Positions 1 through 37,395 of a DNA stretch of 37,395 bases are shown piece after piece. The stretch is from a virus. The DNA lies in IMG/VR virus record IMGVR_UViG_3300034135_000033, positions 1-37,395 of that record; one strand, given 5' to 3'. Numbering within the stretch: the stretch's first letter is position 1; every line of letters begins with the position of its first letter. The notes below the pieces were generated by a model. That model did no database searches. It was not told the origin of the DNA and worked only from the letters and a program-made list of their open reading frames with translations. Position numbers and translations under genes: made by a program.

Positions 1-453
1 CTACAGCGCCTCGTGGACCCGCGCCGCCACGGCCTCGATCATGGCGTTCGTCCACATCCTCGCCGCCGGGTGCGGCATGTCGATCTTCGGCCCGAACTCG
101 TAGCCGCTGCTGGCGTATGTCGCCTGTGCGACCTTGCCGCAGACGAGCAGCAGGGAGAACGGGGCGAGCAGCTCCAGGTTCTCGCGCAACCACGCCGGGT
201 CGGGCGTCCCATGATGGCTGGCGGAGCCGCAGAGTTCCCGGCATGCGTTGGTGACGAGCAGATCAGCGCCGCGGCCGACAATGCGGTACAGCCGCTTCCC
301 GCTGTAGTTGTCGGGGTTGATGCGAAAGGAGCGGGGCGCCTCTTTGTACCCCGCTCCGCTCGTCATTTGCCGCCAGTCCCACATGGACTCGAGGACCGCG
401 ACAATCCTCTTGCCGCCGTTCACCTCATCCGCAATGGCGCCGGCGTCGGCCAT
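1..453 (-). CDS. UDG-like superfamily protein, function uncertain
   Basis: This 150-residue protein is the last gene of the left arm; its stop codon is the first three bases of the window. The C-terminal half has hydrophobic strands ending in LLVTNA and LLVCGK and a late MPHPAARMW segment. That layout recalls the uracil-DNA-glycosylase superfamily fold, where an HP-containing loop follows the core strands. I do not see the N-terminal catalytic GxxPG motif of true UDGs, so glycosylase activity is not supported. Its ATG overlaps the stop of the Rz1-like gene by one base, so it is co-transcribed with lysis genes. It faces the Dam gene at the other edge of the window, meaning both arms end in possible DNA-modification or DNA-recognition genes. 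Fold assignment is inference from motif spacing. Confidence 0.7.
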   Translation of the reverse strand: MADAGAIADEVNGGKRIVAVLESMWDWRQMTSGAGYKEAPRSFRINPDNYSGKRLYRIVGRGADLLVTNACRELCGSASHHGTPDPAWLRENLELLAPFSLLLVCGKVAQATYASSGYEFGPKIDMPHPAARMWTNAMIEAVAARVHEAL

Positions 454-938
454 CAGTCAGCGAGCCCGGCGGCCTGGCCGCCGTCCTGGGCGGCCGAGCG
501 GAAGTCCCGGCGATAGGCGGCGAGGCGCTGGGCGAAGGCGGCACGGTAGGCCGGGCTGCGCCCCTGCAACGCCCGCTCGACCTCGGCCGCGCTCAGCAGC
601 CGGCCGACGAAGCCGCGGTTGGACTTCTTCAGCGCCTTGCGGTGCTGGACGAGGCAGGTGGTGACGATGTGGACGACGCCGTCCTTCTTGTCGTCCGCCT
701 TCTCGAGCTGGCCGGTCTGCGCGACAAAGCCCCGCTGCCAGGGCCGCGCGTCGTCGTGGCCGTCAGCGAGCTTCGCGCTTTCGGGCGGGTCGGCCGGCGG
801 CGTCCTCGCCAGCAGCGACGCGGGGATTAGCTCCTCGCAGGGCGGCACATCGTTCGCTGTCACGGTACGAACGCATCCCGCAGACAGCACGGTCAGCGGC
901 ATCGTTGCTATTGCCAGCCTCAGCCTTGTCGATCGCAT
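453..938 (-). CDS. Rz1: Rz1-like outer-membrane spanin lipoprotein
   Basis: This 161-residue protein begins with a basic N-terminus, a hydrophobic stretch and the lipobox LSAGC (Cys22), so it should be a lipoprotein sorted to the outer membrane. A proline-rich segment with PPCEELIP follows, as is usual in o-spanins. Its start lies inside the preceding i-spanin gene in a different frame, with 176 bases of overlap; this nested arrangement is the hallmark of Rz/Rz1 pairs. The start at 938 is preferred over an upstream ATG at 962 because it gives a proper signal sequence and has a GAGGGA ribosome site. It is longer than lambda Rz1, with a C-terminal helical extension. Role: fusing outer and inner membranes in the last step of lysis. 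Confidence 0.75.
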   Translation of the reverse strand: MRSTRLRLAIATMPLTVLSAGCVRTVTANDVPPCEELIPASLLARTPPADPPESAKLADGHDDARPWQRGFVAQTGQLEKADDKKDGVVHIVTTCLVQHRKALKKSNRGFVGRLLSAAEVERALQGRSPAYRAAFAQRLAAYRRDFRSAAQDGGQAAGLAD

Positions 939-1176
939 CGGTTCCCTCCTCGACGGTTTCATCGATGGCCTCCGAGGCGGCCATCACATTGCTCATGGTG
1001 TTGCCGACCTCACCGGCCGACTTGGTCATCGCCTTCCCCTGCCCCTTCGCGATCCGCGCCTCCTTCTTGGCGCTCAGCAGATTCTGGATCAGCGCCGGGC
1101 CGCCAAAGACGACCAGGGCGAGCAGGGCCGCGGCGACCAGGCCGAGGACGATCTTGATTGTCAGGCGGGCGGGCAT
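763..1176 (-). CDS. Rz: Rz-like inner-membrane spanin
   Basis: This 137-residue protein has one N-terminal transmembrane helix (about residues 7-27) followed by a charged, alanine-rich segment predicted to be helical or coiled coil and to lie in the periplasm. This is the i-spanin layout. The start at 1176 is chosen because it places the helix at the N-terminus and follows an AGGAG ribosome site. The Rz1-like gene starts inside it in another frame. Two cysteines in the C-terminal third could form intermolecular disulfides, as in lambda Rz. Sequence identity to known spanins was not tested; the call rests on topology and on the overlap with the lipoprotein gene. Confidence 0.7.
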   Translation of the reverse strand: MPARLTIKIVLGLVAAALLALVVFGGPALIQNLLSAKKEARIAKGQGKAMTKSAGEVGNTMSNVMAASEAIDETVEEGTDAIDKAEAGNSNDAADRAVCGMRSYRDSERCAALRGANPRVAAGEDAAGRPARKREAR

Positions 1177-1192
1177 GGCTACTTCTCTCCTC

Positions 1193-1300
1193 TCAGGACA
1201 CCACGACGCCGACGAGCGCGAGGACGGCGACCATCGCCAAGCCGCCAACGATGATCGTCGCGCGCCGGATCGTGCGATTGGAAAGCGAGTACCCAGCCAC
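1193..1300 (-). CDS. Small single-span membrane peptide (35 aa)
   Basis: A GTG-initiated reading frame of 35 residues fills the gap between the 249-residue membrane protein and the i-spanin. After a polar, basic N-terminus it consists almost entirely of one hydrophobic helix (ATIIVGGLAMVAVLALVGVV). Its stop codon is 16 bases before the i-spanin start. Size, topology and position in the lysis cassette fit a small holin, antiholin or pinholin-type peptide, but no family is recognisable. The ribosome site is weak. Confidence 0.45.
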   Translation of the reverse strand: MAGYSLSNRTIRRATIIVGGLAMVAVLALVGVVVS

Positions 1301-1305
1301 GCGGG

Positions 1306-2055
1306 TCACTCGACCCTGAAGTCGGTGACGACCAGCCGGGCCGGGCCGGTCGCCCGCGCGCCGTGGCCGTAGCCGACCTCGTTGCCGCCGAAGACGAAGC
1401 CGACGCAGCAGGCGTTGTCCTTGGCCGCAGCGAAGCCTTTCGGATTGCTCGCCGTGGTCGACGTCTGGGTCGCGGTCCAGCCGGCGTCGAGCGGGACGAC
1501 CAGCTCATGCTCGCCGGCCTCGAGGACGACGGAGCCGCCGTTCTGGGTGGCATACCAGCGGTAGGCTTCGTACTTGCCGCTGGCGGTCCAGTTGTCGCCT
1601 TCCTGCTGGAAGTAGAGCGTCATCGAAGCCTGGTAGCGGTTGGTGGCGTCGACCTCGGGGACGGCGAGGACATCGACGTCGGCGGCCTTCTCGAGCCGGT
1701 AGCGCATCCGAATCTGGCGCTTGCCTGTCAGCGGGCCATGCCTGAACGTGACGTAGTCGACCTTCGGCCCGCTCCGCAGGGGAAGGTCGACGCCAATCGG
1801 GAAGTCGAAGCCGAAGCCGGGGATGTCCGGCGCCGGATGGGCCGGCATCCCCGGCGACTTGTTGCCGCCCTGGCGCTTCGACAGGACCGGGCCAACGAAC
1901 CAGGCAAGGGCCTCGATCGTGCCGCCGGGATGCGCCTTGGTGCCGCAGGTCGACGCGGACCTCTCCTTGCCGCGCTTCCATCTCAGGCCGAACAGGGCGA
2001 GGGCCGGAAGTCCGATGAACAGGACCGCGAGGAGGAAGGCGTTGCCGTTGCTCAT
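1306..2055 (-). CDS. Membrane-anchored hypothetical protein in the lysis cassette
   Basis: This 249-residue protein has an N-terminal hydrophobic helix (about residues 5-23) followed by a long soluble region rich in beta-strand patterns. The second half (roughly residues 110-245) alternates hydrophobic and polar residues, like a jelly-roll or carbohydrate-binding-type beta sandwich. Its ATG overlaps the stop codon of the GH19 lysin, so the two are translationally coupled. I do not recognise the family. Candidate roles are a virion accessory or cell-envelope protein delivered with the lysis functions, or a superinfection factor exposed at the membrane. Confidence 0.65.
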   Translation of the reverse strand: MSNGNAFLLAVLFIGLPALALFGLRWKRGKERSASTCGTKAHPGGTIEALAWFVGPVLSKRQGGNKSPGMPAHPAPDIPGFGFDFPIGVDLPLRSGPKVDYVTFRHGPLTGKRQIRMRYRLEKAADVDVLAVPEVDATNRYQASMTLYFQQEGDNWTASGKYEAYRWYATQNGGSVVLEAGEHELVVPLDAGWTATQTSTTASNPKGFAAAKDNACCVGFVFGGNEVGYGHGARATGPARLVVTDFRVE

Positions 2056-3398
2056 TTGAAGGCTCCTTCGGTGAGGCGGATCGGGCGGAAGATCATCGGC
2101 CAGGCCCCCACGGCGAGCAGCTTGGCGACCAGGGCGTCGAAGCGCCGCTTGCGGTCCTCGAGGCCGTTGGTGCCGCCGTTGACCCGCTTGCTCTCGTCGG
2201 CGACGCCGGGCGTGTCCGCGAGCCGGTTGAGGTCGTTGGACTCCCAGAACCAGGCCGCGGCCATGACGCCCCCGGCGATCGTGCGGCCGTAGGACAACGC
2301 CGCCTCGACCGAGAGGCCCATCGCCTTCGCGAAGCCGGTCCAGTTGTTGCGGCCGGTCAGCTGCAGCGGGCCGCCGCCGCGAAAACGGTAGCCGTCGCCG
2401 CTCGCTTCGTTCCCGTTGCCCATCCGCGAGGCGTAGACTCGGTTCGCCAGCTTCTCCGGGCTGCGGAGGCAGGGCTTGGCCGCGTCGAGCGTGCGGAAAT
2501 ACTTCGGGAAGACGGCCCGAAGGCGAGCTGCCGTCGTGTAGTTCAGGTTCTCGCCCGACTTGGTGAAGCCCTGGCTCTCATGGGCCATCTGAGCGACGAA
2601 AGCCGCCACGCGGCGGACGGTGTTGATCTCGTAGCGGTGGCAGGCGTCTTTGATCGCCGGAAGCCAGAGCGCGAGCTTCTCGATCGGCGTCTCGGGACAG
2701 CCAGCCTTCAGGACCTCGACGCTCAGCAGCTCGACCACCCGCGGAACGGGTCCGACCGGCGCCGCGATCATCGCGAGGGCATGTGCCGGCGCGGCCGCGG
2801 GAACGCCAGTGGTGACCTCGCGCGCCGGAGCCGGCTCGGAGACCACAAGGGCCGCCGGGGCGGCCTCCGCAGGCGCAGGCGCCGTGCCGGGCACCGGAAC
2901 CGGCTCAGCGGCCGCGGCAGGCGCTGGGGCGGCTACAGGGGCCGCCTTGGGCGCCTCAGCGCCAACGCCCGCGATCGAGGCCGTCTCAGCTCGCGCCGTG
3001 GGCGTTGCGATCGCGGACCTCGAGGCGAACGTCACGCCGCCCTTGAGCGCCTGAACCGTCGCCAGCATCTTCGTGGCCTGCTCGGCCGAGGGGGCGATCA
3101 GGTAAAGGGTCAAGTTGACCAGGACGATGATGACCAGCCAAAAGCCGAGGTTATAGAGGGCCTCGATCGCATGAAGGGTGATCTGAGCGCCGTTGGCGGA
3201 GTCGGCCGAGGCCAGCGCCCTCGTGGCGATGCCGTGGAAGATCGCGATGATGATGCCGAGGCCGATCGCGCACGAGGCAACGCCGGCGAAGATCAGGATG
3301 CGGCGGTAGAGCCAGTTGCTCTCGGGAAGCGGGTCCTGCGGGTCGGCAGTCGGTGGAGGCCCTGCGGTTACGGCGGGTTTGGTGTCTCCGCTATCCAT
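2052..3398 (-). CDS. GH19-type endolysin fused to a two-helix membrane anchor
   Basis: This 448-residue protein combines three parts. The N-terminal part has two hydrophobic helices (about residues 32-55 and 79-101). The middle is a low-complexity Ala/Pro-rich linker (about 145-215). The C-terminal domain (about 225-435) has the GH19 chitinase/lysozyme signature: AHESQGF with catalytic Glu274, then NYTTAARLRAVFPKYF, then FRGGGPLQLTGRNNW. Phage GH19 lysins cut the glycan strand of peptidoglycan. They are usually about 200 residues and soluble, so the anchor and linker make this a holin-like plus endolysin fusion or a membrane-tethered lysin. The start at 3398 follows a clear GGAGG site. A TGTCCG-N4-CGGACA palindrome 80-96 bases upstream suggests a dedicated lysis promoter, as with Plys in Mu. 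Confidence 0.88.
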   Translation of the reverse strand: MDSGDTKPAVTAGPPPTADPQDPLPESNWLYRRILIFAGVASCAIGLGIIIAIFHGIATRALASADSANGAQITLHAIEALYNLGFWLVIIVLVNLTLYLIAPSAEQATKMLATVQALKGGVTFASRSAIATPTARAETASIAGVGAEAPKAAPVAAPAPAAAAEPVPVPGTAPAPAEAAPAALVVSEPAPAREVTTGVPAAAPAHALAMIAAPVGPVPRVVELLSVEVLKAGCPETPIEKLALWLPAIKDACHRYEINTVRRVAAFVAQMAHESQGFTKSGENLNYTTAARLRAVFPKYFRTLDAAKPCLRSPEKLANRVYASRMGNGNEASGDGYRFRGGGPLQLTGRNNWTGFAKAMGLSVEAALSYGRTIAGGVMAAAWFWESNDLNRLADTPGVADESKRVNGGTNGLEDRKRRFDALVAKLLAVGAWPMIFRPIRLTEGAFK

Positions 3399-3478
3399 TC
3401 TGATGGCCTCCACCGACCTTCGCAAGGGGACCCTTCCCCGAAGTCTCGGTTGTCGCGCCGATCAGGCCGCCGGCGCTC

Positions 3479-3494
3479 TGTCCGCTGGCGGACA
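3479..3494 (-). promoter_or_regulatory. Late-operator palindrome copy 1 (lysis cassette)
   Basis: TGTCCG-CTGG-CGGACA on the plus strand: a perfect 6-bp dyad with a 4-base spacer, identical in all 16 bases to the copy at 18345. It lies just past the stop of the 248-residue tail gene and before the lysin gene. There is no T-run on either strand, so a terminator is unlikely. By analogy with Mu Mor/C sites it is a candidate activator site for a lysis promoter. Confidence 0.6.
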
Positions 3495-3495
3495 T

Positions 3496-4242
3496 CTAGA
3501 GCCACTCTTTCATGGAGAGCGCCCAGCGCGTCATCTCGGGCGCTTGGCGCTGGTAGGGCTCGAAACGCTCGAAGAGGCCGTAGTGGATCTCTTCGTTCAG
3601 CCCTGCCGTCTCGCCGGTCTGCTCGACGACCAGGATGGGCTTGCTCTTGCCCACGCCCCAGGTGATCGCCCACAGCGCCCGGCGCATCACCGCGGTGAGG
3701 TCGACGAAGGTCCACTCGAGGCGGGCCTTCACAACGCCCTCGCCGATACCAAAGCCGCCATCGCGCAGCTCGTCAACCGCGCTGGTGTCGATCGGCTCCC
3801 GGCCAGAGCCGAACTCATAGGGCCAGACGAAGGCTTTCGCGAGCATCAGGATCCCTGCCTGCATCGGGGTCACACCAGCTTGTGTCGGGGTGATCCTGAA
3901 GTAGCGGCTGTTCACCGGCACGGGGAGGAAGGCCAGCGCATGGTGGCGCGGCCCGAGGCTATCGGCCGCCCGCATCAACGTCCCGGCCGGCATGATAGAG
4001 GTCAAGCCGGTGCCGAGGCCGGTTGCCTTCTCTATCCCCCAGGTCGCGCCTGCCGCCGCGTTCGTGAAGCCGAGGAAGAAGGTGTCCACATCCTGGGCGG
4101 CGCCCAGGTCGATGTCGATCGGGTACTGGCCCGCCACACCCGTCGCCCAAACCTCCTTCGGGCTCGGAGTGAGAAGGTTGGCGGCGCCGGTGCCGCCTAC
4201 GGTCGGCGTCGCGGCGATCGGGAGACCCCGCGCGATGATCAT
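3496..4242 (-). CDS. Tail-associated protein (putative)
   Basis: This 248-residue protein is the last gene of the tail block before the lysis promoter. It has no signal peptide or membrane helix. The N-terminal part reads as a beta-rich ligand-type domain (IDLGAAQDVDTFFLGFTN, then RYFRITPT), similar in feel to discoidin-like or galactose-binding sandwiches found at phage tail tips. The second part (about 130-248) is Trp-rich. The start overlaps the preceding stop by four bases, giving a tightly coupled operon of four small tail genes. The family is not recognised; a tail-tip or host-recognition role is inferred from position. Confidence 0.75.
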   Translation of the reverse strand: MIIARGLPIAATPTVGGTGAANLLTPSPKEVWATGVAGQYPIDIDLGAAQDVDTFFLGFTNAAAGATWGIEKATGLGTGLTSIMPAGTLMRAADSLGPRHHALAFLPVPVNSRYFRITPTQAGVTPMQAGILMLAKAFVWPYEFGSGREPIDTSAVDELRDGGFGIGEGVVKARLEWTFVDLTAVMRRALWAITWGVGKSKPILVVEQTGETAGLNEEIHYGLFERFEPYQRQAPEMTRWALSMKEWL

Positions 4243-4601
4243 GTCAGCTTCCTCAGAACGGTCAGGGTGGTCTGGTCGACGGCCGCCAGCTCCTCGACGC
4301 CGATGACGAAGACAACGACGCCGGCGTCATAGCCAAGCCGGTCCGCCTGGATGGTGACCGGCTGACCCAGCAGATCCGCGCGGAGGCCGTCGACCAGGTG
4401 AGTGTCGACCACGAGCGGCCCGGCGAGGAAGGCGACCTGGCGCGCGGCCTCGGCAGTGGCGCCGGCGAGGAGGGCGAGCGGGCTCTGGATCTCCGTGGAT
4501 CGCCCGAGGGCGCCGAACTTCGCCGCCACGCCAGCGTCATCCGCCGACGCGAACTTGACGCCTTCCTTCAGCCAGCGGGCAAATTCCAGATCGACGGTCA
4601 T
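4239..4601 (-). CDS. Small tail-region protein (120 aa)
   Basis: This is a 120-residue soluble protein with a helical N-terminus and an alanine-rich centre followed by regularly spaced beta-strand patterns (PVTIQADRLGYDAG, VVVFVIGVEEL). It overlaps both neighbours by four bases, so translation is coupled. It probably contributes to the tail tip, or is a chaperone for the larger tail proteins next to it, but I do not recognise the family. Confidence 0.7.
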   Translation of the reverse strand: MTVDLEFARWLKEGVKFASADDAGVAAKFGALGRSTEIQSPLALLAGATAEAARQVAFLAGPLVVDTHLVDGLRADLLGQPVTIQADRLGYDAGVVVFVIGVEELAAVDQTTLTVLRKLT

Positions 4602-5011
4602 GGGGACGACGGCGCTCCTCCGGAGCCAGCGGCGGCCGGCGCGAACTGCGGCAGAGGATCCGGGTCCTCCTGCTCAGGCTGAACGTAGCCGGGCTCGCCC
4701 ATGTCTCGGCGGAGGGCGTTCGCCATCTTCTCGCCGCGACCGTCGCGGAAGAAGAGAAGCCCCAGCTCGCGGTCGTAGAAGAGGGCAATGCCGGCCATCA
4801 CTTCTTGGGCGGCCGGAAGTGCGATGCCGGGGTGGGTGCGTTGCGCCCACATCGCCTCCAGGATGGCGGCGTTCCGGTCCTGATTGTTGTGTCCCGGCCC
4901 GTCCCAGCGGGCGACTTCGGTGCGCACCTCCTCGGGCAGCTGACCCCAGCTTTCGCGAAGCAAGGCGTTAAGATCGCGGCTCGGCTCTGCAAGGTCGTTG
5001 TAGATCTTCAT
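4598..5011 (-). CDS. Small tail-region protein (137 aa)
   Basis: This 137-residue acidic protein has a helical N-terminal two thirds (for example AAILEAMWAQRTHPG) and a Pro/Ala/Gly-rich C-terminal tail. The start at 5011 is supported by GGAGGAG eight bases upstream; the longer reading frame would extend into the previous gene. It lies in the operon between the tail-tip genes, but no family is recognised. Confidence 0.7.
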   Translation of the reverse strand: MKIYNDLAEPSRDLNALLRESWGQLPEEVRTEVARWDGPGHNNQDRNAAILEAMWAQRTHPGIALPAAQEVMAGIALFYDRELGLLFFRDGRGEKMANALRRDMGEPGYVQPEQEDPDPLPQFAPAAAGSGGAPSSP

Positions 5012-5016
5012 TGGGT

Positions 5017-5454
5017 TCACTCCTCCCTCTTCAGCTTCTCGAACGGCAGCTTCACCGGCGCTCCGCTCCACCCATCGCGCAGCGCCTTCGCCTTCTCGGC
5101 TGCGGCGACGATTCTATCGACGCTTGCGGCTCGGGCGACGATCAGCGCTGCCGCCTCCTTCTCCAGGTCGAAGTCCTCGGCTGCCGCGTCCGCCGCCGTG
5201 AAGGTGCGGCCGATCGAGTCCACGATCGGCAGTCCGTCCTCGGCGCGGAGCGCTTGGCCTTGCTCGTCCACCGGCGAGACGGAGACGCTTAGGGCGAACT
5301 GGCCGCTCTGCACGTCCGTCTCTCCGTCCGGCGCTTTCACCGCGCCCGGCCGTCCGAAGCCGATCTGCGCCTTCACCTTGCGGCCGCTTGCCATCTCGAA
5401 AAACTGGTAATGGGCGCCCTGCCCGTTCGGACGGGCGATGCTTTTGAGGCTCAT
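5017..5454 (-). CDS. Tail-region protein (145 aa)
   Basis: This 145-residue protein has a beta-rich N-terminal half and a strongly helical, alanine-rich second half (about residues 88-130) that may be coiled coil. The start at 5454 follows GAGGAG. The gene is ten bases after the large repeat-containing tail protein and is probably a tail or fibre accessory protein. No homologous family is recognised. Confidence 0.7.
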   Translation of the reverse strand: MSLKSIARPNGQGAHYQFFEMASGRKVKAQIGFGRPGAVKAPDGETDVQSGQFALSVSVSPVDEQGQALRAEDGLPIVDSIGRTFTAADAAAEDFDLEKEAAALIVARAASVDRIVAAAEKAKALRDGWSGAPVKLPFEKLKREE

Positions 5455-5464
5455 GTCTCGCTCC

Positions 5465-7597
5465 TCATGGGATTTGGCCGCCGCCGCCGCCGCCGCCATA
5501 GCCGCCACCGCCGAAGCCACCGCCGCCGCCGCCCGAGGACGGCGCCGCTGGAGTGATGCCTTCCGCGACGCGGTAGCGTCCGGGATAGAGGAGGTTGCTC
5601 GGGTCGGCGGTGATGCCGATGGTGGGCGTCGCCACGCCCACCAAGTTCACATCGTCGATATAGGCCCACCACGGGGAGGCGTGGGTCCAGGTCGTCTGCG
5701 TTGCCCCGTAGCTGAGCGGCTGCGGACCGCTCGGCCCGGCGACCTTGCGGACATGGCCCGGCAGGTTGATTGTGACGTTCGACGCGCCGTTCGTGTAGGC
5801 CGGGACTAGATTGGTGGCGTCGGTGAGGCCGATGATCGCCTGCGTGTTGTAGACCAGCGGGTCGGACACCCGCCCGGCGGTGTTGAGCTTGGCGATGCGC
5901 CCCTTGTTGGTGATGCGAGCGTCGTCCTCCAAGGAGACGGCATTCAGAGTCGCGAACGCGCCACGGCCCACGAAGTCCGCCGCCACTCCGAATTGAGTCA
6001 CCGTGTTGTTATTGGTGAGGGTGAAGCTGTTGGTGTCGTCCGCGATCTGAGCGGCTGCGACGCCGAGTTGCAGGTAGCCGGTGGTATCGAACCTCAGGTC
6101 CGCCTTGTTCTTCGTCGCAAGGGCGCCGCGGCCGGCGAAGTCCGCCGCCATGCCGAATTGAGTGACCGTATTGTTATTGGTGAGGGTGAAGCTGTTGGAC
6201 TCGTCCGCGATCTGAGCGGCTGCAACGCCGAGTTGCAGGTAGCCGGTTGTGTCGAACCTCAGGTCCGCTTTGTTCTTCGTCGCGAGGGCGCCGCGACCGG
6301 CGAAGTCCGCCGCAATGCCGAGAGGCGTCTTGAAGTTGAGCAGGGTCGCGGTTGCCCCGCCCAGCGCCTCCTTCAGAGTGGGCGAGCCGAAATACAGATA
6401 ATCCTCGGTCGCCACGTCTCCGAGGCCCGCGACGTCCCCCACCTGCAGGATGGCCGAGATCTCCGCGTCGCCGTGGGTGCGGTAGCTCCGCTGATAGCCG
6501 AGCCGCCGCGTCTTCACCGGCGCAAACGAGCGGAGCCGGCGGACATCCCTGGATGTCAGCGAGGCCACCGGCGCCGCAAAGGTCCATTCGCGCAAGCGGA
6601 TGGTCCCGGCCGGCTCGAGCAGCCAGAGAAGCGACACGCCCAGGAGGAGGCGGTCTAGTGCCTGGGCGGTCGTCTCGCTGTCGTCGCCGACGTGCAAGCC
6701 GGCCGCGGCCGCCCGAACGGCCGCCATGGCGCTGACGTTGGCGATCGCCGGCCCGGCACCGGCCGCCGCCACCCTCGCGGCGATCTCCGGCGCCGTCTCG
6801 ACGTAGCCGGTGCCGATCTCACCGCGGACGTCCGCGGTGAGCGGCCCGACAGGTTGCGCCCACCACTTCGCACAGCAGATCGAGGGCGCGACGACGCCGC
6901 TGCCGCCAACGCAGACGGCGGCCTTCAGCGCAGTAAGCGTGGCGGCGACCGAGCCCTGCCAAGCGAGTACGGTCACCGCCGGCGCGGCGTCCCTGCCCTT
7001 GTCGCGGACGATGTCGATCGCCTGCCAGGGAAAGGCCAGGTCGCCGAACTCGAAGACGTTGTTGGCCTTGTCGAGGACTCGCCCCTCGACGTTGTAGGCG
7101 CGGCCCCAGGTGCGCCGCTTCACCCGGCCGGCCGCCTCCGTTCCTCCCTCAACGCCTCCGCTGCCGGCGAAGCGAGCGGTGATCAGCGGCCGGTCAACCG
7201 CTTTCGACAGGTCAACCAACGTCAGGACCGAGCCGTGATCTGCCTCTGCGGCGTTGGCGATCGTGCCGGTGAGAACGGTCGAGTACGGACCTCCCTCCGG
7301 ACCGGTTTCCACGGTGACCGCGGCATCATTCCAGAGCAGCCCGCCCAGCTCGTCCAGCAGCGCCCTCTGCGCGGGCTTGAAGACGAGGGCGCCAGTGGTG
7401 GGCACAGTGCCGCCGGTCCAGCCATTCTCGTCGAAACCCAGCTCCGCCTTGAACCTCGGCTCGGCCACGACTCCCGCCCGGTAGTGGTTGCCGCCGCGGT
7501 AGAAGGCTGTCGACGCGCCCCCGCCGGCCAGGCGGACCGTTGTGGTCGCCCCCGTCGCCGCCACCCTCGGCGTTGCCGTGATCCAGACGACGCGCAT
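5465..7597 (-). CDS. Large tail-tip/baseplate-type protein with tandem repeats
   Basis: This 710-residue protein is encoded directly after the tape measure, the usual place for distal tail and tip proteins of siphoviruses. The N-terminal 400 residues form a globular region with many beta-strand patterns. Then come two almost identical 55-residue repeats (each with GRGALATKNKADLRFD and NSFTLTNNNTVTQF) and a third, diverged partial copy; the repeats look fibre-like. The C-terminus ends in a glycine run (GGGGGGFGGGGYGGGGG). The ATG at 7597 overlaps the tape-measure stop. A TTG immediately before it would add one residue. The protein probably joins the tail tube to receptor-binding parts. It is not clearly related to Mu tail proteins, in line with a non-contractile tail. 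Confidence 0.8.
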   Translation of the reverse strand: MRVVWITATPRVAATGATTTVRLAGGGASTAFYRGGNHYRAGVVAEPRFKAELGFDENGWTGGTVPTTGALVFKPAQRALLDELGGLLWNDAAVTVETGPEGGPYSTVLTGTIANAAEADHGSVLTLVDLSKAVDRPLITARFAGSGGVEGGTEAAGRVKRRTWGRAYNVEGRVLDKANNVFEFGDLAFPWQAIDIVRDKGRDAAPAVTVLAWQGSVAATLTALKAAVCVGGSGVVAPSICCAKWWAQPVGPLTADVRGEIGTGYVETAPEIAARVAAAGAGPAIANVSAMAAVRAAAAGLHVGDDSETTAQALDRLLLGVSLLWLLEPAGTIRLREWTFAAPVASLTSRDVRRLRSFAPVKTRRLGYQRSYRTHGDAEISAILQVGDVAGLGDVATEDYLYFGSPTLKEALGGATATLLNFKTPLGIAADFAGRGALATKNKADLRFDTTGYLQLGVAAAQIADESNSFTLTNNNTVTQFGMAADFAGRGALATKNKADLRFDTTGYLQLGVAAAQIADDTNSFTLTNNNTVTQFGVAADFVGRGAFATLNAVSLEDDARITNKGRIAKLNTAGRVSDPLVYNTQAIIGLTDATNLVPAYTNGASNVTINLPGHVRKVAGPSGPQPLSYGATQTTWTHASPWWAYIDDVNLVGVATPTIGITADPSNLLYPGRYRVAEGITPAAPSSGGGGGGFGGGGYGGGGGGGQIP
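5988..6317 (-). repeat. Tandem 165-bp coding repeat (two full copies)
   Basis: Copies at 5988-6152 and 6153-6317 differ at only a few positions, and a diverged partial copy is visible at about 5942-5987. The unit is 55 codons, so the frame is kept. Most differences between the copies are silent or conservative (for example ESNS versus DTNS). Confidence 0.85.
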
Positions 7598-10500
7598 CAA
7601 TAGGGCCTCACGTTGACGGAGCGGCCGACGATGATGCTGCCCGCGCTGCCACGCCCGCCGACCGCGGCGACGGCCGCGCCCGCGGCCTCGAGCCGCTTGA
7701 TCGCGTTGAGAGTCTCGGCAGCGATGTCGTTGCCCTCGTTGAGCAGGCCGTTGGTCGCGTCGAGCTTCTTGTTGGTGTCGAGCGCGGCGGCCTGGGCGGC
7801 GCGGATCCGCTCGTTCTCGATCGTGATAATCTCCTCGGCGGCCGACCGAGTGGTTTCGCGATCGGTGGCGAACTCCGGCCCGGCCGTGCCGAAGGCATCT
7901 TTGCTGAGGGAGAGCAGCTGGCGACGCAGGCCGGCAACCTTGTCGCCCGCGCCCTCGACCCCGGCCTTGGCGTCCGTCTCCGCCTTCGCGATCTCGACCA
8001 GGAGCGCCTTGCGCTGGTCGACGGCCGAGCCCTCAAAGAGGTCGCCGAAGTTCATGCTGTCGAGCAGGCTCTGCAGCTGCCCGATCTGGCTCTGGATGAT
8101 GCGGTCGAAGATCTCGGTCCGCTGCTTCCCGTTGACCTCCTCGAGCTTGACCAGGTCGAAGCCGTACTTGGCAGCGACCCGCCGCCGCTCGGCCGCCACC
8201 AGCTCGAAGTCCCTGAACGCCTTCTTCAATGCCCCGTCAGCGCCGCTGAGCAGCAGCTCGAGGTCCTGGACCTTCAATGCCTCCTGCAGTGCCTTGTTGA
8301 TGTCCGTCGAGCTTTGGAGGGCCTTCTGGACCGCTGCCGACAGACCGGAGATGACGCCGTCCTTGATCGCATCGAGGGCGGCGAACGCGATGGCCGACGC
8401 CTGGTCCTCGCCGAAGTCGATCGCCCCCTTCTTCGTCTTCACGTTGCCGCGGCCGCTGGTGTCGACGCGGTAGGCGCCGTCCTTGATTCCAACCGAGACG
8501 CTCGGCGCGCCGGTCACCTGACCGCCGAGCTGCGAGGCGATCGATTGCACGGCGTCGATGATGCTGTTGGCCGCGGCCGACGCCGCCGTCCTGAATTGAG
8601 CATTGTTGCCGCCGGTGCCGGAGACGCCCAGCTCGCCGTTCGAGACGCCGATCGTCGCGGACCCGGCCTTTGAGGATTTGAGCATTCCGCCCACCACGCT
8701 GCCGAGGAGCCCGCCGACGATTTCGCCGACGATGGGCGGGAGCCCCACGGCCGACGCGGCAAAGCCCCCGACCGCGCCGCCGATCTGGCCGCCGGTATTG
8801 GAGCCCTTCACGCCCAGCATCTTCGAGACGCCGGCCACCATGCCGCCGACCGCGGCGCCCTCGAGTCCCTTGCTCGTATATTTGCCGATCGCCTTGGCCG
8901 CGTTCTCTCCCAGGACGCCCTTGGCGAGCTTCTCGATCGTGTAGTCGAAGAAAGCGACCGGGTCCTTGGGGATCCTTGAGCCGGTGACGACGATGTCCCC
9001 CTCCCCAGCGCCCTCGGCCATGGCGTCCGCGATCGAGTCCCAAGCCCCGCCCGGCGCCGTCGCGCCGCCGCCCGCCACGCCAGCGGTGGCCCTCTCCGCC
9101 GCAGACCCCAAACGAAGAATGGAGGCCGAAGCCTTGTCCACCGCGTCGGCCATTCGCTCGGCTGCGTCCTGCGCCACGTCGGCGCCGGTGATTTGGTCCT
9201 CAAGCTTGCGGAACGTGTCGCCGAACAGCTTCTCCTCGAGGACCCGGCCCTGCAGCTGCTTGAAGGAGGCGATCAGGCGCTTCGGCGCGTCCTCGAGCGC
9301 CTCGAGGTCGCCGGAGAGGATGTCGGTGACCAGCGACCGCATGTCGCCCAGGGTGTCGAGGTACTTCTGCTGCTTCTCGCGGTTGACCTCGAACTGCCGC
9401 TCCTCGGCCCGGAGAGCCTGGACCGTGGCGAGGATGGCATCCTTCCGCTCGAGCGACAGCTCCGTGCCGTTCTTCTCGAGGCCGATGATAATGCGGAGCG
9501 CGTCGGCCTCGTCCTGGTGGCCGCCAGTGATCAGCCGCTGGATCTCGAGCGCCTGCCCCTGGCTCTCGATGAACTCGTTATAGGGGCGATCGAGGCCGTC
9601 CTGGATGGCTTGGCGGGCTTCCCCGATCTGCTGGATGAAGCCCTCGAGGCCCGGCGGCTGCTGCTTGGAGAAATCGGCTGCGACCTGGTCGAGCGCCCGG
9701 AAGGCGATTCGCGCCTTGTCGGCGAGCGTCTCCGACTTCTCGAAGGGCTCCGCTATCCCGGCGATCAAGCCCGCCCGGATCTGCGTTCGCGCCGTCTCGG
9801 CGTCGGCGAGCAGCTCTTGCATGTTGAGCGGCTTCTTGCGGCGGATGTCGTCGACCAGGTCGTCGAGCGCGGCCATGGCCTTGCTGGCTTCCCCGATGAT
9901 CTTCGGCTGATCATCATCGATGAACCGGGCGGCTATGCCCGCGATCTTGTCGGCCGCGTCCTCGCCGAACTCCTCGAGGCGATCGGTCTTGCCGCCGCTG
10001 CCACGAGCCCTCGGCGTCTTCTTCCTCGCGCCGCCGCCCGATCGCCGGAGCTCCGGCGCGAGCGATCCGCCATCCAGCGACTTGTCGATCAGGCCGGCGA
10101 CGATGTCGTTCTGCTCGGCTGTGGCGGTGTCGATCAACGCCTGGCGCCAATCTTTCGACGACACGCCAGTCAGGTTCCGGACGACGTCGGTATTTCGCGA
10201 CGTGGCCTCCCTGAATTCCGTCTGCTGAAGCGCTCGCTCGATTGCCTTCGAGCGCTCCTCGGCGGACTTGGCCCCCTCGATGGCCCGGATGTGTTTCCCG
10301 ACCGCTTCGTCCTGGGCAGCATCCGCCGCGTCGCCGCGCCCACTGGACCAGCCGAGGAAGCGACGGAGGCCGCCTTTCACCCCGCCTCCGTCGTTCTGCA
10401 TGTCGCTGAACGTCTCGCCCGCGGAGGCCCGCTTTGCCATCGCGTCGGCCCTGAGGTTGATCGCCGTCAGCCGCGCATTCGCTATCAGGAGTGCGTTCTG

Positions 10501-11235
10501 CCGCTCGATCTTCCCCGAGGTCATGTCGAAGATGCTGCCGAGGACGCTCTGCGCCTGGCCCAGCGCATCGGCGCCCAACTCTGCCGCCTGGAATGCCTGC
10601 TCGCTCACGAAAAGAGAGTCGATCAGCGCCGTTAGGGCGCCCGAGACCAGCTCGCCGATGACAAGCCCGAGGACTCCGCCCAGCATTCCGGCCAGCGCCA
10701 GGCCCTGTTTCCCGCTGGCCGCCATCCCCTCGCCGGCCTCCCCGGCTCCTTTCCCCAGGTCCATCAGCGGCTCAACGCCAGCCTTGAGCTGCTCCGCCAT
10801 TGTGTCCGCGGCCTTGCCGCTGTCGGTCATGGCCTCGCTTGTGCCGCGCGCCGTCTCGCCGAACTGCCCGGCCTCGCCGGCGGTGCCCCTCGCAGTGTTG
10901 CCCAGCTTCGCCAGCGCCGCCTCGAAAGCCTCGACCTTCGAGCCACCCTCGCCGGCATTCTGCGACGCCTCGGAAACCTTAGCCAGCTCCTCGGAGGCGG
11001 TTTTGGCAGAGCCCCCGACCTTCTGGAGCGATGCGTCGGTCTCGTTGAGGCCAGCTGCGGCCGCCTTTCCGGCCTCGCCAGTCTTGGCCGTCTCGCCGGC
11101 GAGCTGGCCGGCAGTGCTCGCGAAATCCGCAGCGGTCTCCTTTACCCGCTTCAGCGCCGTGTCGGTATCGTTGAGCATGCCGACGACGCCACTGCCGTCC
11201 GCCTTGACCCGTACCCCAAAGACGAGATCCGTCAT
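7597..11235 (-). CDS. Tail tape measure protein
   Basis: This 1212-residue protein is the largest gene of the window. It is dominated by long alanine/glycine-rich helical stretches (about 25-160, 470-720 and 1040-1190) with heptad-like spacing. It also has hydrophobic segments, such as residues 179-210 and a glycine-rich hydrophobic region in the middle third (GGAVGGFAASAVGLPPIVGE). This is the typical composition of a tape measure: it sets tail length and is ejected into the cell envelope with the DNA. It follows the two-frame chaperone cassette, exactly as in lambda-like and B3-like tails. At roughly 0.15 nm per residue, 1212 residues would imply a long flexible tail. Confidence 0.9.
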   Translation of the reverse strand: MTDLVFGVRVKADGSGVVGMLNDTDTALKRVKETAADFASTAGQLAGETAKTGEAGKAAAAGLNETDASLQKVGGSAKTASEELAKVSEASQNAGEGGSKVEAFEAALAKLGNTARGTAGEAGQFGETARGTSEAMTDSGKAADTMAEQLKAGVEPLMDLGKGAGEAGEGMAASGKQGLALAGMLGGVLGLVIGELVSGALTALIDSLFVSEQAFQAAELGADALGQAQSVLGSIFDMTSGKIERQNALLIANARLTAINLRADAMAKRASAGETFSDMQNDGGGVKGGLRRFLGWSSGRGDAADAAQDEAVGKHIRAIEGAKSAEERSKAIERALQQTEFREATSRNTDVVRNLTGVSSKDWRQALIDTATAEQNDIVAGLIDKSLDGGSLAPELRRSGGGARKKTPRARGSGGKTDRLEEFGEDAADKIAGIAARFIDDDQPKIIGEASKAMAALDDLVDDIRRKKPLNMQELLADAETARTQIRAGLIAGIAEPFEKSETLADKARIAFRALDQVAADFSKQQPPGLEGFIQQIGEARQAIQDGLDRPYNEFIESQGQALEIQRLITGGHQDEADALRIIIGLEKNGTELSLERKDAILATVQALRAEERQFEVNREKQQKYLDTLGDMRSLVTDILSGDLEALEDAPKRLIASFKQLQGRVLEEKLFGDTFRKLEDQITGADVAQDAAERMADAVDKASASILRLGSAAERATAGVAGGGATAPGGAWDSIADAMAEGAGEGDIVVTGSRIPKDPVAFFDYTIEKLAKGVLGENAAKAIGKYTSKGLEGAAVGGMVAGVSKMLGVKGSNTGGQIGGAVGGFAASAVGLPPIVGEIVGGLLGSVVGGMLKSSKAGSATIGVSNGELGVSGTGGNNAQFRTAASAAANSIIDAVQSIASQLGGQVTGAPSVSVGIKDGAYRVDTSGRGNVKTKKGAIDFGEDQASAIAFAALDAIKDGVISGLSAAVQKALQSSTDINKALQEALKVQDLELLLSGADGALKKAFRDFELVAAERRRVAAKYGFDLVKLEEVNGKQRTEIFDRIIQSQIGQLQSLLDSMNFGDLFEGSAVDQRKALLVEIAKAETDAKAGVEGAGDKVAGLRRQLLSLSKDAFGTAGPEFATDRETTRSAAEEIITIENERIRAAQAAALDTNKKLDATNGLLNEGNDIAAETLNAIKRLEAAGAAVAAVGGRGSAGSIIVGRSVNVRPY

Positions 11236-11573
11236 GCCCGCGCCGCCAGCACATTAAGCGCCGCCAGCTCCATGTCGCGGAGGTCGGTCAGCAGCTGCGG
11301 ACTCATCGGGATCTCCAGCATGGCGGCGGTGGGCGGAATGGCGAGGTAGTCGAGGCCGAGGCGGCTCCCGCTGATCGGGTGCCGCCTCCACTGCGTGTCG
11401 AGGGCGAAGAAGAGGCCGGCCGGCTTTGCCTCATCCTCGACCAGCTCCAGATCCTCTTCGTCCGCGCGCTCCCGATGGGGCAGCTCGGACTTCTGAGTGA
11501 GGGCGTCATCGGCCACGATCGGCTTGCCGCCGCGCCCGCCGGCCCAGCGGCGCGCGACGGCCTTCAGTTTCCC
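11232..11573 (-). CDS. DUF1799-like tail chaperone extension (T part, -1 frame)
   Basis: This reading frame of about 113 codons runs to a stop that overlaps the tape-measure start. It contains the DUF1799-type core LFFALDTQWRR and GLDYLAI. It has no convincing start or ribosome site of its own; the first usable codon is a GTG at 11516 with poor spacing. It opens in the -1 frame of the upstream chaperone exactly at a GGGAAAC heptamer, so it is best read as the extension made by frameshifting, like lambda gpT in gpGT. It may also be translated separately at a low level. Role: loading tape measure and tail tube during assembly. Confidence 0.75.
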   Translation of the reverse strand, partial: GKLKAVARRWAGGRGGKPIVADDALTQKSELPHRERADEEDLELVEDEAKPAGLFFALDTQWRRHPISGSRLGLDYLAIPPTAAMLEIPMSPQLLTDLRDMELAALNVLAARA

Positions 11574-12004
11574 GAACGGATATCCTTCCCTCCGGCGCGG
11601 ACGACTCGGTACGCGTCGATCGCGGCGTTGAAGACCGATGGCTCGTTGACGAGGAGGGGAATGTTGGCCGGCTCCCACTTGAGCGGCTCGTCATTCTCCA
11701 TCAACACTCCGCGCCAGTCCGTCGCGATCTTCTGCAGGAACTCGGTGTAGAACCCGGAGAGCACAGACCTTTCCAGGGCCTTCCGGTTCTCGTCGTCCTG
11801 CTCGCCGGCCATCACGTCGGCGATCTTCTGCCGCGCCTTCTGAGGCAGCTCCGCCGCCTCGGCGATCAGCAGGACGAAGTCGTCCTCGGTATGGATGATG
11901 AACCGCAGCTCGATCGAGTTCTCGACGATCTGCCCCTCTTCGGTGACACTGTTCCACTTCACCAGCCACCAGGCCCGGCGATCCTTTACGATTCTGTAGG
12001 TCAA
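11564..12004 (-). CDS. Tail assembly chaperone (G part)
   Basis: This 146-residue protein lies between the tail tube and the tape measure, where tail assembly chaperones are encoded. The start is taken as the TTG at 12004: GGGGGA lies seven bases upstream, and the protein then begins at LTYRIVKDRRAWW, just after the tail-tube stop. The N-terminal part is beta-rich (VKWNSVTEEGQIVENSIEL), the C-terminal part helical. The gene ends in GGA AAC TGA, where GGGAAAC forms a -1 slippery site. Confidence 0.8.
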   Translation of the reverse strand: MTYRIVKDRRAWWLVKWNSVTEEGQIVENSIELRFIIHTEDDFVLLIAEAAELPQKARQKIADVMAGEQDDENRKALERSVLSGFYTEFLQKIATDWRGVLMENDEPLKWEPANIPLLVNEPSVFNAAIDAYRVVRAGGKDIRSGN

Positions 12005-12018
12005 TTGATCGTCCCCCC

Positions 12019-12960
12019 TTACTTCGCGGTCAGAAGCAGGTCGTCCTGCCCGTTGCGGATGTTGAGGCCGACCGAGATGTCCAGCATCATCACGTCGTCC
12101 TCCTCGGTCCTGGTGATCTTCAGGATCTGGAGGTAACTGGTGTCGACCTGGATGATGTTGCCCGCGACCGTGCCGTGGACGAGCTGCGTCGCGATCTCCG
12201 TCCCGACGTCGAGCGTCGTGAAGTAGTTCTTCGACGCGAGAGCCGGCGCTTCGCAGATGACGCGGCCGGTCATGGCGTGGTCGCCGCGCTGAATGTAGTT
12301 GGCGCCGACCAGGTTCCGCGGCTTGACTTCGGCATTGGCGTCCAGCGTGAACTGCTTCAGCACGGCCGCGAAGCCGTCCAGAAGGAAGTCGGTGTTGGCG
12401 GTATTGACCTCGAGCGGCTCGAGCCACCGGGTGAAATCCGGGTTGCCGACCGGCGCCGTGCCGTCGATCGCCGGGCTCGGCGGCAGGATGGCCTGCATGT
12501 CGACCTTGGCAAAGGGCACCGCCCCGGCCGTGAAGTCGACGCCGAACGTGCCGCGCGATCCGAGCCCGCGAGCGCGCTGACCTCCCATCCAATGATGACA
12601 GGTGCCGGCGGACAGGGCGGCCCCCGCGGCGGCGAACTTCTGCTCCGCCTTGGTCGCCGCCGTCAGGACCGGCGCAGCCATGCCGCAGCACTCCAGATGC
12701 TCCATCCAGGGCGCAGCCGTGCCCGCGGCGCCGGATCCCGCCATCTCCAGCTCATAGCCGAAGGCGGTGCGCCGGTTCGTGGGCGAGGACTTGCGGCGGC
12801 CGCGACTCGGCGTGTCGAGCTTCCGCTCGAGCTGGTCGACGACGATCGGCTCCGCGCTGAAGTTGCGAGTGACCACAGCATTGGCAGCGGTCGTCGGCGC
12901 CGCGTCGGTGCCGTAGGTCGTCTCTTTCTTGAAGAGGATCGTCTTGAGGGTGTCGGGCAT
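12019..12960 (-). CDS. Major tail tube protein
   Basis: This 313-residue protein begins LKTILFKKETTYGTDAAPT, the typical opening of siphovirus tail tube proteins of this type (a fixed N-terminal arm followed by the beta-sandwich core). Strand-rich segments with conserved Gly/Asn turns continue to the C-terminus (ITRTEEDDVMMLDISVGLNIRNG). It precedes the frameshifting chaperone and tape measure, the standard tail order. There is no sheath gene beside it, which shows that the tail is non-contractile, unlike Mu. Confidence 0.85.
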   Translation of the reverse strand: MPDTLKTILFKKETTYGTDAAPTTAANAVVTRNFSAEPIVVDQLERKLDTPSRGRRKSSPTNRRTAFGYELEMAGSGAAGTAAPWMEHLECCGMAAPVLTAATKAEQKFAAAGAALSAGTCHHWMGGQRARGLGSRGTFGVDFTAGAVPFAKVDMQAILPPSPAIDGTAPVGNPDFTRWLEPLEVNTANTDFLLDGFAAVLKQFTLDANAEVKPRNLVGANYIQRGDHAMTGRVICEAPALASKNYFTTLDVGTEIATQLVHGTVAGNIIQVDTSYLQILKITRTEEDDVMMLDISVGLNIRNGQDDLLLTAK

Positions 12961-12972
12961 CGATGCAGCTCC

Positions 12973-13320
12973 TTACTCGGCGCCGCCGGCGGGCTCGCCA
13001 GCGCTGTCGGTCCAGTCTTCGGGATGGGTGAGCGGGTCCTTTTTCCCCCGCTCGGTCAGTGCGCGGATCCGGGCCGGTCCGGAAAGGGGGAGGCCGAACG
13101 CGTCGAGCTGCCGGCCGGTAGCCTGGTCGACCGGCCGCGGCCGCGTCGGCTCCTCCTGCGTCGTCTGCTTGCGGGCCTCGAGCGCGGCCTCGATCAGCGC
13201 GATGATGGCGGGGTTGGTCGCGTCGGCCGGCACCTCGATCTCGAGGCCGGCTGCGGTCTCGAGCAGCTCGGGCTTCGTCTGCTTGCTCAGCGGCTTGGTC
13301 GAGAGGGGGGTGTCGGTCAT
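12973..13320 (-). CDS. Small protein with SAP/HeH-like N-terminal motif
   Basis: This 115-residue protein has an N-terminal helix-extended-helix pattern (LSKQTKPELLETAAGLEIEV, then ATNPAIIALIEAALEA). This resembles the Rho-N/SAP/HeH modules often carried by small phage head and tail proteins. The C-terminal half is polar and proline-rich. It lies between the tail terminator and the tail tube. A TGTCCG-N4-CGGACA palindrome lies 61-76 bases upstream inside the preceding gene, so an internal late promoter is possible. Confidence 0.7.
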   Translation of the reverse strand: MTDTPLSTKPLSKQTKPELLETAAGLEIEVPADATNPAIIALIEAALEARKQTTQEEPTRPRPVDQATGRQLDAFGLPLSGPARIRALTERGKKDPLTHPEDWTDSAGEPAGGAE

Positions 13321-13736
13321 GCGCTTGCTGCCTTCCTGATGTGGCGACCAGTCCTGAAGGTGGTCATCCAGTTGAGTGTATGTCCGTCCACGGACAGAAG
13401 GCGCCCGCGGACGGCCTCACACGCGCGCGAGGCGTCGGGGTGGGTCCAGCCGACCAGGGCGTCGATCGTCCTGCGCTCCTCGGCCTCGAGGTCGTCGGCG
13501 ATCGCTGCCTGGTTGAGCGCGGCCGCCTGCAGCATGTGGATCACGCCGAAGGTTTCGGAGAGGCTCTGGTCGTGGACGCCTATGCGGTTGTTCGGAGTGG
13601 CGTCCCAGCCCTCGGGGACGACGAAGCGGGCCGGGAGCTGAGCTGGCGCCGTCTTCAGACCGGCGAACTCGAGCGCGCCATAAACCCGCCCGAGCTTGGC
13701 CGCCTTCATGCAGTCGACGATCGGGACGAGCCTCAT
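13317..13736 (-). CDS. Tail terminator/tail completion-type protein
   Basis: This 139-residue protein starts MRLVPIVDCMKA, with the helix-strand pattern and length of tail terminator proteins, which cap the tail tube and join it to the head. The segment ARFVVPEGWDATPNN and the following FGVIHMLQA fit the strand content of that group. It lies between the head-tail connector genes and the tail tube. The start at 13736 overlaps the preceding stop by four bases. A candidate late-operator palindrome (13381-13396) lies within its coding sequence. Confidence 0.7.
   Translation of the reverse strand: MRLVPIVDCMKAAKLGRVYGALEFAGLKTAPAQLPARFVVPEGWDATPNNRIGVHDQSLSETFGVIHMLQAAALNQAAIADDLEAEERRTIDALVGWTHPDASRACEAVRGRLLSVDGHTLNWMTTFRTGRHIRKAASA
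13381..13396 (-). promoter_or_regulatory. Late-operator palindrome copy 2 (inside tail terminator gene)
   Basis: TGTCCG-TCCA-CGGACA: the same 6-bp arms and 4-base spacing as the intergenic copies, but inside a gene. The flanking bases differ from the other copies. It may drive an internal promoter for the tail-tube genes or may be a chance codon arrangement. Confidence 0.35.
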
Positions 13737-14020
13737 GCCGGACCTCCGACGGTGCGGCGCGCGTCCAGCGCCTCGAGGAGCGTGGACAGCTTGCAGCCGG
13801 CACAAATGACCGTCGCCGGCGCCACGGTGACGTCGCAGGGCAGGGTCACTTCACTGGCGGTGATCAGTTCGGCCGCGCCGGCAGTGATGACCAGCCCGGC
13901 GATACGGCGACAGATTGTCTTGGTCGCGGCGCTCTCCCGTTCCCAGGATATCGACCGGCCCGCAGGGTAGAGGCCGAGGTGAACGACCTGTGCGAAAACT
14001 TCCTGGAGGTCTCCGGTCAT
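13733..14020 (-). CDS. Head-tail joining region protein (95 aa)
   Basis: This 95-residue protein is coupled by four-base overlaps to both neighbours. It has a helical N-terminus and a beta-rich, cysteine-containing C-terminal half (LPCDVTVAPATVICAGC). The position between the virion morphogenesis (G-like) protein and the tail terminator suggests a neck or joining role, but the family is not recognised. Confidence 0.65.
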   Translation of the reverse strand: MTGDLQEVFAQVVHLGLYPAGRSISWERESAATKTICRRIAGLVITAGAAELITASEVTLPCDVTVAPATVICAGCKLSTLLEALDARRTVGGPA

Positions 14021-14535
14021 GCGGGCGCTCCCGAGCTGCCGCCGGTGATGCTGTTGCGGAGGTGGTTGCTCAGCGTCTCGACGATGAACTCCGGATCGTC
14101 GGCTTCGAAGCCCATATAGGGCCGGGCCGGCATGACGACTCGAGCGAAGAGGCGGCCTGCGAAGCTAAGCGCCTTCTTCACCTTCGGGACGATGATCCCG
14201 CCGAGCTGGTGGATCCGCGCGTAGATGGCGGCACCGCCCGACGCCTCGGGGCCGGCCGCCGCATAGTCACGGCCGAAGTCCTCGCGAATCGAGTTCTTGA
14301 GGTCGCCGCTTTCGGTCAGTGTCTGGCCGGCCTCTTCTCGGGCACGGCGAGATTTCTTCCAGGGCGTCCCGTCAGGGCCCGCCTCTCGCTCGAAACGCAG
14401 CTTGGCGGCGCCCGAAAGATGGACGGCGATCAACTTCATGGGCCCGCTGAAGTCCTGGCCGGCGGCGATGCCGCGGCTGAGGGCCTCGGCGAGGTTCTCC
14501 TCAATGACGAATTCCAGGACGAGACCCTCGCTCAT
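14017..14535 (-). CDS. Phage virion morphogenesis protein (Mu gpG-like)
   Basis: This 172-residue protein matches the virion morphogenesis/tail completion family, of which Mu gpG is the type. Features are GIAAGQDFSGPMKLIAVHL near the N-terminus, a basic FEREAGPDGTPWKKS segment, and TLTESGDLKNSI followed by a strand ending YARIHQLGG. The C-terminal ARPYMGF is also characteristic. In Mu this protein acts in head-tail joining. In Mu the gene directly follows MuF; here it is on the opposite arm, about 21 kb away, part of the split head module. Confidence 0.88.
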   Translation of the reverse strand: MSEGLVLEFVIEENLAEALSRGIAAGQDFSGPMKLIAVHLSGAAKLRFEREAGPDGTPWKKSRRAREEAGQTLTESGDLKNSIREDFGRDYAAAGPEASGGAAIYARIHQLGGIIVPKVKKALSFAGRLFARVVMPARPYMGFEADDPEFIVETLSNHLRNSITGGSSGAPA

Positions 14536-14536
14536 C

Positions 14537-15256
14537 TCAATAGTCCTTCAGGCCGTCAGGGTACTGGCGGCGGCCGGGCTGGATCAGGATCGGCGACGAG
14601 CTGGGAGCGGCCGCGATCGGCGCGGAAGCGGGCAGGGGCAGCTGACCCTTCGATATCCGCTCGAGCAGCGCCAGGGCGGCCTTGCGGGCGCCGTCAATGC
14701 CTTCCGGCGCCCCGCGGGGATAGAGCCTGGCGCGGGCCATGTCGGCGATCGCCACCTTGACGATCTGCGGGACCTCCGCGAGCGGCACCGCATAAACGGC
14801 GCTGATGAAGGCGTCGGCGACCGCCTGGGCGTCGCCCAGGGCGCCGACGAGGAGCCCGCGGTCAATGCGGCCGCTCCCGTCGACGTCCGTCATGCGGACC
14901 GTTTCCTCGAGCCCGCACTTGGCGACGAACTCCGCGATCGAGAGATAGGGGGCGCCGCCGTCCGGCGTCGTCCAGGCGCCGTCGAGGACGACCAGCTCCA
15001 GCTCGCCCTCGCGGGTCTCGCCGGCGGCGTCCTCGACCTGGGCGGTGATCAGGTAGCGCTCGCCATCGGTGCCGCCGCTGACGTGGATGAACAGGGCGCC
15101 CGCGGTCAGGGAGCCGGCCGCGACGATCGGCGCGCTGCCGGCGACCAGGCCGCGGCTCGCGGCCGTGACGTCGATGATCGCGACGATCGCGGCCGCGCCC
15201 TCGATCGGCAGCTGCCGCTTCAGCGCCTCTGAAGGCTGTTTGACGAGGGCCTGCAT
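14537..15256 (-). CDS. DUF1320 (Mu gp36-like) head-tail connector with extra N-terminal domain
   Basis: This 239-residue protein has two parts. Residues 1-100 form a beta-rich domain (ITAQVEDAAGETREGELELVV). Residues about 103-215 match DUF1320 as in Mu gp36, including the start YLSIAEFVAKCG, the middle ADAFISAVYAVPL and the end VAIADMARARLYP. Mu gp36 is about 140 residues, so the N-terminal domain is an addition. The start is the ATG at 15256, overlapping the preceding stop. Confidence 0.82.
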   Translation of the reverse strand: MQALVKQPSEALKRQLPIEGAAAIVAIIDVTAASRGLVAGSAPIVAAGSLTAGALFIHVSGGTDGERYLITAQVEDAAGETREGELELVVLDGAWTTPDGGAPYLSIAEFVAKCGLEETVRMTDVDGSGRIDRGLLVGALGDAQAVADAFISAVYAVPLAEVPQIVKVAIADMARARLYPRGAPEGIDGARKAALALLERISKGQLPLPASAPIAAAPSSSPILIQPGRRQYPDGLKDY

Positions 15257-15480
15257 CAACGCTGCCGCCTGCGATGCCGGCGACGGGTCCGGCGGCTGAT
15301 GTGCAGCCGATTCGGCCGGCCCCGGCGATCATGGGGACGCCGCCTCGAGCGCCGCGGCCGGCGGCGCGGCTCGGGCGGATCGGCCGCCAGCTCGAGCATC
15401 GGCGCGGTGGCGAAGGGGGCGGTCGCCGCGGCTGCAAGACAGCTGGCCGCGATGATGGTGTGGAGCCGCCGCCCCAGCAT
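15256..15480 (-). CDS. Small Arg-rich protein with signal-like N-terminus
   Basis: This 74-residue frame fills the gap between the SAP-like head protein and the DUF1320 protein. It has a GGAGGG ribosome site that overlaps the previous stop, and its own stop overlaps the next ATG. The N-terminus looks like a signal or membrane segment (LHTIIAASCLAAAATAPFATA). The C-terminal half is extremely arginine-rich, which could be genuine or a by-product of high G+C in a non-selected frame. Translation signals favour a real gene. Confidence 0.5.
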   Translation of the reverse strand: MLGRRLHTIIAASCLAAAATAPFATAPMLELAADPPEPRRRPRRSRRRPHDRRGRPNRLHISRRTRRRHRRRQR

Positions 15481-15483
15481 GCC

Positions 15484-15792
15484 TTAGCCCTCCTTCTTCG
15501 CGCGGTGCGCCACGATCGCCGCGCGGAGCTTCGCCTCGTCCTTGATCAGGCCGAAGCCGGGGACCTTCTCCGCCTTGGCGGTGGCCTTCAGCTCGTCGAA
15601 CGACTGCTCCTCGAGCGGCTTGGCCGGCGGGTCCTGCTTCTCCGCCTTCACCCTGGCGCCGGCCTTCAGGGCGCCGATGCGGACCAGGGCGTCGCCCTCT
15701 TTCTCGTCCAGCTCGACGGTGCCGCCGGGCGGGATCGGCTTGGGGCCGCCGTTGCGAAGGGGAGTGACGACTTCGTATGAGCGCTTCGCCAT
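15484..15792 (-). CDS. Small head protein with SAP/Rho-N-like C-terminus
   Basis: This 102-residue protein has an N-terminal beta segment (YEVVTPLRNGGPKPIPPGGTV) of the kind seen in short head-fibre or capsid-associated proteins. A C-terminal helix-extended-helix segment follows (SFDELKATAKAEKVPGFG, then DEAKLRAAIVAHR). It follows the major capsid gene after an 89-base spacer with a strong hairpin. The ribosome site GGAG is well placed. A minor capsid or fibre role is inferred. Confidence 0.75.
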   Translation of the reverse strand: MAKRSYEVVTPLRNGGPKPIPPGGTVELDEKEGDALVRIGALKAGARVKAEKQDPPAKPLEEQSFDELKATAKAEKVPGFGLIKDEAKLRAAIVAHRAKKEG

Positions 15793-15821
15793 AGAGAGGC
15801 TCCTTCAGGAGGGAGGAACTG

Positions 15822-15862
15822 CCGCCGAGCGATGGGGGGGGATGAAGTCCCTCGCCCGGCGG
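15822..15862 (-). other. Strong hairpin after the major capsid gene
   Basis: On the minus strand, an 11-bp stem (CCGCCGGGCGA pairing with TCGCTCGGCGG, one G-U) closes a C-rich loop, 20 bases past the capsid stop. No U-run follows, so it is not a standard terminator. It may protect the capsid mRNA 3' end or limit read-through to the following genes. Confidence 0.6.
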
Positions 15863-15881
15863 CACCAGGTCGGTCGACGGA

Positions 15882-16805
15882 CTAGACCGCGTCCTGGATC
15901 AGGAAGCCGGCGTCGGCGCCGACCAGCTCCGGCGACCATTCGTCGAAGCAGTCGTTCATCCAGCTGCGAACGCTGCGCTCGAAGTAGGCAGGCTCGACGA
16001 AAGGATGGCCGCGGAGGCGGTAGGTGTAGCCGAACGCCGGGACGCGCATGCCGCGCTGTCCCGGCGCCGGGACATAGGCGAGGATCGCGTCTTCGCCCCA
16101 GACGTCGAAGGAGGCGTTGTCGTCGTCGTCGTAGATCATGTCGCCGACCAGCACCTTCTTCACGTTGAAGAAGGTGGCGAGCATCTCATCGCTGATGGTT
16201 GCCGCGGTCGTATGCTTGAAATGGTCCTTGACGCGCGGATGGACCCTCAGCTTCGAAGCGGGCTCCGCGCCGATCGCCAGGGTGTTGGGCCGGCGGCCGG
16301 TCCGCTTGCGGATGACCTCCTTGGCATCGTTCACCAGCTCGTCGGGCTTGGAGGCCGGGTCGGACCATTTGTCCGGCCCTGCCAGCGCCGTCTTGTTCGT
16401 CGCGGCATAGGCGGCCGGATTGCGGGCCGCCTCCGCCTGGCTGATCTCGCGGTCGAGCGCGATGACGTTGAGGACGGTGTTGACGCCCTCGGTGAGGAGG
16501 TCGATGCCCGGCACCTTCTGCGCCTCCTCCATATGCTCGACGGGCGTCTTGGCGCCCAGGGCGCGCTGGATGAGGGCCACCGGCTTGCCCTCGTAGCCGA
16601 CCTCGATCTGCGCGATGCGGGATCCCGGCGCGCGGATGATCTTCGGCCGCCGGAATGAGCTGCGGTCGAACTCGATGCGCTTGGCGGCGCGGGTCGGCAT
16701 GGAGACGAGCGGCATCAGCTCGTCGCCGATGTAGCCGTCCTGGCTGTAGCCGCGCGCATGCTCGGAGAGGATGGGGTCAACGACCCTGATTTCGCCCATA
16801 TCCAT
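15882..16805 (-). CDS. Major capsid protein
   Basis: This 307-residue protein has the size and features of an HK97-fold major capsid protein of the B3/D3112-like group. It has an N-terminal arm (LSEHARGYSQDGYIGDELMPLV), a helical spine with ALDREISQAEAARNP, and a P-domain-like C-terminal half with RRPNTLAIGAEPASKL and VLVGDMIYDDDDNASFDVW. It follows the protease and decoration genes, the standard order. An ATG at 16799 is an alternative start; GAGGGA lies upstream of the first ATG. The leader carries a double hairpin also found before the decoration gene. Confidence 0.9.
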   Translation of the reverse strand: MDMGEIRVVDPILSEHARGYSQDGYIGDELMPLVSMPTRAAKRIEFDRSSFRRPKIIRAPGSRIAQIEVGYEGKPVALIQRALGAKTPVEHMEEAQKVPGIDLLTEGVNTVLNVIALDREISQAEAARNPAAYAATNKTALAGPDKWSDPASKPDELVNDAKEVIRKRTGRRPNTLAIGAEPASKLRVHPRVKDHFKHTTAATISDEMLATFFNVKKVLVGDMIYDDDDNASFDVWGEDAILAYVPAPGQRGMRVPAFGYTYRLRGHPFVEPAYFERSVRSWMNDCFDEWSPELVGADAGFLIQDAV

Positions 16806-16841
16806 TGTCTTGCAGTTCCCTCGCTGTGGTTTGCCTCAGAT

Positions 16842-16894
16842 CCCAAAGCGGCCCGGTCGGCGGCTTTGGGAACCGGCGGGGCCGGGAGCCCCGC
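16842..16894 (-). promoter_or_regulatory. Double-hairpin leader before the major capsid gene
   Basis: Two stems are visible: CCCAAAGC (16842-16849) with GCTTTGGG (16863-16870), and GCGGGGC (16876-16882) with GCCCCGC (16888-16894). On the minus-strand mRNA they lie about 35 bases before the capsid ribosome site. The block is a near-repeat of 17271-17323. Confidence 0.7.
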
Positions 16895-16905
16895 GCAGCC
16901 CCTGC

Positions 16906-17250
16906 CTACGGCAGCAGGACCTCGATGACGTGGCCGTCGCCGTTGGCGGCCTGGAGCGCGTAAGCCGCGATCTCGCCGGCGCCGCCGTGCGGGATCGCCT
17001 TGCCGTTGGCGTCCGTCTTCACTGGAGTCAGGCCCTTCGCCCCCAGGGGGATCGCAGCGCCCGCCTCCACCTTCGTCGTGCCCAGGACGTCGACGGGAAA
17101 GGCAACGCCGACCGCGGCCTTGTTGACGGAGACGCCCAGCGGCTTCGCGCCGGCGACGTCGCACTGCGACCCGTCGAAGTCGCAGAAGCGATTGGCCGCG
17201 ACGGCGGTCGCCGCGATGCTGGTCAGGGTCAGGATGGGTGTCTTCTGCAT
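16906..17250 (-). CDS. Capsid decoration/cement protein (DUF2190-like)
   Basis: This 114-residue protein, rich in Ala, Gly and Val, has the strand-turn pattern of small capsid cement proteins of the DUF2190 type: PILTLTSIAATAV at the N-terminus, GVAFPVDVLGTTKVEAGAAI in the middle, and a closing GHVIEVLLP. It lies between the protease and the major capsid gene, the usual place. Two cysteines (FCDFDGSQC) are unusual for the family. The leader contains the same double hairpin as the capsid gene, which suggests shared control of these two abundant proteins. Confidence 0.82.
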   Translation of the reverse strand: MQKTPILTLTSIAATAVAANRFCDFDGSQCDVAGAKPLGVSVNKAAVGVAFPVDVLGTTKVEAGAAIPLGAKGLTPVKTDANGKAIPHGGAGEIAAYALQAANGDGHVIEVLLP

Positions 17251-17270
17251 CGGTGCTTCCCTCGTTCAGT

Positions 17271-17323
17271 TCCCAAAGCGGTCGGTCCGGCCGCTTGAGG
17301 AACCGGCGGGGCCGGAGCCCCGC
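17271..17323 (-). promoter_or_regulatory. Double-hairpin leader before the decoration gene
   Basis: This is a near-copy of the element at 16842-16894: the shared TTCCCAAAGCG start, stem AAGCGG (17276-17281) with CCGCTT (17291-17296), then GCGGGGC (17306-17312) with GCCCCGC (17317-17323). Loop bases differ while the second stem is identical, so pairing is conserved. Confidence 0.7.
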
Positions 17324-17335
17324 ACGGTCGCTTGA

Positions 17336-18307
17336 TCAGCCGCCGACCCGTTTGACGGCCTCGACCAGGGAGAGGCCCGGCTCGGCCGCCTGCAGCTCGT
17401 GCGCCTTGCTGAGGAGGGCCAAGGCCGCCGGGTCGGCCGTGAAGCCGGGAGGCGCGGCGAAGCTGTTGGCGCCGCCCTGGTCCTGGTCGTCGGACGGCGC
17501 AGCCGCCTCGCCGAACTGGATCAGCGGAGCCGAGCCCTCGAACAGCTTCTTGAACGCGGCGACGGGCGCCATCTCGCCATTGCCCTCCCCGAAGCTGACC
17601 GTGGCGGTCGCCTCGAGGTTGTCCATGACGCCGACGAACAGGTCCCTGCCCGCGGGAGCGAGGCGGCCGGTGGCGACGAGCGTCTCCGCGAAGGCGACGT
17701 TGGAGGTGTGGAGCGCCTGGCGGATGGTCGCATTGGCGGTCCGCTCGCGCTCATCGGCGGCGGCCTCGCGGTCGGCGGCATCCTGCAGGCGGCGCGCGAG
17801 GTCCGCCTGCTGCTCGGCAAAGTCGGTGGTGTCTTTTTCCTTGGTCACGGCAGTCTCCGTTTCGGTTTCGATGGTTACGAGCCCCCGCTCGTCTTCCTCT
17901 GCGAAGTGAACGAGGCCGAGGCCCTTCACCGCCGGCGCCGCGGCGCCCAGGAAGCCGACATGCTTCAGCGAGAAGATGCCCGGCTTCGGATTGTGGGGAT
18001 GGTCCGGCGGATAGAAGCTGGCCGAGACCTTCGAGTAGCGGCCGTCGCGGACCGCGTCGGCGAACTCCGGGGCGACCCTCTCGGGGTAGGCGATCAGCTC
18101 GTCGCCCTCGACGGCGAGGCTCCCGACCCAGCCCCAGGCCGGCGCGTCGAGCTTGGGGTGCCCGACGACCAGCGGCGCCGGATCCGTCGCGGCGTCATAG
18201 GCCGCGGCCGACGCCTCGAGGTGGGCGCGGGTGAACTCGAGCGTCGTCCCGTCGACCGCCGTATGGCGCCCGGGCTTGAAGATCCTGATGTGCGGCTTTC
18301 CATCCAT
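17336..18307 (-). CDS. Head maturation protease/scaffold (Mu protein I-like)
   Basis: This 323-residue protein matches the Mu prophage I protein family: a short IRIFKPGRHTAVDG opening, PLVVGHPKLDAPAWGWVGSL, then YSKVSASFYPPDHPHNPKPG and KHVGFLGAAAPAVKGL. His in the GHP motif and Ser in KVSASFY are the likely catalytic residues. The C-terminal half (about 150-323) is helical and acidic, as expected for the scaffold, which in Mu arises from the same region (gpZ). The ATG at 18307 has no clear ribosome site. A longer frame from 18382 would read through the operator palindrome at 18345, so 18307 is preferred. It heads the long left-arm operon. Confidence 0.88.
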   Translation of the reverse strand: MDGKPHIRIFKPGRHTAVDGTTLEFTRAHLEASAAAYDAATDPAPLVVGHPKLDAPAWGWVGSLAVEGDELIAYPERVAPEFADAVRDGRYSKVSASFYPPDHPHNPKPGIFSLKHVGFLGAAAPAVKGLGLVHFAEEDERGLVTIETETETAVTKEKDTTDFAEQQADLARRLQDAADREAAADERERTANATIRQALHTSNVAFAETLVATGRLAPAGRDLFVGVMDNLEATATVSFGEGNGEMAPVAAFKKLFEGSAPLIQFGEAAAPSDDQDQGGANSFAAPPGFTADPAALALLSKAHELQAAEPGLSLVEAVKRVGG

Positions 18308-18344
18308 GCCGCTGTGGTTAAGGGGGGAAAAGGCCCGGAGATGG

Positions 18345-18360
18345 TGTCCGCTGGCGGACA
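18345..18360 (-). promoter_or_regulatory. Late-operator palindrome copy 3 (head/tail operon)
   Basis: TGTCCG-CTGG-CGGACA, centred 45 bases upstream of the protease ATG. Read toward the gene it is followed by CCATCTC, as is the copy at 29305 read toward its own gene, so the two promoters share more than the palindrome. TTAA (18318-18321) lies about 33 bases from the dyad centre and could be the -10. From 18361 to 18585 I see no gene or other clear signal. Confidence 0.65.
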
Positions 18361-18585
18361 GAGCGTCGGGCCGGTTCCCCAACTGGTTTGACGCCGTTTT
18401 CGTCCGAACGCAATTCCCGGCGCAAATTGCACCGGGACCCTCGATCCAAATGGCCGCTGGAGCGCTTGGGCAGCGCGCCCAGGGGGGTGACGGGCCGCGC
18501 GGCGGCCGGAGGCGCGCCCCCGGCCCTCTTGCGGCCTTCTACGGGCGATTTACGGGCATTCTAGCGCGGGTCGGATTTCCCGGCT

Positions 18586-18873
18586 TCAGCGGCGCCCGCG
18601 GGCCTCCGTTGCGCGATCCTGGTATCCGTGCAGGTAGAAGAGGCACAGGCTGCGCGCCCTCGCCTTGCCAAGTTCCGACATGCCCAGGCTCGCCATGCGC
18701 CGCTCGAGCCAGTCGAAGTCCCGCCGCTTGCTCGCTTGGACTGCCTGCCGGCAATTCTCGGTGAAATCGGCGATGAACTCGACGGCCGTAGGCTTCTCCG
18801 CCTCGATCGGCGGCGCGGCTTTGGCCGGAGCGGGAGATGCAGCCAGGGCACCTGCGATAATCAGCTCGAGCAT
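18586..18873 (-). CDS. Small exported protein, possible moron
   Basis: This 95-residue protein starts at an ATG with a good GGAGG site. The N-terminus looks like a cleavable signal peptide (LELIIAGALAASPAPAKAAPP). The mature part is helical and charged, with two cysteines (FTENCRQAVQASKRRDFDW, ARARSLCLFYLHG). It lies between the late head promoter and the repressor, outside the usual functional blocks and divergent from the 93-residue gene next to it. Small periplasmic proteins expressed from a lysogen at such positions often alter the host surface or block superinfection; that role is inference. Confidence 0.7.
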   Translation of the reverse strand: MLELIIAGALAASPAPAKAAPPIEAEKPTAVEFIADFTENCRQAVQASKRRDFDWLERRMASLGMSELGKARARSLCLFYLHGYQDRATEARGRR

Positions 18874-19004
18874 CCGAGTTCCTCCTGTCCGCAACAATGC
18901 CCGGCTGGCCCGGAAAAATCGAGAGGGACGCAAATTGAGGGTTTCCCTCGGCGGGACCAACTGCCTAGCAGAACGGAACAAACTAGGTCCGATTCGGAGG
19001 TATC

Positions 19005-19286
19005 GTGCGTCGCAAGGTGAAGATGGGGTTCGAGCATCAGCACCGCCGGGAGCCTCGCTTCCGCCTCCCGCCACCTTCCCCCGAGCATCGGGCGGTGTTG
19101 GATCGGCAGCGGACGCGAGATCGCTACCGGGTCATGGTCTTCGCCCGCGCAGTGACGCCCTGGGCGAGCCTTGGCGAGACGCAGCGCGCGGCGATCCGCG
19201 CCGGTCACGGCTCGGTGTGTGAGCAGAGCGGACTGCTCTACATGACGGTGCCGGCGTGGCTGCAGCGCAAGACCATCGATCACTAG
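19005..19286 (+). CDS. Hypothetical basic protein next to the repressor (93 aa)
   Basis: This 93-residue basic protein has a GTG start behind GGAGG with a short spacer. An ATG six codons later (19023) is an alternative. The N-terminal 45 residues are rich in Arg, His and Pro. The remainder includes a helix (SLGETQRAAIRAGHGSV) and a strand-rich end. Its stop overlaps the repressor stop from the other strand within the shared tetramer CTAG, so the two genes converge with no spacer and could interfere by transcription. The family is not recognised. Confidence 0.6.
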   Translation: MRRKVKMGFEHQHRREPRFRLPPPSPEHRAVLDRQRTRDRYRVMVFARAVTPWASLGETQRAAIRAGHGSVCEQSGLLYMTVPAWLQRKTIDH

Positions 19287-19951
19287 GCCGCCACATGGAC
19301 CTTCTCGCTCCAGACAACTGCGCCCAGCAGCTCTAGATCCGCGGCTTCATCGTTCCGATCGACCACGATTGGCTCATATGCCGGGTTGGTGCTGACCAGG
19401 CGGATATTGCGGCCCTGGAACTGGACGCGCTTCACCAGCAGAGCGTCGCCCAGGCGAACCGCGTAGAGGCCGTCGCGTGGATCTCGCCGGCGCCGGTCGA
19501 CCATGACCCAGTCACCGTCGCTTAGCTCGGGCTGCATGCTGTCGCCGACGACGCGCAGCAACTCGAGCTGATCTTCATGACCGAACGATCGGCGGAGCCA
19601 GGAGCGAGGAAACCTCCACAGCGCCTGGGTGGCGGCGTCCCCGGCGATCGAGCCCGCGCCGGCCGCGAGCGTCGGCGTGAGCATTGGCAGGCCGACCAGG
19701 TCCTCATCCGCTTCGCTCGGAACGCCTTGGCCGCGGCCGGTCAGGATCCAATCAAGGGAGACTCCGACCTTCGCGGCGATCGCCGCCACGCGAGAGATTC
19801 CAGGATCGCCGTCGCCGGCGAGTATATTGCCGAGGGTGTTCTTATGCATCCCCAGCTGCTCGGCCAGCTTTCGCTGCGAGCCCCAGCCATCGGCTGCGAG
19901 CTTCAGGCGCTGAGCCGCCTCCCGCGTCCATGCTGATGTGAGATCGCCCAC
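19283..19951 (-). CDS. c: LexA/CI-like repressor with S24 peptidase domain
   Basis: This 222-residue repressor has an N-terminal helix-turn-helix (about residues 24-70, SQRKLAEQLGMHKNTLGNIL) and a C-terminal S24 domain. GDSMQPELSDGD supplies the nucleophile Ser138, and the later DALLVKRV gives the general base Lys174. Ala-Gly pairs at 97-100 are the likely self-cleavage site. This predicts SOS (RecA)-stimulated induction, unlike Mu c, which is a Clp/Lon-controlled protein without a peptidase. The GTG at 19951, eight bases after AAAGGGA, gives a normal N-terminus; longer starts would run through the operators. It faces the early operon and should bind the CACA-N6-TGTG sites. Confidence 0.92.
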   Translation of the reverse strand: MGDLTSAWTREAAQRLKLAADGWGSQRKLAEQLGMHKNTLGNILAGDGDPGISRVAAIAAKVGVSLDWILTGRGQGVPSEADEDLVGLPMLTPTLAAGAGSIAGDAATQALWRFPRSWLRRSFGHEDQLELLRVVGDSMQPELSDGDWVMVDRRRRDPRDGLYAVRLGDALLVKRVQFQGRNIRLVSTNPAYEPIVVDRNDEAADLELLGAVVWSEKVHVAA

Positions 19952-19967
19952 GGCAGTCCCTTTAAAT

Positions 19968-20013
19968 TGTGACTTGACACATTCTATTGTGACAAGGCAC
20001 ACAACCAATTGTG
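19968..20013. promoter_or_regulatory. Operator pair O1-O2 and early promoter region
   Basis: Two dyads CACA-N6-TGTG lie at 19978-19991 and 20000-20013, 22 bp apart, with a half site TGTG at 19968-19971 exactly 20 bp before O1's TGTG. A perfect -35 hexamer TTGACA (19974-19979) overlaps O1 and points toward the Ner-like gene; the matching -10 is weak. O2 overlaps the GTG start of that gene. Bound repressor would block both the early promoter and probably its own. Confidence 0.75.
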
Positions 20014-20319
20014 ACAGACGAAGCCCAAATCGCCGCCCTGGACGACTGGCATCCAGAGGACATCAAGGCCGCGGTGCGGAAGCAGGGAAGCACCCTCGCC
20101 GCCATCGGCCGCCTCGCCGGCATGTCCCGTCAGTCGATCGCTCTCGCCCTGGTGAGGCCCAACGAGAAAGGTGAGGATGCGATTGCTCGCTACCTCGGCC
20201 TGAAAGCTCAAGTCATATGGCCCTCCCGTTACCACGCTAACGGACGTCGCCGGCGACCCCAGCCCGCCGAGAACTATCATCCGGAGCCTCGCTTCGCCGT
20301 TTGCGAGGCTCAAATATGA
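20011..20319 (+). CDS. ner: Ner-like regulator (Nlp/SfsB-type helix-turn-helix)
   Basis: This 102-residue DNA-binding protein belongs to the Ner/Nlp group. WHPEDIKAAVRKQGSTLAAIGRLAGMSRQSIALAL is the characteristic helix-turn-helix with a leading tryptophan, and RYLGLKAQVIWPSRYH closes the domain. In Mu, Ner lowers early and repressor transcription during lytic growth. The first gene of the early operon is its normal place. The only plausible start is GTG at 20011, because an in-frame stop lies at 19990 and no ATG occurs until the middle of the domain. That GTG is part of operator O2, and the ribosome site is poor, so a very short leader is likely. Confidence 0.9.
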   Translation: MTDEAQIAALDDWHPEDIKAAVRKQGSTLAAIGRLAGMSRQSIALALVRPNEKGEDAIARYLGLKAQVIWPSRYHANGRRRRPQPAENYHPEPRFAVCEAQI

Positions 20320-20358
20320 TTTTTGGATACCAGAGCGGGATTAGCCTGTCTCGCTTCT

Positions 20359-20402
20359 CACATTTTACTGTGTCTGAAATAGAGACGGCACATTTTGTTG
20401 TG
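20359..20402. promoter_or_regulatory. Operator pair O3-O4 before the transposase gene
   Basis: Two more CACA-N6-TGTG dyads, at 20359-20372 and 20389-20402, are 30 bp apart and lie just before the transposase ATG at 20417. With O1-O2 they bracket the Ner-like gene at about 370 bp, a spacing suited to looping. In Mu the repressor operators double as the transpositional enhancer bound by the N-terminus of MuA; these sites are candidates for the same use. Confidence 0.7.
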
Positions 20403-20416
20403 ACGGCGGCCAGTTG

Positions 20417-22228
20417 ATGGTGGGCCGGGGGACACATCTAAGCGCCGCTCAGCTCGCGGAGCTTCAGCTGCCGGGCCTGCCCGGCAGCAAGCGCGGCATC
20501 AACATGCTCGCCGATCGGCTCGGCTGGGCTTTCACCGAGGAGCGGGCGCGTGGCGGTTGGTGCCGTCTCTACGACGTGGCCCAGCTGCCCGAGCAGGCTC
20601 GCGCGGCGCTGGAGGCCAAGCGCGCCAAGCTCGTGCCGGCCAACCTCCGGCCTGTCGGCCGCCCTAAGGGCTCCGACTTCTTCACCCGCAATCCAGACGT
20701 CGCCGACGCCGTCGAGGCCCTGCTCGCCAAACAAGAGTTCGCCGCTCCCCGCATCCTAGAGCTACTCGCGCCCACCTTCGGCCTTCGCATTCCTACGCGG
20801 CGGACGCTCGCGCGCTTCATCCTTAAGCTTGAGCAACAGAAGGCGGCGCTCCTCACCTCCTTCCGCGATCCCGACGCCTTCAAGAGCAAGTACAAGATCG
20901 CGCTCGGCCGTGCCGATGGCGGCGTAACCTACGCCCACGAGGTGTGGGAGCTGGACACCACCAAGGTCGACGTCCTTACCAAGGGCGGCCGCAAGATGGT
21001 TTTCGGCGTGATCGACCGCTACTCGCGCCGCGCCCGCTTCATGGTCGGCGAGAGCGAGAGCGGGCAGTCGGTGCGCCGCCTCCTCGTCGAGACGATCCGC
21101 GCCTGGGGCGTGATGCCGGAGATGATCGCGACCGACAACGGCTGCGGCTACATTAACGCCTCGATCGTCACCGCGCTCGAGACGCTCGGAATCAAGCACT
21201 GGCGCTGCCCGCCGGGCACTCCCGAGAAGAAGCCGTTCGTCGAGCGCCTGTTCGGCACGTTCACCCGCGAGCGGGCCGAGCTGCTCGCCGGCTATGCCGG
21301 CCATAGCGTCGCCGAAGCGCAGAGGCTCCGGGGCCGGGCGAAAAAGGAAACCGGCCGCGCCGTCATCGTGCCCGAGCTGACACCCGAGGAGCTGCAACAG
21401 ATCCTCGATGCGTGGGTCGACGGGGTCTACCACCACCGCGAGCATAGCGGCATCCGCACCACTCCGTTCCGGCGCTGGCAGTCCTCCCCGGTGCCGGCAA
21501 CGGCCGCGCCGAGCGATGAAGTTCTGAAGGTCGCCCTCTCCGCGCTCGTCGGCAGCTGCGTCGTCGGCAAGAAGGGCGTCCGCTGGAAGCGCGGCTCCTA
21601 TTGGTCGCCGAGCCTCGTCCCCTTCATGGGCCGCGCCGTGCAGCTGCGCCGCGACGAAGACGATCTCGGCGCGCTGTTCGTCTTCGACGAGGACGGCCAC
21701 TTCATCGACACGGCTGTGAACGCCGAACGAGCGGGCCTGTCCGAGGAAGAGTTCGCCCGCGCCGCGAGCCGCCAGCAGACCGAGTGGATGAAGACCGCCC
21801 GCGCCGAGGTGCGAAGGAAGCAGGGCGCCTTCCGCTTCGAGGATGCGCGCGACGCGTTGCTCCGCTCCGATGCCGAGGCCGCCGGCCGTCTGGTCAACCT
21901 TCCCCCGCCCGCGACTGCGCGGACCACGCCGCAGATGGACAGCATCGCTCGCGCGCCGACGCCGCCCGTTCCGACCGCCGCGGCCATTGAGGATGCGGTC
22001 CGCCGCACAGCTCCGCGGACGAAGATGCCGGAGCTGACGCCGGCCGCGAAGGTCGCATGGGCCGACCGCATCATCCAGGCCGCCAAGGCCGGCGCCGCTG
22101 TCGACCCCGACGAGCTGAAGCGGGCGGAGCTGTTCGCCGCCTCGACCACCTACCGCGCCGAGAAGCTGATCAGCGGCCACTTCGGCGCCGCCCCTCTCCC
22201 GATCCACGACCACCGGAGGCAAGCATGA
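20417..22228 (+). CDS. A: Mu-type DDE transposase A
   Basis: This 603-residue protein is the strand-transfer enzyme for replicative transposition. The N-terminal 70 residues match the Mu-type DNA-binding module (LPGSKRGINMLADRLGW, then WCRLYDVAQLP). The catalytic core has the DDE triad: Asp180 in VWELDTTKVD, Asp240 in MIATDNGCGY and Glu276 in KKPFVERLFG, with 35 residues between the last two, as in DD35E enzymes. The beta-barrel domain follows (YWSPSLVPFMGRAVQL). Length is close to MuA (663). A TTG directly before the ATG is an alternative start. The stop overlaps the start of B (ATGA). The C-terminal tail is Ala/Pro-rich and likely carries the B-interaction region. Confidence 0.96.
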   Translation: MVGRGTHLSAAQLAELQLPGLPGSKRGINMLADRLGWAFTEERARGGWCRLYDVAQLPEQARAALEAKRAKLVPANLRPVGRPKGSDFFTRNPDVADAVEALLAKQEFAAPRILELLAPTFGLRIPTRRTLARFILKLEQQKAALLTSFRDPDAFKSKYKIALGRADGGVTYAHEVWELDTTKVDVLTKGGRKMVFGVIDRYSRRARFMVGESESGQSVRRLLVETIRAWGVMPEMIATDNGCGYINASIVTALETLGIKHWRCPPGTPEKKPFVERLFGTFTRERAELLAGYAGHSVAEAQRLRGRAKKETGRAVIVPELTPEELQQILDAWVDGVYHHREHSGIRTTPFRRWQSSPVPATAAPSDEVLKVALSALVGSCVVGKKGVRWKRGSYWSPSLVPFMGRAVQLRRDEDDLGALFVFDEDGHFIDTAVNAERAGLSEEEFARAASRQQTEWMKTARAEVRRKQGAFRFEDARDALLRSDAEAAGRLVNLPPPATARTTPQMDSIARAPTPPVPTAAAIEDAVRRTAPRTKMPELTPAAKVAWADRIIQAAKAGAAVDPDELKRAELFAASTTYRAEKLISGHFGAAPLPIHDHRRQA

Positions 22229-22995
22229 CCGTCCTACCTCTCCAGCCGCGGCTCCAGCTGGGCGACCGCCCGGCCACCGGCTTCGCGCAGCTCACTAACA
22301 TGGGCCTCGGCCTGCGGACCTACCTCGACTGCGCCGAGGCGCGGATGGGCCTGCCCCGGATCGGCGTCCTCTACGGGCCGTCCGGCTACGGCAAGAGCGT
22401 GGCGATGGCCTTCACCGCCCAGCGCACCGAGGCGGTCTACCTCGAGGCTAAGTCGATCTGGACCCAGCGGTCGCTCCTCGAGGCGATCGCGCGCGAATTG
22501 GCAATCAGCGCCTTGGCCCGCAGCGCCCCGGCGATCCTCGACCAAATTCTCAACGAGCTGAACCGCGAGCCCCGCGGCCTGATCTTCGACGAGATGGACC
22601 ACCTGGTCCGCAAGCAGCACGTCGAAATCATCCGCGACATTCACGACAACACCGGCGTTCCGATCCTCCTCGTCGGCGAGGAGTCGCTGCCGGCCAAGCT
22701 CACCGAATGGGAGCGGTTCCATAACCGCATCCTGGTCGCCACTCCGGCGATGCCGGCGACGCTGGAGGACGCGCTGAAGCTGCGCGACCACTATTGCCCG
22801 CGGGTCGAGATCGCCAACGACCTGGTCGCCCGCATCGTCAAAGCCTGTGCCGGCGTCACCCGGCGGATCGTCACCAACCTCGCCAAGGCCGAGAGCCTTG
22901 CCCTCGAGGACGGCCGGGGCGCGATCGATCTCGAATGGTGGGCCGACCGGCCCTTCAACACCGGCGAGGTCGTAACCCGCAGGATGGCCGCGTGA
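22225..22995 (+). CDS. B: Transposition activator AAA+ ATPase (MuB-like)
   Basis: This 256-residue ATPase has Walker A GPSGYGKS (residues 51-58) and Walker B LIFDEMD (119-125), then a sensor-1-type strand PILLVGEE and an arginine-containing NRILVATP. MuB binds target DNA, gives target immunity and activates MuA. Mu B is 312 residues and has an extra N-terminal HTH domain; this protein starts almost directly with the ATPase, like the shorter B proteins of many Mu-like phages. The ribosome site is GGAGG, and the start overlaps the transposase stop. Confidence 0.94.
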   Translation: MTVLPLQPRLQLGDRPATGFAQLTNMGLGLRTYLDCAEARMGLPRIGVLYGPSGYGKSVAMAFTAQRTEAVYLEAKSIWTQRSLLEAIARELAISALARSAPAILDQILNELNREPRGLIFDEMDHLVRKQHVEIIRDIHDNTGVPILLVGEESLPAKLTEWERFHNRILVATPAMPATLEDALKLRDHYCPRVEIANDLVARIVKACAGVTRRIVTNLAKAESLALEDGRGAIDLEWWADRPFNTGEVVTRRMAA

Positions 22996-23243
22996 TGGCC
23001 GAGGTCACCGAAACCGATCGGCGGCACCTGGCCTACGTCTTCGACCGGGTCGGCGGCAAAGCCTGGGAGCCGCCGGCCCCGTTCCACCCTTGGCTCTCCA
23101 AGCTAGTCGAGGCGGGCCTGCTCGAGCGCAAGGATGGCCGTTGCGGCTTCGAAGCATTCAAGGACAGCTTCGTCGACTTCACTGCCGCTGGGCGCCAGGC
23201 GGTGGCGGACTACAACGCGGCCGCGGCCGGGGCCGTTTCCTGA
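22995..23243 (+). CDS. Small winged-helix-like early protein (82 aa)
   Basis: This 82-residue protein is translated from an ATG that overlaps the stop of B. The middle and end resemble a winged helix (PWLSKLVEAGLLERKDG, then FTAAGRQAVADYN). It belongs to the run of small early genes between B and Gam that in Mu-like phages regulate replication or host functions. No specific function is recognised. Confidence 0.72.
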   Translation: MAEVTETDRRHLAYVFDRVGGKAWEPPAPFHPWLSKLVEAGLLERKDGRCGFEAFKDSFVDFTAAGRQAVADYNAAAAGAVS

Positions 23244-23542
23244 TGTTCGGCCCCGGCGAAATCCTCTGGATCGAGCGGCCGGACGGCGCTGCGGTCGCCC
23301 ACAAGGTCCGCGCGATCGAGCCCGGCCGCAAGACGACCAAAATCGTCCTGCTCGACGGCAGCGGCGCCCGCCACGACGTCCCTACGGGCGATCTCACGCC
23401 GGCCGCGCCGGTCACCGCCGCCGAACGGGCCGAGTATCACCGCCTCGACGCCGAGCTGGCCGGGACGATCGGCGACAGCCGCAAGCTGCGCCGGTTCAAC
23501 ATGCTCCGCCTTCGCTGGATCGTCTGCGGGGAGGCCGCCTGA
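23243..23542 (+). CDS. Hypothetical early protein (99 aa)
   Basis: This 99-residue protein is coupled to both neighbours by TGATG overlaps. The N-terminal half is a small beta-barrel-like segment (GEILWIERPDGAAVAHKV, TKIVLLDGSGARHDVPTGDL), possibly SH3-like. The C-terminal half is helical and basic (SRKLRRFNMLRLRW). A nucleic-acid-binding role is possible but not shown. Confidence 0.68.
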   Translation: MFGPGEILWIERPDGAAVAHKVRAIEPGRKTTKIVLLDGSGARHDVPTGDLTPAAPVTAAERAEYHRLDAELAGTIGDSRKLRRFNMLRLRWIVCGEAA

Positions 23543-24435
23543 TGAACTATGCGAAGTTCTCCCCGACAGGCGAGGTCGCCCTCCCGCTTTGGCGGGCGCT
23601 CCGCCGGGCGAAAGCGCCCGCCACGGTCGGCGAGCTGCACAAGGCCAGCAACGCTCATCCTGCCGCCATCCAGGTCCGCCTGCAGCGCTGGAGGGCGGCC
23701 GGCTTCGTCGACGTCCTGCCGCCCGAGCCGCACCGCTACGAGATCGCGCCGGCCTTCGCCTCGCAAATCGAGGCGCCCTCGTTCGGGACGCTCAGCTCGG
23801 ATGCCTGGACGGCGCTGCGCCGCCTGGGCCGGCCGGCGACGCTCGAGGAGATCATCGCCGCCTCGGGCGTCGCCGATCGGCCCCTCTACTGCCGGCTGCT
23901 CCGCTGGCGCCGCCGCGGTGCCATCGTCAAGCACGAGCAGCTGCCGAGGCGCTATGCCCTCTCGCCCGCGGCGCCGGACGTCGCCGAGCCGCCGCAGGTC
24001 GCGCCGACCGGCGAGGTCAGGGAGCAGCGCCCATCCGCCCGCGAGCGCATGTGGCGAGCGATGCGCATCCTGAAGCGCTTCGACGTCCCGGTCCTGATGA
24101 TGACGGCGGAGGCGAAGCGCCGGTCCTGCGAAGACTTCATCAACCTGCTCTCGCGCGGCGGCTATCTCCGGCGGCTCGACACGCCTGCCAAGCGCGGCCC
24201 GACGTTGCGCGTCGGCACCGACGAGCGCGGCCGCGGCCTCTCGGCCGCATCGCAGGCCAACCTCAACTTCACCCGCACCTGGTCGACCTACCAGCTCGTC
24301 CGCAACACCGGGCCGAAGGCGCCGACCATCACCAATCCCCGCGGCGGCGAGCGCCAGCTCCTCGACGGCAACACCGGCGAAGCGGTCACGCTGAAGCCGC
24401 TGCGGCGCGCGCGCGAGGTTAACCATGGCGAGTAA
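23542..24435 (+). CDS. Protein with three tandem winged-helix-like units
   Basis: This 297-residue protein contains three successive units of similar layout, at about residues 14-70, 86-141 and 167-226. Each starts with a helix containing LWRALRR, AWTALRRL or MWRAMRIL. A second helix and a recognition-like helix follow (IQVRLQRWRAAGFVDV, LYCRLLRWRRRGAIVK, CEDFINLLSRGGYLRR), then a short wing. This looks like internal duplication of a winged-helix DNA-binding fold. The last 70 residues are polar. It lies in the early operon and overlaps the next gene by 11 bases. The function is not known; an array of DNA-binding units suggests a regulator or a replication accessory protein. Confidence 0.75.
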   Translation: MNYAKFSPTGEVALPLWRALRRAKAPATVGELHKASNAHPAAIQVRLQRWRAAGFVDVLPPEPHRYEIAPAFASQIEAPSFGTLSSDAWTALRRLGRPATLEEIIAASGVADRPLYCRLLRWRRRGAIVKHEQLPRRYALSPAAPDVAEPPQVAPTGEVREQRPSARERMWRAMRILKRFDVPVLMMTAEAKRRSCEDFINLLSRGGYLRRLDTPAKRGPTLRVGTDERGRGLSAASQANLNFTRTWSTYQLVRNTGPKAPTITNPRGGERQLLDGNTGEAVTLKPLRRAREVNHGE

Positions 24436-24823
24436 CCATATCCTCACGACCAACCTCGAGCGCGCCAGGCTGGCGTGGGGCGGCGAGGCTATGCCGAGCT
24501 GGGTCCGGCTCCTCGCCAGCGCCTGCGACGCCACCAACCAGCGCCAGGTCGGCGACGCGCTAGGCAAATCGAGCGGCTACATCAGCCGCGTCCTCAGCCG
24601 GAAATATGAGGGCAACTACGACGAGGCCGAGACGATCGTCCGGGCCGCCTACGGCAACGAAGACGTGGTCTGCCCGATTTGGGGCGCGATCCCCCTCGCT
24701 AGCTGCGTCCGAAACCGGCGGCGCAAGGACCCGCCTCAGAATCAGTCGCACCGGCTCCACGCTGCGGCTTGCCCCACCTGCCCCAACAATACCGACCGCG
24801 GCGCGGCCGCCGAGGAGGAGTGA
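24425..24823 (+). CDS. Helix-turn-helix early protein
   Basis: This 132-residue protein has a helix-turn-helix at about residues 25-60 (LASACDATNQRQVGDALGKS, then GYISRVLSRKYEG). A segment with several cysteines follows (VCPIWGAIPLASC, AACPTCPNN). Proteins of this type are common in the early operon of Mu-like prophages and are thought to be DNA-binding. The C-terminal cysteines could bind a metal. Confidence 0.75.
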   Translation: MASNHILTTNLERARLAWGGEAMPSWVRLLASACDATNQRQVGDALGKSSGYISRVLSRKYEGNYDEAETIVRAAYGNEDVVCPIWGAIPLASCVRNRRRKDPPQNQSHRLHAAACPTCPNNTDRGAAAEEE

Positions 24824-24825
24824 GC

Positions 24826-25080
24826 ATGCCCGTTTCCAAGGATCTCCGAACGATCACCGCGCGGCTAAGCGTCGCGATCGCGGGCGACGACACCTACGGA
24901 CGGACTGAGTTGTCTCGCCTCCGCCAGGAGTTGGATCTGCTCGCGACCGATGCTGAGGCCAGCGAGGGCGCCCTCCGCGCCGTCGACCAGGTCTTCGCCG
25001 AGTTGAGCGAGGGCCTCGAGCGCGGCATCGAGGGCCTGCAGCGCCTTGAGCGCCGTGCCCGGCTGGGAGCCGGCCAGTGA
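24826..25080 (+). CDS. Small helical early protein (84 aa)
   Basis: This 84-residue protein is almost entirely helical (LSRLRQELDLLATDAEASEG, LERGIEGLQRLERRARLG), with heptad spacing that suggests coiled coil. The start at 24826 lies two bases after the preceding stop, behind GAGGAG. Family and function are not recognised. Confidence 0.65.
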   Translation: MPVSKDLRTITARLSVAIAGDDTYGRTELSRLRQELDLLATDAEASEGALRAVDQVFAELSEGLERGIEGLQRLERRARLGAGQ

Positions 25081-25475
25081 GCGTCGCCATGCTGACCTCG
25101 CGGCCGCTTGGCCCCTCCGCCCTGCATGAGGCAGCGATCCAGCTCGACATTGCCACGACGGTCCTGAACGGCCTCGGCTCGGAACAAGCGCCGGGCGACT
25201 TCGCTGCGGCTCAGCGGCAGTACGATGCCGCCTATGATGGCTTCCTGCTGGAGCTGGAGCGCGCCACCGGCATCGAGGCCGGCGATATCGCCGACCGCCT
25301 CGAGGGGCGCAATCCAAAGCCGATCGCCGCGCTGGCGCCGACGCCGCAGCCGCCGTTGATCTGCCATGAGACGCGGACCATCAACCTCTCGCCCGGCCGG
25401 CTCGCGGCCCTGTGCTTCGGCGCGGCCGCCTTCGTTCTGTTCGTCTGGATCTACCTGATCGTGACGCCGGCATGA
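25077..25475 (+). CDS. Tail-anchored small membrane protein
   Basis: This 132-residue protein has a helical soluble N-terminal region and one hydrophobic helix near the C-terminus (LAALCFGAAAFVLFVWIYLIV), so it should be inserted in the inner membrane by its tail. The GTG at 25077 overlaps the previous stop; an ATG at 25089 is an alternative. Its place among early genes rather than lysis genes suggests a role in host takeover or superinfection exclusion, which is inference. Confidence 0.68.
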   Translation: MSVAMLTSRPLGPSALHEAAIQLDIATTVLNGLGSEQAPGDFAAAQRQYDAAYDGFLLELERATGIEAGDIADRLEGRNPKPIAALAPTPQPPLICHETRTINLSPGRLAALCFGAAAFVLFVWIYLIVTPA

Positions 25476-25834
25476 CACCCGGCGCCTACATCCGCCTCCG
25501 TCGCGAGGCCGCCGGGTTGACTGCGGCCGGGGTCGAAGCGGAGCTGGGCGACAGCGTTACCCAGCTCGGCGCCGCCCTCGAGTTCCTCGAGGCCGACCGC
25601 GTGAAAGCGACCTACGCCGATGCGCGGCTCCTCGGCCGCGTCTTCCCGATCTCGCCGGCGATCGTCTCCGAGCTGGGCTGTGGAACGAGCCCGGCCATCT
25701 GCCGCGGCTGCGGCTGCAGCGAGTTCGACCCCTGCGATGAGGGCGGCCGCGCCTGCGCCTGGGCGGAGCCCGACCTCTGCACATCCTGCCTTCCCGATCC
25801 CGCCCCGCCGGGCGCCACCGCTCTCGCCGCCTGA
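25472..25834 (+). CDS. HTH-like protein with cysteine-rich C-terminus
   Basis: This 120-residue protein has an N-terminal half resembling an XRE-type helix bundle (GAYIRLRREAAGLTAAGVEAE, LEFLEADRVKATYADARLL). The C-terminal half has closely spaced cysteines (CRGCGCSEFDPC, later CAW and CTSC), which may bind zinc or an iron-sulfur cluster. Small proteins with this CxGC motif recur in Mu-like phages of Proteobacteria; the role is unknown. Confidence 0.72.
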   Translation: MTPGAYIRLRREAAGLTAAGVEAELGDSVTQLGAALEFLEADRVKATYADARLLGRVFPISPAIVSELGCGTSPAICRGCGCSEFDPCDEGGRACAWAEPDLCTSCLPDPAPPGATALAA

Positions 25835-25845
25835 AAGGAACCGCG

Positions 25846-26475
25846 TTGACCGGTCGCAAAGCACCCAAGCAGCAAGCGCCTCAGACGATCGAGGAGGCCA
25901 CCGCGCTGCTCGGCCGCTACTCCGGCTTCCTGACCGAGGCGGAGCAGCTCCGCGCCGACGCCGACGCGGCGATCGCCGCGATCCAAGCCGCGCGCGACGC
26001 CGCCTTGGCGCCGATCGAGGAGGAGGCAAAGGGCCTCTTCCTGCAGCTGCGGGCCTGGTGGGGCGTCGCCGGCGAGACGCTGACCGAAGGAAAGCGCAAG
26101 AGCCATGAGCTGGCCGGCTGCGTCCTCGGCGAGCGTACCACGCCGCCGAGTCTGAAGCTGCCGGGCAAGACGAAAACCGAGGAGGCCGCCGTCCTGCTGC
26201 TCAACGCCGGGCTGGCCCAACTCTGCCGCCACAAGGTCGAGGCCGACAAGCCAGCCGTTCTGACGGTCTTCGCCGGCGAGAAGCTCCTGCCGACCCTCCG
26301 CGAGTCGGCGAAGAACGTGGCCGCGCTCGAGCTGGTAGCGGGAATGGAGCAAGTCCTCGACACGCTCCGCGACCTTGGCTTCCGGCCGGTCCAGAAGATC
26401 GAGTTCTTCATCGATCGGGCCGGCGCCAAGCCCGCGGCCGTCGAAGAGGTCCCGGTCCAGGAGGCGGCGGAATGA
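25846..26475 (+). CDS. gam: Host-nuclease inhibitor Gam
   Basis: This 209-residue protein matches the Mu Gam family. It has a helical N-terminal coiled coil (IEEATALLGRYSGFLTEAEQ, LRADADAAIAAIQAARDAAL), the central YSGF to WWGVAGETLTEGKRKSHEL segment, and a C-terminal RDLGFRPVQKIEFFI. Gam is a Ku-like dimer that binds double-stranded DNA ends and blocks exonucleases. Mu Gam is 174 residues, so the Pro/Ala/Glu-rich tail is extra. The start is a TTG behind AAAGGA; no ATG or GTG lies in a suitable position. Confidence 0.9.
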   Translation: MTGRKAPKQQAPQTIEEATALLGRYSGFLTEAEQLRADADAAIAAIQAARDAALAPIEEEAKGLFLQLRAWWGVAGETLTEGKRKSHELAGCVLGERTTPPSLKLPGKTKTEEAAVLLLNAGLAQLCRHKVEADKPAVLTVFAGEKLLPTLRESAKNVAALELVAGMEQVLDTLRDLGFRPVQKIEFFIDRAGAKPAAVEEVPVQEAAE

Positions 26476-26726
26476 CCCGCGGCGCTTTCTACGACCGGCT
26501 CATCGCGGCGGCCAGCCAGGGCGCCGAGGGAACCGCAATCCTCCTTCGTCACGCCACCGAAGCCGACGAGCCCTATGGGACGTACAACGGCGAGGAGCCC
26601 ATCGAGAAGCTCTGCGACGCCGCCAAGCTGGCGATCGAGGCCGGCGGCGAGGACGCCCTCAAGGACCCCGAGCTGAACCAGGTCTACGGGGCCCTGCAGC
26701 GGTTCCTCGAGGGATGGATGGGATGA
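26472..26726 (+). CDS. Hypothetical protein after gam (84 aa)
   Basis: This 84-residue acidic, mostly helical protein begins with ATG overlapping the gam stop by four bases. It has patches such as ILLRHATEADEPYGTYNGEE and KLAIEAGGEDALKDPELNQV. No family is recognised; the position suggests an accessory in replication or host inhibition. Confidence 0.65.
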   Translation: MTRGAFYDRLIAAASQGAEGTAILLRHATEADEPYGTYNGEEPIEKLCDAAKLAIEAGGEDALKDPELNQVYGALQRFLEGWMG

Positions 26727-26926
26727 CCTGGGCTCGCCAGCTCATGGCTGGGGTCCCGCGGGACCGCCGCATCCTCCTTGAGGACGGCGCCGGCAACTTC
26801 GCCGTGGCGAGCTGGCGCGCGGTGAAGGCCCGTTCGCCAGCCTGGGTGGTCTCGGCGGGCCGCGGCGTGGTCGTCACCTTCGAAGACCCCGCCGCCTGGT
26901 ACGACCTACCGGAGGCGCGGCCATGA
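26723..26926 (+). CDS. Small hypothetical protein (67 aa)
   Basis: This 67-residue basic protein is coupled to both neighbours by ATGA overlaps. It reads as a small beta-rich domain (RILLEDGAGNFAVASWRAV, WVVSAGRGVVVTFEDP). No homologous family is recognised. Gene status rests on the uninterrupted chain of overlapping start and stop codons. Confidence 0.6.
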   Translation: MTWARQLMAGVPRDRRILLEDGAGNFAVASWRAVKARSPAWVVSAGRGVVVTFEDPAAWYDLPEARP

Positions 26927-27267
26927 CGCCCGAGCAGCTGCGCCTCCTCGACTTCATCCGCGAGCAGATCGCCGACAACGGGCTTGCGCCGAGCTACCCC
27001 GAGATGGAGCGCCTTCTCGGCAGGAGCCGCTCGAGCATTCACCGGCTCGTGACGGGCCTTGTCCACAAGGGCCTGCTGATCCGGCACCGCAACCAGGCGC
27101 GGGGCCTGACCCTGCCGAACGAGGCGAATATCGCCGGCATCCCCACAGACCGCCTCGAGGCGGAGCTCCGCCGCCGCGGCCGACAGCCGGCCTGGTCCCG
27201 AGAGTTCCTCGCCGGCTTCGCCCGGCCGGAATTGCCCCTTCATCGTCCGGAGGACAGTCATGGCTAG
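26923..27267 (+). CDS. LexA-type winged-helix DNA-binding protein
   Basis: This 114-residue protein matches the LexA DNA-binding domain: TPEQLRLLDFIREQIADNG, then APSYPEMERLLGRSRSSIHR and LVTGLVHKGLLIRHRNQARG. The peptidase half is absent, so it cannot self-cleave. It could bind host LexA sites and affect the SOS response, or act as a phage transcription factor. The SOS link is notable because the phage repressor itself looks RecA-sensitive. Confidence 0.82.
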   Translation: MTPEQLRLLDFIREQIADNGLAPSYPEMERLLGRSRSSIHRLVTGLVHKGLLIRHRNQARGLTLPNEANIAGIPTDRLEAELRRRGRQPAWSREFLAGFARPELPLHRPEDSHG

Positions 27268-27499
27268 AGAACGGCGGAGGCGCCCGCTTCCCCGCGCTGA
27301 CCAGCTGCGGCGGCACCGCGAGGAGATGCAGTTCGCGCTGGTCAATAACTGCTCGCTCGAGGAGGCCCGACGCCGGCTCGCCAGCTATCGGGAACATCTG
27401 CCACGGCTCGCGGCGCCCCTCGAGGACGTCGTAGCCGAGCTGCCGCTGGCGGCCGCCGAGACGGCCGATCGCCCCCTCCAATGGTGGCAGCGGGACTGA
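27260..27499 (+). CDS. Small basic helical protein (79 aa)
   Basis: This 79-residue protein starts with a strongly basic stretch (ARERRRRPLPRADQLRRHRE), followed by a helical segment NCSLEEARRRLASYRE. It overlaps the LexA-like gene by eight bases, and its stop overlaps the GemA start. The function is not recognised; RNA or DNA binding is plausible from charge alone. Confidence 0.65.
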   Translation: MARERRRRPLPRADQLRRHREEMQFALVNNCSLEEARRRLASYREHLPRLAAPLEDVVAELPLAAAETADRPLQWWQRD

Positions 27500-28212
27500 T
27501 GGCGAAAGCGTTCAGCTCCATCGCTGCCAAGGCGCTTCAATCGGCTGCCGGCAAGTCCGACAGCCGGGCGAAGCTGATGGGCGCGATCCGCGCCGCCTGC
27601 AATCGCAAGCAGATCTCCGACGACGACCGCAAGGCGATCCAGCTCCGGATAACCGGCGTCGCCTCGATGGCCGACATGGAGATCGGCGACCTCGCCAAGC
27701 TGCTCGACCACCTCAACAGCGACTGGAAGGGGCCGATGGGTCACCGCGCCTACGTCGGCAAGACGAAGGCGCTTTGGTGGAGCCTCTACTGGCTAGGCGC
27801 GATCAACGAGCCCGGCGACGCCGCCCTGGACGCCTTCGTGAAGCGGCAGACCGGCAAGAGCTACCTCCGCTTCCTCGGGCACCGAGAGGCGTTCCGGGTG
27901 ATCGAGGCGCTGAAAGCATGGGCGGCTCGGGAAGACGTCATCTGGCCGACCGAGGAGAAGCTCCAAGAGCGCCAGCGCACCGACCCCGGCGTCGACATGG
28001 CCCAGCTCGAGCGTCACGCCGTCCTCGAGGCGCTCTCCGTCCGCCTGCGGCGCTTCGGCGCGATGAGCTACTTCTACGCGCCCTACTGCGAGGCGGCGCT
28101 GAAGCTCGCCCCCAACCACTTCACCTGGTCACCCGTCGAGCTGGACGCCTGCATCCGCCTCCTCGGCAAGCGCCTCCGCCGCGAGCTGGGCAAGAGGGAG
28201 GCGAGCCAGTGA
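27499..28212 (+). CDS. gemA: GemA-like regulatory protein (Mu gp16-like)
   Basis: This 237-residue protein fits the Mu GemA/DUF1018 family: a leading helix KLMGAIRAACNRKQISDDDR, the IQLRITGVASMADMEIGDL segment, and KALWWSLYWLGAINEPGDAA with YLRFLGHREAFRVIEALKAW. Mu GemA affects host DNA gyrase and late functions. It lies in the middle region just before the Mor-type activator, as in Mu. The start is the ATG at 27499, whose first base is the last base of the preceding stop. It is somewhat longer than typical members because of a C-terminal helical extension. Confidence 0.85.
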   Translation: MAKAFSSIAAKALQSAAGKSDSRAKLMGAIRAACNRKQISDDDRKAIQLRITGVASMADMEIGDLAKLLDHLNSDWKGPMGHRAYVGKTKALWWSLYWLGAINEPGDAALDAFVKRQTGKSYLRFLGHREAFRVIEALKAWAAREDVIWPTEEKLQERQRTDPGVDMAQLERHAVLEALSVRLRRFGAMSYFYAPYCEAALKLAPNHFTWSPVELDACIRLLGKRLRRELGKREASQ

Positions 28213-28787
28213 GCCTGTGGCCCTTCGGTCAGTTGTCGATGTTCGGCTACAGGGTGATCCTTGCCGATCCGGCATGGGCCTTCGAAAACTACTCCGAGGC
28301 TGGTGAAGGCCGGAATGCCAACCAGCACTATCCGACGATGACGCCGGACCAGGTGGCCGATCTCCCGGTCGGCCACCTCGCCGCGCGCGACTGCGCGCTA
28401 TTCCTCTGGGTGACTGACCCTCTGCTCGACCGAGGGATCGAGGTGCTGAAGCATTGGGGCTTTCGCTACACCACCGTCGCCTTCACTTGGGCGAAGCGGA
28501 CGTCGACGGACGCCAGCTGGCATATGGGGACGGGGTACTACACCCGCGCCAACCCGGAATCCTGTCTGCTCGGGATCGCCGGCGAGATGGGCCTGCCGAA
28601 AAGTCGTGCTGTCCGCCAACTGATCGTCGAGCCGGTCCGGGAGCACAGCCGCAAGCCGGACCGCATCCGCCCCGACATCGAGGCGCTGTTTGATGGCCCT
28701 TACGTCGAGCTGTTCGCCCGCAGCCAGCGTGACGGCTGGGATTGTTGGGGGAACGAGACAGGCCGATTCGCCGAGGCGGCCGAATGA
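28209..28787 (+). CDS. MT-A70-type adenine-N6 DNA methyltransferase
   Basis: This 192-residue methyltransferase of the MT-A70 family has the catalytic motif as DPAW (residues 20-23, normally DPPW). Conserved segments HYPTMTPDQVADLPV, ALFLWVTDPLL, GFRYTTVAFTWAK and the C-terminal HSRKPDRI with VELFARSQRDGWDCWGNE follow. Such phage enzymes modify adenine in the phage genome and can protect against restriction. The GTG start overlaps the GemA stop. It retains an N-terminal GQLSMFG segment (Gln8 to Phe12) similar to beta-clamp-binding peptides. Starting at the ATG at 28239 would remove it but leave the catalytic core whole. Confidence 0.9.
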   Translation: MSLWPFGQLSMFGYRVILADPAWAFENYSEAGEGRNANQHYPTMTPDQVADLPVGHLAARDCALFLWVTDPLLDRGIEVLKHWGFRYTTVAFTWAKRTSTDASWHMGTGYYTRANPESCLLGIAGEMGLPKSRAVRQLIVEPVREHSRKPDRIRPDIEALFDGPYVELFARSQRDGWDCWGNETGRFAEAAE

Positions 28788-29314
28788 GCAAGTACGGCGA
28801 CGACTTCCGCAAGGGCGCCTCGCTGGTGATCCCGGAGGACATTCAGCCGGGGCCGGGCTGGACGGAGCAGATGCTCGAGCTGGCGGACCACATCGGGAAC
28901 CGCGCGACTCTGCAGCTGGTAGAGCGGTTCGGCGGTGAGCAGCTCTACGTCCCGGTAGATCCGCACTCGGGGGACGTAGCGGCCCGGATCCGGGAGGTCA
29001 TCGGCGCTCGAGCGACGGAAATCCTCTGCAAGGTCTATCGCCGGGAGTTCATCGAGATCCCGGCCGCCAAATACGCGCTCGCCAGAGCCCAGCGGCATGA
29101 CATCATTGCCGCAGTGCGATCCGGCGATATAAGCGTCAGCCGAGCAGCACGGATCCTCGGCACGTCGAGGACCTATCTGTCCTTCCTCGTCAACCAAACC
29201 GACGAGGGGACCGAGGGCGCGGGATGGTCCGCGTCCAGGTCCGGCACGGTCCGACTGCCAGGCCAGCTCGACCTGTTCGGGGAGCCCGAGGACGAGGAAG
29301 ACTCTGTCCGCTGA
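28784..29314 (+). CDS. mor: Mor-type middle/late transcription activator with clamp-binding-like tail
   Basis: This 176-residue protein contains the Mor/C family core: WTEQMLELADHIGNRATLQL, then LVERFGGEQLYVPV (about residues 45-58). A helix-turn-helix follows at about 107-136 (IIAAVRSGDISVSRAARILG, TSRTYLSFLV). Mor and C of Mu activate middle and late promoters by binding dyads near -43 and contacting RNA polymerase. This is the only such protein here, so it probably serves all late promoters. A flexible tail after residue 137 ends with GQLDLFGEPEDEED, where QLDLF (161-165) matches the bacterial beta-clamp-binding consensus. The first late-operator palindrome overlaps the end of this gene. 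Confidence 0.88.
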   Translation: MSKYGDDFRKGASLVIPEDIQPGPGWTEQMLELADHIGNRATLQLVERFGGEQLYVPVDPHSGDVAARIREVIGARATEILCKVYRREFIEIPAAKYALARAQRHDIIAAVRSGDISVSRAARILGTSRTYLSFLVNQTDEGTEGAGWSASRSGTVRLPGQLDLFGEPEDEEDSVR

Positions 29315-29320
29315 CGGACA
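29305..29320 (+). promoter_or_regulatory. Late-operator palindrome copy 4 (right arm)
   Basis: TGTCCG-CTGA-CGGACA overlaps the last codons of the Mor-like gene and lies 72 bases (from its centre) before the right-arm late genes. CAATAA (29345-29350), about 33 bases past the dyad centre, fits a -10 if the site is centred near -43, as for Mor and C. The flank CCATCTC is shared with the copy at 18345. Confidence 0.65.
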
Positions 29321-29383
29321 CCATCTCTCCCTCTGAAACACCGCCAATAAGACCCTGCATGCAAGCACTTGCGGAGTGGGGCC

Positions 29384-29785
29384 GTGGATTGGTTCAAAAT
29401 TGTACAAACGGCTTGGCCCATCCTGGTGGTCATCCTGTCTCTCGCATCCTTCGCGGTCCTTTTGTGGCTGCGGTCGCAGTTCCCGACGAAGGTCGATCTG
29501 AAGGCGGCGGAAGAAGGGATCCTCGCTCGAATCGACGCGCACCAGGGGCGGCTCGATCAGGGCTCCGAGAAGATCGCGGGCCTCGATAAGCGGCTCGCGG
29601 TAATCGAGGATGACTGCGAAAGCGCGCCCTCCAAGGCGGACCTCAATCAGGGGCTTTCGGTGGTGGCGGGGCGAGTCTCCGGCCTGGAGGCCAGCGTAAG
29701 GGGCGTTGAGAAGCAGGTCGGGACCGGAAATCGTCTTCTCGAGCTACTGCTCGAGCAGGGCCTCAAGACGGGGACGAAGGCATGA
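29384..29785 (+). CDS. DUF2730-like membrane protein (Mu gp25-like)
   Basis: This 133-residue protein has an N-terminal membrane helix (ILVVILSLASFAVLLWL, about residues 13-29) followed by a coiled-coil region (GRLDQGSEKIAGLDKRLAVI, GLEASVRGVEKQVG). This is the layout of the DUF2730/Mu gp25 family found before the small terminase. The GTG start at 29384 is chosen because GGAG lies seven bases upstream; a TTG at 29369 is possible. It opens the right-arm late operon. Confidence 0.78.
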   Translation: MDWFKIVQTAWPILVVILSLASFAVLLWLRSQFPTKVDLKAAEEGILARIDAHQGRLDQGSEKIAGLDKRLAVIEDDCESAPSKADLNQGLSVVAGRVSGLEASVRGVEKQVGTGNRLLELLLEQGLKTGTKA

Positions 29786-30090
29786 CCATCGCCCCACTTC
29801 TTCTCCCCTTCATTCGCCGCGCGATCCTCGACCTCCTGAACGACGCAGGCGGCGAGCATAACGACGAGGTCCTAGCGATGCTGCTGGTGCAGCTCGGCCA
29901 CCGCATTGCTCGCCGGGACGTCCGCGAGCAGCTGCGCTGGCTCGCCACCGCCGGCGGGGACGATTGCCAACTCGTCGCCCTCGAGACGCTCGACCCCTAC
30001 CTGGTTGCGCGGATCCGGCCCGATGGTCGCGACGTCGCCGATGGGCGGCTGCTCGTCGACGGCATCTGGAAGCACAAGACCGGGGAGTGA
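29782..30090 (+). CDS. Mu gp26-like winged-helix protein
   Basis: This 102-residue protein shows the winged-helix pattern of the small phage family between gp25 and gp27 of Mu-like phages: RRAILDLLNDAGGEHNDEVL, then IARRDVREQLRWLATAG, and a wing with VADGRLLVDGIWKHK. It is a likely DNA-binding partner in packaging or late control. Start and preceding stop overlap by four bases. Confidence 0.78.
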   Translation: MTIAPLLLPFIRRAILDLLNDAGGEHNDEVLAMLLVQLGHRIARRDVREQLRWLATAGGDDCQLVALETLDPYLVARIRPDGRDVADGRLLVDGIWKHKTGE

Positions 30091-30093
30091 GGC

Positions 30094-30657
30094 ATGGGTC
30101 AGCGCTCCTCCATTGACAGGCTTCCGCCTGACGCCCGCGTCCAGGTCGACCAGGCCATCCATGACGGCGCCACGATCGACGAGATCGTCGGGCTGCTCCT
30201 GGACCTTTCCGACCAGGGCAAGCTGCCGGAGGTGCCGTCGCGCTCGGCCGTGGGCCGTTACTCGAAGGAGTTCCGCCAGCTCGCCGCGCGCCAGCGCGAC
30301 GTCTCTTCCGTGGCGAAGGCGTTCGCCGGCGAGTTCGGCAGCGAGGAGGATCACCAGGTCAAGCTGCTGCTTCAGATGGCGACGACCACGCTGACGCGGA
30401 TCGCGATGTCGACTGCGATGGGCGAGGACGAGCAGCTCCCGGCGCTCAAGGATGCGGCCTTCCTCGCGAAGTCCATCAAGGACCTGGTCTCCGCCGCCAA
30501 GATCGACGTCGACCGCGAAGCGAAGATCCGGGCGGAAACCGCCGCGGCGGTGAAGGCGGCCGCGGCCGAGGCTGCCGCGAGCGCCGTCAGGGCCGCAGGA
30601 GCCTCGGACGAAAGCATTCGGCGGGTGAGGGCCGAGATCCTCGGCATCGAGCTGTGA
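30094..30657 (+). CDS. terS: Small terminase subunit-type protein (DUF3486, Mu gp27-like)
   Basis: This 187-residue protein matches DUF3486, represented by Mu gp27. It has the opening SSIDRLPPDARVQVDQAIHD, the LPEVPSRSAVGRYSKEF helix-turn-helix segment, and a helical middle with KLLLQMATTTLTRIAM. The C-terminal helix is very alanine-rich. It should recognise the pac end and load the large terminase. It lies two genes before TerL, with one unknown gene in between, whereas in Mu they are adjacent. Confidence 0.84.
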   Translation: MGQRSSIDRLPPDARVQVDQAIHDGATIDEIVGLLLDLSDQGKLPEVPSRSAVGRYSKEFRQLAARQRDVSSVAKAFAGEFGSEEDHQVKLLLQMATTTLTRIAMSTAMGEDEQLPALKDAAFLAKSIKDLVSAAKIDVDREAKIRAETAAAVKAAAAEAAASAVRAAGASDESIRRVRAEILGIEL

Positions 30658-31058
30658 GCGGCCGCAGCGCGCCGCGTGAACGGCAGTTTGACCGGATCGT
30701 CGCCGGGGCGCGGGGAGCCCAGGTCCCACATGCCACAATCGGCGCTCTCGCGATCAGGCTGCGCGACCAGGCTCAGCAGCTCGGATTGCGGCCGATCGCT
30801 CTGGTATCTTCCCGACTGTGTTGCTCCGGCGCCCGCTATCTGACTCTCGCCGATCGCGCCGGCCGCGAGTGGAAGATTCGGGTGGCGGGCCACTTTCTGC
30901 CGCGCCGAACCGGCCATCCCGAGCCGCACCTGGACTTCGTTTCGCTCGACGGCGCCGCAGGCTTTGACGACGCCTGCGGCTGGCTGGGGTTGATCAGCCG
31001 CGGCGAGATCGAGTGGTGGAAGCCCCAGCTGCGGCCGCGGCGCAAGGGCGTCCGATGA
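30654..31058 (+). CDS. Unknown protein between terminase genes (134 aa)
   Basis: This 134-residue basic protein begins at GTG overlapping the gp27-like stop and ends overlapping the TerL start. The N-terminal part is helical (IGALAIRLRDQAQQLGLRPI). The middle has paired cysteines and strands (LCCSGARYLTLADRAGREWK), and the end is Trp-rich and basic. It is not found at this place in Mu. I do not recognise it; the overlaps show that it is a real member of the packaging operon. Confidence 0.62.
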   Translation: MSGRSAPRERQFDRIVAGARGAQVPHATIGALAIRLRDQAQQLGLRPIALVSSRLCCSGARYLTLADRAGREWKIRVAGHFLPRRTGHPEPHLDFVSLDGAAGFDDACGWLGLISRGEIEWWKPQLRPRRKGVR

Positions 31059-32602
31059 CCGAGGTTCCAACGGTCCTCCTGTCCTACCAGGCCGAGGCGG
31101 TGGCGCTCAGCCACGAACATGCGCTGCTCGTCGAGGAAAAGGGCCGGCGCACCGGCCTGACCTTTGGCTTCGCCGGCGACGCCGTGCTGACCTCGGCGCC
31201 CGCCAAGGGCGGCATGGATAGCTTCTATATCGGCTACAACTTCGACATGGCGCGCGAGTTCATCGACTACTGCGGTCGGTTCGCGAAGGCCTTCCACCAT
31301 ATTGGCAAGTTGTCAGAGTTTCTCTTCGACGATGGGTCCGAGCAGGGCATCAAGGCTTTCCGGGTCGATTTCCCCTCCGGCCATGCGATCGTTGCGCTCT
31401 CGTCGACGCCCAGGTCGCTCCGCGGTAAGCAAGGCCTGGTCATCATCGATGAGGCAGCTTTCCACGACAATCTGGACGAGCTGCTCAAGGCCGCGCTGGC
31501 GCTGCTGATGTGGGGCGGCCGGGTCGTCGTGATCTCGACCCACGATGGCGCGGACAACGCCTTCAACACCTTGGTCGAAGATATCCGCGCCGGGAAGCGG
31601 AAGGGCCATGTCCACCGGACCACGCTGAAGGAAGCCCTGAAACAGGGGCTATTCAAACGCATCTGCCTCGTCACCGGCAAGACCTGGTCGGCCGAGGCCG
31701 AGAGGCAGTGGGAAGCGGATCTGCGCGCCTTTTACGGAGAGGCCGCCGAAGAGGAGCTGGACGTCATCCCGGCGCGCGGATCCGGGACCTACATGGCGCG
31801 GGCGACGATCGAGCGCGCCATGTCGCCCGAGCTTCCGGTCATTCGCCTCCGCTGCCCTGACGGCTTCGAGCGCGAGGAGGACGCCTTCCGGCAGGACTTC
31901 ATCCGCGAGTTCCTCGAGCAGGAGGTGCTGCCCTACCTCCGCGACTTCGATCGGAGCCGGCGCACGTTCTTCGGGCAGGACTTCGCCCGCTCCGGCGACG
32001 TCTCCCCTGTCGCCTTCGGCCAGTACGACGAGATGATGCGGCTGGTGGCCCGCTTCATCCTCGAGATGCGGAATGTGCCTTTCCGCGACCAGGAGTTCGT
32101 CCTCAACTGGATCCTAGAGCGCGTCCCGCTCTTCGCGGCCGGCAAGATGGATGCCCGTGGCAACGGCTCTTACCTGGCCGAGGCGCTGCAGCAGCGCTGG
32201 GGCTTCGACCAGATCGAGGCGGTCATGGCCTCGGACAAGACCTACCTCGCTTTCATGCCGAAGCTCCGCTCCGGGATCGAGGACCGCACCTTCATCATCC
32301 CGAAGGACGAGGGCACCCTCGACGATCTGCGGATGGTCAAGCTGGTCCGCGGTGTGCCGAAGATTCCGGACCGCTCCGTCATGTCGAAGGCGGACGGCGA
32401 GAAGCGCAAGCGCCACGGCGACAACGCGATCGCGCTGATGCACCTCCGCGCCGCGGCCGACGAGGATCCGGGCGAATTCATCTTCCGATCGGCTGGGAAG
32501 CGACTGTCCAGCGACAGCGACCGGAGCATCATCAGCACCCGCGGCTTCGGCACGATCAGCCGGATCAGCCGCCGTGACGACTTCGGAGGGTTCAATGGCT
32601 AA
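31055..32602 (+). CDS. terL: Large terminase subunit (Mu gp28-like)
   Basis: This 515-residue packaging motor protein has a degenerate Walker A region near residues 28-36 (EKGRRTGLT). Walker B LVIIDEA has Asp132 and catalytic Glu133, and a coupling segment VVVISTHDG follows. The nuclease half has acidic residues in FGQDFARSGD (Asp309), KMDARGNG (Asp366) and HGDNAIAL (Asp456). This set matches Mu gp28-like terminases, which package by headful and cut in flanking host DNA. Length is near Mu gp28. The ATG overlaps the preceding stop, and the gene end overlaps the portal start by eight bases. Confidence 0.93.
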   Translation: MTEVPTVLLSYQAEAVALSHEHALLVEEKGRRTGLTFGFAGDAVLTSAPAKGGMDSFYIGYNFDMAREFIDYCGRFAKAFHHIGKLSEFLFDDGSEQGIKAFRVDFPSGHAIVALSSTPRSLRGKQGLVIIDEAAFHDNLDELLKAALALLMWGGRVVVISTHDGADNAFNTLVEDIRAGKRKGHVHRTTLKEALKQGLFKRICLVTGKTWSAEAERQWEADLRAFYGEAAEEELDVIPARGSGTYMARATIERAMSPELPVIRLRCPDGFEREEDAFRQDFIREFLEQEVLPYLRDFDRSRRTFFGQDFARSGDVSPVAFGQYDEMMRLVARFILEMRNVPFRDQEFVLNWILERVPLFAAGKMDARGNGSYLAEALQQRWGFDQIEAVMASDKTYLAFMPKLRSGIEDRTFIIPKDEGTLDDLRMVKLVRGVPKIPDRSVMSKADGEKRKRHGDNAIALMHLRAAADEDPGEFIFRSAGKRLSSDSDRSIISTRGFGTISRISRRDDFGGFNG

Positions 32603-34292
32603 GCGTCCCCGTTCTCAGAGGAGCCGCTCGCTGGTTCCGGCCGACCGCGGCGCCAAGTCGCTGCCGGCTGAACTCAGCCAAGTCATCGCCACCACCGCGA
32701 ACGGGCGGGACATCACTCGGCCTTATACGACCGAGCTGGAGGAGTTCCGCGACCAGCGGCTCATCGGCGCCTTGGACTGGGGCGTCTACGACCGCATCCT
32801 GCTGGACGACCAAGTCAAGTCCTGCCTCGAGCAGCGCCGCAGCGCCGTCGTGTCGCGCGAGTGGAGCGTCTCGCCGGGCCATCCCACCGACCCGCGGGCG
32901 CAGGCCGCTGCCGACGCCCTCGAGGCGAACCTGCTGAGCTGCTCCTGGGACCGGGTCACGGACAAGATGCTGCGGGCGCCGTTCTACGGCATCGCCGTTG
33001 CCGAGCTGAGTTGGGGACCCTGGCAGTGGGAGGGGCGCACCCTTTGGGGTTGGGTGCCGGCGCCGAAGATGCGGCCAATCCACGTCCGCCACGCCCGCCG
33101 CTTCCGGTACGACAAGGACGGCCGCCTCCGGCTGATCACGCTCAAGGACCCGATGGGCGAGATCATGCCGGACCGGAAGTTCTGGGTGGTCACTGCCGGC
33201 GCCGACGACGACGACCAGCCCTACGGCCGCGGCCTGGCCGAGTGGCTATACTGGCCGACCCTCTTCAAGCGTAACGGGCTCCGCTTCTGGAACACGTTCC
33301 TGGACAAGTTCGCCGTCCCCACGGCGAAGGGAACCTATCGGCCCGGCACCCCGCGCGAGGACATCGAGAGGCTGCTCGACGCCCTGCAGTCGATCGCCAA
33401 CGACACCGGCTTCGTCATCCCCGAGGGCATGGCGGTCGATCTGCTCCATGTCGCCACCGCGGGCGTCGACTTCGACAAGATGCCGAGCTTCATGAACGCG
33501 GCCATCACGAAGATTATCCTCTGCCAGACGATGACGACGGACAGCGCCGGCGCCGGCCTCGGCTCCAATCAATCGGACGTCCAGGCGGGCGTGAAGCAGG
33601 AGCTGGTCGTTGCCGACGCGGATCTGCTGACCGACAGCTTCACCGCCGGCCCCGCGCGCTGGTTTACCGACTACAACTTCGGCGCCGACGTCGCGGCGCC
33701 GATCGTCACCCGACTCGTCGAGGAGGAGGAGGACACCAACACGGCGGCCGAGACCGACGCGAAGCTGGCTCAGATCGGCTGGGTCCGCACGGAGGAGAGC
33801 CAGCGCGACCTCTACGGCGACGGCTACGTGCGTGAGGAGCCCAAGCAGCCGCTTCTGCCGGGTCGCAACCCGACCGGCCGGGAGCAGCTGCTTCTGCCGG
33901 CGCCGGACGAGGCGGACTTCGCCGAGGGCACCTTGGCGGGAGACATCGTCGACCAGGCCGTCGCCCAGGTTATGGCGGAGGAAGGCTGGCGGGTCGGCAT
34001 GGCACCGATCGTGGAGCAGCTGCTCGCCGAGTTGCTCGCCGCCGGCAGCGAGGAGGAGGTTGCCGCCATCCTCGCCCGCGCGGCCGAGCTGGACGACGAG
34101 GCCGCCTTCACCGAGGCGCTCGCCCGCAGCGCCTTCGCTTCCGCATGGCGGCCGCGGCCGGCGCGGATGGTGGCGCCGCGTGAGCAGCATCCCGAGACCA
34201 CGCGGCATCCCCCGCTACTGGCGCCGTCTTGTCGTACGCAACCGCAGCAAGGTGGGCGAAGCCCTTCGAAAGTTGGGCTTCGCGTTCGATGA
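32595..34292 (+). CDS. Portal protein (DUF935, Mu gp29-like)
   Basis: This 565-residue portal protein of the Mu gp29 family has the conserved early segment DWGVYDRILLDDQVKSCLEQ and RRSAVVSREWSV, then AELSWGPWQWEGRTLWG. The core follows with KRNGLRFWNTFLDKFAVPTA and QTMTTDSAGAGLGSNQSDVQ. It forms the ring through which DNA enters the head. The last 45 residues are Arg/Pro/Gln-rich and overlap the next gene by 113 bases in a different frame, so the C-terminus may be an extension rather than a conserved part. Confidence 0.92.
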   Translation: MAKRPRSQRSRSLVPADRGAKSLPAELSQVIATTANGRDITRPYTTELEEFRDQRLIGALDWGVYDRILLDDQVKSCLEQRRSAVVSREWSVSPGHPTDPRAQAAADALEANLLSCSWDRVTDKMLRAPFYGIAVAELSWGPWQWEGRTLWGWVPAPKMRPIHVRHARRFRYDKDGRLRLITLKDPMGEIMPDRKFWVVTAGADDDDQPYGRGLAEWLYWPTLFKRNGLRFWNTFLDKFAVPTAKGTYRPGTPREDIERLLDALQSIANDTGFVIPEGMAVDLLHVATAGVDFDKMPSFMNAAITKIILCQTMTTDSAGAGLGSNQSDVQAGVKQELVVADADLLTDSFTAGPARWFTDYNFGADVAAPIVTRLVEEEEDTNTAAETDAKLAQIGWVRTEESQRDLYGDGYVREEPKQPLLPGRNPTGREQLLLPAPDEADFAEGTLAGDIVDQAVAQVMAEEGWRVGMAPIVEQLLAELLAAGSEEEVAAILARAAELDDEAAFTEALARSAFASAWRPRPARMVAPREQHPETTRHPPLLAPSCRTQPQQGGRSPSKVGLRVR

Positions 34293-34533
34293 TGGCGATC
34301 CAGTAGACTGTGCTGCCTGGGTCGCGCCTGGCGGCATGATTCGCCGGATCGAAGCTCGCTATCGTAACGGCGGATATGCTTCGCTCAGGGTTGATGACCG
34401 CGGCCGTGGCAAACCTTCGGCAGGGCCTATCTGTCCAGCTGGTCGCGACTCGAGCGGAGTTGCTCGGCCGTGGCTAAGCTCCCCTCCCAGTCCCGCCTTC
34501 CACCCCGACCCATGGCGGACGGACGCAGCATGA
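34180..34533 (+). CDS. Unknown protein overlapping the portal gene end (117 aa)
   Basis: This 117-residue frame starts at GTG within the portal gene and ends overlapping the ATG of the cytosine-methyltransferase-like gene. Its N-terminal 80 residues look like a folded domain (VGEALRKLGFAFDDGDPVDC, GGMIRRIEARYRNGGYASLR). The last 35 residues are Pro/Ser-rich and less convincing. No other frame fills 34293-34529, which supports a gene here. The function is unknown. Confidence 0.5.
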   Translation: MSSIPRPRGIPRYWRRLVVRNRSKVGEALRKLGFAFDDGDPVDCAAWVAPGGMIRRIEARYRNGGYASLRVDDRGRGKPSAGPICPAGRDSSGVARPWLSSPPSPAFHPDPWRTDAA

Positions 34534-35186
34534 GGGTTCTGGTCGCCTGCGAATGCTCCGGCACGGTCCGGAATGCCTTCATTGCCCGCGGGCACGATGC
34601 TTGGTCCTGCGATCTCAAGCCCGCCGAGGATCGCACCAATCGGCATATAGTTGGCGACGCAACCGAGCTGCTCGGCGATGGGTGGGATCTGTTGATGGTC
34701 GCGCACCCGCCCTGCACCCGCCTCTGCAACAGTGGGGTGAGGTGGTACACCAAGCCGCCGCGCGACAAGACGCTCGAGCAGATGTGGGCGGAGCTGGACG
34801 AGGCCGCCGCCCTCTTCTCGACCTTCTGGAATGCCCCGATCGAGCGGATCGCCGTCGAAAACCCGATCATGCACCGCCACGCCAAGGAGCGGATCGCCGG
34901 TTATCGAGAATTCGCTCAGAGCGTACAGCCCCACGACTTCGGCCACCGCGAGGTCAAGCGGACGTGTCTCTGGCTGAAGAACCTGCCGCGCCTCGTCCCG
35001 ACGACGCCTTGGCTGAAGCCGCCGTCCGACGCGGCCGAGCGCGAGACTTGGCAACGGGTTCATCGCGTCAGCGGGTGGATGGCAGCTGCTGATCGCCAAC
35101 GAGAGCGGAGCCGCTTTTTCTCCGGCATCGCCGACGCGATGGCCGACCAGTGGGGTGGCGATCTCGTGGTTAGGATGGCCGCGTAA
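34530..35186 (+). CDS. Cytosine-methyltransferase-like phage protein
   Basis: This 218-residue protein has a Rossmann-like opening VLVACECSGTVRNAFIARGH, with an SAM-binding-type loop and an acidic residue at the end of the second strand (SCDL). A catalytic-type loop AHPPCTRLCNSG follows, in which Pro-Cys stands where cytosine-C5 methyltransferases have PCQ. Later motifs IAVENPIMHRHAK and TCLWLKNLPRLVPT are typical of a widespread phage family annotated as DNA cytosine methyltransferase-like. It is smaller than standard C5 enzymes and lacks a clear target-recognition domain, so activity is uncertain. ATG 34530 is preferred; GTG 34470 would extend into the preceding gene. Confidence 0.78.
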   Translation: MRVLVACECSGTVRNAFIARGHDAWSCDLKPAEDRTNRHIVGDATELLGDGWDLLMVAHPPCTRLCNSGVRWYTKPPRDKTLEQMWAELDEAAALFSTFWNAPIERIAVENPIMHRHAKERIAGYREFAQSVQPHDFGHREVKRTCLWLKNLPRLVPTTPWLKPPSDAAERETWQRVHRVSGWMAAADRQRERSRFFSGIADAMADQWGGDLVVRMAA

Positions 35187-36412
35187 TGGCTGACAAAGTG
35201 AAGATAGGCGCGGTCATCAACCTGCCTCCCGAAGAGACGGTCCGCGCCTTCGACGCCCGCGGTGAACTCCGCACGTCCGTCCGCTGGAGCGAGATGTGGC
35301 ACGAGGACCACGCCCGCGCCTTCACGGTCGCCAAGGTGGCGAAGCTGGACCTCCTCGAGACGATCCGCACCTCACTAGCGGACGTGATCCATAACGGCGG
35401 CACCTTCGAGCAGTGGAAAGCCCATATCGTCCCTGACCTGGAGCGGGCCGGTTGGTGGGGTCGCGTCCAGGACCGGGAGCTGACCGGGACGGACGAGGCC
35501 GTCACCATCAGCCCGAGCCGGCTGCGGACCATCTACTCGACGAACCTCCGCATCAGCCGCGCTGCGGGCCAGTGGGCGCGCATCCAGGAGCTGAAGGACG
35601 TCGCCCCCTACCTCCGCTACTCGGCCGTCATGGACCGCCGGACCCGGCCGCTCCACCGCGCCTGGCACGGCGTCATCCTTCCGGCCGACCACCCCTGGTG
35701 GGACACCCACTTCCCGCCCTGCGGCTGGAATTGCCGCTGCACCGTCATCCAGCTCTCCGACCGGGATCTGAAGAAGAATGGCTGGACCGTGGCGAAGGAG
35801 CCGCCGCCGGCCGGGCCCCCGCAGACCTTCTTCCGCGCCGGGTCGACGAAGCCCGAGATCGTGCCGGCCGGGATCGACCCCGGCTTCGCCTACAACCCCG
35901 GCAAGGCCAGCATGCGCGCGATCGCCGACAAAGCGGCCGCGACGCTCGAGCGCGAGGCCGGGCGGGACCTGGGCGGCGCCCGCGCCGCTCTGCGCGACCT
36001 GGTGGACTCTCCGGCCTTCCTAAAGGCGATGGAGGATCCGGACACCAGCTTCCCCGTCATGCTCGTAGACCAGGAGCTGCGGGAGCTCCTCGGCGCCTCG
36101 TCCCTGACGGCAACCCTCTCAGGCGGGACTTTCCGCTCTCATAGGCTCGCCACGCCCGACATTGGTCCGAGCCAATTCCGTCAGTTGCCGGAGATCGGCG
36201 CGGCGCCGGACCTAGTCTTCCTGCAGGGCGACCAGCGGATCCTACTCAGGCGAACGGCAGACGGCCGCTGGTTGAAGGCGGTGGTCAAGGTGACTAGCGA
36301 CGGCGCTCCGATGCCCGTTGAGAGCTTGGCCTGGGCGGACGAGGCTGAGGTGCGCGCCATGCAGGCCACGCACCAGCTGGTCTCCGGCTCGCCGCTAGGC
36401 GATGCCGAATGA
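35186..36412 (+). CDS. MuF-like head morphogenesis protein with C-terminal nuclease-like domain
   Basis: This 408-residue protein has the Mu F/SPP1 gp7-type domain in residues about 55-190, with the diagnostic DRRTRPLHRAWHG and HFPPCGWNCRCTV. MuF proteins sit at the portal inside the head. After a linker (about 205-280) a further domain of about 110 residues (285-395) contains LTATLSGGTFRSHRLATPDI and a strand-rich WLKAVVKVTSDGAPMPVES. This resembles the BECR-fold nuclease-like domains (PBECR group) known at the C-termini of some MuF proteins, which are thought to be toxins injected with phage DNA. The domain call is inference. The start overlaps the preceding stop by one base. Confidence 0.88.
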   Translation: MADKVKIGAVINLPPEETVRAFDARGELRTSVRWSEMWHEDHARAFTVAKVAKLDLLETIRTSLADVIHNGGTFEQWKAHIVPDLERAGWWGRVQDRELTGTDEAVTISPSRLRTIYSTNLRISRAAGQWARIQELKDVAPYLRYSAVMDRRTRPLHRAWHGVILPADHPWWDTHFPPCGWNCRCTVIQLSDRDLKKNGWTVAKEPPPAGPPQTFFRAGSTKPEIVPAGIDPGFAYNPGKASMRAIADKAAATLEREAGRDLGGARAALRDLVDSPAFLKAMEDPDTSFPVMLVDQELRELLGASSLTATLSGGTFRSHRLATPDIGPSQFRQLPEIGAAPDLVFLQGDQRILLRRTADGRWLKAVVKVTSDGAPMPVESLAWADEAEVRAMQATHQLVSGSPLGDAE

Positions 36413-36433
36413 TCCCTGCAACGACCTTGAAAC

Positions 36434-36550
36434 TCCCCGCCGTGAGGCGGGGGCCGGAGCGCGCTAACGCTCCGAGCCGGCGGAAAAGACCCGCCATGAT
36501 CCGGCCGTACCAAGCCGGAATCACCCCGCCACCCGCGCACGGGCCGGCGG
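36434..36550 (+). ncRNA. Cluster of hairpins before dam; candidate structured RNA
   Basis: This region of the 158-base gap carries successive stems: CCCCGCC-GTGA-GGCGGGG (36435-36452, a GNRA loop), CGGAGCG-N6-CGCTCCG (36455-36474), GGCGG-N7-CCGCC (36479-36495), GATCCGGC-N8-GCCGGAATC (36498-36522, one bulge), and CCGCC...GGCGG with an inner CCCG-CGCA-CGGG (36526-36550). No U-run follows. It could be a structured leader of dam, an attenuator, or a relic of an IS200/IS605-type end with its RNA. No Rfam family is assigned. Confidence 0.45.
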
Positions 36551-36570
36551 TTCGTAAGGAAAGCCAACTA

Positions 36571-37395
36571 GTGGAGTCGAGTCCAATAAACCCCGCTGCA
36601 GCGGCGCTGCAGCCTGTTCAACCTGTCCGCCCCGCCGCGGGCTATATCGGCGGCAAACGCAATCTCTCCCGCCGCCTTGTCGCCCTGATCGGGACGATGC
36701 CTCACGAAATCTACGCGGAAGTGATGGTCGGCATGGGAGGCGTTTTCCTCCGCCGCGATCGACGGCCCCGAGGGGAGGTCATCAACGACTGGTCGGAGGA
36801 CGTGTCCAACTTCTTCAGGATCCTCCAGCGCCACTACGTGCCGTTCATGGACATGCTCCGCTTTCAGCTGACGACTCGCGCCGGCTTCGAGCGGCTGATG
36901 CGGACCGACCCGTCGACCATGACGGATCTCGAGCGAGCGGCCCGGTTCCTCTACCTCCAGCGCCTGGCTTTCGGCGGAAAGGTGGCCGGCCGGAACTTCG
37001 GCGTGACGGTCAGCGGCCCCGCAAGATTTGACGTTACGAAGCTGGGGCCGGTCCTCGAGGCCCTGCACGATCGGCTCGCCGGCGTCATCATCGAGCGGCT
37101 CCCCTGGGCGAACTTCCTCACCCGCTACGACCGGCCGGGGACGCTATTCTACCTCGACCCACCCTACTACGGCTGCGAGGGCGACTACGGCGAGGGCATG
37201 TTCACTCGCGCCGACTTCACGTTGATGGCAGACAGGCTCAGGAGCCTGAAAGGGCAGTTCCTCCTGAGCTTGAATGACACGCCGGAGGTGCGAGAAATCT
37301 TCGCCGGCTTCACCTTTCTGGAGGTCGAAACGACTTACACGGTTGCAGGGGGTCCGCATGCCGGCAGTGCCGGCGAATTGATCATCTCTAGGTGA
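36571..37395 (+). CDS. dam: Dam-type D12 class adenine-N6 DNA methyltransferase
   Basis: This 274-residue D12-class methyltransferase has the SAM-binding motif YIGGKRNL (about residues 25-32), a motif I strand YAEVMVGMGGVF, GEVINDWSED, and the catalytic DPPY with Asp196 in LFYLDPPYYG. It also has AGELIISR at the end, as in Dam. The enzyme methylates adenine, probably in a short palindrome such as GATC; the target cannot be told from sequence. GTG 36571 is chosen because an AAGGA site lies about ten bases upstream and it leaves the hairpin cluster untranslated. A longer frame from 36409 would encode a non-conserved basic extension across the hairpins. It ends exactly at the window edge. Confidence 0.92.
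   Translation: MESSPINPAAAALQPVQPVRPAAGYIGGKRNLSRRLVALIGTMPHEIYAEVMVGMGGVFLRRDRRPRGEVINDWSEDVSNFFRILQRHYVPFMDMLRFQLTTRAGFERLMRTDPSTMTDLERAARFLYLQRLAFGGKVAGRNFGVTVSGPARFDVTKLGPVLEALHDRLAGVIIERLPWANFLTRYDRPGTLFYLDPPYYGCEGDYGEGMFTRADFTLMADRLRSLKGQFLLSLNDTPEVREIFAGFTFLEVETTYTVAGGPHAGSAGELIISR

Follow-up and report, generated by a model that had tools for sequence, protein, structure and literature searches.

Four copies of one palindrome suggest a late regulon under a single Mor/C-type activator in a Mu-like phage

The window, the whole 37,395-nt stretch of viral DNA analyzed here, contains exactly four copies of the palindrome TGTCCG-N4-CGGACA in an exact pattern scan, which raises the question of which protein recognizes this dyad and what it does there. 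The phage is Mu-like, and its host is probably a Sphingomonas-type bacterium; among the best 10 named genome records of the terminase-ranked list, 9 carry Sphingomonadales names, counting Pacificimonas, which we take to belong to that order. A sequence-only reading had placed the copies at 3479, 13381, 18345, and 29305, and the scan bore out all four positions. We consider it likely, with a probability of about 0.83, that the four dyads are activator sites of four late promoters and are bound by one Mor/C-type protein.

Results

Place of the dyads and chance level

The features of the four sites are given in Table 1. Dyad families of the 6-4-6 type with four copies arose in 0 of 400 second-order Markov simulations, and those with three copies arose in 11 of 400; at three allowed mismatches, the pattern showed no enrichment in the window (24 found versus 26.45 expected). 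Three copies had been read as preceding the lysis, protease/capsid, and packaging arms, and these loci hold and are conserved in relatives. The copy at 13381 does lie inside a tail-region gene, as described earlier, but it is more than a chance occurrence: it points toward the tail genes, relatives retain it along with its -10-like element, and the three late units first proposed become four with this copy included. By their place, the LYS, PRO, and TAIL units presumably correspond to Plys, PI, and PP of Mu, respectively. The 3479 and 18345 copies agree at 16 of 16 bases, as had been noticed. The heptamer CCATCTC, also pointed out before, directly follows the dyads at 18345 (minus strand) and 29305 (plus strand) when read with transcription, but it is absent 3' of the 70 relatives' sites examined, and its presence at two window sites looks incidental.

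Table 1. Dyads, -10-like elements, and genes of the four late units
Feature	Position	Strand	Remarks
MOR site (Pm-like place), dyad TGTCCGCTGACGGACA	29305..29320	+	Overlaps stop codon of Mor-type gene; DUF2730/terminase/portal arm downstream; homologous sites in relatives
PRO site (PI-like), dyad	18345..18360	-	Head protease/capsid arm downstream
TAIL site (PP-like), dyad	13381..13396	-	Within small gene, close to its 3' end; tail genes downstream
LYS site (Plys-like), dyad	3479..3494	-	1 base past stop of gene 3496-4242; endolysin downstream
MOR -10-like CAATAA, dyad offset 25-30	29345..29350	+	A at offset 26 (base 29346); predicted start ~29357
PRO -10-like TAACCA, dyad offset 25-30	18315..18320	-	Predicted start ~18308
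TAIL weak -10-like element, dyad offset 25-30	13351..13356	-	TTCAGGA here, TTTAGGA in many relatives
LYS weak -10-like GACAAC, dyad offset 25-30	3449..3454	-	Predicted start ~3442
Mor/C-type activator, 176 aa, proposed binder	28784..29314	+	phrog_836, E 1.1e-19
Head maturation protease, first gene of PRO unit	17336..18307	-	phrog_976, E 3.4e-85
Endolysin, first gene of LYS unit	2052..3398	-	phrog_181, E 2.6e-64
DUF2730 protein (releasin family), first gene of MOR unit	29384..29785	+	PF10805, E 1.8e-7
Small tail-region gene	13317..13772	-	Start uncertain (~13317-13772); TAIL dyad in its coding sequence
Tail-unit gene beyond TAIL site	12019..12960	-	Conserved in clade

Genomes and sites compared

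The first set comprised 48 searched records, 19 of them with a Mor match, from which 15 were taken (G023, G031, G043, and G045 were left out). The second set consisted of the best 21 of 160 loci by terminase identity, 19 with a Mor match, from which 16 were taken, leaving out G053 and G061 (same matches as G062 and G070) and G067. Three sequences were removed ahead of the counts: G007, which lies within G052; G014, which is nearly identical to G013; and G054b, a second prophage. The pairs G011/G012, G009/G039, G063/G064, and G060/G066 were kept despite the kinship seen in shared 20-mers. The MOR search window of G002 was adjusted manually once its site had turned up just outside the preset one, and in G015 and three more genomes lacking a DUF2730 match, this window was anchored on the next gene. 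For the spacing analysis, 74 sites from 27 genomes were collected, each within one mismatch of the arm assigned to its genome after the dyad searches; search windows with no such site were left out, the four CGGAAG genomes were also allowed GTCCG-N4-CGGAC, and the MOR row of G055 is probably a wrong pick.

Conservation of the sites in relatives

The four dyad places are conserved in relatives, lying 3' of the Mor-type gene and before the head protease, the tail genes, and the endolysin. Across 29 genomes, 25 of the 29 exact GTCCG-N4-CGGAC sites fell inside the preset search windows, which make up 1.9% of the sequence, versus 0.5 expected (P = 2e-40), and 21 of 25 did so when the window's own four sites were set aside. 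The other 29 permutations of the GTCCG arm had no sites in the preset windows of these genomes. When all 1,024 arms were searched blind, 11 of 25 relatives yielded a dyad common to their loci at P < 0.05 (combined P = 6e-14), and the other 14 missed this level. No convincing dyad of this kind was found in G016 and G058, in which only half-symmetric 16-mers occur at the appropriate distance from the protease start. Perfect 6-4-6 dyads of any sequence were only mildly enriched in the search windows (37 versus 19.3; P = 2e-4, with 18 layouts tried); the signal resides in the specific arms. The outer bases, which were unused in site finding, agreed between the loci of a genome at 0.584 versus 0.345 after shuffling (P = 0.0005, the floor of 2,000 shuffles), and the 4-nt spacer also showed a slight concerted change (P = 0.016). 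Thus checked, as the earlier reading had proposed, the dyad either recurs before homologous genes or is replaced by another dyad common to the loci of a genome. The exact 16-mer is found in 22 stretches of IMG/VR, of which L012 and L022 (one record) and L010 belong to relatives. Three other such stretches (L005, L017, and L024) contain tandem arrays of similar dyads.

Spacing between dyad and -10 element

An A stands 26 bases past the dyad end in 67 of the 74 sites, which represent four nonhomologous loci, against a background of 0.125, indicating that the distance between dyad and -10 element is fixed, as in Mu Pm. Matches to a -35 element at the collected sites were no better than those in shuffled sequence. 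If the conserved A is position -11, the dyad center is predicted at about -44.5; the expected distance of about 43 bases between dyad center and transcription start is thus matched only at the sequence level. In the excerpted text of PMC4287176, the center of the Mu Pm dyad lies at -43.5. The window's own LYS and TAIL -10 elements are poor. The protease transcript would be leaderless or nearly so, with its predicted start (~18308) adjoining the ATG at 18307.

The Mor/C-type protein

The product of the gene at 28784 to 29314 is the only Mor/C-type match in the window, as had been stated for the gene right before the 29305 copy, whose dyad reaches into its stop codon. Exactly one match was also found in 14 of the 15 related records searched, the 15th being a whole bacterial genome with three matches on two contigs. 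Mu-like phages of Pseudomonas and Vibrio with one Mor/C match each also occur. All 29 clade members match phrog_836, resembling in this the PHROG 836 late transcriptional activators. In hhalign comparisons, the clade aligned over 110 columns with a profile of nine proteins of the Mor/C family (Prob 89.9, E 1.7e-6) and over 50 columns when the profile was limited to the Mor and C proteins of Mu (Prob 57.7, E 1e-4), and by sequence profile the clade proteins can be assigned to this family. Against Pfam PF08765 (Mor), 7 of 29 clade members scored at E < 0.01, and the window protein fell below the cutoff (16.6 versus 24.9 bits). A tblastn search of the phage collection with the Mor-type protein gave no match at 1e-5. 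In the predicted model (pLDDT 79.9), a helix-turn-helix spans roughly residues 96 to 138. PDB structure searches with it, including Foldseek, gave no strong match and no Mor entry among the matches listed, which were generic helix-turn-helix proteins (best Z 5.7, to Trp repressor); the absence of Mor from these matches carries no weight. The best match in a profile search of solved structures (E 0.0011) is by name not a regulator and was rejected.

Operator change between relatives

Some relatives appear to have swapped the palindrome at all of their late promoters together. G009 carries AGCCG-N4-CGGCT instead of GTCCG-N4-CGGAC at 4 of 4 loci, and the dyads of G009 and G039 differ at the four loci; these two phages are 92 to 97% identical in MuA, TerL, portal, protease, and capsid, and 9 of 15 compared proteins are at least 90% identical. 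Their Mor proteins share 74% identity, yet Ner (64%), MuF (77%), and MuB (85%) diverge too, so Mor cannot be singled out from this pair alone. Next to the GTCCG tail site of G039, one AGCCG relic persists, and the G009/G039 pair suggests an exchange of Mor alleles with matching operators. G015 has the AGCCG dyad of G009 at the DUF2730 place, and the Mor recognition helices of the two match save for one flanking residue. In G041 and G068, all four sites have the asymmetric arms GTCCG..CGGAAG. Three operator types (GTCCG, AGCCG, and GTCCC) appear independently supported, and several more are likely.

Operator distance tracks the distance between Mor recognition helices (partial r = 0.35, P = 0.009). 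The Gp16-like gene adjoining mor (r = 0.22, P = 0.0075) and, weakly, g24425 (r = 0.24, P = 0.04) also correlate, and part of the Mor signal may therefore be linkage. For cI, ner, MuA, MuB, TerL, and protease, the correlation misses 0.05. The proposal of a single-activator late regulon is supported by this covariation of operator and recognition helix, together with the single Mor/C match in the window and the related records.

Discussion

Dyads of 16 bp are common for repressors of the cI and Ner types, and both proteins are encoded in the window, so the dyads could be operators through which the lysogeny repressor cI or Ner silences the late genes of the prophage. We regard this as improbable. 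With their different dyads, G009 and G039 share just 64% identity in Ner, but the G009 protein is about as distant from those of other GTCCG phages (69% to G001 and 68% to G010), and operator distance tracks neither cI (r = 0.12, P = 0.11, n = 25) nor ner (r = 0.03, P = 0.41, n = 21). In addition, the cI-ner region lacks an exact TGTCCG dyad and has repeats of another kind (TTGTGAC), and the fixed 26-nt spacing in the absence of a -35 element is the geometry of an activator site. Binding by a host-encoded regulator seems less probable still: no result here speaks directly against a host protein, but phages of one bacterial order, Sphingomonadales, carry different dyads, as do the close relatives G009 and G039. 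The least credible account is that the dyads are RNA hairpins, terminators or processing sites of the upstream genes, for although the stem is rich in G+C and two window copies lie at stop codons (3479 and 29305), no T run follows the window copies, the TAIL copy is inside coding sequence, the dyad positions are fixed relative to the downstream -10, and the asymmetric arms of the G041 and G068 sites would weaken a stem.

If the dyads are instead the sites of a Mor/C-type activator, the protein encoded at 28784 to 29314, an early product as judged by the place of its gene, would bind the 16-bp dyad as a dimer at about -52 to -37. The bound dimer would substitute for the absent -35 element and bring host RNA polymerase to the -10 element whose A sits 26 nt past the dyad. 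Four late units may be switched on in this way, namely, the genes 3' of mor (DUF2730, terminase, portal, MuF, and Dam), the head protease unit, the tail genes, and the endolysin unit. The Mor and C proteins of Mu would be one protein here and the middle tier would be missing, so that one activator would turn on the whole late program. No separate C gene was found in the window, where the dyad and DUF2730 come immediately after mor.

The arrangement resembles Mu Pm and Mor in having a 16-bp dyad upstream of the -10 with no -35 element, as described in excerpts of PMC4287176 and PMC4390567, and in a promoter whose beginning falls in the final part of mor (Mu record and the same excerpts). The dyad of Mu Pm has 5-bp repeats with a 6-bp spacer and is centered at -43.5, whereas the arms here are of 5 to 6 bp with a 4-bp spacer and a predicted center at -44.5. 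As in the late promoters of Mu (Plys, PI, PP, and Pmom), a dyad precedes several units, which in Mu is bound by the Mor relative C (excerpts of PMC4287176). The late promoters of Mu are not activated by Mor, whereas here the same site stands at all four late units; Mu late promoters require the second protein, C, whereas no C-like gene was found in the window or the related records. The literature search found no operator or regulon described for this PHROG 836 clade of transposable phages.

These results suggest a Mu cascade reduced to a single tier and define, for this group of transposable phages, a late regulon whose activator, operator, and spacing are predicted. They also provide a series of naturally occurring activator-operator pairs, including one that sets two close relatives apart, with which the recognition code of Mor/C proteins and the evolution of a whole regulon can be tested directly. 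More tentatively, the late activator and its operator may be interchangeable specificity alleles, in which a new Mor allele is acquired and the operators are replaced to match. If true, such alleles would be the late-gene counterpart of immunity groups, and they would prevent cross-firing among the late programs of coresident prophages or of satellites that use a helper's activator.

Gene map and dyad copies

The window, which comprises a complete IMG/VR record of 37,395 bases, belongs to a Mu-like transposable phage, and the labels MuA, MuB, capsid, tail, terminase large subunit, portal, and MuF were assigned by gene order and resemblance. The palindrome TGTCCG-N4-CGGACA, proposed in the sequence-only reading as the operator of late promoters, occurs at four places, and none of 400 second-order simulations contained four copies of any one 6-4-6 dyad family. 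The reading of these dyads as operators of a repressor is opposed by the cI-ner region, which contains TTGTGAC repeats but lacks any exact TGTCCG dyad; the TTGTGAC-type repeats are probably early operators. The transposase region is central and the capsid-tail-lysis arm is inverted, a divergent layout common to 25 of 26 relatives mapped over both arms (G014 being a near-copy of G013), with the exception of G041, which is collinear as in Mu.

Features of the window and placing of the preset search windows
Feature	Position	Strand	Remark
Dyad, LYS locus	3479		preset window behind the 3496 gene
165-bp unit, two copies and a partial third	5949-6321		in gene 5465-7600
Dyad, TAIL locus	13381		preset window at the 3' end of the 13317 gene
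Predicted late start and protease ATG	18307		
Dyad, PRO locus	18345		preset window before the protease gene
Protease, capsid, tail genes, endolysin		minus	one arm
cI	19283-20008		mid-record
ner, MuA-like transposase, MuB-like gene			mid-record, with cI
TTGTGAC-type repeats	19960-20020, 20330-20405		around cI and ner, ahead of the transposase gene
mor (Mor-type protein)	28784-29314	plus	
Dyad, MOR locus	29305		preset window before DUF2730
Arm reaching mor, DUF2730, gp27, terminase, portal, MuF, Dam		plus	

Conservation and diversity of the dyads

Relatives were recruited by the Mor-type protein, terminase, protease, and exact 16-mer. Ten named genome records lead the terminase-based list, nine with Sphingomonadales names, including Pacificimonas, which we take to belong to that order, and one Thermomonas bin. 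In the relative G001, four dyads, one with 1 mismatch, lie at places homologous to those of the window. Preset windows of about 200 bp at the four loci, the placing of which was guided by initial inspection of part of the relatives, numbered 103 in 29 genomes, including the window's own, and make up 1.87% of 1.106 Mb. They hold 25 of the 29 exact GTCCG-N4-CGGAC sites in these genomes, versus 0.5 expected (21 of 25 without the window's own four), and no exact site of the remaining 29 permutations of the GTCCG arm. The other exact sites are G002 site 29497, which lies directly behind mor, beyond the preset window, and three at other positions, of which G069 has two and G011 one. When one mismatch is allowed, 46 of 125 sites fall inside (2.2 expected), and when two are allowed, 72 of 1,151 (20 expected). 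Tandem arrays of TGTCCG-N4-CGGACA-like dyads were also seen on the viral contigs L005, L024, and L017.

Some relatives lacking GTCCG arms repeat another dyad at the loci, namely, AGCCG-N4-CGGCT in G009 (4/4 loci), GTCCC in G062 (two exact and two with one mismatch), GTRAG in G063 and G064 (two and three loci, respectively), ATGCG in G066 (three loci), and a CCCCG-like dyad in G055. G041 and G068 each carry an asymmetric GTCCG..CGGAAG at 4/4 loci. A blind search with all 1,024 five-base arms, compared with random windows from the same genome, gave a P value of <0.05 for 12 of 26 genomes. With the window excluded, 11 of 25 genomes reach this level, and the combined P value is 6e-14. The arm was GTCCG in the window, G001, G002, G011, G013, G039, G054a, and G056, GTCCG tied with TTCCG in G041 and G068, AGCCG in G009, and GTCCC in G062; the P value was ≥0.05 for 14 genomes (G003, G008, G016, G052, G055, G058, G059, G060, G063, G064, G065, G066, G069, and G070). 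Because these arms reached significance in the blind search, GTCCG, AGCCG, and GTCCC each stand on their own as predicted operator types; additional types are likely, with weaker support. Binding of the dyads by a host regulator would leave unexplained the different dyads in closely related phages.

Predicted promoter geometry

Among 74 sites with at most one mismatch to their own genome's arm, 67 have an A at offset 26 past the 16-mer, versus a background of 0.125, and the preceding base is T in 44. Since same-locus sites share descent, the concordance across the four loci carries the most weight (PRO, 20/23; MOR, 17/19; TAIL, 15/15; LYS, 15/17). No −35 element beyond the shuffled level was detected in the 74 sites. 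If the A is position −11, the predicted start lies at offset 37 and the dyad at −52 to −37; the Mu Pm dyad is placed at −51 to −36 in PMC4287176. The offset of the protease ATG is 37 in 15 of 23 PRO sites, 38 in 5, 36 in 2, and 39 in 1, thus within offsets 36 to 39 in 23/23, and as it coincides with the predicted late start, a protease mRNA with little or no leader is predicted. RNA hairpins, as another explanation of the dyads, would account neither for the constant distance to the −10 element nor for the asymmetric arms in G041 and G068.

Probable operator change between G009 and G039

The related genomes G009 and G039 offer a natural experiment. With cI and Dam excluded, 9 of 15 proteins compared show at least 90% identity, including MuA, TerL, and portal (95%), protease (92%), capsid (97%), DUF2730 (99%), and the product of the gene behind DUF2730 (100%), and those below 90% are the Gp16-like protein (88%), g12019 (86%), MuB (85%), MuF (77%), Mor (74%), and Ner (64%). 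All four loci of G009 carry AGCCG dyads, and all four of G039 carry GTCCG dyads, the one at LYS with a mismatch. The PRO and LYS flanks align closely, the difference being the dyad-to-spacer stretch. At TAIL, G039 retains the AGCCG dyad inside the gene, and a second segment, located downstream, contains a GTCCG dyad along with a repeat of the gene-end sequence. The operator change in G039 appears to have run from AGCCG to GTCCG because the AGCCG relic is kept at TAIL. G015, the Mor of which shares 84% identity with that of G009 and has the same helix, TSRSYLGYLVNK, carries AGCCG-TTGG-CGGCT and, at the usual spacing, CTGACAATGTGA.

The proposed activator

One Mor/C-type match was found in the window and in each of 14 of 15 related records searched; the 15th, which is a whole bacterial genome, yielded three matches, and two of these lie on a different contig. 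Family membership is indicated by phrog_836, matched by 29/29 clade members, and by profile comparison (Prob 89.9, E value of 1.7e-6); the window protein falls under the cutoff of the Pfam Mor model. Dyad sites within a genome are more alike than shuffled ones, and this extends to the outer bases, unused in site finding, which agree within genomes at 0.584 versus 0.345 when shuffled (P = 0.0005); the spacer control gave 0.432 versus 0.371 (P = 0.016). Operator distance correlates with the Mor recognition helix (r = 0.37, P = 0.007), also when partialed on the rest of Mor (r = 0.35, P = 0.009), and does not track cI or ner. The Ner of G009, also divergent from that of G039, is about equally distant from those of other GTCCG phages, and for this reason, together with the lack of overall operator tracking by Ner, Mor remains the better candidate operator partner. 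Linkage to mor is a caveat, since mor's neighbor gene (r = 0.22, P = 0.0075) and, weakly, g24425 (r = 0.24, P = 0.04) also correlate with operator distance. At 43594-44641 on contig C12 of G054, two Mor-type genes in tandem adjoin a protease gene, and this locus looks like part of another prophage of Sphingomonas sp. SRS2.

Comparison with Mu

Behind the mor gene of Mu come Pm and three small genes, then C, then Plys with the lysis genes, and DUF2730 (releasin, gp25) lies farther on, whereas in the window a dyad and DUF2730 lie directly behind mor. The simplest reading of this arrangement is a one-tier late program, in which the middle tier and C would be absent and Mor would act directly on every late promoter. 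Having only one activator is not in itself unique because one Mu Mor match is usual elsewhere too (a single match place in 34 of the 40 listed, from 61 records). Among the papers listed by searches of open-licence literature, none was seen to describe such a late regulon, and what is new here is the mapped late regulon, its operator, and the replacement of that operator within the clade.

Follow-up and report, generated by a model that had tools for sequence, protein, structure and literature searches.

A C-terminal peptide resembling sliding-clamp-binding motifs is conserved in the Mor/C activators of transposable phages

The window analysed here, a 37,395-nucleotide stretch of viral DNA (IMG/VR record IMGVR_UViG_3300034135_000033), carries a Mu-type transposase gene (20414–22228, + strand; phrog_310, E 8.6e-75) and, in the same phage, a gene for a Mor-type late or middle activator, P0001 (28784–29314, + strand; 176 amino acids, ATG start). 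The local gene order runs gemA, MT-A70, mor and then DUF2730 and a Mu Gp27 gene, in which gemA (27481–28212, + strand) is assigned to the Mu gp16 family by PF06252 (E 1.3e-21) and by its place in the Mu gene order. The synteny of gemA and mor is shared with Mu, with the MT-A70 gene lying between the two in the window. The position of mor, after gemA and upstream of the lysis and head genes, is that of the Mor/C family in phages with a Mu transposase.

The assignment of P0001 as a Mor-type activator, proposed in an earlier note on this DNA from the letters alone, holds up in profile searches. P0001 matches phrog_836, 'late transcriptional activator' (E 1.1e-19), and a profile–profile comparison with Mu Mor/C gives 95.9% (E 6.4e-9) with an alignment that extends through the tail described below; the Pfam Mor family (PF08765) scores below threshold (16.6 bits, cut-off 24.9). 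Two AlphaFold2 models place the structured part at approximately residues 27–139. It begins with two half-domain copies, at residues 25–62 (28856–28969, +; IG...GG..YVP; helix–helix–strand in the model) and residues 62–97 (28967–29074, +), which hhalign matches to each other at 96.5% (E 7.7e-10). Such a tandem pair of IG..tL.lV...GG..lyVP half-domains (residues 25–97, 28856–29074 in the window) is found in phrog_836-type activators, and possibly represents a fused pseudo-dimer; Mu Mor appears to have a single copy. C-terminal helices with a helix–turn–helix (HTH) follow at residues 96–139 (29069–29200, +), as indicated by the model and by weak HTH Pfam matches. Foldseek searches with the P0001 models returned no significant PDB match, and the best viral match was the Mor-like factor of phage Mano (E 0.012).

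Beyond the HTH, P0001 has a linker (residues 140–160; 29201–29263, +; pLDDT ~41–58), the pentapeptide QLDLF (residues 161–165; 29264–29278, +; codons CAG CTC GAC CTG TTC) and an acidic end, GEPEDEEDSVR (residues 166–176; 29279–29311, +). Translation of the open reading frame at 28784–29314 thus bears out the pentapeptide that the earlier note had reported; its start at 29264 was placed correctly, and the end given, 29280, lies two bases past the motif. The stretch LVNQTDEGTE directly after the HTH (residues 135–144; 29186–29215) is strongly conserved in the clade of P0001, and in the alignments the linker keeps LVNQTDEG at its start within the close clade and is variable over the remainder. 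Mean pLDDT is 41–61 over residues 141–176 in the two models, one of which was built on a 19-sequence alignment without the named-phage rows and loses confidence past residue 140. These values agree with the description of the tail as disordered-looking, and the tail beyond residue 140 is consistent with predicted disorder.

QLDLF, in this putatively flexible tail (pLDDT ~41–61), conforms to the clamp motif Qxx[LM][FL]. Peptides that bind the bacterial beta clamp take the forms Q-phi-x-[LM]-[FL] and Q-phi-x-[LM]-x-[FL] (PMC13254535), with QL(S/D)LF as consensus (PMC9690074), so the resemblance to clamp partners that had been pointed out is borne out by published motif forms. Peptides of the Qxx[LM][FL] or Qxx[LM]x[FL] type are shared by Pol III alpha, RecB, Hda, MutS, SocB, TnsE and insertion sequence (IS) transposases; these are proteins of replication, repair, regulation or transposition, whereas Mor and C are transcription activators. 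Given the composition of the family, an exact QL[SD]LF would arise by chance in the last 25 residues with p ~3e-5, and the looser Qxx[LM][FL] in about 1.5% of cases. We regard conservation in homologues as the decisive evidence for QLDLF.

To assess conservation, Mor-like proteins were collected from IMG/VR contigs and phage records, giving 100 proteins in 45 clusters at 60% identity, after four records had been set aside before counting (frameshift, wrong frame or contig edge). Single-sequence searches of phage and genome contig collections gave no matches and alignments were required. The tail was absent from every search pattern in the scans that yielded almost all homologues; one tail-adjacent pattern (FGEPEDEE) was used, in the first single-sequence scans only. 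With the motif defined as Qxx[L/M][F/L], or its six-residue variant Qxx[LM]x[FL], within the last 25 residues, it is present in 37 of the 41 clusters outside a clade of lytic phages (33 as a pentapeptide and 4 as a hexapeptide). Shuffled tails gave a mean of about 1.8 clusters with the motif and, in 5000 shuffles, never more than 8. Among other conserved open reading frames from the same loci, 3 of 250 clusters had the pentapeptide (Fisher p 1.8e-32); because the clusters are not fully independent, such p values should be read as indicative only. Remnants of the motif persist in the four exceptions, three of them lacking the Q (TMDLF, EPDLFE and SGDLFE) and one reading QLPLPGL. In the 45-cluster alignment, column identity is 0.87 for Q, 0.80 for L and 0.73 for F, placing these positions among the most conserved in the protein; 7–25 residues of linker precede the motif and 0–14 residues follow it. 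Position 3 is most often D or S, as in QL(S/D)LF. Position 2 is aliphatic in P0001 (L) and in most of its clade and is often P, R, G or H in the Mu-type branch, for which affinity may therefore be weak.

The motif is not peculiar to the window phage but is found in nearly every Mor/C protein of transposable phages, so the alignment of homologues that had been proposed as a check came out strongly in favour of the pentapeptide, and the idea that the feature sets P0001 apart among Mor/C proteins does not survive. Mu Mor ends in RQYQPSLL, with QPSLL as its last five residues, and Mu C ends in RRHQPDLFSPETPK, in which the motif portion is QPDLFSPETPK (tail peptide with QPDLF, HQPDLFSPETPK). Pentapeptides also occur in the tails of D3112 (QSTLFH), Rhizobium RR1-B (QFDLFENT), Vibrio martha (QPNLF), Shewanella MuM16-2 (QPDLF), Chromohalobacter YPCBV-1 (QYSLL), SuMu (QSVLF), a Mannheimia phage (QATLF), Ochrobactrum POA1180 (QGSLF), a Bcepmuvirus member (QGKLFADEP...) and, as QMSLF, in a further Mor/C tail; the six-residue variants include QLSLPF (Pelagibaca P1, QLSLPFQND), QGKLDL (B3-like Fc02, QGKLDLGDGLA) and QRALEL. 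The tail of Alteromonadaceae B23, QADMFSEGEAQ, contains QADMF, which is identical to the motif lying internally in E. coli Pol III (PMC13254535). A candidate clamp-binding tail peptide, for alphaproteobacterial DnaN, is GQLDLFGEPEDEED. Mu Mor and C (PF08765, phrog_836, phrog_532) thus resemble P0001 in family, in position after gemA, in an HTH that precedes a C-terminal tail and in the tail motif; P0001 differs in its duplicated N-terminal half-domain, its longer linker and its acidic end.

An out-of-sample gene gave the same picture. In Rhodobacter phage RC1, a gene annotated 'hypothetical' (L171:3103-3477, AGH58052.1) was picked by its position beside a methyltransferase, with the MT-A70 protein of the window as the probe, so that homology to P0001 played no part in finding it; it matches phrog_836 (E 5.1e-25) and ends in DPRQMRLF. 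The MT-A70 methyltransferase just upstream of mor in the window has a QLSMF of its own near the N-terminus (28230–28244), which we considered as a second clamp motif and rejected, as it is missing from the syntenic RC1 enzyme. Two further features of the family were noted in passing. A second clamp-like peptide near the N-terminus is common in Mu-type proteins (Mu C, Mu Mor and the proteins at loci L063, L059, L060, L162 and L139), with M-QHDLF in Mu C (L012:1964-2386), TEDLF in Mu Mor, QLDLL in Shewanella MuM16-1 and QDDLF, QSELF, QSDLF and QPSLF in others. In several D3112-like Pseudomonas phages (for example, MP22, MP38 and DMS3), the Mor-type activator is annotated 'putative integral membrane protein'.

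The Mor-like activators of the lytic phages ep3, Mano and FoX5 and of a 41-kb contig (L167) lack the motif, and these genomes lack a Mu transposase. A Mu transposase is present in 39 of 48 records; the nine without it are five fragments and four full-length phages, and the latter four are those that also lack the motif. In profile comparisons, the match of the window clade to the lytic group stops before the motif, whereas its match to the B23/YPCBV-1 group extends across the motif. Because the four lytic clusters form one clade, and so represent roughly one event, the association between motif and transposition is suggestive only. A search for DNA_pol_A in the motif-less lytic phages found none, which leaves unsupported the idea that they dispense with the motif owing to a PolA of their own; clamp dependence is thus no obvious explanation for the missing motif. 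Near their C-termini, the lytic-phage proteins at L057, L068 and L069 share an AANDN/PANDN-like stretch in place of the clamp-like motif.

Conservation could in principle be imposed by the DNA rather than by the peptide, through a promoter or another element lying over the 3' end of mor. This is a real concern because in Mu the promoter Pm overlaps the end of mor (Mu gene order; primers in PMC4390567). Among 33 cluster representatives, however, Q is encoded by CAG in 22 and CAA in 11, position 4 by all six Leu codons and ATG, and position 5 by TTC in 15, TTT in 15 and CTG in 3. The codons for Q, L and F are free to vary, and selection therefore acts on the peptide and not on overlapping promoter DNA. 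As the shuffled tails and the 250 control clusters exclude a fortuitous match, we consider both chance and a DNA-level constraint refuted, and give them hardly any remaining probability.

Clamp-binding tails on transcription factors have a precedent in T4, in which the C-terminus of gp55 is a conserved clamp epitope, set off by a divergent linker (PMC2988020), that serves clamp-activated late transcription (PMC2988020; PMC7892883). Like gp33 and gp55 with the gp45 clamp, Mor and C are transcription factors with a C-terminal clamp-like epitope behind a variable linker, and replication-coupled late transcription is proposed as common to both. In T4, a phage clamp acts with a sigma-like and co-activator pair, whereas Mor and C belong to an unrelated HTH activator family that would presumably use the host beta clamp. 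P0001 is likened to gp33 and gp55 by layout and hypothesised role; its profile matches are to Mor.

On this basis, we propose that a DNA-bound, presumably dimeric Mor/C activator inserts its flexible tail into the hydrophobic pocket on DnaN, the host beta clamp, which would be loaded wherever the phage is copied by replicative transposition. Such a tether would raise the local concentration of the activator on replicating phage DNA, or aid recruitment together with RNA polymerase, so that middle and late genes would be expressed best from replicated or replicating copies. The logic would be that of gp33 and gp55 on gp45, except that the clamp would be the host's and the activator an HTH protein. 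Mu replicates with the host replication machinery. Middle transcription in Mu may also depend on Mu replication; the open-licence papers searched contain no direct statement of such a requirement, and the point carries no weight in our argument. We infer docking on DnaN because bacterial beta-clamp motifs allow the same residues as the tail and likewise come in forms of five and six residues, because gp55 provides a precedent, because Mu relies on host replication and because Mu late genes are expressed after the start of Mu replication (PMC4461284). From these sequence comparisons, it is likely that the Mor/C tail binds DnaN. That Mor/C-driven transcription is coupled to replication seems only slightly more probable than the contrary, and the full proposal, in which the tail anchors the activator to the host clamp and thereby couples middle and late transcription to replicative transposition, is the reading that we cautiously favour.

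The main counter-evidence to clamp coupling is biochemical. Purified Mor suffices with RNA polymerase for promoter activation, and the same is true of C (PMC4287176; PMC4461284). The clamp is therefore not obligatory in vitro, and its effect, if any, should lie in enhancement or targeting. Activation by Mor requires the alpha and sigma C-terminal domains (PMC4390567; PMC4287176), and C contacts the beta prime subunit (PMC4461284), which favours an account in which the peptide, instead of binding the clamp, makes a conserved RNA polymerase contact on which activation depends, for example with beta prime, the beta flap or the sigma or alpha C-terminal domains. Recent PDB entries for Mu Mor and C (9l0x, 9l0y and 9vw8, identified by molecule names) could show the tails against RNA polymerase. 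The variation that the tail tolerates, however, with Q fixed, L or M at position 4, F or L at position 5 and a variant one residue longer, is that of the bacterial clamp motif (PMC13254535); a linker of variable length and a variable number of residues after the motif suit a free tether; and the Mor-like activators of lytic phages manage without the motif. We therefore hold a polymerase contact to be improbable. It is likewise doubtful, although slightly less so, that the tail binds the clamp for other ends, such as removal or degradation of the activator at forks (as for SocB and Hda), marking of phage DNA against a host system or an influence on the replisome during replicative transposition. 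The same sequence evidence backs clamp binding as such, SocB is a clamp-dependent protein with a role outside transcription (PMC9690074) and clamp binding is frequent among transposition proteins (PMC5371812). Against this, Mor and C are dedicated activators of middle and late genes, and among transcription factors with a C-terminal tail of this kind gp33 and gp55 of T4 offer the best precedent.

Taken together, clamp coupling of Mor and C remains a plausible reading, and the tail motif is a conserved, putatively functional element that is missing from the annotation of the Mor/C family. A search of open-licence papers, with most subscription journals outside its scope, found no clamp role for Mor or C, and the priority of the idea is for that reason not established; in the same literature, clamp-activated transcription is presented as a peculiarity of T4-related phages. 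Should the tails of Mor and C prove to bind DnaN, a well-studied group of phages unrelated to T4 would have arrived at the same solution with the host clamp. We judge it an even call whether, across the transposable phages, middle and late activation is coupled to replicative transposition via the host beta clamp, through the Mor/C C-terminal peptide and also, in phages of the Mu branch, through another clamp-like peptide near the N-terminus. Clamp-activated transcription would then have arisen twice independently, its second form being present in Mu itself, and the timing of Mu middle and late expression relative to replication would have a mechanism.
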